DNA from: Asterochloris sp. CNOR1
Taxonomy: Eukaryota > Chlorophyta > Trebouxiophyceae > Trebouxiales > Trebouxiaceae
DNA: 64,000 bases
Reading direction: 5' to 3'
Assembly: GCA_963969365.1 (NCBI GenBank)
Contig: OZ017748.1
Location: 2,911,001-2,975,000 of the forward strand
Position 1 is the first letter of the stretch, and each line of letters begins with the position of its first letter. A program made the position numbers and the translations under genes. The notes below the pieces were generated by a model. The model saw only the letters and a program-made list of their open reading frames with translations, did not search any database and was not told the origin of the DNA. Below, in pieces: positions 1 through 64,000 of this stretch.

Positions 1-3000
1 GCCGAGCGAACTCCATGATGTGATCAGCTTGTGGGTCATACACACCCTGACAGCCCATCCTTAGTGTCAAACAGCAGCTGCATCCTGCATGCCAAAGCGC
101 ATGCAGGAATGCCACAACACAGGGGCAACCCTGGAGCACCCTCTGAGCAGACTGCCCTGCGTTGGGCCAAAAAACCCCCCAAGCTCTGGCGGCCCATTTG
201 AAGGCCCACCTGTTACAAGCGGATCAAGTGATGCAGACCAGTTTCTCAAGCTGCCATGCAATGAGCCCCTCACCTTCACCATGTCAATGGGTCCCTGAGG
301 CTTAGGTGGCAGGCACCGCCCGACCACTGGACACTCGTACTCGCCCCCAGCAGGGGAGCTAAGCACCAATACGTCCCTGAAACCCTCGCCCACAGCAGTG
401 GGTTCAAACACCACCTCCACCTCCACTTCACTGCCCTCTGGACCAGCAGGGGCAGCTGCCACTGCTGGTTTGCACTCAAAGCCGGCCATGCCCTTGTTCC
501 TGAAGCTGCACTTGTAGTCAGCCTTATCGGCCAGCCAGTGCCTGAAGCGGTACACCTGCACAAGGGACAAGAATTTGAGAGTTCAAGTCTCAATCAGTTA
601 TCTAAGCCATGCCCACGTTCCCAGGAGGCCCTTTCCAGGTTGAGCATGTCTGGCTGCCAGAGCCAGCTCCCATGCCAAGTACCTGTTGCAATAGGCACCT
701 CACAGGCGTCACAATGTAGCTCACAAAGCCAATCCACCAGGCAAATCATCAGCTGGCAGCAGCCACCACGCAGGCCCAGCTCAGCACATGGCTACCACTC
801 CTGATCCTGAATCCTGAGCAGTTTTGGGCGCAAGTGCCTGAGCCAGGTGACGCTGCTGCCGGCATCTGCCACCGCCCACCTGCGTCTCAGTATTCCCCAG
901 CGCCACGCTGAAGGCCATGCTGCGCTCTGGTCCAGCAGGGGCCCCCTTCAGCCTCAAAGCATACTGGTACAGGCCAAGCTCCTTGCTGGTCAGCTTGAGC
1001 GTGGCTGCTGACTCCGCCGCCAGGAGGGGCCGGTAGGCCACATCCAGGGACGCAGTGCTGCTGGGCTGCACCACAATGCTGGCAGGCACCACCACCTGCA
1101 CATATAAAGCCCAAACAATGTTGGGATCAGAAAGCCAGCATGAAGTTATGATGTGCAGGCACAGCACAGGTCCTGCCAGATTAGCAGCAATGTCAAGAAC
1201 AGGGCCTCGGTTGGCATGATGCTCAAGAAGGAAGCCACTATGATTGCCCGCCGATGAAATGACACCGATGCCACTTCACATGGCCATGCTGCCCAGCACG
1301 CTGCATAGACTGCGCTGGATGCGATCCCCGCGTGACGATTGCCACAGGCTGAAAATGGACTCTCTGGTTCTGACCTGGAGCGCTTGGCTGCCCCGGCCAT
1401 CGTTCACTCACACAGGCAGAGCATGCAGGGAAGTGCAGCCCCGACAACGCCGCCTTGCTGCCCACCTGGCGGTTGTCACAGGCCACACCCATGGTGACAG
1501 CACTGGGGAGGGGGTTGTCCAGCATGACAGCCAGGCTGGTCTTCACCCGCACAGGGGACTCCAGCACCAGCGTGCCCAGCACCGCCGGCGGCGCCGCGGC
1601 AAAGGTCAGCTTGTAGAAGCTGTACTCCCCGGTGGCCTCATTCCTGAAGGTGACTGTGGCCGCAGTGGTGCCCTCGCTGTAGCAGTAGAAATGCAGGCGG
1701 CAGTCCTTCTGGGACAGGCCTGGCAAGTCGATGTGCTGGGGCCCTGCAGGCATTTAGGCAGGGGCCCTGGCACAGTGGCTCATCAGAGGCAGCATTCGAA
1801 TCTGCAGCTTCCTGGGCAAGCCTGGTCCCTGGGCAGGTCAAAGATTGGGGGCCTGCGGGCCATGCATGCAGGTGCACAGTGGCTCTCATAGGTCAGCATC
1901 ATATCAAACCAGCTTCGTGCAGACGCCTGGCCCTAGGGCAGGTCCTTGTGTACTGGCCAGCAGGGAGTGTGGGCAGTGATCGCTCAGCGGCCCTGGTATT
2001 GGCACAGCCATAGCATCAGAGCAGCTTCTTGGGCAAGTTTGGCCCCGGGACAGGCTACCCTGCTGGAGCCCCGCAGGGACTGTGGACAGGGTCTCATCTA
2101 AAAGCTGACACAATTGTGGCGGCCCCTTTGCTCGCGTCACCGGTCCAGAGTCCAGAGCAGCTGAGAAGCACACTGGTTGCCCCTGGTGGTGCAACTCAGT
2201 GGCACAGGCTCTCAGTGCTGTGGCTTGATTCCTCCAGGCTGCCAAATCAAGCTGGAAGCCCATGCCTTGGCCATGCATTGCTCACAGCTGCCACCAGGCA
2301 GTGTGCCCCACCTGTGAGCCGCGTGGCAGGGTCTGCCTGGCTGAGCTCCACCACCACTTTGAAGCGCTGTGGCTTGTTCAGCCAATTAGAAACCTTGAGG
2401 ACCTCCGTGTGAGCTGCCTTGGCTGTCACCTGCAGTGATGTGAATTTCGAAACACACTGGATGATCATGGGCCCAGAGGCAGTTGAGCCATGCACATGCA
2501 TCACAAACAGCAGCAGGCAGCTCCTCAGGAGGACCTCGCACCAGGACGCTGCATAAGCTTTGCGGGACCCACTTAATGGGCTAGTAAGCGCTGCATGCCA
2601 GCTTTGAAGAAGCAGGCCGACTGCTTCTCTGACAAGCAGTTGCTGATGAGGTTAAGCTCTAATGGGGTTTGCTGCAGTATCATCCAGCTGCTCCACAACC
2701 ATCCGCACTGAGGATGTGGGCACAGCTGGGGGTGCCCCTTGCTGCAGGGTGCTGGCCATGGCGGTCAAATTTCTGAACACAAGCCATCCCCTGGACCCCA
2801 CCTGCCGATGAATGGTGTCAGTGGGCTGTGGGTCATCTGCCACGCCCCGCAGAGAGAACTGCACCGCTGTGCCGTCCGGGATGGGGAAGAAGACGGAGCC
2901 CTCATGGGGCTTGTCAGCAGTGGCCATAGCCAGGGGCCTGTAGGTGATAGGGTACTTGGCGCTGCCGCCAGCAGGCACAGCCAACAGCTCAGGGCCGCTC

Positions 3001-6000
3001 CAGGTGTCATTGTGGACGACTGGAGCCAGCTGCCAGGGGGTGACTGAGGGGTTTGTTAAGGTCAGCTCCTGGGTGGCTGACCCACGGACGCTGGTGCGAA
3101 ACTCTATGGGGGCGCCCTCGGCTCTGGGGGCAGCACAGGCGCCCGTCAGTGTCAGGAACTTGGACACGCTGCCCTCCACCTGGCAGCTCACCTGCAGGGG
3201 CAGGCAGATAAGTATTTTCAGCGACGCTGTCCACCTTTGGGTTGTGGCACTGCGATCCTGCAGCATGCTGCCCTCTGCCTGGCAACGCCCTGCAAGGGCT
3301 TCAGTACACACAGGTGCTTGGCAGCAAGCACAATGCTGGTGTTGAGGTCCTGTGGGCGCCTGTGAGCATCAGAGCATTGATGTCTGATGTCCTGCACTGA
3401 CAACGCACCTGCTGGGCAGGGCAAGTTGACATGAGTGGCACTGGCAGCACATCTGGGCACTGCCGTGCTGCAGTATGCTGCCCTCCACCTGGCATCAGCA
3501 TGCCCTCGACCAGCACTGTGCAAAACAGGTAGTTCCATGTGTGCTCAAATGTCAGCTTCAAGACTTTGTGGGTGAGACCAGCTTCACTGTCTGCCAACTG
3601 CATCTGCCCATCATTTGTAGCAGCAAGGCTGCTCACAACTCTGTCAGACCCAGACTCTCCAGAGCCTGGATTTGTATCAATCCTGGGCCACCACGGCTGT
3701 CTCATCCTCTCACCCTCTCCACGCGAATGTCAGCATCAATGCTCCGCGGGTGGAAGGTGACTTCCAGCTTCACATCCTGCCCCGGTGCCAAGAACCCATC
3801 CCCTGGAACCACACTGAAGTGGGGGGCCAACGCCTTCATGTCAAAGGCAAATTTGGCCCCCACGTCGCCTGTGTTTTCCAGCTGCAGACGCCTGCTGGCC
3901 TGCAGGGCAGAAAGGGAAGCAGACGCTTCAAATTTCAATTCCAGATATTTCTCAAGGCGCCAGAAATGTGAATGATGGATTTGTGTTGATCAAGGAAGCG
4001 CAAGCAGCAAAGATTTCACGAAGAGCTGGGCAATATCTGGCAGGGAATGCACATGGAGATTGCAGGGCATAAGAAGCCAACATGATACCCATGATGCAAG
4101 CGGCAGTTGGTGCAGCGTAAACAGTATGCACAAGACAAGCACAACAAGGCCACTATCTTTTAGGCATGCCAAGGGGCTCTTGGAGCTCAAGGAAGCCAAC
4201 ATCACCTGAGAGCCAAGCACCACAGAGCCAAAGGGGATGTTGTCAGATGCCAGTTTGACCTCTGTACCCAGGCAGGCCCCCGACAGCGTGAGCAGGTGCA
4301 CGCTGACGCCAGCCACCTGCACACTTACATCCTCCCGCCAGGGACGCATGCGCTGGAGTGGCCTGCAGGCGAGTAGAGAGACAAGTCAGGGTGCTGCAGC
4401 CTGCTGCGACAGCCAGGGCCAAGGACCACAGCAGGATCTGTGGGGCAGAGCGCAGATGCTATTGGCGACACCAGATCCAGCTAAGTGGAGATGCACTAAT
4501 CCATGCAGCCCAGTGTGGCGGCCAGGCACGCCACAGGAATGTGGCTGGGCAGGCACAGCCGCCAGCAGCTGCGGTCTTAAGCACTTGTGAGGCATGTGCC
4601 AGCTTGAGCACAGTGCTGGCTGGCGGTGAGTGGCTGTGACTCAGGGAGGCCCCTGCTGGCAGTGGGACAGTGCCAAAGGGCAGAACCGCCACCCTGATCA
4701 CCTGTACATGAACGTGAGGTCAGCTCTATCTCGTCCCCGCAGCAGCTGCTCGGGGGGCAGCACCTCCACACCATACTGCTGCAGCCTCCCAGCTGCCTCC
4801 CACAGAGCCATGCTGTAGGTGACCCTGCTCAAATTCACCACCTGCAGGCAGACTCTTCCTCGGCATCTGGGTTTATGTGAGCCACCGTGACCCTCTGCAG
4901 CTGAGCGTGGTGCCAGATGCACATTGCAGGAGTGCCGACTGGCCAGACAGAGCTCCATCCTGCAAGGTTATGCCCCAATAAGCTTGGAGCCTGGCAAGGA
5001 ACGCATTGCTGCAGCACATGGTGACGCCCAGCCGTGTGCAGCCTCACCTGCACAGTCTTGCTGGCCTGTGAGCCCTTGCTCACAGAGCCCAGGTGCAGGT
5101 TCTGGTGAGCAGGGCTGGCGCAGCTCAGCCGCAGCGGCACGGCCTCGCCCACGATGAGCACATTGACCACGTACAGGCCATTGATGTTGACTGGGACTGT
5201 CTCTGAATAGGTGCGGGCCTGCTGGGGGGTGAAGGTGATGGCCACGTTGCAGGCCTCACCTGGCTGCAGCGCTGAGGTGGGGCTGCTGACCTGAAGGTCC
5301 TCTGTGTCCTCAAACCTGCAGCAGGAATAACGGCGGGGCATGAGGTGGGCCCTTGAGATGATGTGCACCTCACACCTGCAGCCCAGCAGGCAGCAGCAGT
5401 GGGGTTTGAGATAGGCCCTGAAGAATACTTATTGTGTCCTTCAGATTGCATAGGTCTCTATAGGTACTCTAAAATCCCAGAAGTGCATCGGCATTCCACA
5501 GCTCTTCTGTCAACGAGGCATGCCGGCAGCCTGCAGGTGAGTCAAGACAGGGGCCTTTCTTCAGACTTCAAGCTCTGCAGCAGCTGTAAGCTCGCACAGA
5601 CAGGGCTATGTGAGGGCTGAGCTTCAGCTGGCTGCAGAGTTGCAAAGACCAGCAGGTAGCCAGCAGGAAGAAGCCAAGCATGCAGCCTGCCACGCCGGCA
5701 GTGACATAAGCAGAATGTTGGTCGCGCAGGCCTGTGCTGCTGAGGCATGCAGAGCATGCAGGAGCAAACAAGTCTGCCCAAAGCTTGCAGCTGACGCAAT
5801 GACAGGACACATGCGTGCTGCTCTCTGTCAAGCAGGCTCAAAGTCGGCCTCAGACAGACCTTGTTAGCTCCCTAAGGCTGCTTTGATTGCAAGAGCCATG
5901 ACATGACTCACTCGATGCTGAAATTCAGCTCTGCCTTGTCATTGTTGCGCAGGCGGAGCTTGACCTCCTGGGGCTGCATGCCACGCTGGTGCACCAAACA

Positions 6001-9000
6001 GGGCCCAAAGTCATGCTTCAAGAAACTGAGGTCCAGCGCCGGCTTGTGCCCCACCCCTGCACCGCAGGCAACACCTGTGGCCCAAGCCGTCACTGCATTG
6101 AAGGCAAGCTGACATGATAACACAGCTCCAGGCTGTGGGGGCATATCCCGCTGCAAGTTAACAGGCCCGACCAGGAAGAGCAACGATGTCCTGCCAGCAT
6201 GCGCCAGATGAGTGTGACACTTGTTGAGGTGTCATATGGAGGGCCCTGAGACCTGATCAGCGCTTGGCTCCCAGCAGACTTAGCCCTGGCTGGGAGCGGG
6301 GACCCCCACCTGACAGGAGCAGCGTGTAGGTGCTGCCATTGACGACCTGGCAGGTGACCTTGTAGCTGCTGAGTGTGTGGGCTGAGTGGGGGTTGTAGCA
6401 CAGCCTGCACACTGAGCGGCCGCCCTTGCCAACCATGCCAGCTGCAGGGTCCACAGACACCCTGGGATCCTCACCAACCTGTCAGAACCAGAGGAAATGT
6501 TGGACCTTGAGAGCCGCAGGGTGAACAGCAAATGCAAGCAGGCTGCCACAGTATGGCTGACAGCAGCTGTCGACATGCAGGGCATCAGGAGTCGGACACA
6601 GCTGTGTGAGGGTCCAGAAGAGGGGATTGCTCATGGTGTGCACGGGTGCCCACCTTCCAGACGTAGTCGAACTTCAGCAGCCCAGAGTTTACGAGGGCCA
6701 GCGTCTTGACGCAACGCTCGTTGACCAGCACCTGCATTGTCACGCCTCGTTGAAGAATTGCCACCACATCTGACCGGCTAGGCTGCAGCCCCTGAGCAGA
6801 CCTGTAAACTCCTCAGCTGCGCTGACTCGGCCAAGCAGCATCAGGCAAAGGCCGAACTGCAAAAGGCATCTCAAATCACACCCCTTGAGAAACATTGCCA
6901 ACCATAGGGGCCACGGTCTGAGGTCTGAGGACAGCACACACCTGCCCATCATGTAGGTCAAGATGCGCAGCCAGCAGAATGCCAAATATGTGGGCCATGG
7001 TTTTGCTCAAGGCAGACATAACCTGCAGCCAGAAACAGAACAAAGGACCACCACGTACCTGCCCCCAGTCAACGCTGTTGGGCACATCCGGCGACAGATG
7101 CACCAGCTGCCCATCTGCAGTCTCCATCTGCAGGCTGTTGTGCACAGCATAGCCCTCGCCCTTTACATTTAGCATCAGCCGGCTGGGCTTGCGCTTGACC
7201 AGGCAGGCCACATTGTAATTGCTGGCAGCCTCCACACGAGGGTGGAAGGTGACTTGCAAAGCCAGGCTGCTGTTGGGCTGCACTGTGCCACTGCTGGGAG
7301 CGAATGTGACAGTTGGCTTCTTCCCTGCAGGCAGAGCAGTTAGAGGAGATGAGGTTCTGCAAACCTGGGTGTCAGGAGGGTGCATAGACGGGAAGGAGAC
7401 CATGCCTGCACTCTGGCCTGAGGCAGCCCTCATCATCCATGCCATGGCAGCCATGCAGAGGTAGATCAGCCATTGTCTTTGTTGGTCAGGGCCGCTGCCT
7501 TGCTGCTGACACAGTTTGCCAGTGCATGCAATGCTCGGCGTGCCTTTCTGCAGCAGAGCCATCTTCTGTGCAGGTTAGCACTTGTGCAAACAGCCAGTCA
7601 TGTGCGCCATGTCCTTGTCTGGCACCCGTGTTGCAGGGCAGCCAGACGTGCTGAGGCGTGCTCTTGATGACGGTTGTGGCGTCAATGGTGGGCTCGTCTA
7701 ATGCCATACAGTGTGCCAGCTTATGGGGCAGTCCGCATGCCTCACCTGTGCTCTCAATGACTGCATCTGTTGCGTCAAAGGTGGCCCTGTCCAGCTGGAA
7801 CTCAAAGGGCAGGTGCTCGCTGTTGATGAGGCGCACAGTCTCTGTGGTGCGGCCCCCAACCAGCACCTTCCCAAAGTTGAGTCCAGGGCGGTCAAAGGCC
7901 ACCCGCGGCTCAGCCACCTTGCCCACCAGCAAAAACTGGACCTCCAGCTTGTGCTCAGGTATGCTGAAGCGCCAGAACGATTCCTGCAAAGAAAGCACTG
8001 CTGCATGGTTGAGTGACAGAACAACTTCTGCAGCTCGACAACTAAGTTGTGCTCAAGCATGCTGTGGTGCAGAGACATGACTCCTGTGGGCATGCACAGA
8101 GGCTGCCAGAGCTGCAACTTGAGGAAATGCCCAAGGGCGCCAACAGGCAGGAGAAAGAGCTGCAGCTTGATGTCAGGCCTTGTCAGGGATATCTGAAGCG
8201 CTGGCAACAGTATTCACAGGCACAGAGGGAGGCACCGAGGGAGCCACAGCTGCCCTGTGCGTCTTTAGAGGAGTGGCAGGGGCTGATGGTTGCAGCTGGT
8301 GGCCTTGCATCATCATGACTGTACTCAAGCTGTTGACTGAATGTGGAAGCCCTGAGTGCAGATGAGGGTCAACATCAAAGATGCCAGGACTGAGCTGGTG
8401 CAGAGGAGGCTTGCCTGCAGCTGATCCTCTGCTGGGGTATACTCGAAGGCCATCTCGTAGCGCAGGCCGCCTGCCACCACACCAGTGCGTGTGTTACACT
8501 TGAAGGCAGAGTCAGCTGCCCGCAGCGCCCCTGGGGCCACCACCTGGTCCCACTGGAACTCATAGGGCAGACTGGTGGGGTTGAGCACCCAGAAGCGCTG
8601 CACGTTGCGCACCTGCAATGTATGGTGCATGATTCGGTCGCTGATCTCAAGTCAGAAGAGCTCAGCGCTAGGCCCCAACTTCATGCCAAAGGTGCATGCA
8701 GCATCTGTTGCATGACTCAACGCGCCAGAACTTGAGGACTGAAGGTGCCTGGCAAGAAAGCAGCGGCCCCTGCCGCTTGGGCTGGACACGGTGGTACCCC
8801 AAAGGTGGCCTGAAATCGTCCTGCCCTGCAACGGGGATGGAGGCCAGACTCCCAGGGAATGCAAAGCTACACATACGGATGTTGACCTGGAAGCACCAGC
8901 CACAGTGCCCCAGTAGAACCTTGGGCAGTGCAGTGCTGAGTCCCTCCTGCAACAGAGTGCTTGAGCAACCCCGTTGTACCTTGATGCCCAGTGACTCTAT

Positions 9001-12000
9001 CTCCAGCACCTTGATGGCAGGATCCAGGGGGCCTAGGTCGCCGCTTGGTCCCCGGCGGTCCGAAGCTCTCCGGCCTGCACTCAGGTGGCCACAGCACGTT
9101 GTCAGACAGGTGCACATGGCCTCCCTTTCACAAAGCTGCCCATGTCATGCAGTCAACCAGCTGACAAGGCAGTGCTGGGCAGCTGCCAGCCTGCTGCACA
9201 TCTGCATGCAGGCTGCCTCTGCAGGGCCGCGGCCCACTGCCGTCCACTGCTGAACAGCTGGGCTGCTGCATGAACTGGCTGCGCAAGTCTGCGGGGCGCA
9301 GCACGCGCAGCAGGCCCCACCTCCTGTGAGGTAATCGCTGACTGGCAGGTCAAAGTAACACCATGGCCGCAGCACGCTGCCACTGATGGCACGGCGGGGC
9401 TGCTGGGCGGTTGCTGCCAGGTTGGCAACCGTGCCCTGAAGGGCCCGCTCACAGTCCACCACCTCCTGTGGACTGAAGCGGACACTGATCTGGGCAGTCT
9501 CTCCTGCAGCCAGGCTGCCACCAGAGGGCTCCACCTGCAGGATGAAGTCAGGGAGCGTGAATGCATGCAAGCAATTGTGATAAGTCGTCTTCGGGTTGCT
9601 TGCTGCTCACAACCTTCTCATGGAAGCAACCAGCAGAATGCTGGGTCCATGACAGCGGCTGGCATTGCACAAGGCAGGCTTGGCCTGCACTGGCGGCATG
9701 CAGCGTGCTTGTGTCTGTGCCTTGCCTGGTACAAGCTGGTGGGGTCAGGCTGACCGTCCGACATCAGCACGGCCCACTTGAAATTCAGGCGGGCCATGCT
9801 GGTGTTCTTGAGCGGGAAGGTGAAGCCCCTGGTCTGGAACATGACAGTAGGGCGGAAGGCAATGGGACTTAGCTCACACTCAATCTTGGCATCATCTGAG
9901 ACAGCTGACACCTGCAGCAGACGGCAGGCAGAGCTAAGAGGTATCTGCAAGAAGGCCTTGCACCCCTCCACCACATCAAGGCCAGTGAGTAAAGCCTGGC
10001 TACTCAAGGCTACATCAGCCTGGCACCTGCACAGCCAGAGCCAGCAGGGTGCAGCAGCATGCAGGCACAAGAGTTCGCGCATACAGCCAGGCCGGCGTGC
10101 ACAAGACGTGATGCTGCTGCAACACACTGTCAACGCACCATCTCTGCTTGTGCACAGCAGGCACATGGCAGAATCCATCCAAGGCCCTCACATGCTGCCT
10201 ACCCTCATGCCGTGCAGAAGCTGTTCAGCAGTGGCGTCCATTGCCAAAGAGCACCCACCTTGAGTTGAGCGGCGCTGCAGCCTCCAAGACAAGCTGCTTC
10301 CAGAACAACAAGCAAACGCAGTAGATGTCCCCTGTACAGGCAGGTGTTGCTGCAGCCAAAGAGCTCAAGATGCGTCACCCAAGGTTGACAATGTCGCCAT
10401 GCGGACCTTTCACCAGCTGTGAGCTCACAAGCTGTGACCAAGTGCTGCAACACCTCAGTCCCCATGCTCTGTGACAAGCATGAACTCATAGCAACGAGGA
10501 CCGAATCTTACATAACTGACCTTGAGCAACCGCTGCAGGACCTCAGCCCCCTTGCCAGTGACAAGCTCCACCTTGGGCTCAGCCTCAGGGCCAGCTGCCC
10601 CTTCCACCCTCCTGTTGTCCCAGTCAGCAACTGCTGCAGCGCCCCCAGGGTACCGAAGCTCAGTCCCCTTCATCACGACAGCCTGAGCCTTCAGCTGTGC
10701 AGGAGCTGAGCTGCGGAATGTGACTGTGATGTCCTTGACAGACCCTGCTGAGATGTGGCCGATGGATGGCGAGATGGTGAGGTTCGGCACTGCTGGCCAC
10801 TCAAACCTGCAGGCAGGGGAAGGCCTGGCCTCTTGGCACACAGAGTGGCCTCAGGTCTGCAGCTTTTCAACTGATTGCAGTGCGGCTGGGCTGATGCTGA
10901 GCTTGTGGAGTTTGAGTGCCAGCCAGCTGTGACAAGGTGCTGCAGGCTGTCGTCAATACCAGCCCTGCATGCTTGTCTGTCCATCGCAGCTAGGCGGGCG
11001 CACCTGTAGTGCTTCTCAGACATGCTCCTGAGCGTGAAGCTCATCTGGGCAGGCACGTTCAGGGGGACATCATCCAGCTTGAGCTCATCAACTGACTCCC
11101 CAGGTAGGCCTTCAAAGGCCAGCACCTCCATGTAGCACTCCCCCGTGACAGGGATCCTCATGTGCTCAAAGGGGTTCTGCTGCACCTCCACCAATAGCTA
11201 CAGGGCAGAAGACCGGCTGGAGGAAGAAGTCCATGTTTGCTGAATCTGTTGCGCAGCCAGCTGGCTCCAGGGGAACATGCTCAGCAGCATGTTTTGTATG
11301 CCAGATAGATGTTAGACAGAGCCAGGCGCGAACATGCCTCATCCTGGCGTCTGGAGCACGGCATGCAGCACGCAGCCTGCATCTCCACACGACTGTCTGG
11401 AATGACAGTAATACTGGCCTCTGATCCTTAACAGACAGCACACATCTGAGCCTGCTGCACGACCTGTGCAACATCTGCTCTGCGTTGCAGGGCACAGGTC
11501 AGCATCAGCTGCTGCCCCCAGGTCCTTCCAACCTTCTCACCTCATGGGTGTGCTGCTTCACCTCGGCAGCAGCAAACTCCAGCACCAGCTGCTGCGCCTG
11601 CTTGCTCTGCAGGCTGACTGTGCGGGAGCCACCCTGCAGCTTGAAGGCTGCATGTGCCTCCATTGAGATGCGGGCAGTGGCCGGCAGAAGCCCATTGTTG
11701 CGCAGCGTGACTACCTCTGTCGCCATCTTGCCCTGCACATAGTGCCAGGCAGCCATCAGCACAAGCGCAGAGGCGCATTCTGCACTGGCATGCTATGAAG
11801 GAGTCCCCCTCAAGGCAGGAGTGTTTGAGGCCGGTTGATACACGTTGTGCAGCCTCCAACGGTCTGGTACCAGCTGTCAACACTGCTGGCTTTGGGTAGC
11901 CTGACTGCTCTTAGGCAGGCGCACCTTGAGCAGCCTGGCAAACTTGATGGCGGGGGCTCCCTTCTCAGCCCCAGGCAGCTCCAAACTGAGTGAGGGCAGG

Positions 12001-15000
12001 GTCCCCTCTCCCCTCAGCTCGCAGCTGAATGCCTTGGTGGCAGGATGGGAGCCACCCTCCACTGCTGCCTCGAAGGTCGCAGCATAGCTGCGGATGGCCA
12101 CCGGGCTGAAGGACAGCGTCACGTAGCGAGCCTCGTTGGGAGGCAGGACGAGCTGCGGGGGCTGCACCTCCATTGGGAAAGCGCCCTGGACTGGGGCACC
12201 GCTGGGCTTGATGGTGAAGTTCACTGTGGCCTGGACCTGCAGGCGCGAGAGGACCAGACCTGTCTCAGCAGGTGTTCTGCTCAGGCTGCCAGGCCCCTGG
12301 TGCCTTGTTGCCAGGAAGGTGTGCATGACGCCCGCATCAGCAGACCTCGTGACCCCTGCTGAAGCTAGCCAGGATCAGCAGGGCTTGTGAGCCCTGTTGA
12401 AGCTCAAGAGACCCTTATGACGGAGCACATATGGGGCTGGTGCAGCAGACCTCAGGCTGACCTTGGTGGGGTTGGCCATCTTCAGGTTGGCCCTGACGCC
12501 AGCAAAAGCCCCCTCAGCACCAGACTGCCCACCCAGGGCAGCCAGCATCGTCCCAAAGTCAAAGAGGCGCTCCTCTCGTGCATACTGGCAGCGCCTGGGG
12601 GCAAAGGGGTCCACCCTGCTGACCACGGTGTGCTCCTCAAAGATGGCCTCGATGTTGGAGGCGTCGATCCCTGGGATCACTGACTCCCCTGCCAACTCGT
12701 ACGGGATGCCCTCAGGACAGTCTGCATAGTCCCTGCGGTACAGCAGCTGGGTGCTGACGGCAGTGACTGAAAGGCAGCTGCAACATCTAGCAAGTCTCGT
12801 GAGCGGCTTGCATAGCATGAGATTGATGGCCTGTGCTGCGAAGGCTGGTGGCTGCTCTCTGCAATGCACAGCTTTTTAGCTGATGACTTGGCCAGTAGCA
12901 CCTTGAGATGCTCTGGCAAGACATCTAGCAGACAGCAAGCAGCCAGATGGTGGGTGTTGCAGCTGGCTGCGGGTGCACCCAATTGAACTGCACCGTGTGC
13001 ATTGTTCTATGTACAGGACAACTTGAAGAGTGTCCTGATGGCAACAACTGAAAGACCCTGGCTGTCTTGCGCCGTGCTTGGTCGGCAGCAAGCACTGGAT
13101 GTAGCACCACTAGCTGTATGTGACTTGCATGCTGAGAAGCAAGCACTTGTGACTGGCAAGGACTCGTCAGCCCCACCTGTCGCTGATGTCCAAGCCCAGC
13201 CGCTCCACGCATGCCTGCTCCCCTTCTGCCTTGAAGGTCACGCTGACACCCTGCTTGCTGCCAGGAGCAATCACAGCTGTGGCAGGCGCTGCGCTGAAGG
13301 CCCCAAGGGTGAGGCCAGCATCTGGCGGAGGCGCTGCCTCTTTCTTTCCAGCCTTGCCAGTAACTGGTGGTGGCATTGCTGCTGCAGCTGCGCCGGCCTG
13401 CAGGTGTGAAGCTGACTGAATGAAACGCTCATGGCACCTGGCAGAGCCTTGACATGCTGGCAGCCATTTGGCAGCAAAGCTAGCTCATGATCTGCAGGTG
13501 TGGGCAAGCTAAAGCGCCAGAATGCTACGCTGTGCTCTCCACAAATAACTTCAACGGCCTCCGCAGTGACGCCTGCGTTGGCCTTTAGTGACGTTTTCGA
13601 GCAAGCCCAAAACCTTGCAAGAAGCCTTGCAAAACCCACTAACAGCGTGCCACGGCATGTGGCTTACCTGGCCCAGGGCGAGGTTGAAAACCTTGAGGGT
13701 GACGGGGAAGTCCCCCATGTTGGTGATGTCAAAGGAACGAGGTTTGGAGCTCGTGTTGCACATGACAGGCCCAAAGCTGATGCCTCTGGCAGGCGTGATT
13801 GCATACCTTGAGAAGGCTGCCCGCAAGTTCACCTGCAAGCATGCTGCCAGTCTTTCATCACTACGCAGGCATGGCAACAGCTCAATACGGGTGCCACTGA
13901 CCACATTCCCCCGAGGCTGCCTGCAAGTTGGGCCGCAAGCATGAAGCCAGATACTCTCTAGTGTGTGCTGCATGACAGGGGGAGCTGTGGCGCTGCGCCT
14001 GATATGACAGACTATGTGGGAGCCCAGTTGACTGCATTGCTGCACGGGGGCAGCTGTGCAACAGCACATCTGACAGCATTTTCCAACTGTGAGCAGTCGC
14101 CGAGCAGTCTTGGCCGCCATGACACATGCAGGCATGTACACTCACCATCAGAGGCAAGGTGCTCTCCTTGAGCCCTGTCATGGGCTCAATGAGGGCCACC
14201 GAGACGTCATTGTTGCCCACCATCGTCACCTCACGCCTCAGGGCACGGCCCCTGCGGAACACATTGCCATCACCTCTAACGTGAACATCTCTTGCCGGCA
14301 GCACTCCAAAGACAGCTCAACGGTCAGCCTCAGGGGCCGCCACGGCGGGGCAGCGAACAATGTTGATGTGAAGGCAAAGGCAAAGCCAGGTGATTACATG
14401 AGGTGCAGCTGCCAGCTGGTGCAGTCATGTCCTCAATCTCAGCTATGCAGCCCCACTGCCTAAGCCGAGGGAGTGGAAGCAGCTGGGACCCATGGACGCC
14501 TCTTAGCCACCCACTTGTTGAACTGGAGCTCCACTGCCTGCTGTGCGCCAGGCGCAATGCTCCCCACATCCGGTACGATGGTGAACATTTCCCTGATCAG
14601 GCCGCCGCGACTCTGGAACTTGAAGGCGACAGGGTACTTGCCGCCATTGACCAGGGTCACCGTCTTAGTGGCTTCCTCTGTTGCCTTCATGAGCCCAAAG
14701 TCAAGCGCTGTGGCTGCTGCATCAGGCAGGCGCAGCTGCGTCTCGATGATGTACGCCTCGCCCTTGAGGGCAATGGGCACCTCCTGAGCTGTAGGTTGGA
14801 CGCCCTGCACATCTGTGACCTGCAAGCCACAGCAGAAGGTTTGCACAGCAACAAGATGTGTGCCTTTCTCAACATCAATGTGCACCTCCTGGTCTGCAGA
14901 CACCCCTGGATCTTCATCAAACATGCCAAGCCTTCGACAGAATGAGCGTCAGGGCGGCTGACCTGGCCAGCGATACCACTGCCATGACAGCACTAGAGCA

Positions 15001-18000
15001 TCTGCACCTGGACCACCACTTTCTCAGTCAGCTGCTTCTTCTCCCTGGCAGTGAATTCCACCACCACCCGCAGCTCCTCCCTGGCAGCAAGGTCACTGGT
15101 GCCAGGGGTGACCTTGAACTCTGATGGCAGCGTGTCTGAACCTGGAGGGCACATGGACCCCTGCTTCACTGTACAAAGACACAGTTCCATGCTTTGAACA
15201 TCTCATGACTATGCTATTCAACTCAGCTGCGCTGTGAGGTGGTCCATAGTGTGATTGTATTGGGTGCAACAATGTTGCTTGCAAAGCTGCAAGGCCTCCA
15301 GCCAGGGGCTGGCCAGGCCCAGCAGGCAATGCCTATGCCCTGGGTCTGTAGAAGAAGATGGCGGTGGTGTGCATGTATTTGCAGTGTTTCTTTGCTGTTC
15401 AACTTCCAATGCAATGTACTTGCCAGGCTCTGGCAGCAAGGACGTACAGCCCTCAACAAGTTGAGTGGGCAGCATGCTCACCAGCCAGCTTCAGCTTGCA
15501 TGGCAGCAGGCTGGTGTTGCGGATGATGAAGGCCTTGGTTGTGGTCTTCCCCACCAGCAGCCTGTCAAACACAATGCCCTCCTGCAGGATCTGCAGGCAC
15601 AGAGACTTCCCTTCAGCGAGACATCCTCAGCAACACCAGCACTTGGTGTGGAGACAACAAGTGGTGACCCGCAATCACACAATCAAATGGCATGCAGCTG
15701 TATGGACCTACCCTGGCCTCGCTGTGCAGCCCCAACTCTGCAGACATTGTTTTGAGACTTGCCACTGTGGCAAACGCAAACGGCTGACCTTGCTGCGCGG
15801 TGTCAGGGGCCTCGCAGGTGCAACCTCCTCCTTTTTGCCCTTGGCGCCAGGCTTGCTGGCAGCGGCAGCAGGCGGCGTTTGCGGCTTGACAGTTGCAGGA
15901 GCGGCGCCCGGTGGAGGCGCGGCAGACTTCGAGCCAGGCCCACTAGCTGGTACAGGGGTGGGCAAGCGCTCGTTGCCTGCACAGGAGGGCAACCCTTGGG
16001 ACTGCTTTGCTTGGGCAACCTGGCAGCCCTCCCTCTCCTGACAGGCAGGACCCACTCCGCTATGTGTCAACATAGTACACACTGCTGGCAGGCCCGGACT
16101 CACACAAGGTGCTGTAGCCAGGTTGCCTCCCGCAAGCTCATGTTCAGTGCATGCAGGCAGGTCACAAGCAGCACGCATGTACAACGGCCCGCAGTCAACC
16201 AATCAGTTGCTGTCCAGAGCGCCTTCACTCACAGGCTTTACCTTCTGGTGGCGCAGGCATGTCCAACCGGACCTCCACCTGCGGCCTGGCCCCCACACAG
16301 CTGACCGGGAACTCTACAGGCACAGGACTGTTGCTGATCCTGCAAACCACGGTGTCCTGTGCTGGCCCCACTGCCTTGGGGAATGCCCACAGCGTCAGCT
16401 CCTGCGTCTCTCCAATCCTCAGGTCGAGCCCCTGCAGCCAGGACAACAGCGTCGAGCAGGGCAGCACCGGCACTAGTCATGGGAGATGCGCCCACAGCGT
16501 CAGCTAATGCATGTCCCAAACATTTTGGTCTGGCTTCCGCAGCAATCACAAGAAGGACAGCAACAGCACTATATGTGCAGGAAGCACCCGCGAAGTCTGT
16601 TCCTGGTCTGGCCAGACTTGGGATGCAGCGCCTGCAGTGCACCTGTGCCCTCACATGCATGTGCTCCGCCGCAGGCTTGCGCTGCCTGTCACAGCCAGTA
16701 CTGACATGCAATCAGGTGCAGCCCCTGCAGTGCCCAGACACCTCAGCCTCAGCTCTGCGCTGCTGTCCTGCTGCTTGTCTGATGACTTCTGAGCTCCAAG
16801 GTCAATGCTAGGCCTCTGGGTCATGCTTCAAGATCACAGCCAGAGGCACCCAGACGCAGGGCAATGCCAGCTTTGCTGCACGGCAGCAACATACAGATGG
16901 GCCGGGCACCACGAGCAGCTGTTTGTGGCAGTCCGTCCTGCTAGTGGGCAGAGAGCAGTCATGTTTAGCTTGCCTTGGGCTCAAACATGAAGCACGATCC
17001 GGCTGCAGAGGTATCCTTGGGCTTGGCTGCAGGTTTGCCCTTGCTCGCATCTGCAGGCGCCTCCTCAGGCCCACTCTTCAGGCAAAAGTCAATGTGCAGG
17101 TCAAAGAGTCCGTTGTTCATCAGCTTGAACTTGGTGGCATTGCCAGCCTGCTGGCCCTCCCTGCAAGCATGCCACATTAGCATCTGCAGTGGTGAAGTTG
17201 CAGCTTAGCAGCATGTCAACTAGCATGGAGTGACATGCATGCCCGTCGTCACTGACAGGGAGAGACTGCGAGGCTTCTTCCCACTGGACATGTCCACACA
17301 GGCTTTCTCACATGGACTCACTTGTAGCCTGCAGGGTCCAGACCAGCCAGCAGCGGCCCAAACTCAAAGAGCCCTGTGCTGGTGATGAACTGCTTGGCCA
17401 CCTTGGCTGAGGCGGGTCTGTTCTTGGAGCGCTTGGCAAACACCTTCTGGGGCTCGGTGGCAATCCTGGGGTAGTCACAGGTGCCAATGACGTTAACTGT
17501 GGCCTTGCCCTCAACCCCAGCAACCTGCAGCACTGTCTCCCAAGTCTGAGAAGTCTCTGCACGAGGACCCTTACGCAGCAGCGATCTCATGTAGACGTGG
17601 TGATAGAACGTGTCTCACACTGGGGGAGCACACAGGTGGGCAACGTGCAGCATGCACCTTGGGCTGGCTTGACCTTGCCACCTTTTGTGCTATTGGGCTG
17701 AGGACATGCGCTGTCACCCTGCCATCAGCTGCATGGCGCTACAGGCCTTGCACGCATGGCAGGCCATACAGACCATCAGCTGGACGAGGGCCAGCCGCAG
17801 CCCATAACATAATCTCACCTCAAAGGCCAGCAGCTCCTTGAATGTCCCAATGTCATCTGAGCTGAACTGCACGATCAGTGGCACTGAGCTCCTGGGAGGG
17901 ATGACCCACCGCGTCTGCTCAGCCTTCTTGCAGGACTGCAACGCTGCCAGTGCCTCTGCGCCGCTGCCTGCCACCTGGCCCTGCCAGGCAATGCACTGCA

Positions 18001-21000
18001 GGGCTTCAGGGTTAACCTAACTGGTCAATGGCTACGGCTCCAGGACAACTAGCCGGCAGTGCAAGCAGCTGCTGGTGCGCATGGGTCCACTGCCCAATGG
18101 CGCCGCATCTGCACAGCACGCTGAGACTGACAAGACCGCAGGTGTGCCTGCAGGAACCCTCAATGATCCCAGTCGTGCCCTACACAAGCCTGACCGAGCT
18201 GCAGATTGTTGGGCCAGGCTCACTGCGTCGACAGGGGTGACCAGCTTGAAAACTTTTATGGCCTTGCGCTCTGCCCGCTGCTTAGGACGCTTTACAATCT
18301 GCAACAGGTAGGGGTCTGCCACCAGGCCGGCGTCTGCAGGCGTCTGCGGCATGCGGGTGCTCAGCACGCCCTGCTCGAAGGTGATGCCGCACACCTGCAG
18401 CCAAAAACCCTGCTGGTCAGCTCACAGGTCGGCTGCTGGCCCCTTCCTCTGGGCTGCAGGTGTATGCGGCATGCAGGTGATGAGCACGCCCTGATGCAGC
18501 ACACCTGCCCACATGGTCAGCCATGACGACTCCTTCCGCCAGCTCACTTGCATACTGTCAGGCCTCACCGCACTTGCAGGTCAGATCACAACCAAGCTGC
18601 TGTATTGTGGACGCCAACAAGACAGCTGTGGGCCCAGCTTGGGTGTGCCGCCTGTGCAGACGGGTCAGCATGTTGCCACTGTGGCAGTGTGCAGATCGCA
18701 GCTCAAGCACTGCTCAGTGCCCATGCCAAGACGAGCCACCTGCCTGGGCAGGCAGGTGTTTGAACCACCCCAGTCGCAGAATGCACAACAGGTGAGTGCA
18801 TTCCAGCTCACATCTCGTAGGGTCTGCTCTGTGCCCTTGGCAGCAGCGTCCACCTCCACAAGCAGCACTGCAGCCTCCGGCACAATCTTGCCCATCACCA
18901 CATCCATCAGCTGCTGCAGCTGCTCTGGCCACTGCTGCGCAGATGCAGCCACCTCCTGCAAGGCTGCCTCTGCAACAGGCGGCACCGGTGCCTCGATGGG
19001 CGCCTGGTCTGCTGCTGGGTCATCGAGCGCCCCTGCTGCAGCCTCAGTGCCAGACGGCGGGGCAGCAGCATCAGCTGGTGCTGATCCTGCTGGCCCTGGC
19101 GGGCCCTCTGCCGCTGGGGGGCTGTCCGGCTTGGGCTCTGCTGCTGCTTGTGGCTTGGCCCTGGGCTTGCCACCAGGCTTGGCAGCTGCCCCTGTGGCTG
19201 ATATGGGCTTGCCGTTTGCTTTGCTGGCACGCAAGCTGACAGGGCTGGGTGGGCGCAGGGGCTTGCCAGGGGGCGGGACTGGATCCTGCGTTGCTGCCTG
19301 GAGCTCCCTGCAGGCATGCAAGCACCAGCAAATGACGACAGAGCTCAAACGCATGTTGCAAGATGGTTTGGAGAGCTCCTGCTGCACCAACCACAACACC
19401 TACAGACAGCCTGTCAGCTGGTCTTGAAACGCCTGGGCCCTGCCCCACCCACTGTTGGCGGTGCCTACGTAAGGCAGGAGGCTGGCTGGGTGTACACGCT
19501 TCCCACTGCTGGCTGTGCCCTCCACATAATCCCAAGGCCGAGGCCTCGATGCCTCCAATGCCTTGCTGAGCGCACAGCAGGCAGAGCAGCAGTGGCACGG
19601 CGGAGCGAGGTTTCTGCCCGCCTGAATTGTGCCCATGGTGCCTTTGCAGACACCCTGGGTGCAGGGCCCACCCCTGCACCCCCCTGGTAGAACACCTAGT
19701 TGCTCATGTTGGGCAGGCATAGCAGCCAAACACCTTTGCCCACCTGTACCGAGTTTCAGCCGCCTCAGGGGCCATGCTGAGCGCAACAAGCCACAGCTTC
19801 CGCTCCCCCTCCCAATGAAACGCTGTCAGATCCACAGGCGGTGCCGGTGGAGGTGGCTCTGCCTTCTTGCCCTTGGGCGGCGGTGGTGGTGCTGGCGCAG
19901 GGATGGCCTCCGGGTGCACTGCAGCCAGGATCCGTGAACTGGCGTACTCGCAGCAGCCCACTTTTGGATTGCTCAGCGATGGTCTGCTGTGAGACAGTCT
20001 CAGATCTGGTGCATGCTGCCCTTGGGGTGCCCTTGATGTGATGGCCCAACAGCTTGGCGCAACAAGGCGCAGCATGGCAAATGCTCTCAGACTGCAGGTG
20101 CTCACGCTTCAGGTGATGCCCCCCGCCTCGCAGTTGGCACAGCAGCGACTACGTCTGCAAAGCTGCAGCCCAGGCTCTTGAGGACTATCTGAAGCCCTTC
20201 AGCTGCGGCCAACAGCAAGCTGATCAACTGCCATGCAGCATTGAGAGTGCTAGAAGACGGTCACTCACGCTTCTTCTCCAAGCCAAATCCAGACATGAGG
20301 CCGGCACCAGCGGTGGCCGTGTCTGCATAGCTGCAACCCAGGCCATCAATGACAACCCCGTTGCGGAACCTCTCTGACTGCAACGCGCTCTTCAGCGCCC
20401 GGGTCAAGAGAGCCTCCAGCTCCGCTGGCTACAGCAAAAAGCAGGAGTGCACACTGAGGCAACTGTTATGAGGGCACGGCTGCACAAGGGAGCACCTTGT
20501 CTGCAAACCGGCATGAAAGCAACAGCACAGGAGTGGAGCTCAGCTCCTCAGCTGTATGCTGCGGAGCGTGGCAAAGACACTGCACCCTGCTGCAGCAACT
20601 GGAATCTCAGGTAGCTTTGTAGGTGAATAGGGTGTGGGCGGCCACAGTGATGCCAAGTGCCTGGCCCGCACATTCTCTGAGCCCACCTGCAGCTTAGTGT
20701 GAGGAGCCGTATAGCCTGGTTCCCGCTGCTCCTCTGGCTGGCCCAGCAGCTTGTCATATAGCTCGTCGCTGAGGCTGGCGTCCCCTCCCTCTGTTAGGTC
20801 AAGTGTGGCAGCTGCCTGCATGGCAAAATTCCTTCAGTACCAAAGTAAAACAAGACAGTTAAGCCTTCATGCGAGGGCAAGCCTCAGACCCGGGCAGCAG
20901 CACTGCTTCCCAGCATGTCAAGGCAGCAGCAGCCAATTCAGCAGATCCTCCGCCAGTCGTTCAGGCCATGGGATTAGGAGCAAGACATTTGCAGGAACAA

Positions 21001-24000
21001 ATGGTATGTTGAGCAGCTAATGAGCACATGAGAGCAGCAGCGACTGACCGTGACGAGATCGTCCACTGATGCCACAGGCACGCCGTAGCGAGCTGCCAGC
21101 AGGGCAGCCTGCATGGACTTGCCCACCCTGGCTGGCCCCACCACCAGCACGTTCAGGCCGCCCGGCACCACTACAGGCTTGTATTGGGCAGCCTGCTGCG
21201 CTGCAAAACCTGGGAGCATGCTGGCCTGTGAGGCAAGAGCCTCGCTGCCACTGCTTCCCGCCTGCTCAGCAGGCACACCTGCGACCTCAGTGGCTGCAGC
21301 AGGCGTTGCACTGCTCTGAGCATCTGGGGTGGCCGGCTCTGCCTCTGCAAGCGGCGGCGGCAGGTTGGCCCACAAGGGGGCGCCAGGTGCCAGTGGTGGC
21401 ATCAGCATGACATCCCCTGCTCCATAGCCGCTGCTGCCTCGCAGCTTTGCCTCGTCCTCCAGATACTGCTTATCCCAGTCCAGTGAGTAAGCCTGCAGGT
21501 AGTCAACATCTCATGCAGCCTGACACCATCGGTTGCAGGGCAGAGTGCTGCATGCACAGAGCACTCACTCCAGAAAGTGCTTGTCAGACCAAGTGAAGGG
21601 CCTGGGGATTCTTAAGATGTAAACTGCTGCCTTCTCCAAGCTTTTGCATACGCTTGGCAGTCTCAGGCTAAGATGTGATGTAAGCCATCCTAATGCAAGC
21701 CACATTGATGCTTGCAGAGACTTTGCACTGGGCTCGAGGGTGTCCAGGGATTTGAGAACCCCCTGCTGCTGAAGTTAAGCTCTGGTTGGTCTCTAGGCAA
21801 GCCGGTAGTGAAGAAACAGATGGCTTTTTACAGCAATGAGTGTGAGCTTCACCTCAATGGCAATGTCACTGTTGTTGCACAGCCGCAGCACTGCCTCGTT
21901 GGGTGTGCCTGACTTGGGCAGGATCGGGCCCAGGTCCACCTGGGGCTTCTCAAAGGTCAACTTGGGAGTAAAGCTGGAGGCTGCACAGGCTATCACTGGG
22001 CCCTTGTTATTGAAGTTGACCTTGATGGGCAGCCTCTGAGCATAATGGGTGTCATGCGCTGGTGAGGGCGTAAACATCACCTACAGACAGGTCACACGAG
22101 GGCCCAGCTCACACAACGTGCTGCAGAGCACCCAGAGCCAACAGAGCAGATGTCACTTCTGCAGCTCCGCTCTGAGGAGGAGGCAGCCACAAGCAGAGCA
22201 CAGCCTGTCTACCTGGTGTACCACGTCTATCCTGGCCGGCACTAACAGCAGAGTGAAGCCAGCGGCAGCGGGACGGGTAGGTCCGCATTTCACTGTGTCA
22301 CCTTGAGCAGGACCTTCTGCCCAGGTGGCAGCACCCCTTGTTCGGGCTGTGCCTTGAAGTAGGCCCAGTCCTTGGCACCGCCTGCTTCCAGCGGGGCCTT
22401 CACCTGCCATTCTGCTGGAACCTCCCGAGGGTTTTGCAGCATGACGAGCATGACCTGCAGCAGGCCCAGTGCCGGTGAGAGAGGCAGAGGAGGGGCAGCA
22501 GCGACAGAGCAGGTTGCACACCAAGCTCCTGCCGAGCAGGCCATGGCAAAACACCTCTGCTGGGATGCCAGCAGCTGAGCTGACCTTGGTCTTGCCCGTC
22601 GGCACTGGCCCAAAGTCCAGTGTCTCTGTTGACACCTTGACCTCCGGCGTGACGAGCACAGCCTTCAGTGTGACCATTACGGTGGGCCCCAGCTTCAGCA
22701 TGATGGGCAGCTCCACAGAGAAGGGCCCTGGCTTTGCCTTCAGACGTGCAGTCTGCAGGCTGTGGCATGGTGAGATTGCAGCAGCTGTGCCTTGTCCAGG
22801 GCCATGTGCTGCAGTGCACTGCACATGCACTGGCAAGCTACGACAGCTCATTGCACATGCTGTGGCAACATTTGCGTTCCAGGAAAGATACAGCAATGCA
22901 TTAGATAGCTACTGGGCAGGCATGAGCTGAGTCAGGCAGACTTGAACACCAGGAGACATGCCCTCAACCACCAGTTCAAGTGGTGACTGCAGCAGCACCA
23001 GCACCAGCAGGGTCAGACAAACTGTGTACTGGCAGAAAACAAGCCCAGAGCCATCAACGAAGAGTGAAGACAGCAGCAGCACCAGAAGGACCAGGCTATC
23101 TTGGGCACCATTGGGAGACATGCCCAGAGCTGATCGATGCCTTCGTGGCAGCCGGAGCACCTGCAGGGCCAGGCCAGCAGGGTAGAATGACATGCACATG
23201 GCCGCAGGGGCACCTGCAGGGTCAGGCCGACTTCCACAGACTGGTGCTCAGGGGCGCCAGCCAGCTTGATGGCCTTGTCCTGGCTGACAGCAAAGCCAGA
23301 CCTCTCCAACAGCTTCCGGTCAATCTCAAAGTTGGCCTCCTGCGTGCTGGTGTTGATGATCTTGAATTTTCGCGCCTGCAGCAGCCAGGTTCAGTGAGCA
23401 GACTGGCAGGCAAGTGTATGATAGGAGAGCCAGTTGTACTGTGGTGCAAGTTGCATGCCTGCAACAGCCAGACTCACTTGCTCTGGCATGGAGGGACCTG
23501 AAGCGCAGAAACAGTGTGATGTGATGTGATGTGATGGAGCATCCCCTGATGGCTGCAAACAGACAAGCTTGTTCTCTACAGCTTAACTGGCTGACACTTT
23601 GTCCAGGACAAGAGGGAGAGCAGTGGTGCTGAGGTGGCCTGACAGAGCGTACAGGTGCCGCAGTGGTTGGGCAGTACTCCTGCTTGCCCACAGGCAGAGC
23701 GAGCTGGGCAGTGCACACCCGTCTCAACTTCTGCTGACAGCCAGCCATGCTCACGCCACTGCTTGAGGTTGAGCAGACCGTCTCTGCAGGAGATGTGCAA
23801 GCAGAGCATGCTTGCTTGCCTTGGATGCCCCTTTGATGACATGTCCAAAGTCCAAGATGTAGCGAGCGGCCACAATGTTCATGCCTCCAGCACTGCGCGT
23901 GCTCTGAGAGGTGCCGGGCTTGCTGCCTGGGCCGCCGGCAGGCATATGGCGGGCGCCTGCCTGCGCCTCAGCAGGCTGCACCTGGCTCTGATCCCCTGTC

Positions 24001-27000
24001 AGGACCTACAAGCAAGCGGAGCAGGTCTCAGCTAGCTATTGCTGCCCCTCACTTCCTGAGGCAGACCTGTGTGTTGACCACGACTCACCCGCTGCCAACC
24101 ACAGCTCACCCACCCCAGCAGCAGCTCGCTCAGCAGCAGGCAGTCTAGGATTGGTGGAGGCTGTGCACAGCTCCTTCAGGCGGCTGCAGCAAAACATGCG
24201 CTCCAGCAGCTGCTGTCTGCTTGCAATTGGAGCAGCACATATCAAAAGCAGCTTTGATTGGAGCAGGTCTTACCCGCTCTAACAGCTGCTGGGTCAGCAG
24301 CATGCGGTCAGCCTCTGCCTCCAGGCGCACTTTGGGGTTCATGTCGGTATGCGTGGCGTGCGCGGCACCACCGTGTTCAGAGCGAGCGGCATGCCTCTCC
24401 TTGCTGGGGGAGGGACTCCTGCATAGGGCAAATGCAGGCTGGGCTTGGCCATCGTCGCAGCGCATGCTGCTAGCTGCTGGAGGGCATGCATGCCTCTTGG
24501 AGAGTGTGCAGCAACGGCAGATACAATGCTGCCACAACCTCAGGATTGCAATTGGCTGTTTAGAACGCGTTGGCTCATACCTTTCCCCCCATACTGAAAA
24601 TATCGCTGGCAGCACTTGGTTCATGATGTTGCACCTGACTTTCCGCAGTCAGTTGCACTGTGTGCATGCGGCTCGTGGATCTGTTGCTGTGCAGCAGCAC
24701 CGCTTTGCATAGCTGTCCCTGCAGCACCGCACCTGAGAGCAGCTGTGGTGCGCTCATGCTGCTCCTGGGCCAGCCGCAGCGCAGCTGCAAAGCCTGCATC
24801 CTCCACACGTGGCAGGGTCAGCACCACAGCAGGGAAGACCCCCTCGCCCCTGATGGCAATCAGCACTGGCTCAAAATGGGCTATCTGCACCTTGAGCACC
24901 TCCGAGACCCTCTCGGGCACGCCCAGCACAATCTGCAGCCAGACAGCAGCATGTTGGGCAGGCTGCTTGTCATGTGGACAATCCTGAGGCAGAGTGCGCA
25001 CCCAAGCAGCCTTAAGCACAAGCTTAGCTGTCGATTCGGGCATGTGTGTCTACTCTGAGCTGCATTGAATGCTATGAACGCTGAAGCACAGTGCCCCTGC
25101 ACGCCTTGAGGCTGACTCTCACATGCTGCTCTGTCGCAGCGAAGACCCCTCTCACTACACGGCCAAGAAAGGCAACAAGGGGAGTGCAGCATAGAGTCTG
25201 ACCTTCAGCTTGACAGTTACATGCTGCCCAGCTGCAGCCAGCCCCTTCTCAGGGTAGCACTCCACAATGCCTGGCCTCGACAACTCCTCCCTCAGCAGGC
25301 GGAACTCAAAAGGCACCTTGCCATTGTTTTGAAGCACCAGCTCTCTTTCTGAGGCCCTGTCAAAAACCGCTGGCCCCACATCGATCTGCTGAGGCTCCAC
25401 CGCAAATCTGCAGAGCAGAAGACGTCTTCAACATGAAGAACTTGCCTCTATGCTTGCATCCACGCACAGCAGTTGCAGCCAGACATGCCTCATGCACAGC
25501 ATGTTACACTCAAACAGACAGCAGATTGCAGCAGCCAAGCTGCCTGGCTGAGCAGGAAGATCAGCCACACACTGGCAGACACCACGAATGCAGCCGACAC
25601 ATTCAGCAGCCAGAACTGCAAGCGTGCTGTGCATGACAGGCAGGGCGAGGCCTCTCGGGGCCATGCCAGCAGCAGCTGCAGTTGGCGCTTGACTATGCAG
25701 ACCACCATATGCTGGTGACCTGGCTACAGCTGCTGCCACAAGCTGAACCCCTTCGGCGTATGATGGGTCAGAGCATCCTCACACTTCCCTGGCATGGAAC
25801 TCAGCAGGCAGGGGCAAGCTTCACCTGCAACAGGTGCACTGCACGGCAGCTCATATGCATGACAGCCGTCCAGCTCACTTCATGGCATTGGACTCGGCAG
25901 ACAGGGGCAGGCGGTAGCTGGGCCCGCCCTCCACCTGGCACACTGCCAGGGCTGCAGCACGCTGGCCAGGGAGCGCATAGTATGCGCACTCTATGCACTG
26001 ACTCTGTCCAGCACCCAGCGTGCCCTTTGTCGGCAGAATGTCAAAGGCTTCTGCGCCTGCAAGCGGCTTCAGCCGGGCGACCGAGCGCGATGAGTCTGGC
26101 CGGTCTGCAGCAGGCAGAGGAGGGGCTGTCAGGTTACCAGGCAGGTCAGTAAACATGACCTCTGCGGTTTTGTTTGCAAGCACTGCAGACTCTGCAGCCT
26201 TCAGGGAAGGACCAGCGGCTTAAACCGCCTGCTCCACTGAGCTTGGCCACTGCCCTGGTGGCAGAAGGTGCAGTGACCAGCGCAGTCAGCAGAGACGCAC
26301 TGCAGATGGCCAGCCTCACCTAGCTCTGGGCCGCCCTCACCCTCCACAAATACCCATTGAAACACCGCTGCCACCTTGCTGGTGTTGGTTGCTGTGACGG
26401 GTACTCTGGCGGTGCTGTCATTCAGCACGCTGCCAAAGTCAACCTGCCCAAGATCAAACTTGAGGTTGGGGAAGATGACCTCCCCAGTGAGGTCAAGGTC
26501 AAGCTGGGAGCTGTCAGCATATAGGACATTGAGCTTGCGCTTGATCACAGCTGAGACCAGGTCAGTCCTGCAGCAGATGTGTGGATACAGCTTGCAATTG
26601 ATCAGAGCAGGAACCAGCTCAGTGCTGCTGCAGACCTGCAGACTATGTAGCAGCCATGCTGCATGCTTGCACTCTCTGCGCACCCAGACCTGCAGGGGCT
26701 TGCGACTGCAATGCAAACCAGGCTATTCTCAACTTGCAAGGTAAGGCCAGTTGTGGGCTGGCACGTATCAGTGCTAGGCTAAATGCTTGGCCACTGTCAT
26801 CCAGGAGGGTACGCAAACAGAGAGGATGCGTTGCCATCAATGTTCAGGCAAAAATGCAATGACTTCATGATTGCATGTCCTGCCCAATGATGTCCAACCT
26901 GATCAGGACTGCTGCTGAGCACCAGGCAAGACGGGTGGACTCAAGACTTGCATGGCCTCCAGTTCTGAATGCAAAGCCCACTCACTTCCAGGCAGGATCA

Positions 27001-30000
27001 AAGGCCACCGCTGCAGTGGCAGCCTCCTGCGGCTGCAGCTGCCAGGCAGTCCTGTCAAGGCTGAAGGGAGCGCTGACGCGCAGCTGGAAGTTCAGGGGCA
27101 GTTGCGACACATTGCGCACAGTCAGGGATTGCGACATTCGTGCTGCTGGCACGCCCTTGGCATAGGAGTACACAAAGTCCAGGCGGCGCCCTGAGAATTC
27201 TAGCATGGGTGGGGCCACCTCACCCCTGCGGTCCAACAAGGAGTGCATCAGCTGGCACAGCTCAGGATGAGGTGGAGCATTGCATGCCTCTCAGCAAACA
27301 AGCTGCACACGTCGTGAACTGCTACAGCTCTGTGTGTGGAGGATGCAGGCAGGGACTTTTCAGATGGGGTCCTCAGGTGGATGGGCAGTTGGCACACTCC
27401 CTTGCAACGCCTTGGCTGTGCATCACAAGTCTGTGCTGAGACTGTGATTACCTGATGTTGATGTCAAAGACAACCTGGCGCGACTTGCCACCGCTGCCCG
27501 TGCTGCACACAAAGTGCTCCTCAATGATCCCCCCCAGGGCTGACAGCCCAACAAACTCAAATTCACGGACGCTCTTTGCAGGGATTATGCAACGATCGGG
27601 GTTTACTGTGTACACTGCTGTTGGCTCCTGGGCAGCAGCTTCACCCTGCAGGGCCGCAGGCAGCAGGTAAACGGTCAAAGTGTGGCACGCTGTGCTGCCA
27701 GAACTGCCAGGCATGCACACCCCTGCTGTGCACAGAGCTGCAGACTGCTCAGCAGGGCAATGTCAGAGCTGAAAACCTGTCACACTTCTTCCAAAGCAGT
27801 TGAGCATGGCCTTCAGGCTGGACATACTTGTCAAACGAAGACAGCACACCAGCAGCACACCACTGTAGTGCCCAGGGCTGCACTGCGTGACAAGCTTGAC
27901 CCACCGCAGACAGGCGCACCTGCTTCTTTGGCGGGCCACTTTCCTTTTTGGCGGCCTTGTTCAGCTTTGCCTTGATCGCAGCCAGCGTGGTGTTCACCCA
28001 GGCCAGTGTGACTGGCTGCTTGCCCTGGTTCTGGATGACCACCTCCTTGGAGAAGCGCCTCCCTGCGCAGCCAGGACCTGATGTGAACACAGCACCTTTG
28101 GTGGCAGGCCTGACTTGCACTGCCTACCGGCACGCATGCAAAGCTGCCTGAAGGGTGAGGCTGCAGAGCTTCTAGGCAGCACCACATGGGCACCAAGGCA
28201 ACATGAAGGCTCAGCCACGGCAAGGGGCTCGTCTGCAGCTCACATGGCGGCACTATGTGGCAGCTTACTGACCTGCTGTAGACAGTGTAGGCATGTGCTG
28301 ACTGCATGGCAGCAGCACTTGGGCAGCTGTGCGGTGTGGCTGCAATTGCTGAGGCAGCAGATCTGCGTGACAAGGTAGCAGAACCTGGCGGCAGCATACG
28401 GCCGCCCCACCATACACAGGGCAGCATCACTCCAGGACATCCGACCTGTGAACTGGTGCCCAAAGTCGATGCCATCTGCAATGGCTGGGCAGGTGACCAC
28501 CTGGCCCGTGCCAGTCGCTGACAGGGGGATGGTCACATCCTCGCCTTCGCTGACAAACAGGTGCAGCAGTTCCCTGTGCAGGCGAGCCTCGTCCATGCGG
28601 ACGACGACCTGCAAGCAAGAAGCAAAGCCAGAGGCTGAGCTGCAGGGGCAATTGCATCTGCCGGTCATTGAGGTCCTGCACTCCGAGACAAACCAAGCAT
28701 GAGGCTGGGCAACAGCTTGGCAATGGATGGCCCCTGTAGAGGTGGCACTGCTCATATGCAGCACAGTCTGAAGGCCGACGTCCCAGGTTGACAGGTGCAG
28801 CAGGTCCCTGGGAAGGCAAATCTTGTTCCTGGGCATCAGAACCATCAGAGGGTACCATCCTGCAGCTTGAGGCACATTGCAGAGCCTAGATTGAGACCCT
28901 GCCTCTCAGGAGGCCCTGACAGCAGGCCTGGGGCCGCCCGCAAAAGGATGGAGGGTCCACAGCACACACAGTGTATGGAAGGCAGACACGAAGGCAGCAG
29001 CGGCAAGCCTGCCTTGAGAGGCATGCTCTCATTGGGCTCCAGGTGTCCCTCCCGTGGCACAACAGCAAACGGGGAGTCGCGGCCCTCAATGAATGTCTTG
29101 AAGTCTGCTGGGATCTGTGAAGGGTTGTGCACGGGCAGCAGCAGCTCCTTGTCCTGCACACATGGCCACACAGTTTTCAGGACTGCTTTGAGTTGCCCTC
29201 GGCATGCTGCACTTCAGTTTTAGAGCACCAACAACGTGGTCACACAGCCCCCAACATTGCTTTCACACTGCCCCCTTGAGCTGCAGACAGCGCCAGCAGC
29301 ACTGTGTCCCAGCGTGCACTCTAGCAGAGAAGTGCAGCTCACTATAGGCTTTGACCCAGATGGAGGGCTACAGGCATTGAGCAATGCACATGCAGAACTG
29401 CAACTGGGTGTCAAAACTCAGTCCAGTGGAGGCAAAGACGCGGCAGAGCAGCTCGGGCCCCTCAATTGCCCCACCTGCAAGACCTCCACGTTCCCAAAAG
29501 CCATCTCTGGCTTCATTGTCATGGTGGCCAGGTCGGCGCCAAACTCCAGCATGGGCCCAATGGACTGGGCACCCACCACACAGTGCAGTGGACCCCGCCT
29601 GCTGCCCAGCACCTGCAGCAGCCAAGCAGCAAGTGGAGACAGCCATGCATTGCAACCTTCCAGCATTGGCCAGACGGACTGGACTTTAGTCTGTCTGCCA
29701 CCACACAGTGCAGAGAGCCTCGCCTGCTGCGCAGCACCTCCAGCAACAGCAGCATCACCAGCCCCATGCCACTGCAGCCCCTGAAGCCGTCCAGACAGCA
29801 GAACGGAGCCTGCAGCACGCAACCGTCCCTGTTTACTGGCTCAAACAGAGAGGCAGGTCTCATGCTGCAACGCCAGGCCGTCAATGACGACTAACATATA
29901 GCGCTGATCACCATGCAGCCCCAACTGCAGATGGAAATGCCCACAATTTGAGATCCAACAAGCTGCTGCAGATCAACGTGCGTCCATCCCACCTCATTCC

Positions 30001-33000
30001 TGACACACAGCAGCAAGCAGCAGCTGCTGCTGTTCCTGAAGTGGCATCAAAAAGAAGCCGCACAACCTTCCCCACGCCCAGCAGCTGCTGCAAGCATTGG
30101 GCTGCCCTCCTCCATGCTTTGGTTCTGAGGATTACCCTATCAAGTCTTTTTGAACCCCCAGCATCCTGTAGGCATCACATCCATGTACCAACCTTCAGTT
30201 TCAGTGGCAGCTGGATCCTCCCCAGTCGGGAGGTCTTCAGTGTGACCTGCACAGTCTGGGAGCCTAGCGCAGGTATGCCCCCGGCCTCAGGCTCCACTTT
30301 GATGAGCGCGAGGCCCTTGCTCTGGTTCTCCTGGGGGACAATCTCAAACTTGCTGGGGAGCTTGGAGGCGTTGGTCAGCGTCAGGCTGCGCGTGTAGGGG
30401 TGCCTGCACAAGAAACAAGGGCACCTGAGGCCGCTGAAGGCAATGGTCAGCACATGGAGGCATTTTTGAATCAGAGGACAAGGGGAGAGTGGCGTCAGGG
30501 CATGAGGCCACTGGAGGCAGTACTCAGCGTCAGGCTGAATGCATCGTGTGCCTGCATAAGGAAACAAGGGTGGGCACAAGGCGCTGGACAACTCTTGGTG
30601 AGAGCACCTGCCAACATTGGCTTATGCTGGCTTGATTATTTACAGCAAACAGACAGCAATCTCATCATGCGGGGTCAGGCCACAGCATATGAGTCCTGGC
30701 AACTTGACCCCCACACGCCAATGATGCCAAGCACCACAAGAAGACGCAGTGCTGTAACCCCTTCATGACTTTTTCTGCTGAGAAACATCATGGGCAAGCA
30801 GCTGCAATCTGCCATGCACAAAGCAATGGAATCCATGTCGAGGGCTGCGGGGACATGCCCCTGCATGTGACAGCCAGCCATGCGTGGTAGCCTCAAATAC
30901 TCACCTGAGGAAACAGTGCTCAAAATCCAGGAACTCTGCACTGAGAGCCACCATTGGCACCACGCACTCGGCTTGAATGGGGATGCTGCACAGTGCCTCC
31001 CCCACCATGGGGATGCCCAGCACCAGCCTGTGCTCATCATACTTCTGGATGTCACGCGACAGGAACTCCACAGAGACTTTCTGGCGGCCCATGGGCAGGA
31101 TGGTGCCAGTGGCAGGCAAGATCTGCAGGCAGGGGGAACAGACTCAAGGGAGACCTTCTAGCAGCCTGTGTGCCGGAGGACGCCGGCGGCATGCAGGATC
31201 TGCAGGCGGGACCTGCACAAAGGGGCATGCAACCTGGTCCAGACTTGTAATGTGCATGCAAGTAGTGGTCTACAGAGATGATCTCAGTGCCCAAGGCAGG
31301 TAGGATGTGCAGGCGACAGCAGCCTTATGGCCTGAACTCATGTTGATTGGCAATGTGCGAGAGGGCAGTGCAGGCGGGCTGGCCGCAAAACCCTCAACCC
31401 CCTAGTGCAGGTGCTAGCTTCCTTGTGTGTGGCCGCGCAGCACCCAAGCTAGCAAGCTTGCAGCTGGGGCCTCACCGCAGTGCAGCTGCAGCAAGATCTG
31501 CTGAGCAAATGTGCTGCAGGACAGATATGCCTACAGTCAGGTGACGCTGCAAACAGGAATGGCCTCAGTGCCAGCTGCACAGTACAGTGCAGTGCCATGT
31601 GTGCCAGGCACTGTGCTGCTTGCTGCAGTGCTCCAGGCCCACCACAAACTCCTTCTGCTCGCCAGTGTCCTGGGGAATGCTCCATTCAAAGCGCATGGGG
31701 ATGGCACAGGTGTTGTGCACCTCAAAGTCAAGCGTGTAACGGAAGCCGACTGACACAATACCATAGTCCAACACCTGGGTGTCTATCTGCAGGCAGAAAG
31801 AGGGGCAACTCAGGGCTGCTGGGTTCTTGTGATCCTGGGGGGGGTCTGGAGGCAGCGGGTAAGAGACTGCCACTGACAATGCAGCCAGGAAGGTCTCTCT
31901 CAATACAAGCACCCTTGATCAGCAGATCAACACTAATGAAGGCATGCTTCTGACCCCTCAAGCAGGTGGAGCCAGCAGTGCAGCAGTATGATGCTGGGTG
32001 GAGGCGCAGCCGAGTGCTGAGCTGAGCGCTCAGACGAGCCTGGGAGGCAGCGCCAGAAACAAGGCAGCGTACAGCTGAGCAGGAAGCAGTGGGGGCCAGA
32101 GCGGGCTGCCTGAGGGTGCCCCACCATGTAGATGGGTCCCCCAACTCTCCCTTTGAACTGCAGCTTGACAAGCTGAGACGTCCCATTCAACTCCCACTCA
32201 AAGGTCTCATCAAAGGCGCCCAGCAAGTCAGACAGCAGCTGCACGCTGATGACTTGGGATCCTCCGACAGGGATGACGCCGCTCTCCGGGCTGAAGGAGA
32301 GCTTGGATGAGAACAGGCTGTCTGAGGGCAGGCGCCTGAAACAGGCCTCGATCTCTCCCCTGCAGGCAGACGAGCAACGTGGAAACCTGGCATGAATCTG
32401 GCCAACAACAACAGTCTGTCAGGCAGGCGACTGAGTTGGGCCTCGATTGTCTGCAGACAGGCCAGCCTCATCTCTTCCTAGTATGCAGACATGCAGCTGT
32501 AAAAACAGTAGGGTTGTGTTGCCCCTGGCAGCCTCACGGCTGGCAACGCTGCCGGCAGCACTTGCCCGGCTACGCTGGCAACAATGCCTGGAAGTGCATG
32601 GCCTCACGGGCAAATGACGTACCTGGAGCTGGCTTGGTCTTACTGGCAAATGGGAGGTGGTCATCTTAGATTGGCCTGATGACACAAGCCAGGCTGCAGG
32701 TCAGCATCTGTAAAACAGCAGCAAGGTGCCTTGTGCTCTGTTCCCCACGAGGAACATCGTCGGCTGTCTCAAGCCCAGCTCCCAAAAGTCATTGCTGACA
32801 AACTATCAGACCCTTGATGAGCTCTTATAATGCCAACCTGTTCATGAAATCCACAGTGTACTTGTGGGGGGTGTTGATGAAGGCATCTCCCACGTCCAGA
32901 GCATCATAGCTGAACACTGCCAGGGGACCTAACCCTGTGCCGTGCAGCTGCAGGGGCAGCCTGGCGGCCTGCCCTTCAACCTCACAGAAGGCCACAGCGC

Positions 33001-36000
33001 GGAAGACCTGAGCATGGTCTGGCTGGAAGGTGACTGTGACCTCTGCGTCCATGCCCGGCCAGATGGTACCCTGCAGAGCAGCCACTGGAGGATGCACAAG
33101 TCCCGGTCCTTCTGTGAGGCCAGTTGAGGGGCACTACAGCCGGGGCTTTTTGTCAGGAGTAGCGGCTTGGTCAAGCCTGTTTCTGCAATGCTTGCCCCAC
33201 AGACAAGTACTGCCAGTCCAGTTGGTGCCCTGCAGGATTGACACTGTCGCGGGGGTCAGATTGCCACACAAACAGGCGAGAGTGATGGCTGCATCAAATG
33301 ATGAAGGCAAGAGAGGCCTACCTGAGCAGCTTTGGTCTCACAGACATGGGGCACGGCCACTTAGCATGCAAGGCCTTGAGCTGCAAGTTCCATGCGGCAT
33401 GCGCGTCAGCTCAAGATAGGCAGGGGCTGCCCTGCAGCATGGCATTGCTCAAGCCTGGTGCAGAGGCATCATGCCTGCCAGCATAGTGCTCATCAGCCAC
33501 CTGCAGCTCAGTTGTCAAGCGCCCAGCACAGAGCTATGCAGAGCTGCCCACCTGCATGGGGCTGATCTGGAAGCATTTGCTGCTGAAGAGGTGCTCCTCA
33601 TTGTCGATGTTGCGGTGCTCCAGGCTGAACTCATGTGCCAGGGCAGCTGCGCGAGACTCCATCATGCGCTCATCATCAAGGGAGTCTGCATGCAGGCAGG
33701 CAAGGGCTAGGGGCTTGCCACCACCTCACTGTGGAGATGCAACACCTTGATGTACATTCTGGCACGTGTCACGAGGCGCTCCAGCTCGAGCATGCAATGA
33801 AGAAGAGTCCATGAATAAGCCAAGCAGGGCATGCCTAGAAGCACTCAAGCACTGTGAGCATCTGCCGGCCAGTCGCACAGCACCACAGGCAGCTGTGCCC
33901 CTTCCCGTCTGCCCCAAAGACGTGCTTCATAGCAAATGTTGCACAGGTGCTGGCCTTTTGGCAGGATGGCTATGAGTGCTGAAATCAGCAGCCTGCGCTG
34001 CCCACCTGCATCGTCTGATGCCAACTCTGAGGTTGAGGCGGTCTGAAGGCCGGGGGCCCCAGCAAAGCCGCTGGCCTGCCGGGCCACAGCTGTGACGCGG
34101 AGGGTGGCAGCATCATACTCATCCTGCGGAGTTGCAAACTGCTTCCAGCAGAAGCTCACAGCAATGTTGCTGCGATTCACAATCCTGCAGGCAAGCCGCG
34201 GCCAGTCAGCACAGCAACTGTCCTGTCCGCATCCTGCAGTGTGCAGGCCGTAACTGACCGCGTGCAGCTCAGCTGAGACTGCTCTCCCCAAAAGAGCAGC
34301 ACAGCAGCCGGCTTCGACAGAGGTGCAGCAGACGCTGCATGCAGGCTCACACTGCAGGAGCTCTGAGACTGCTCGGCAGGCGGCATGCTGACATCACTCT
34401 GGCCAGACAGCATGCCGACATCACTGTTGTCAGACAAAGCAAGCTCAGGCAATCACTTGCCTGCACACGCTCTGGGACTGCTTGTGGACATAGGCAGGCA
34501 GCAAGTTGACAGCCTGTGTGGACAGGGAGATGTCCAGCTCGCTGCCCATGCCCATCAAATTCCCGTACACGACCTCGCCGCTGTCATACTCTATCTCCAA
34601 CTCTCCCTGGTGGCACCCTGCACGCACAACATTCAGCATGGACGGGCCTGACCCAGCAAGCGTGGTGCAGGGTGGTGTGGCAGATGAGTGCATGCTTCCT
34701 GCATGCTGAATCATACTGCCTCAGAAGGCAGTGACGTGCATGGACAGGGGCTGCTTCAGGAGTGGTCCACTTCCAGCGGCCCCTCCTGGTGCCTTGCGTG
34801 CACAAGAAGATCGCAGGCATTTCAGTGGCGTCTGTGAGTGTGGAGCCTCGAACTGCTATTGGGCTCTGCATTGCAGTACCAGGCGCCCTCATGAGGCAGT
34901 GCCACTCAGGTTGCTCTGCATCTGATGAGCAGGCCTTTGCACCAAGATGGCCTACTGCTCGCACACTTAAGTGCCTCAGGCCCTGCTCTGCAGATCCCCT
35001 GACGTGCTGCATACACAGCTCTGGCTCAGCTTGACCAGTTGCCACGGGACGGTAAGCTGCTCATCCAGGTCCTGGGCAGTCCAAAGCATTCCACAGCAAC
35101 GCCTTGGGCAAGGGACACTCCAAGAACACTCATCTTTTCTAGCATACAGGCCCTTGTTTGATGCTACACTGATTGAAGGCTTTGCAGCTCAAATATTGTT
35201 TGCATGGCTTGATGTACAAGAAGAAAGCAGCCAGCTCTCAGGCACTTATGTGCAGAGTGAAAGTGACCTGCTGCCTGCAGCATGAAGGCCTCACTGCAAC
35301 TCAAGGTGTCCCCAACAGGGCTCCAAGTGCAGGGAGAAAGCCTAATCTAGGCTCTGTTGTGCAGGACAGGACTGACCTGCTACCTGCGGCGTGAAGGTCA
35401 CGCTGCAGCTTAGGGTGTCCCCAGCAGCCAGACTGCCCTGGCTGGGGGCCACCTGGAAGGGATGCTCAGCAGTCAGCGTGAAGGAGGCAGCCTTGCTGCC
35501 CACATTGGTCACCAAGAAGACCTGCGTTGCTGGGGTCTTCACTGCAGTGCTGCTGAAGGAGACCTCGTCTGGAAAGTCAAGTGCTGCCCTGCACCACACA
35601 CAGGCACATCTGCGGATGCCAAACTAAATGCTCAAGTTGGCTACGCACTAATGACTCATGTGCATGTAATGCCATGCAGATTGGTGCCATGAGCTGTTGA
35701 GCAGACTGCTGGCTCAAGCCGCTGCATGTGCAATGGCTTCCGCAGATGTGGCTGAGACACACCGCTGGGGAGCACCGGCATGCAGCTTCTGCCACTGTCT
35801 CAGACAGCAGGCGCAACACATGGCTAGTGTCTTGCAGATGCCACCTGCAACCATCTTTCGACAACACTCTCAGGCTCCCTTGAGCAGCTCCATGCAGCTG
35901 CGTCAGGCACCAGTGCAAGGCCCCAGCACATCTGCATGCACCTGCCAGTGCCACAGGGTGTTGAGCTCACCTACGGCCCAGAGCCACCACAGGGACCAGA

Positions 36001-37696
36001 TACTTCTCCCGCTCAGTGCACACCACAAGGTTGCACCGAAAATCGTCATGGCTGGTGGGTGTGAAGCTCACACTGTATGCCACCTCCATGCCTGCAGCGG
36101 TACACGATCTGCTTTGCTCAGCACCAGCTGATATTTCTTAGCAGGGTTGTTATTGCTGACTTGCAGCATGCTAGCATGCTGTATGGCAGCAGAGCAGTGC
36201 ACGAGCTGAGCGAGGGCCTGTGCCATCATGGAAAGCTGTGGGTAAAGTCAGATGGGCTCACCGGAGGCCACTTTGCTGGCTTCATCGTTGTTGTACCCCT
36301 TGACCCGCTTCACAGTCACCAGCTCAGTGGGTGGCTGCTCCACCTTGACTCTCCTGGCCACCTGCGTGGACGAGGCATGCTGCACTTCCTGGCATGCAAC
36401 AACCAGGGCCAACACAGTGTGCCTTAGCAGTGGCTCACGCTGTGAAGATACAGCCTTCAGGAAGTTCAGGTGCACACAGCTATCTGCTGTCTCAGGAATA
36501 CAAGGGCTGCATGTGGCTTCACCTAACGCAGGCAGTGGCAGGGCCGCACGGTCAGGCCATGGGGCTCAGCAAATTCCCTGTGACTGTGCGGACATCCTAC
36601 TGGAGCTGGCTGGGGCCCCACCTTGTCGTTATTGCGCAGATACAACACCACCTCATGGGTGCTGAAGGCCTCAAAGTGATGGAAGATGACCTCTGGGGGA
36701 TAGGGCTGGAAGATGGGCTCATCAATGTCCACAGCAGACGCAGTCTGCAATTAGGCAGACTTGTTGAGCAGCCTGCTTTGACATAACTGTTAATTTTGCC
36801 GTCCCATGGGCCTGAACCCTGCGCTGTGCTGGGAGTGGCATCAGATAGCGAGGTACGTACAGGTGATTGATGTGCACAGGCTGTGCAAAGTGCTTCATCG
36901 CATGCACTGGCCATTTGGCAGACCTCTGGCAGACCAGCGAGCAGAATGTGGCCAGCACTGTGTTGTGCCACGGCTGCATGGCACAGATGGCCACACTTCC
37001 AACCTGCCCACACATGCTGTGCTGCAGTTGACACCATGCTGCAAGGCAAATACAGAGGAGTGGATGCACAGGTGTTGAGAGCCTTTGGTAGCAGGCGCCT
37101 CCCACCAGTGGTACCAGCATCAGCATGAGCCTCGAATTTGACATTGTAATGTGGCTTGCCATCTGTCAGCAAGGTTGCATAGCACTGTGCTGCGCTGTGA
37201 CAGCCACCGAAGCTGCGGCATGCCACATATACGACTCGCCATATCGCACTGGCAGGCTAAACCTGTGCGCCTGCCCTTGCACACTCCTGTACCTACACAG
37301 ACACTGATGCAGGCCTGTAACCAGCTGCAAATAGCCGCAGCATCATGCCTGGTGGGTGTAGTCTGCTAGATTCAGCGACTCCACGACCTGCGGCTTTGGC
37401 CGCCAGCCCTCAGCATGCGTCTGGGGATCTGCCAGCTCTGCAATGTACTGGCTTGGCAGCTTCTGCAACAGAGAGGGGCCTCATGAGCGGATTTGGCAAT
37501 CCTGGTGCAGCTGTGACGAAGTAAGCAGATGCACCAGAGGAACGACATATGCACAGCATGGGAAACTTAATACCTTGCTGCCCAGGCTAGGATCATATGT
37601 GCTGGATGAGTATGCCTTGTACTTGACAGTGGTGCTTAATTTGCCGCGGGAGGCCTTGATTGTCTCCCCATTGCTATCCCCAACAATACCAGGCAT
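1..37696 (-). CDS. HYDIN: HYDIN, giant central-apparatus (ciliary) protein; 3' end beyond window
   Basis: HYDIN is a scaffold of the C2 side of the ciliary central pair and is needed for motility. About 71 exons can be chained in phase from the ATG at 37694-37696 (start MPGIVGDSNGE) to the left edge, giving about 4,600 residues; vertebrate HYDIN has about 5,100. The product is a string of ASH/MSP-type beta-sandwich repeats. Near residue 1,890 an adenylate-kinase-like P-loop (GPARVGKS) lies between the two repeat arrays, the same order as in animal HYDIN. Diagnostic stretches in HYDIN order include VCTEREKYLVPV, NRSNIAVSFCWKQFATPQ, ECVVPMVALSAEFLDFEHCF, NTGDVGAKFAFDMK, NWLNKPQRFKVVVEL and CLPPKPQGP. 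The stop codon is not in the window. This start is chosen because the frame opens there, 329 bp downstream of the kinase stop codon. Exon edges were hand-built; most are phase-checked, and the weakest spot is around 19.9-20.3 kb. Confidence 0.93.
1711..2080. repeat. Exon-edge echo, HYDIN exon 68 (several copies)
   Basis: The 5' edge of exon 68 with its acceptor (about 1700-1752) is echoed in the upstream intron at about 1800-1865 and 2024-2080, with a weaker trace near 1915-1955. Shared blocks include CTGGGCAAG-CTGG and GGCCCTGCAGG variants. The copies are diverged and frame-broken, so they are intron sequence and not extra exons. Confidence 0.6.
3140..3510. repeat. Exon-edge echo, HYDIN exon 66 5' edge
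   Basis: The exon segment and acceptor at about 3138-3200 (GCTGCCCTCCACCTGGCA) recur at about 3264-3300 and 3475-3500. A further diverged copy of the adjacent GCGCC-GT-AG-GTCAG block lies at about 3350-3415. Confidence 0.6.
7943..8093. repeat. Exon-edge echo, HYDIN exon 57 5' edge
   Basis: Exon 57 and its acceptor at 7943-7990 are echoed about 100 bp upstream in transcript terms, at 8043-8093 (shared pattern AG-TTGTGCTCA-G-ATGCTG). The copy sits inside the intron between exons 56 and 57. Confidence 0.6.
10425..10570. repeat. Exon-edge echo, HYDIN exon 52 3' edge
   Basis: The 3' end of exon 52 with its donor (about 10509-10568) is echoed at 10428-10488 in the downstream intron, about 80 bp away. 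Conserved traces are GCTGCA-ACCTCAG-CCCC and TGACAAGC. A weaker third trace may lie near 10917-10960. Confidence 0.6.
10521..17980 (-). other. HYDIN: HYDIN exons 37-52: third run of ASH repeats
   Basis: Exons: 17819-17980, 17322-17524, 16974-17160, 16242-16431, 15789-15976, 15482-15590, 15008-15141, 14515-14819, 14146-14251, 13668-13832, 13177-13397, 12462-12753, 11925-12236, 11541-11732, 11004-11197, 10521-10806. Recognisable stretches are TRWVIPPRSSVPLIVQFSSD, FDRLLVGKTTTKAFIIRNTS, YAITPARGISFGPVMCNT, IEAIFEEHTVVSRVDPF, TLRNNGLLPATARISME and FEWPAVPNLTISPSIGH, all in animal HYDIN order. Exon 41 (15789-15976) and the start of exon 47 are Pro/Ala/Lys linkers with no animal counterpart that I recall. 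The intron after exon 39 (donor at 16973) begins with GC. Confidence 0.86.
16383..16517. repeat. Exon-edge echo, HYDIN exon 40
   Basis: The block GCCCACAGCGTCAGCT at 16385-16400 inside exon 40 recurs about 100 bp away at 16490-16505 in the upstream intron, 16 bases identical with similar flanks. Confidence 0.6.
18242..19918 (-). other. HYDIN: HYDIN exons 34-36: Pro/Ala/Lys-rich linker
   Basis: Exons 19744-19918, 18812-19307 and 18242-18394. The segment has long runs rich in Pro, Ala, Lys and Gly (for example PPPPPKGKKAEPPPPAPP), then a helical stretch around QWPEQLQQLMDVVMGKIVPE, then VCGITFEQGVLSTRMPQTP and a basic segment KRPKQRAERKAIKVFKL. In animal HYDIN this position is a charged coiled region between the kinase-like domain and the C-terminal ASH array. 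Here the linker has a different composition and is probably disordered. The joins around exon 34 are the least certain in the gene. Confidence 0.7.
18331..18508. repeat. Exon-edge echo, HYDIN exon 36 5' edge
   Basis: Exon 36 with its acceptor at 18331-18400 is echoed at 18451-18508, 120 bp upstream in transcript terms. Shared runs include ATGCGGCATGC, GAGCACGCCCTG-variants and CACACCTG. The copy lacks an open frame. Confidence 0.65.
20101..20350. repeat. Exon-edge echo, HYDIN exon 33 3' half with donor
   Basis: The end of exon 33, including its donor (20265-20350), has a decayed copy at 20101-20178 in the downstream intron. The copy still begins with the donor-like CTCACGCTTC and keeps GTCTGCA-AGCTGCA-CCCAGGC. 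On minus the copy would read GCSFAD in place of GCSYAD. Confidence 0.65.
20269..21492 (-). other. HYDIN: HYDIN exons 31-33: adenylate-kinase-like domain
   Basis: Exons 21049-21492, 20687-20815 and 20269-20428 encode the nucleotide-kinase-like module in the middle of HYDIN. Exon 31 starts YSLDWDKQYLEDEAKLRG, passes through a Ser/Ala/Pro-rich spacer, and ends in a Walker A motif (VVGPARVGKS) followed by a strand ending SVDDLVT, which matches the position of the animal nucleotide-kinase core. Exon 33 gives AELEALLTRALKSAL and then GVVIDGLG, equivalent to the second kinase strand (animal GVVFDGL). The Lys and Ser of the P-loop are intact, so nucleotide binding is possible. Catalysis cannot be judged from the sequence, and the lid region is not obvious. 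An extra exon between 20269 and 19918 cannot be excluded. Confidence 0.82.
23515..23536. repeat. GTGAT pentanucleotide microsatellite
   Basis: About four to five tandem GTGAT units lie in the HYDIN intron between exons 26 and 27. Confidence 0.85.
26531..26634. repeat. Exon-edge echo, HYDIN exon 21 5' edge
   Basis: Exon 21 and its acceptor at 26531-26575 are echoed 59 bp away at 26590-26634. In translation the real exon reads TDLVSAVIKRKLN and the echo TELVPALINCKLY, so the copy is recent enough to keep its frame locally. Confidence 0.7.
29545..29746. repeat. Exon-edge echo, HYDIN exon 15 5' edge
   Basis: Exon 15 and its acceptor at 29545-29617 are echoed at 29659-29746. The echo keeps CACCACACAGTGCAG and CGCCTGCTG and on minus reads LRSRRGSLHCVV against the exon's LGSRRGPLHCVV. 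This is the best preserved echo in the gene. Confidence 0.72.
32320..32462. repeat. Exon-edge echo, HYDIN exon 11 5' edge
   Basis: Exon 11 and its acceptor at 32320-32366 are echoed at about 32408-32462 in the upstream intron (shared GGCAGGCG-CTGA and GGCCTCGAT). Translations EACFRRLPSDSLF and EAQLSRLPDRLLL are similar. Confidence 0.65.
35239..35437. repeat. Exon-edge echo, HYDIN exon 6 3' edge with donor
   Basis: The 3' end of exon 6 with its donor and first intron bases (35348-35437) is echoed at 35239-35320, about 110 bp downstream in transcript terms. Shared runs are GACCTGCT-CCTGC and AGGTGTCCCCA. Confidence 0.7.
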
Positions 37697-38025
37697 GCTT
37701 TTGGATGCCTACTTCTCTTGGAACGGGAGCTTTACGTAGCTGAGTGCTGGCCCTTGCATGTTTCAGCATTGACAGGACCGCCTATCTGCGTGGCATGCCG
37801 GAAGATGGCATCTGAGTAGTCACAATTGACCAGCAGGCAAGTCTGCATGAGGTGGCTTGTTTGGAGGCAAAGACAATGATGATGATCTTGAGGCCACAAT
37901 CAATTCATGTTTATGAAAACAGAGCAGTTCAGGCATTCAGGAGGTGGTCTCTGAGTCAGTCTCGTCGGGGGCAGTTACCTATATTGGTCTGAGCTACCTA
38001 CGTTGTGGCAACTGAGAATCTTGTG
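37697..38025. promoter_or_regulatory. Spacer between kinase stop and HYDIN start
   Basis: Kinase and HYDIN are in tandem on minus with 329 bp between the kinase stop and the HYDIN ATG. The spacer is AT-richer than the genes and should contain the kinase 3' end and the HYDIN promoter. No specific element is identified. Confidence 0.45.
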
Positions 38026-46114
<8,089 letters not shown>

Positions 46115-47635
46115 GGCTTAGCAGTGCTGCCTGAGGCCGCCACAGTGTCCATTGGCCCATTCCACTGATGCAGAGGGCATGCTGTGGCTATGACGTGATG
46201 TCAGCGTAGCTTTGAGGGCAGGGTCACATCACTTCCTTGGCTGCTCTTGAGCCTGCACATATTCAGCTCATTGACGTCTTAGACATTGGTGGTACTTTGG
46301 CCAGTGCACCCTTGGCAGTGGCAGACTGAACCTCAAAGACTCACCTCAATCGCTAGAGAAGGAGATTGAGGTGCAATCGCCTGTACCTAACGATCTGCTT
46401 CAGAGAGCTATCGGGAAGTGCCAATACTTGTGCTCAGCCCAATCTTAGAGATGTCTGTGGTATGAGGGGGTGAAGGATCCACGATTGCAAGGCGTGCATG
46501 CAGAAGGTTGGCCTTTTACAGCTGAACCCTCATGGTGCCCTGCATGAGTCATGTGCAAAGGCTTGCTTGCAGTATGTGGCTCACGAGAGTGGCTAGTGTC
46601 TCATCTGGGGAAGGACATGGAGAGCAGCCAAACCGGTGCATCTTGTCGCACAAGAAACTGGCGGCCTGTTGTGTTTGCTCTGTGCTGATGCATCTGCTGT
46701 GCTGGCTGCTGTCATTTGCCAGGCTGTTACCAAGCAAGGAGCGGAGGCGCCAAGGTGCAGCACCCCCTGGTGATGTGGCAAAACCCAAACAGTCAGCACG
46801 GTGTCAGCTTGGGGCTGCTGTGAGACACCCTGATGCTGAGCAAGGACCAGCTACAGCCAGCATAAGCTCAGATGTGCAGCCTTCAAAGCTGCTGCTGACA
46901 CGCCTGACATGTCTCTCCCGTCACTGAAGCTGACCCGCAGTGCTGGCAGCAGTTATGGCAGGTGGCAGAATGCCCAAGAGTGGACCCAGCCTATTTCAGA
47001 CCGTGGTGCTGAAGGCCTTGCTTAGCGAGAGCTGCAGCAGATCTCAATAAGCTGGAGCGCCTTTTCTGGCTGGGATGGCACCTTAGCACAGCCATTAAGT
47101 TGTCAATGGCCAGCCTGTGCAAGTCAACAGGCACAACTTCTTTCAGGCCTCTGCAGCCGAGGCTTTCAGCAGCGCACATGCGATGCGCAAGGGCTCATCA
47201 GGTGCAGCATTCTGTGTGCACGAGCCAGAGCTTAGCCAGGTCTGCAGTCATGCTGCCATCCTGGGTGCGAGGCTGAGGCAGCAGGCAGGGGCAATCAGGG
47301 CTTTAATCACTGTGCGGCTAGGTGCAGCATCTGCAAGCACAGCTCACAATATAAGTGCCACCATCTCCCACAGACGATGCCTGTCAATCTTGAAGCTGAT
47401 GTTCCCAGTGCAAGCACAGAAGCCAGGCGTGCTGATCCATGCAATCCAGGGAGTCTGGCTAGCGACTCTGCTGGCGCATTTGGCACACATGCCCTGCCTT
47501 GCATTCATGCTGTGCATGGCCAGCCTGGCCCATATGCTGCTGCATCACTTTGTGAAGGCCGCTTGCAGCCATGTACAGCGCCATGATCCTGCCACGCCAA
47601 AAAAATTGCACGGGGGACGACAGGAGGTAGCCTGA
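46115..47635. other. Intergenic stretch, no gene supported
   Basis: This region lies upstream of the kinase start and beside the LEA locus. It holds open frames on both strands, such as 46532-46927 and 47117-47635 on plus, but none shows splice-linked family sequence, and codon composition resembles the introns. The kinase promoter must lie in the right flank of 46114. I see no TATA-like or repeat element that stands out. Confidence 0.5.
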
Positions 47636-47920
47636 CTAATTGCATGCTGCATTGGCCCCTCCACTCCCAGCGGAAAGCCCTGCTGGCTGCGATGAGAGTG
47701 CTGCACCTGGCGCAACACCTGATAAGCATTGCTGTGTGCAATTTGCAGTGCAGTGCACTGAAGAAGCTGCAGCATGCTGACAATGCTCCCAATCACTGGC
47801 CTTGTATGCAACAGATGCAACCCTCCAAACCCGGGTTTTCTCAGCATCTGCGCACATCAGCAGGACAGCAGCGGCAGCAATGAGGGCCACAGGCATGCAG
47901 GTCAGCAGCGCACACCTCAT
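47636..47920 (-). CDS. Possible small secreted Cys-containing protein
   Basis: An open frame from ATG 47918-47920 to a stop at 47636 gives 94 residues. It starts MRCALLTCMPVALIAAAAVL, a plausible signal peptide with a hydrophobic core ending near ADAEK, followed by a segment with spaced cysteines (HCTANCTQQCL) and a Gly/Ala/Ser tail. No family is recognised with confidence. The start lies only 74 bp from the LEA start on the opposite strand, so the two could share a promoter. It could equally be a chance frame, or the first exon of a longer gene, since the C terminus has no obvious ending motif. Confidence 0.25.
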   Translation of the reverse strand: MRCALLTCMPVALIAAAAVLLMCADAEKTRVWRVASVAYKASDWEHCQHAAASSVHCTANCTQQCLSGVAPGAALSSQPAGLSAGSGGANAACN

Positions 47921-47994
47921 GGTGGCTGGTCTCAGGCCCCGCCTCCCATCAACACTGTTTCGCATGCCAGCAGCCCTTACCTGGCACCCACTGC
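47921..47994. promoter_or_regulatory. Putative promoter of the LEA gene, possibly bidirectional
   Basis: These 74 bp separate the LEA ATG (plus) from the candidate secreted ORF (minus). They contain a GC-box-like CCCCGCCTCCC near 47938. If the minus ORF is real this is an unusually compact divergent promoter. If not, the LEA promoter probably extends further left. Confidence 0.25.
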
Positions 47995-49493
47995 ATGGCC
48001 AGTACAGCTGACAGGCTGACGCGTGCGGGCCATGAGCTGAAGGAAGCCACCCAGAAGGTTGCTGAGAAGGTTCGTGCTGGCACTTGCCCTTGTGCACACT
48101 CCTGCTGTGTCCTGGCTGTGCGCGCTGCATGGCTGACATGCCGGAGCAGCACTGGCCGTTTGTGGCACATGCAGTGACCTGCGGCATAATGAAGATTGGG
48201 GCTGCGGCCTGAGCCTGCTGAAGTGCAAGTTGCTGTTACCAGTACATCTCCAGCAGGGCTCTGCAATGCTGCACATCCTGCACAGCTTTGCTCCCGCGTA
48301 CATCATTGGCAGATGGCTTGGACCAAGTGCAGCGTGTGCCGCAGACCAAACATACCACATCTTCTGCTGAGGAAGCCACGGTGGACACAGCCAAGTCAGC
48401 TGCTGAGCAGGTGGCCTTTTGCTCTGAAGCATTTGTGCATCTGCCTAGGGAGCATAACAGTGCCTTTGCATAATGCCTAGCCCAGCGATGGTGTTGGCCT
48501 ACCTTGTCTTGCATCAGCCAGTTGCAGCTTTGAATCTGGACTCTGGACCTTCTTGGCTGAGACAACTGCTGACAGGGACATACTGCCTCATGCAGGCCAA
48601 GCAGGCGGCAGAGAACACTAAGCAAGCAGCCAGGGAATCCGCTGACAAGGTGAGCGTACTGCTGGACTAGTTGAGACGTGCCTGGGCAGTCTATATTGCT
48701 AGTTGGTGGAGTCCACCACCGGCAGCTGCCTTGTGAAGCAGGCCATCCTCAGCAAACAGCTGTGAGTGCCAGGTATGATGCTCACAGCAAGCTGGCTGCT
48801 GCAACTTGGTTCACCACCAGTAAGGTGTCTCCTTGTACCTGCAGGCCAAGCAGAAGGCAAGGGAGGCCCAGGAGGTCAGCTTTTCTGTCAGTGAAAGTGT
48901 TATGGGGTTTGGCACTGCGCTTCCTTGATGTGTGAAAGGGCACTGACCATCGTGTGCAGCTGGGCAATCTACGTCAATGTCTGGCTGATTCATGCCAGCC
49001 ATGGACCAGTGCGCGGGCTCTATCTGGGACGTAGTTAGAGTGCCTCTTTGAAATGCCTTGGTGCTACTGCTGGCTGTAGGTTGCAAAAGAGAAGGCTGAT
49101 GAAGCAGCCAGGGTGGCTGGTGAGGGGCCTGAAGATGGCAATCAAGATGTCTAGAGGGTCTGTACTGGTCGACGTATGCTCCAGGCAGCAGCCTTGACTA
49201 GTACAGGCTGCTGCTGAAGCATTTAGCACCTCGTTGTCTCAGGCTTGCAATCACTCAGTGCCTCAGACTTGCCACCTGCAAGCTGCTGGATGCTCTGCTG
49301 CCACCTGCAGGTGGCAGATGAGACTGCTGAGGTTGCAAAGATGCATTCTGACGAAGCTGACAGTAAGCTGGCAGAGGCAGATTCCCTTGATGACCTGGGG
49401 GGTGTGTTGTTAGCCCCAAGATGGCATTCATCTCATGATGGTACCCTAGCTGATGAAGTAAGCAGCAAATCTGCCCATTTTGAGATTGCTTGA
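47995..49493 (+). CDS. Group-3 LEA-like (LEA_4) helical protein
   Basis: Six phase-0 exons: 47995-48069, 48345-48410, 48596-48649, 48845-48874, 49080-49112 and 49311-49493, giving 146 residues. The product begins MASTADRLTRAGHELKEATQ and consists of Ala/Lys/Glu-rich amphipathic segments with the 11-residue periodicity of group-3 LEA proteins (AKQAAENTKQAARESADK, VAKEKADEAAR, VADETAEVAKMHSDEADS). These proteins are hydrophilic, become helical on drying, and protect proteins and membranes during desiccation or freezing. No transit peptide is evident, so cytosol is the simplest location. Exon 2 could start 12 nt earlier in phase, and exon 5 could end at a second donor. Further tiny exons could be missed. 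Confidence 0.72.
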
Positions 49494-49646
49494 GAGACAA
49501 GTGTGTTGTAATCAGTCGAATCACCCTTGCTTCCTGGACATGGTTAGAAGTCTTTCAGACGCTGCACATCACTTGCACTACAGAGCATTTCACAGAAGGA
49601 AACCTGTAGCTACCTGCTGAGTAAACATCGCTATCCAGATTGCAGA
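49494..49646. other. Convergent intergenic spacer between LEA and AK7
   Basis: Only 153 bp separate the stop codons of the plus-strand LEA gene and the minus-strand AK7 gene, so both 3' UTRs must fit or overlap here. A TGTAA motif, the usual green-algal polyadenylation signal, lies on plus at about 49506-49510, 13 nt after the LEA stop. I found no TGTAA on the minus strand within the spacer. Confidence 0.4.
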
Positions 49647-50288
49647 TCAGAGATGCATGCGTCTGATGGCGGCAATTGCCTCACGGGAGGCCTCCCGTTG
49701 CGCCTTTGCTGCCCATTTGGCCTCCTGCTGGGCATACAGCTCATTTCGGTAAGGGCTGGTGTAGCTAGCCTCGAGCTCTGCAGCAGCCTGCAGAACGGAA
49801 AGCACGCTATGAGTCAGGCTGCAAAGAGGGTTGCAGGAAGTCCAACCATGCAGTGCGCAGATATATATGGATGTGATGGTGGCTCTCACCTGAAGGAGAT
49901 GCTCTGCCACGCGGCCAATTGACACCTCCCTGGGGTACGTCTGCACCTCTGCAAGGGCTGCCGTCAAGGCCGGCATCAGCTGCTGCAGAAGTGCTCGCTT
50001 GGGTGCAGCTGCTAGGAGCTCCACCTGGGGCGAGGGCAGGACGCTTGCTGGGGGCTGCAGCTGCTCAGTCAGGGCAGCTGAGGACTGGTGCTCCTGCACA
50101 GCCTCTGCCTCAAGTGCTGAAGCAGGCCGTGACTGGGTTGGGGAGCTGCTTGCATCTGCAGGGGGTGCCTGCTGCTCCCGGGGGGCAGCAGTGCTGTAGT
50201 TGTGAGGCGGCCCAACCTGCTGCTCGACCTGCTCAGCCAGAGCCTCAATGCCTCCAGCACTGCTTACGCCGGCTGCCAGCACCATCAC
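49647..50288 (-). other. AK7: AK7 C-terminal Ser/Pro-rich region and Dpy-30-like helix
   Basis: Exons 16 and 17. Exon 16 has a Gln/Pro/Ser-rich stretch, then PKRALLQQLMPALTAALAEV followed by SIGRVAEHLLQ. This matches the position and hydrophobic spacing of the Dpy-30 motif that ends vertebrate AK7 and docks onto RIIa-type helices of axonemal complexes. The algal protein then adds about 46 residues, including YRNELYAQQEAKWAAKAQRE, a charged helix. The Dpy-30 assignment rests on position and pattern and is moderate. Confidence 0.6.
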
Positions 50289-53200
50289 CTGCAGCCGCAC
50301 CGCCTCAACTTCACTGAGAGAACGCCATCGATGGCATCCGTAGACTGAACGGCTCTTGCAAGCACCCTGCCTGACTCCCTGTATCAGCAGCAGTTGGGTT
50401 CCCAGCAATGAACATGGCACCTGCCACCAAGAAGTAACATCAAGATTGCTGTTTGCAGCAGTCACTGCTGGCAATGCAAAAGTGACGAGTTCACGACAGA
50501 CAGGCAGGCGCACCTGTGCCCCGTGCTCAGCCAGCATGCCCAGCCAGCCCCCATGCTCATGCTTTCTGGGGCCTGCAGACAGGTGCCGCTCCAGTGCAGC
50601 AGCTGCGGGCCTTCCCCCGGGCGGTGATGCTGGCTTGCTGGGATTACCTCCAGCCTCTGCAGGCAAGCAGGCTGCCACCGCTTAAGCGTTTCCTGAGGGC
50701 AGAGATTGAGCCTTGCAACAGCAGTCTCCTGCGAGTCGAGGGCCCTTGGCACATTGCCACATTTTCCGAATTGTGAGCAGAGCGGGAGTGCATAATTGGC
50801 CAGGATGCCTGCAGCCCTGCAGCTTAGAGCAGAGCTCACAGCATACAAGTCGGCTGCTTTATCAAGTGCCTCCAACTCTGCAGCTTTATGAAAAGCTCAT
50901 TGTGCATAGCCTCTTCTCCCTCACTGTCCCTGCTTGCAATGCGCGGTGGTGGCCGATGCAGCATGTCAAACCCATGTCTCACTGGCAGGCAGCATGCAGC
51001 ACTGCAGTGCTCAGCTCAACATGCCCAGCTTGCTGTCCCGTTTCACATCCATTGCAGTGCTGCTGCCATTACACTGTGCCTCACTACAAGCCGCAAAACC
51101 CCCAAGCCTCATCTACCACTGAGCAGGCAGGCTGATGTGGCCCCCATGCACAGCTCATCAGCCTTGTCCTCTGCACCCCATCCCCATCGTGCTTCCTGGG
51201 ACGCAGGCCGCCTGGGCACACAAATTGCCTCCAGCGTTGCACAGCTGTGCTCAGCTCATGGTACCCAGCCTCGCCTTCCCCCTTCACGCCCTTTCTGAGG
51301 TGCAAGGAGTGGCCGAGATTGCACAGTGCAGCCATGCCCGGCAGCGCTGCAGCTGGATGCACAGCCCACCATGGCCAGCATCCCCCTCCCTCATCGTTCC
51401 TGGCCCCAGCCTCATGCTGCGTCGTTCTGCTGCGGCCATCTGCTCGGCCTCAGCCGTCGCTGCAGCCTCCAGTGCCTTGCGCTCCACATCAAACAGCAGC
51501 TGGGCGAGGCCCCGGCGGCCTTGCAGGCTGGCAGCATCCTCGGCGTGCAGGGTCTTGTATGCAGCCAGCCGGCGCCTGCGTGGGGCAGCCAGTGGGCAGT
51601 GAGCTTGCCCTAAGTGCTGGCACGCTCAAGCTGGGGGGGCATGGAGCCCTCAGGCCTTGTAGACGCCTGCCTGGGTGTTGAGCTGCTGAGGCAGATGCCG
51701 TGCGCCGTGGGAGTGCCCCGGCGTGACAGCAGAAGCACTATCCATGCAGATGAGACTACCCAGTCAGGACCCAGGTCTGCTTGATGCATCACGGTCAGCC
51801 AGCCCAGCAGGCCACCAGCTTGCTTCCCGGCCAGTAGCCCGCAGTTGTCATGCAAGCCTTCCTGATGCACTGCTTACTTGAAATCCTTCTCATTGTTGTG
51901 GTTCCCTGTCACTGATTCCCCTGGTTTCCCTTTGGCTGCTGGGGCCTGCAGACATGCATACATATACATTCAATCTTGCTCAAAGTCATCCAGGGTAACT
52001 GCTTCCTAGCATGCATACTGCCAGCTGTGGAGGACTGCAGGGACACATGGACTCTACCCTTCACTGCCTCCTAGAGCACATACCGCATGGTAGGCATGCG
52101 TGACGCCCAGCACGAGGCACGATTCCCACCAGCTGTGCATGTCCGCATCCCTAAGGCTTCTGGTGTCTGGATCCGCTCTCAACATGTTGCACACTACTAA
52201 TCGAAAAGTGCAGGTAAGTGCAGCAATGTTCTGGCTTCCCAAGAGAGAGGGCCACAACCATAAGGCATGTTCTCTGATTGCCCATCGGTTGCACCCGCAA
52301 GCAAAGGAGCTCCCAGGTTGGAGGTGTTGTCCTTACAGTTCAGTCTCACCTGCCCAGATGCTGCAGCTGCTGCATTTCTGGCAGCTGCCTCCTTCTCAAA
52401 CACAGCCAGCATCCTGCAGCAGTCTTGAGGTGTTGTCAGGCTGCGCTGCTGTGGGCAGCAGCCATGCAGCCGAGCGCTCTGCAAGCTCAGGGCAGGCTAC
52501 ATCCCCTTGCTGATGACTGCACCAAGGTCCCGACACGCCAGTGTGCTCCTGCAGGCTGGGCATGCCTGCTGATGACAGTCCCCAACTCTGCTGCCAGGTG
52601 CAGAGTTCATGCAGCATAGCATACTGATAGGGCCAACACGAAGCCCTGATGTGAGCACCCAGCAGAGCACTGCAAGGTGGACATGCTGATGCTGGCAACC
52701 TTTTCTGCTGCCAGGAGCAGAGCTGCTGCTCCCCAGCATGCAAGCAGGGCCTATTCAGGTCCCAGGGGTGGCAGCGTGAGGCGGGCGTACCTGCCCACAA
52801 CAGCTTCGTCTTCTGCTGATAGGTGCAGGACATGAGTCGGAAAGCACTCAGAGCGGGGTGAGCGGCGCCGCGGCCCCTCCTTCTGGGGTGGCCCCTTGCC
52901 CGCCTGCAGACCCATGCAGCTTTGCTTGACTGGGGGGGACTTGAGAGCTCAGAGGACAGAGTGGCTGCTCAGGGGTGCAAGCCCCTGCATGCTGGCATGC
53001 CAGGCACCAGCCCCAGCCTGCATGGCGCAGGTGCTGCATTGCCCTGCTGTGGACCTCTCCCCAAGCTGAGGCGCTTTTGCGCGCCTGTGTCGAGATTCAA
53101 GTTGGCTGATGTGACAGGACTTCAAACTTGTTGGTCAGGAAAGGCACTCAGAGGTGCACTCCCCTGTCCTCCCGCAGGTCAGGGACCAGTGCCTCCCGCG

Positions 53201-56200
53201 GCTGGCAGGCCTGTCATGCAGCAGATCTTGCCTGCTGGGTGCTGGTGCACGCATGCCACAGCGTTGGACTTCTTGAGTGCCAGGCAGGCATACACCCATT
53301 CACCTTGGTGCAGCCCCTCCGGCTGAAGTCCATGGCAGCAAAGCCAGATTCTGCAGGTGGTGTACAACATGCCTGCCCTGCTGCAGGGGTGCAGGTGGTG
53401 TACAACATGCCTGCCCTGCTGCAAGGCTGGACACCTGTTTGCAGCGCACCCCATCTCGGAACACCCCCGTGTGCTGCAAGTGCTGAAGTGCTGCTCTTCT
53501 GCAGATAGACGGGTCATCTGCCTGCTGCCACACATGCAACGTCGTACAGCGGAGCACATCACATGCATGCGCCGCAGGCGTGCCCTCCAGTGCCTTGACC
53601 TTGTGTGGCAGGCTACGCACACTTGGCTGCTGTTGCTGGGGACTCTGCAGGTAGTGCTCAACATGCCCGGCCTGCTGCAGCGCTGAAGCCACTTTATCAG
53701 AGGGCACTGCAGGCGTGGCGCAAACTGTCTCGATGGGGAGTCTGGTCACCTTTGAGTCTGGCTTGGCAGGCTTGGCTCCCTTAGCTGCTGCTGCTGGCGG
53801 TGCCTGCGCGGCCTGAGCATCCTTGTAGCCCTGTATCCTCTTCAACTCTGCGTCCCTGCAACAGATGCCTCAAAGCATTAGGAGCACACCGACCACAGAA
53901 AGCATGCAGAAGTGCTCGTGCACCCATAAACACAAGGTGACCACAAAGGCATGCTACTTCAGGTACTGGCAGTGGGCCATCATTGCAGTGGAAGGCTGGT
54001 GGAATGCTGAGCAACATCTGATTCAGATCTGGCCCCCTGCAGAAGCCTGCTCATGCTGGTACAGTGTAAGAGGAAGACTGCAGACTAGCACCACTGAGAC
54101 TGCCAAAACCTCATGTGTAACCGCTGCACACCACTACGACCACACACAGGCACCAGCTTGCGTGCTGGGGCACGCTGAGCCAGTGCCCAGGGAGCTGGAG
54201 ATATTGCCTCGCTGCTCAGCGCAAATGTGCGGGCAGGCAGTAAGCGCGTACACACAATACGAGCTGTGCATGGCAGGCAGTTGCTGCAGAGGTCTGAAGA
54301 CTGTCCTCAGGAGACCTTTCTGACTGGTGCTGGCAGCCAATTTGCAGCACTTGTCAGCTCACGAGAAGGGGTCGTCAACAGTGAACAGCTCCTCAGCAGC
54401 AGTCTCGCTCTTGGGCCAGCCGTCCAGGATGTAGCCTTGCCGCGCAAGGGGCTGCTGCGCCAGCACCAAAGCGCACAGGCGGGCCATCCGCTCCTCCGAC
54501 ACGCGCCCACCCTTGGCTCCCAGCTCTGCCTGCACCTCCTGCAAAGGCGGGATGATCCTTGAAAGGTGGCCTCACCCCCATCTGACCGCTGTTTTGGCCC
54601 TCACAATGTATCATGCTATCCTCTGACAACCCCACAGCCCTGCCTGAAATTCCTGCACAGCAAGGAGGAGGACCCTCAGAATGCATCCATTCTCACGTCT
54701 AACCTGCGCCCATCCTTGGCTCCCAATTTACTTCTCACCTCCTGCACAGACAAGACCAACCAGCTGAGTACTGGACAGCTGGTGTGGATGCTGTCCTCTG
54801 GACCACAGCCAATTCCAAGGGAGGACACTGCAGGGCTCTCAGCCAAGCCTGCCCGTCAGGCAGCTGTCCAGGCTTATTGCCTATGTGCCGCATAAGACAG
54901 GGCACACTGCCCACCCAGGGTGGGCAGAGTGTGGGGCAACCTGCTGTGCTCAGTCCAGCATGCACTCATCCAAGCAGGCACCATCAAGAGCCTGGTGCAG
55001 CCAGGCACAACGGCAGACTTGCCTGTGCCAGCTGCGGCGGCGCAGAGTCCACTGCGGCCAGGATGGTCTTGGCAGACACAACCTGAAGGCCATAAAACGC
55101 ACCCAGCCTGCAGCAGTGGGAGTGGCTTCTTGGCTGAGTCCTTGGTGCACAGTGACGGATCACGAGGTCAGCTGGAAGTAGAGATGCAGCACAGAGACCA
55201 TGCTTCTCCTGATCTCCAAATCAGCATGCATTTTGAGTACAGTGGGCTTGGACTGTGTCAAAGCGTGCCCTGACTGCATGTCTCAATTAAACTGTGACAG
55301 GCCTGTCCAGCACTGACCTGGCTGCCAGCGCGCTCTTGCCTGAGCCAGGGGGCCCACTGATTACCAGCCTGCAAGCCAAACCAACTGTGAGGGTTTGACA
55401 ATTAATCGTCATGTACTAGCACACCCTGACTATGTGACGCCCAGACACTGACTGCAGCAGGGCGTGGCCTGCCCCAAGATGCGTTCCCACGGAGCAGCTC
55501 TCAGGCATGCGGACCTGTTCACATGTCAAAACGCTCTTGCAAAGCCCATGGTGTCATCCTAGCGTGAGGTGCTGCATTCAGGACATAGGCTCTAGGGAGC
55601 TGAGCACACCATGGTGCTGCAAGATTGCTCCCTTGAGGGGCTGCAGGCACCTGCGCAGCGCAAAGTCAGAGGCTGCAGTTGCCTGTATGCTGCTCGCCTC
55701 AGGGCTGCAGGTGCCAGTGATGCTGCTCACCTCAGGGGCTGCAGGCGCCTGTGCCGCACAAACTGAGGCACCACCTCCTGCTGCAGACGGGCAACAAAGC
55801 CTCCAGACTGCTCTGCAGGCGCTACAAAGCCGGCAACCTGGCTTGGCTGCATTTTGAGATCCAGAAGCAGCTGCTCAGCCCCCTGCAGGCAGTGAGGGGA
55901 TCGCTGTGGGCTGCAGCCACCTGGCAGACTGGACACATCCAGTGCCAGCACCTGACAGTCTGTGCACTGACAGTGAATGCACTATGTCACCAATGATGCA
56001 TGCCAAGCAGCCAGGTTCAATGGACACAATACCTTGAGTGAGCCTCTGGCCTCCTGAGAGATGCTGCAGCTGTCTTGCCCTCTTTGCGTGGCAACAGGCC
56101 AGCAGCCCAGATGTGGCCCCTGGCAAGGTGAGTGAGAGCCAGGTCTGCAGAATGGCAGTCTGACCCACCTTGCGCAAGCAGCACTCCTCAGCAGGCATAC

Positions 56201-57593
56201 TGGCTGTGGCCTTGCTGCCAATGTGGGCAGCTACGGCCGCAGCCACCTCCTGTTGCGTTGAGCACACAGCGTCCGCTGCCAGCACAAACTGCTGACCCTG
56301 CAAGGGCCATCAGGTAAGGTAGGTGCAGGTTCCCTCGAGCCCTTTTGGACAAATGCACTGCTGTGAGGCTGACTCTGGTCAGGCCAACTTCACATTGGTC
56401 GGCACCAAAGCAGCAACGTGCAGACTGGAACGCACAGGTGTGGAGGTACGAGTGACACATGCAGCTAACACATCGGCACGCCTTGTGCCACCCAGACTGC
56501 TGCCATGAGCACTTCAGGAGCATGTGGTGACAACCGCGAACATCACCTTGGGCTTGGTCTCGCACAGTGCCAGCACCATGGCCGCCAGACCCTCTGCGTG
56601 AACAGTGGGCAGGGTGTTGCTGCCTGGCCCCCAGACAGGCACAGCTGCAGGCTGGGCCTCCCAAGCTGCCTTGAACAGGCTGTGGAAGCCTCGGTCACTC
56701 TCTCCCCTGCCTGCACGGGCAAGCAGCAAGGCCAGCCCTGTTTGGGGTGCTGCCTGAGGTGGCCTGGCATCGGGTCAGAGGAGATGAGCATGCTCACAAA
56801 ACCAACCTTGTTTGCACTGAAGGCAGCACATAGTCAACATGTCCAGTGACGCAGGCTGTGAAGAGCCACAGGGCCTAGATGCTGACCGTACAGCACCCCT
56901 GGGCACACCACATACGTGGCACAGCCAGGCTGCTGCGCCCTGAGGAGGCTCTGCTCTGCCTCATAGCACTTGCGGGCGCAGGCAGCTGGCTGGCGCGTCA
57001 ACACCTCGCTTGCAGACAGCGCCCTTGCCGGGTCAGCCACTGCGCCGGCTGCAGTCGCTTCGGCAGCCTCAGTGCGGCCTGGTGGCCTGACATCTGATGG
57101 CTGGCCAGTACCAGGACCAGACCCAGCAGCTGCAGCTGCTGGTGTGGGAGCCACCAGTGGAATTGCTTGCGGTGGCAGGGCATGCGCCAGTGGGGTGCTT
57201 ACCGCCACAATACAGCGCTGCTGCAGAGAGGAGGTGGCAGCCTGCAAGGCCACAGACAGGGTCATTCAGAGAGCACAACATGTCTGCGGGAACTGTACGC
57301 CTTGGACATACTCTGTCAAGCAAGCAGCAAATGTCACCTTTGAGAAGTCGCCAATGAGAGGAGCAACAGTTGCCTCAATCCCAAAGAGCTCAGGAATCAG
57401 AAGTACATCTGCAGACTTACTGGACTCCACCAGCTCATACTTGCCATGTTCCTGCAGAACGCTCAGCTTAATACTTGCTGTATAGTCAAGTCAGTCATCT
57501 GCAGTGAACATGGCTCACCTGCAAATGCTCAAGCAAGCATGACCCCAACAGCGACGTGGTCTCTGTAATGAACACACGCATGGCTGGCTCCAT
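49647..57593 (-). CDS. AK7: Adenylate kinase 7 (AK7)-type ciliary protein
   Basis: Seventeen exons chain in phase to 869 residues (human AK7 has 723): 57519-57593, 57338-57451, 56887-57241, 56547-56710, 56169-56297, 55731-55951, 55318-55368, 55023-55107, 54363-54538, 53750-53855, 52791-52903, 52350-52413, 51878-51945, 51370-51575, 50514-50656, 49890-50288, 49647-49787. The N terminus (MRVFITETTSLLGSCLLEHL) opens a Rossmann-like epimerase-type domain containing SLFKAAWEAQPAAVPVWGPG, GSNTLPTVHAEGLA and FVLAADAVC, in AK7 order. The kinase core has the P-loop VISGPPGSGKS near residue 360 and GYILDGWPKS near 433. After a charged helical region the C terminus carries a Dpy-30-like docking helix (LLQQLMPALTAALAEV). 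AK7 interconverts adenine nucleotides in cilia, and its loss impairs motility in animals. ATG 57591-57593 is preceded in frame by a stop; the next ATG, four codons on, is an alternative. Confidence 0.85.
53353..53679. repeat. 33-bp direct repeat in an AK7 intron
   Basis: A 33-bp unit beginning GCAGGTGGTGTACAAC is present exactly at 53353-53385 and 53391-53423, with a third, diverged copy at 53647-53679. All lie in the intron between AK7 exons 10 and 11. The unit carries a CAG/GT boundary on plus and CTGCAG-like acceptor pieces on minus. Confidence 0.8.
54363..55368 (-). other. AK7: AK7 nucleotide-binding exons (P-loop and NMP-binding region)
   Basis: Exon 7 (55318-55368, 51 nt) encodes the Walker A strand and loop VISGPPGSGKSALAA. 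Exon 8 (55023-55107) encodes FYGLQVVSAKTILAAV, the strand and helix that in AK7 follow the P-loop. Exon 9 (54363-54538) holds the helix ending in GYILDGWPKS, the second core strand with its conserved Asp. The Lys and Ser of the P-loop and the DG of the second strand are intact, which supports an active kinase. The intron between exons 8 and 9 begins GCAAGT, a textbook GC donor. Confidence 0.84.
54498..54749. repeat. Exon-edge echo, AK7 exon 9 5' edge
   Basis: The 5' edge of AK7 exon 9 with its acceptor (54498-54546) is echoed at 54697-54749 in the upstream intron, sharing GCGCCCA-CCTTGGCTCCCA and CACCTCCTGCA. Confidence 0.68.
55629..55765. repeat. Exon-edge echoes, AK7 exon 6 3' edge with donor
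   Basis: The 3' end of AK7 exon 6 with its donor (55719-55765, ATGCTGCTCACCTCAGGGGC) recurs at 55687-55713 and 55630-55668. Three copies sit side by side in the downstream direction, each with CAGGGGCTGCAGG-like cores. Confidence 0.7.
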
Positions 57594-58055
57594 GAACGAA
57601 CATGCAACCTACCTGTAAACCCCTAAAACCCTACTGAAGGGCACATGCCTCAAATGAAGCACATCACAAAGTTTGATGAAGATAGGGCATGATATATGCA
57701 TCGCCACATCAGTCCATTTGACAGACCGGGCCCCCAAGAAAAGCTGCAGCAGCATTAGATGCTGAGGACCTTCTGTGCTGCAACCCCTAAGCTACCTGTT
57801 TGGACCAATCACTAGTGATGTGGAAGGGAAGACCACTATATCAGAGGCTCTCGAGTTATCTTAGCATGCAAATGTTGCTATGTATGCCAATTCTTGCAAA
57901 ATCAGCAATGAAATACGAGCTGCCAGTACAAGCAACAGCATCAGGTAAGGAGACATTGGTGCCTGCATCTGATACTGGTGAGCGTGAAGCCTGCCAAGTG
58001 GCAGACATGAGCTCCTTGTTGCTGTTGCTCGAGTGATCGTTCCAACTGCTAAGAC
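57594..58055. other. AK7 promoter and LYRM4 3' flank
   Basis: The 462 bp between the AK7 start and the LYRM4 stop are more AT-rich than the surroundings and contain no convincing frame. Both genes are on minus, so this stretch must hold the LYRM4 terminator and the AK7 promoter. No specific motif is claimed. Confidence 0.5.
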
Positions 58056-58791
58056 TCAGCTGTGGCTCTGACTGAGGAGCTCCTCTTGGGCCTCTGTCTG
58101 CTTTTGCAAGACCTTGACCATGGGGATATCCTGCAGAGTGATGTAAAGAACTGAGTGACAAGACGGAATTCGTGAACGGAGTGTTATCAGCTGCAGGAGA
58201 ACGTAAGGCTCTAAGGTAGCAGAGGCAGCTGTCACAGAGGGCTGAAAGGTGCCTTCCACACTGGGCTGCAGCAGCTGGGCTGCAGCAGCTGGGTTGCAGA
58301 GGAGGGTGCTGGGCTCGAGACAGCCAAGAAGCCCATTCATGGCATGCGAGGATGTCTTGATCAGGTGGCAGAGAGCTGCCTGGGGCTGCGCCAGCCACTG
58401 TAGCTGCCTATCTGACGGGCTGCTCACCATGACAGACTTCTGCTTGGGAGCATACATGCTGTACACCACCCTCTGCCTCTGAGTGACTGCAAAGTCTTCC
58501 TGGGCCTTGGTCCACAACTGATCTAATTTAGCAGCATCTGTCTCTGCTGCATGCTGCCTGAAGTCCTGCTTTGCTCTGCGCTTCACAAACTCTCGGACAT
58601 TGTAGTTAGGATACTTCTGGCCTGCAGCGGCAGAAGATGTCACAGCGATGCGCCACAACACTGCTGGCGAAGAGATGCAGAATTGTGAGGATCTGCTGCA
58701 GAGGTGGCAGGATGCAGAGGGCAGCAGGAAACTACTCACCCTCCCTGAGAAACGCCTTGTAGAGAGCCCTGACCTGCGCTGGGCTAGGCAT
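58056..58791 (-). CDS. LYRM4: LYRM4/ISD11, LYR-motif subunit of the mitochondrial cysteine desulfurase complex
   Basis: Three exons, 58740-58791, 58428-58621 and 58056-58130, join in phase to 106 residues. ISD11 binds and stabilises the desulfurase NFS1 in the mitochondrial matrix, together with acyl-carrier protein, for Fe-S cluster assembly. The protein starts MPSPAQVRALYKAFLREG, with the LYR tripeptide as LYK. It continues with NYNVREFVKRRAKQDFR, then AVTQRQRVVYSMYAPKQKSV, which matches the plant ISD11 block ending VYSLYAPK-KS closely. The length fits the family, which has 90-100 residues. The C-terminal 24 residues, from DIPMVKVLQKQTEAQEE, are poorly conserved. Lack of a classical presequence is normal for LYRM4. 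Confidence 0.88.
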
Positions 58792-59149
58792 CAACTGGCA
58801 GTGGCACTGTGCAATGCAATGTGTGTTATGATGCACAGGATCCAGCAACAGACTGTGGCACACGGTTCTTGCCCTAACATGGCTCGCCCTATCTGGTACC
58901 GGTCAGGCAATCCTTCTCTCCTCTTCCCCAGCTCAATCTGGCATCCACAAAGTTCCCGTCAAATTCTTGCCTGCTGCATGGCAGAAGCTCTGGAGTTCAA
59001 CGCACTGGATCCTCTGGCGGCATCAAAGGCACTGCTGTGCCCAAGCGCCACATTGTGAAGCCACACCACGCTGGCAGGGGCAGGCAGGGCGCCCACTGCA
59101 ACCCCATCAGATCTGCTGCGGCTTCATCTGGGCAAAGACCCAGGCCGCC
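58792..59149. promoter_or_regulatory. Divergent promoter region between LYRM4 and MRS2
   Basis: The 358 bp between the start codons of LYRM4 (minus) and the magnesium transporter (plus) must hold both 5' UTRs and both promoters. Sequence inspection shows no TATA box in a fixed position and no repeat. Open frames that cross it on plus (58648-59058, 58967-59386) show no family similarity. Confidence 0.5.
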
Positions 59150-62100
59150 ATGCCGCTTGTCAGGCAGGGCTCCAATAGCAGCACGCACAGCAGCCTGTAC
59201 CCTGCCAATGGGGCAAGCCTTGCCGTGTCAAATGGTGTGTCAGGTGAGCCTTCCCTGTGTGATATGCATGCTGATGTGACATGCAGTGATGCTGAACCCA
59301 TGCACAACCTGCGTGATCCGCCGCGATCATACTTGCAGCCTCCCAGGCATTGTCTTGTAACCTGCAGCGTACTTGAGCACAGTTGACATGTTGGAAGTGA
59401 TCGATCTCACCTTGCAGGGGTGGGCCTGGACGCCCTGCCCCTCAAAGCCTCAGACCGCAAGAAGTTCAGCCAGGTTGTCATGCGGCGCTGGGTGCGAGTG
59501 GACAGGGCAGGGCAGGGCAGCATCATGCAGGTGGGCTGTGTGCCACATGGTATCCTGTGCCCTAACTAAGGCATGGTGGTTGATCAGTCAGGCGCCTAGA
59601 TGCCAAGCTGCTGCTGTTAAGGCCAGGGCTGTGCATGCTACCCAGCCAGCCGACATGAAGATGTTGAATGGTGAAACAGCAGTAGACAGGTGCAGCTTGC
59701 AGGCTGGGCACTTGTGTGCTGCAGCAGACGAAGAGCAGGATGAGAACAACGATGTGACGTGGGTTTGACGCAGGGCACCCGCCGCTCATGCAACGCAGCG
59801 CGTGGTGTCGCCCTGACAGCTGGGCTGGGCGTCCAGCTGTCATTGCCTCAGCATGCTACCCCTCGCCATTCGGCATGCGAATCAATTGCTGCAGGCTGAC
59901 AAGTCGGTCCTGATGCATGGGGGTGCGCAACCACCAAAAGCTGCACTGGGGAGGCCTCTCGACTTGCATCTGGCGCCAGCCCTGCTGTGACCTCTGGTGC
60001 AGGCAGACAAGTCGGCCTTGACGCATGAGCTCGGCATCCAGCTGCGCGACCTGCGCCTGCTGGACCCCCAGCTGGCCCACAGCTACCCCTCAGCCATCCT
60101 GTGCCGAGAGAAGGCCCTGGTTGTCAACCTGGAGCACATTAAGTGCATCATCACCATCGACCAGGTGGGCTTCACCACCTGGGACACAGTGACACAACGG
60201 TTGTGAAAGGGCCTCGAGGAGCTTGTTGACCGCGGCTGTCTGGTCAGCCATGCAGCCTGCCCCATTCAGCTGCCGCTCACCATTTGACCAGGGGGCAGGG
60301 CATTGTCTCTGCCGTGGCACAGACGCCTGGCACAGACTGAGGCCAGCCCCTGCTTGGGTCAAGCACTCAGCAGGGCGTCCGTGTGGACCCTTGCAGAAGG
60401 GGTGGCCGCCCAGCCCCTAGCAGCGTGCTGCCGCACCGCGCACGTGCCCTGCGTCACCTGCGGGCAGGGTTGCTGACGCGCAGGACATGTTCAGAGCTCC
60501 TGCGCATGTTGTGGGGCCTCACCAGCAGGCGTGCACAAGACCCTTCAAGCTATGTACCAATACCCACATGCCTTTCACAGCAGCTGGTGCTGACTGCATG
60601 CAACAGATGCAGTGACGTGCTCCGACAAGGATTGTGACTCTGCACCAGGCCCTCTGCAGGGGCTGATGCCGAGTCCAGTTGCCCTCATAGCACTGATCGG
60701 AAGACATCCTTAGCATCCCACACCCTGTGCAGGTGTTGGTGCTGAACCCAGACGATGATGCAGTGATGGCCTTCATAGAGGACCTGCAGCGGCGGCTGCA
60801 GCCAGCCAAAGCAGAGGGCCCACGTGGCCTTGGGGCCAGCCAGTCCGTGCCTGATCTGACAGGGCGGTCTGGCCATGACAGCGACAAGGCCGGGGACAAC
60901 GGGGTTGCCTTGGCAGCTGCACATGTGAGGCAGCAGGCCCTGACGGCGGCCCTGCAGGCGGGAGAGACCCCCTTTGAGCTGCGGGCTCTGGAGGTGGTCC
61001 TGGACACGGTGAGCTTGCTTGCAAGCCTTTCATGATGTGAGGCAGGCTCAGCAAGTCACTCTTGTGGGCTGGCCAAATCCTGTGGCAAAGCTGCCTGCGC
61101 TGAGCAGGCATTTGAGGTAGCGATGGACACAGTGCAATGATGTGCTGCAGTGAGCAGGCAGCTCGTGTCCCGCTGAAAAAGGCATTGCAGCAATGCTGAA
61201 CATGCCAAGCACAGGTTGATGCTGAGCATACGCAGTCTGGGTAGGCCTGGCAGATGCATGTGTTGCTGGAAAGCCCACCAAGTTCATATTGAAGCTATGC
61301 TCGCATGCTGCATGCTGCGGCCTGCTGGAGCCTAAAGCTGCCTGGAGTCCTGCATTTTGCAGCAACTGGCTTATCGTGGACATGTTGAGGTGCTCTGTAA
61401 CGGTCTGCGCCTCGCTGCAGGTTTGCTCCCACCTCGAGCGCATGACAGCTGATCTGGAGGCTGGCGCTCATCCTGCACTGGATGCCCTGACCACGCAGGC
61501 GAGCCGTTGCAGTCGCCAGCACTGCATGGCATGCTTGGAGGCTGTCCTGCTTGCTGCTCTGCAGTGCTTGGCTCATGCACAGCTCAAGAGGAGCTGGGTT
61601 GTGCCTGCCTCCAGGTGACCACACACAACCTGGAGCGTGTCAGGCGCATCAAGAACAGGTGAGGCACAGCCCTGACGCCACGCCAGTGAAGAGCAGGTGG
61701 TCTGCCAGCTTGTCGAGCCTCTATGGCCGTCAGCTGGCACTGCCAGCGTGCAGGAGTCACCTCACCTTGCACTGGCAGACAGCATTGCTGAAGACCGTTG
61801 CAGAGCCATGCATTCTTGAGGGGTCTGCCCCATGGGTGGCCTGACAGGGTACCAACCCTAAGGGCTCACTGGATGTCAAGCTGCTTCTTCTCTGAACATC
61901 CCTGACCAATCCTGGCAGCAGCCTTTAGCAGTACAGCACTCCCGAGGCCACTCCTTCTAATGCTGTATGGTGCAGCTTAGCACCATCCCTGATGCTGTTG
62001 ACTCCCTCTGGTGACAGCAGGATGCGGCAGTACAATGCTCCTTGAGGCTCATTCGCTGTTTCAATCTGCCATGTCCCCTACACTCCCCTGACCTACCCCC

Positions 62101-63774
62101 TTCCTGGTGCTGCAGGATGGTGCGGCTGAATACGCGTGTGGAGACCATTCATGAGCTGCTGGAGAAGCTGCTGGACGACGACAATGACATGAAGGACATG
62201 AACCTGTCAGCCAAGCAGCAGGTGGGCACGCCTGGCAAGCTCTGCATATGACAACAGGGATGCTGCAGGGCTTGCGCAGCACTCATGCCATGAGCTGGGC
62301 AGCAGACACATAGAGATAAACATAAGTACTTTGTGGCATCCCCTGCCTTGTTCAGCAGCAGGTTGGTGTGCAGTTGCGCTGCAGTAGGCTACCTGCGCCC
62401 TGCCAAAACCGCCCTGCACGGCTTGAGCCCTGCATGTTGCCCATTTGTGCAGCCGGGACAAGTCTGCATGATTCCAGCAACAGCTGCATCATCTGGCTGC
62501 TCCGCGGTCACCCTCCTGACCACCTCGCAGCCTGCTGTTCTGTGCTGGTGGATCTGTTGCGGCGTCAGCTGTTCCTGAAGCTCAGCCCCTGGTCGGGCCA
62601 TGTGCAGTCTGGCCTGTGCAGGGAGGCCACTGGCTGAGACCAGCCAGGAGCAGCGCCACCCAGCTTGCACCTACGCTGCCCCCACAGCCTGCTCCCCATG
62701 CCCTGCAGGAGATGCTGCAGCGCCAGCTGTCCCTGCAGCAGAGCCCCAAGTCGGGCAACCCTGGCAGTTCCAGCTCATCCTCCTCTTCGGATTCCTCCAC
62801 AGACGAGGATGAGGCGGCTGTGCAGCAGGTGGAGATGGTTCTGGAGGCATACTTCATGCACGTGGACAACACCTACAACAAACTGCAGACGCTGACTGAA
62901 TGTAAGTTCTTGGGTCATAGCAGCTGGGTGTGTTTAGACAATGGCAAGCTGCTCTGTTGGACCAGCAGTTGCTGAACCATGCCTTGACCTCAAAGATGCA
63001 GCTGTTGTGATGGATGGCTCAGCCACTCACCTTTCAAGGAGATGACCAGCTTTGCTGCTTTGGTCTCTCAGCGCAGCAGCAGTGAGCGCAACATCCTCTG
63101 AGTGGCAGGTGGCCATCCCCCTGCGCATGAGGGTACCCAACATGGGTCTGAAAGCTTCCAATGCTGCTGCAGACATTGATGATACTGAGGACTACATTAA
63201 CATTGAGCTGGACAACCATCGCAACCAGCTCATCAGGGTAATGTTTCATCAGTTGCCTTGGTTGGGTCTGACAACTTAGCGCAGCTTTTCCGTTCAGTCA
63301 CGCTTGGCCTGGCCGCACAGGGCTGGTGGTGCCCTTATGTTTAGTCTGTGCTCACTGGTGGTCAGCCTTATGTCGTACTGGTGGCCGTGTCTATTACATT
63401 AATACTTGCAGCTGGCCTACAGGTGGAGCTGCTTCTGACTGCGGGGACCTTCTCGGTCGCCCTGATTGGTGTTGTTGCCGGCATCTTCGGAATGAATCTG
63501 AACAGCAGGCACCAAGGCAGCTACACACTGTTCATAGTAGTGAGTCCAAGACCGTATGCAAATTTTCAGCGGTGTTCGTCAATAGTATCACCAGCAGCCT
63601 CTGCCTGCAGGTCTCTGCAGTGTCATCTGCTGGCGCCATCCTAATTTTCATTTTGGTTGTGGCGTGGTGAGCTTACCTGCTGCACACACAACTCTGACGC
63701 ACACACAGATGCATGTCAAGCTGACTTGAATGCTGGTTCTCTGCAGGTGCCGTTACAAGAAGATCATTGGATAA
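59150..63774 (+). CDS. MRS2: MRS2/CorA-type magnesium transporter
   Basis: Twelve exons give 443 residues: 59150-59243, 59418-59530, 60003-60164, 60733-61008, 61421-61498, 61615-61658, 62116-62221, 62709-62901, 63173-63237, 63423-63539, 63611-63666 and 63747-63774. MRS2 forms a pentameric Mg2+ channel; plant paralogues sit in mitochondrial, plastid, vacuolar or plasma membranes. Family blocks appear in order: MRRWVRVDR, LRDLRLLDP with ILCREKALVVNLEHIKCII, ETPFELRALEVVL, LEKLLDDDNDMKDMNL, and VEMVLEAYFMHVDNTYNKLQ with YIDDTEDYINIELDNHRNQL. TM1 (residues ~378-402) ends in the pore signature GMN at ~400-402, TM2 follows (~417-438), and the tail is the basic RYKKIIG. The middle has a Gly/Ser/Asp-rich insertion and an SSSSSSSDSS stretch. 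No clear transit peptide is seen, so the membrane is undetermined. The intron after exon 5 begins GCGAGC. Confidence 0.92.
59889..60034. repeat. Exon-edge echo, MRS2 exon 3 5' edge
   Basis: Exon 3 of the magnesium transporter with its acceptor (59997-60034) has a copy at 59889-59922, about 109 bp upstream. About 27 of 31 positions match, including GACAAGTCGG. The copy breaks frame quickly and is intronic. Confidence 0.68.
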
Positions 63775-64000
63775 AAGATGATTGGATGATTTCTATAAGA
63801 AACGCGCCTTGACAACCTCGGCCCCCTTTCCCAATGACTTGAAGCACATCTCAGTCCCCCCCCCCTTCATAAATCATTGCTGTTTCAAGCGCTTTTCGGC
63901 CAAGTCAGAGATTGCAGCGACAAGTGGGTTGGGCAGCAGCTTCCTGGAAATGCACCAGGCATAAAAAAGACAAAGTAGTATGCAAGCTATGGCACTTGAC
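63775..64000. other. 3' flank of MRS2
   Basis: This is non-coding sequence downstream of the TAA at 63772-63774, with a poly-C run near 63860 and A-rich stretches near 63962-63975. No next gene is recognisable. Confidence 0.5.

Follow-up and report, generated by a model that had tools for sequence, protein, structure and literature searches.

Decayed copies of exon edges in the introns of a green alga: a probable record of small tandem duplications

Background

To our knowledge, the growth of introns without the participation of mobile elements is poorly recorded. Local copies of exon sequence are the product of tandem exon duplication with alternative splicing, from which the copies described here differ in bearing no coding constraint and in being mostly partial exons. 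In plants, adjacent single-strand breaks lead to small tandem duplications, as Schiml et al. reportedly found in 2016.

One report (PMC8355091) describes small tandem duplications as the most frequent class of short (<100 bp) insertion in the human genome and connects them with the repair of breaks in both humans and plants. The copies analyzed here resemble the break-repair duplications described there, which are ascribed to Pol alpha-primase/CST fill-in, in being direct and small; here, however, they are old and decayed, extend to lags of about 300 bp and more, and are read as intron fossils for which we infer the pathway. Intron gain in Drosophila (PMC2891723) and in potato (PMC4974935) likewise involves tandem duplication at exon edges; in potato the duplicated segment spans an intron-exon boundary, as our copies do. 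In those cases the outcome was a new intron or intron position, whereas our copies make an existing intron longer, and its splice site on the exon side is apparently still used. Similarly, in the AGGT model of Rogers (1989) tandem duplication creates an intron instead of lengthening one. Among the literature matches listed (titles and abstract openings, with subscription journals mostly outside), no description of dense, decayed exon-edge copies in introns was found, which is weak evidence of novelty.

Sequences and tests

The window, that is, the whole stretch of DNA analyzed, comprises 64,000 nt of Asterochloris sp. CNOR1 (contig OZ017748.1, positions 2,911,001 to 2,975,000, forward strand). 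It was compared with 20 other stretches and five later stretches from seven other contigs, eight with that of the window. Exon edges were placed by a self-trained gene model. In the edge test, the exon-edge letters alone, with the splice letters excluded, were compared by local score with the adjoining intron, introns shorter than 80 bp and exons shorter than 30 nt being left out; the thresholds were scores of at least 14 and at least 16. The lag test counted ungapped direct matches with a score of at least 15 at lags 25-399 and at control lags 1000-1374.

Results and discussion

Exon edges do recur in adjoining introns, as the original prediction had it: at a score of at least 16, 19 of the 238 edges in the window matched their own intron, with no match in the controls. 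The same threshold gave matches to the adjoining intron for 19/660 edges in the 20 other stretches and for 17/145 in the five later ones. The contrast with other introns was complete at score 16 (0/4,490 for the window and 20 stretches; 0/5,940 once the five later stretches were added), and the reverse-complement control was equally empty (0/898 and 0/1,043, respectively). Direct matches at near versus control lags numbered 59 versus 2 in the window, 181 versus 10 in the 20 stretches and 78 versus 2 in the five later ones. The exon-edge copies, or echoes, are real, and the same pattern is present in stretches of eight contigs.

When the threshold is lowered to 14, the window contains 23 such edges, 10 donor and 13 acceptor, which bears out the involvement of both edge types; 17 belong to HYDIN, 3 to the GCK kinase, 1 to AK7 and 2 to MRS2 (14, 2, 1 and 2 at a score of at least 16; Table 1), so that each of the four genes originally named has at least one echo. 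The anticipated distance of 60-185 bp proved somewhat narrow, the observed values at a score of at least 16 being 57-309 bp. As for the suggested period of 100-120 bp, a broad mode exists (11/19 within 77-120), but the lags are widely spread and there is no sharp period. Four echo junctions could be seen in the protein alignments, and the models are gap-free across each of them. Viral contigs were searched for relatives of a 347-residue piece of HYDIN, and none were found.

Table 1. Exon-edge echoes in the window with a score of at least 16 (window positions)
Gene	Feature	Echo	Strand	Source	Lag (bp)	Score	Remarks
GCK	exon 3' edge	40402..40448	-	40520-40566	118	33.8	in intron 40137-40519; ungapped match 40380-40448 / 40498-40566, 81%; kinase protein alignment gap-free across junction
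HYDIN	exon 3' edge	35268..35318	-	35377-35427	109	29.0	match extends beyond donor, ungapped 79 bp at 75%; protein gap-free across junction vs solved HYDIN
HYDIN	exon 5' edge	29698..29737	-	29573-29612	125	29.0	upstream intron; 88% over 48 bp
HYDIN	exon 5' edge	31142..31199	-	31065-31122	77	20.6	acceptor letters CTGCAG in both copies
HYDIN	letters near exon 5' edge	18455..18493	-	18335-18373	120	28.0	
HYDIN	exon 3' edge	10435..10479	-	10523-10566	88	22.4	
HYDIN	letters near exon 5' edge	28791..28831	-	28557-28597	234	21.2	
HYDIN	exon 5' edge	26589..26623	-	26532-26566	57	19.6	
HYDIN	exon 3' edge	25790..25819	-	25883-25912	93	19.0	
HYDIN	exon letters	3477..3494	-	3168-3185	309	18.0	18/18 identical
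HYDIN	letters near exon 5' edge	16490..16520	-	16385-16415	105	17.8	
HYDIN	letters near exon 5' edge	30512..30537	-	30363-30388	149	17.2	
HYDIN	exon 5' edge	32410..32447	-	32312-32352	about 96	16.6	
HYDIN	exon 3' edge	25105..25154	-	25203-25251	about 98	16.4	
HYDIN	exon 3' edge	24110..24145	-	24274-24309	164	16.2	
GCK	exon 3' edge	42512..42561	-	42793-42842	281	21.4	
AK7	exon 3' edge	55636..55669	-	55734-55767	98	20.8	
MRS2	exon 5' edge	62555..62598	+	62713-62756	158	24.2	
MRS2	exon 5' edge	59895..59919	+	60003-60027	108	16.2	

We consider it highly probable (about 0.82) that the echoes stem from frequent small tandem duplications that are filtered by selection and lengthen existing introns. 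Direct duplications with units of about 40-300 bp, most often 60-140, would arise throughout genes. When a unit takes in a single splice site, splicing would be expected to stay at the copy adjoining the exon body, and the spare exon edge, then silent within the intron, would lengthen it and decay neutrally into an echo. Units lying entirely within introns would be tolerated as well, and those entirely within exons would be kept mainly if their length is a multiple of three. The molecular source would most likely be fill-in repair of staggered breaks or of nearby opposite nicks, over replication slippage. From the sequences we infer that the longer-lag copies were tandem in origin and that the exon-side splice site remains the one used.

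Mismatches in exon-intron pairs are spread evenly across codon positions (155/761, 147/764 and 166/757); this flat distribution indicates the absence of coding constraint and rules out coding alternative exons as their general cause. Their decay is neutral. Lags between exonic copies, by comparison, are in frame in 16/19 cases, and in 3/3 in the five later stretches. In part, the similarity of the echoes extends past the junction into intron sequence.

The echoes could instead be local templated insertions, made by an error-prone polymerase in copy-and-patch fashion and never tandem, which we regard as improbable. Such insertion would suit the many separated pairs and an aligned part that does not grow with the lag, being ~50 bp at any lag: none of the 40 pairs with lags of 200-399 covers 80% of its lag, and the copies abut within 15 bp in 35/78 pairs at lags <120 and in 0/82 at lags >=120. 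Since no long-lag pair abuts or covers its lag, some copies may have been non-tandem at birth. However, copy-and-patch synthesis usually makes inverted copies as well, and these occur at chance level (3 versus 2 in the window; 4 versus 8 in 10 of the 20 stretches, compared with 114 direct matches there); the lack of an inverted excess also rules out inverted or snap-back copying as a general cause. A further argument against templated insertion is that the flanks of separated pairs are similar in tandem register, with a rank p<=0.05 in 42% of 119 pairs versus roughly 5-10% expected, the controls being 700-3,000 bp distant and other local duplications being able to mimic such similarity. Flank support is lowest at lags <100 (17% of 24).

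Whether duplication is aimed at exon-intron boundaries, for example through transcription breaks, R-loops, nucleosome edges or slippage between the similar donor and acceptor CAG|G motifs, depends on how often copies would include an edge by accident. Simulated tandem duplication at random places produces an edge:intron ratio of 0.91-1.16. Ratios above this uniform expectation were obtained for the window (24:11, p = 0.04) and for the five later stretches (32:20, p = 0.16) but not for the 20 stretches (52:56, p = 0.44); all sets pooled (108:87, p = 0.22) fit random placement, which does not bear out the original prediction of a process acting at exon boundaries. Given the pooled p and the single sets above simulation, a mild edge bias is possible. 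The splice site itself is included in 46 copies in the 20 stretches and in 16 in the window, twice the numbers expected from rotation (23.3 and 8.3), which would favor targeting. In the 20 stretches, however, a shortage of exon-interior copies balances this excess (19 versus 35.5; no shortage in the window, 15 versus 15.5), in keeping with tandem geometry, and copies confined to introns are likewise in excess (77 versus 55.3). Boundary targeting appears quite improbable, and duplication probably does not single out exon edges. These are conspicuous for two reasons: conservation keeps the exon copy legible, and duplications confined to exons persist mostly when in frame. Exon edges thus preserve a legible record of duplication but are not a proven target of it.

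The introns themselves are very unlikely to owe their birth to the tandem duplication of exonic AGGT segments, as in the Rogers model. At a score of at least 10, a clear signature of birth (lag equal to intron length, donor aligned to acceptor) was found in 1/526 introns versus 0/10,502 controls, and at a score of at least 7 there is a slight excess (5/526 versus 20/10,502 control pairs), counts that older, more decayed signatures could raise. In the single clear case, L014:98-213, lag and intron length are both 116, whereas the echoes lie inside introns longer than their lag. On the strength of 1/526, intron birth is rejected as their general cause, and the earlier view stands that echoes add length to existing introns instead of creating new ones.

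Copying of spliced RNA back into introns is scarcely credible. The exon side of the echoes is better preserved than the intron side, as this process would have it, but the far-exon match that it predicts is absent: past the junction, echoes are similar to the intron-side sequence at the site in use (mean scores 9.9 versus 5.9 and 9.5 versus 6.2; matches at score 12 in 4/25 and 5/30) but not to the far exon (5.7 versus 5.7 and 5.5 versus 5.8; 0/25 and 0/30), so that it is rejected as a general cause. In donor echoes, intron-side similarity at +7..+16 is 0.41 versus a simulated 0.56-0.62, a shortfall that counts against the tandem reading, and the donor GT is retained in 6/25 versus 0.65-0.68 simulated; selective loss of the GT was considered and dropped, the entire intron side being likewise below simulation.

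Finally, chance or shared splice-motif composition has a negligible probability and is rejected as a general cause, since, strong as the CTGCAG|G and CAG|GTGAG motifs are in the gene model, and despite the concern originally raised over CTGCAG, the signal persists with splice letters excluded, both edge-test controls together gave 0/6,983 at score 16, and shuffling the window in 400-bp blocks gave only 1 and 3 direct matches, compared with 59 in the real order.

Implications

More speculatively, and on balance doubtfully, the introns of this lineage could be, for the most part, palimpsests written by repeated tandem duplication of roughly 100 bp. Events spanning a splice site would then act as a one-way ratchet in which the extra edge is always parked in the intron, which grows event by event; a mild true boundary bias, of which the window and the five later stretches give a hint, would contribute a source of breaks linked to transcription or splicing. 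Since conservation keeps the exon copy close to the sequence from which its echo started, the sizes of small tandem duplications, their decay and their pattern of indels could be measured within a single genome, and very many natural sites could serve to test what a duplicated splice site does to splicing.

Gene models

The window covers 64 kb and lies on contig C3 of a 56.4-Mb genome with 21 contigs; the G+C content of the window is 56–61% in 4-kb steps. Genes were modelled with an HMM gene finder whose training set comprised the window and 20 other 10-kb stretches; in these it predicted 541 introns (median 232 bp) and exons with a median of 132 bp. After training, the donor reads CAG|GTGAG and the acceptor CTGCAG|G, the sharpness of the acceptor motif being partly the starting guess, as the splice models were seeded with ordinary donors and CTGCAG acceptors. 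With this seeding, the predicted acceptor is very uniform across the window and the other stretches (L009–L028), and CAG|G is common to predicted acceptor and donor.

Predicted genes of the window with exon-edge copies
Gene	Position	Strand	HMM model
HYDIN	67-37696	minus	74 exons, 4,596 codons including stop, 0 internal stops
Kinase (GCK in the original prediction)	39407-46114	minus	
Adenylate-kinase gene (AK7 in the original prediction)	49647-57593	minus	one in-frame stop, probably a gene-finder error
MRS2-like gene	59150-63774	plus	

HYDIN residues 1–942 match the solved Hydin chain 7sqc with 991 bits; this structure is from Chlamydomonas, the basis for taking the genome as probably algal. 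For the kinase domain, the match is to serine/threonine-protein kinase 24, with 306 bits. The MRS2 match reaches 117 bits. A 431-residue part of the AK7 gene has a marginal match to the adenylate kinase family (27.5 bits against a cut-off of 26.8). The alignments are gap-free at the junctions of four exons with copied edges, HYDIN 35377–35588, 30905–31122 and 29475–29612 (the last near the end of the alignment portion inspected) and kinase 40520–40650.

Copies of exon edges in adjoining introns

Diverged copies of exon edges in the adjoining introns (echoes) are real and also present outside the window, since the controls of two tests lie far below the counts in the window, the 20 other stretches and five later stretches from five other contigs. 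The window has 59 ungapped direct self-matches with score ≥15 at lags (distances between two copies) of 25–399, compared with 2 at control lags of 1000–1374 and 0 at 3000–3374; the corresponding counts are 181 against 10 and 2 in the 20 stretches, and 78 against 2 at 1000–1374 in the later ones. E. coli (36.5 kb) gave 4 near direct matches against 0. In the edge test, exon letters alone were compared with the adjoining intron, using introns ≥80 bp (489 of 530) and dropping exons <30 nt. At score 16, the edges that match their own intron number 19 of 238 for the window and 19 of 660 for the other 20 stretches, against 0/898 in reverse complement and 0/4,490 in other introns; for the later stretches, outside the training set, the figures are 17/145, 0/145 and 0/1,450. 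The copies originally predicted beside exons thus hold against other introns and against shuffled sequence, the window in 400-bp blocks giving only 1 and 3 direct matches. The window is richer in edge echoes than the 20 stretches (p = 0.002), though not than the later ones (p = 0.28).

Nature of the copies

Inverted near copies stay at control level: 3 against 2 in the window and, in ten of the 20 stretches, 4 against 8, compared with 114 direct copies there. The mismatch rate in exon–intron pairs of score ≥17 is flat across codon positions (0.204, 0.192, 0.219), and the intron copy is therefore unconstrained. Among 160 non-redundant pairs, 39 of them from the window, lags span 40–399; the predicted period of 100–120 bp lies within a broad mode at 60–140, but the spread does not bear out a period. 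Copies abut (≤15 bp) in 35 of the 78 pairs with lag <120 and in 0 of the 82 with longer lags. When the sequence between copies separated by ≥25 bp was compared, the flank similarity expected of a tandem unit reached rank p ≤ 0.05 in 42% of 119 testable pairs (expected 5–10%). We read the copies as probable tandem duplications followed by decay and indels, less securely at longer lags.

Among the other stretches, L019 carries a young tandem array (6285–6679; unit 78–79 bp, 94–97% identity) that takes in an acceptor as well as a short predicted exon and suggests from its sequence that the duplication process is recent or ongoing. At L025:8214–8573 an exon start, TGCAG|GCTGGCAG.., occurs three times, with lags of 228 and 93; these copies may represent duplicated small exons. 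At L017:1633–2033 a short exon-start motif, GCCTGGAGGAGGAG, has three near-identical, irregularly spaced copies (near positions 1633, 1719 and 2013) plus one or more diverged copies.

Exon edges as possible targets

The 20 stretches show a ratio of exon-or-edge/intron to intron/intron pairs (non-redundant, score ≥16, lag 40–299) of 52:56; the window shows 24:11 and the later stretches 32:20. Excluded from these ratios are 3 pairs from the window, all exon–exon, 23 from the 20 stretches (8 exon–exon, 7 edge–edge, 5 exon/edge–intergenic, 3 intergenic) and 7 from the later ones (3 exon–exon, 3 edge–edge, 1 exon–edge). Tandem duplications were simulated uniformly in the window and the 20 stretches, with slowly evolving exon copies and excluding wholly exonic units and units crossing more than one boundary; six settings gave ratios of 0.91 to 1.16. 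Against this simulation, applied to the later stretches as well, the pooled 108:87 gives p = 0.22, and the 20 stretches and later stretches 0.44 and 0.16; the window alone gives 0.04, having been selected for the echo feature itself. By a rotation control, junction-containing copies are twofold in excess (46 against 23.3 expected in the 20 stretches, 16 against 8.3 in the window), offset by a deficit of exon-interior copies in the 20 stretches (19 against 35.5) but not in the window (15 against 15.5). Purely exonic pairs are mostly in frame (16 of 19, overlapping pairs included, and all 3 from the later stretches), so that duplication hits exons too and is filtered by selection. Uniform duplication, selection and readability are enough to account for the echoes. 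There may still be a mild bias toward edges, but the pooled ratio does not call for the mechanism at exon boundaries originally proposed.

The splice dinucleotide is retained in 6 of 25 donor echoes (copies of exon 3' edges; simulated 0.65–0.68) and 14 of 30 acceptor echoes (5' edges; simulated 0.64–0.66). Selective removal of decoy donor sites is unsupported, because the entire intron side of donor echoes falls below simulation in the same manner. Copying from spliced RNA is ruled out in favour of a DNA template spanning the boundary, because beyond the junction echoes resemble the intronic flank of the splice site in use (mean local score 9.9 vs 5.9 for donors, 9.5 vs 6.2 for acceptors; score 12 reached in 4/25 and 5/30 and by no control), whereas their similarity to the far exon stays at control level (5.7 vs 5.7 and 5.5 vs 5.8; 0/25 and 0/30).

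Intron birth and intron lengthening

Echoes mostly lengthen existing introns, as originally predicted, because the signature of intron birth, in which the lag equals the length of the intron and the donor aligns with the acceptor, occurs at score ≥10 in 1 of 526 introns (L014:98–213) and in none of the 10,502 control pairs; lowering the score to 7 gives a slight excess (5/526 against 20/10,502). At L014:84–213, the ends of the 116-bp intron can be aligned across the splice sites (CCTGCAG|gtgggc.. / cctgcag|GTGGGC..), as would be expected had the intron arisen through tandem duplication of an AGGT segment. Introns with a detected copy are longer than the rest, with medians of 417 vs 246 bp in the window (31/132) and 319 vs 205 bp in the 20 stretches (72/398), although long introns give more search room. 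Detected copies make up 7.2% of intron bases in the window and 7.6% in the 20 stretches; for exon bases the shares are 5.1% and 3.5%.

According to PMC8355091, no type of short insertion is commoner in the human genome than small tandem duplications, and its authors show, in human and in mouse cells, that these form through fill-in at certain staggered breaks. New introns are known to arise in Drosophila (PMC2891723) and potato (PMC4974935) when sequence from exons or exon edges is duplicated in tandem, whereas this genome, the one eukaryotic genome in which echo density was measured, holds dense decayed edge copies inside existing introns. Echoes may offer the possibility of reading the mutation process from a single genome.
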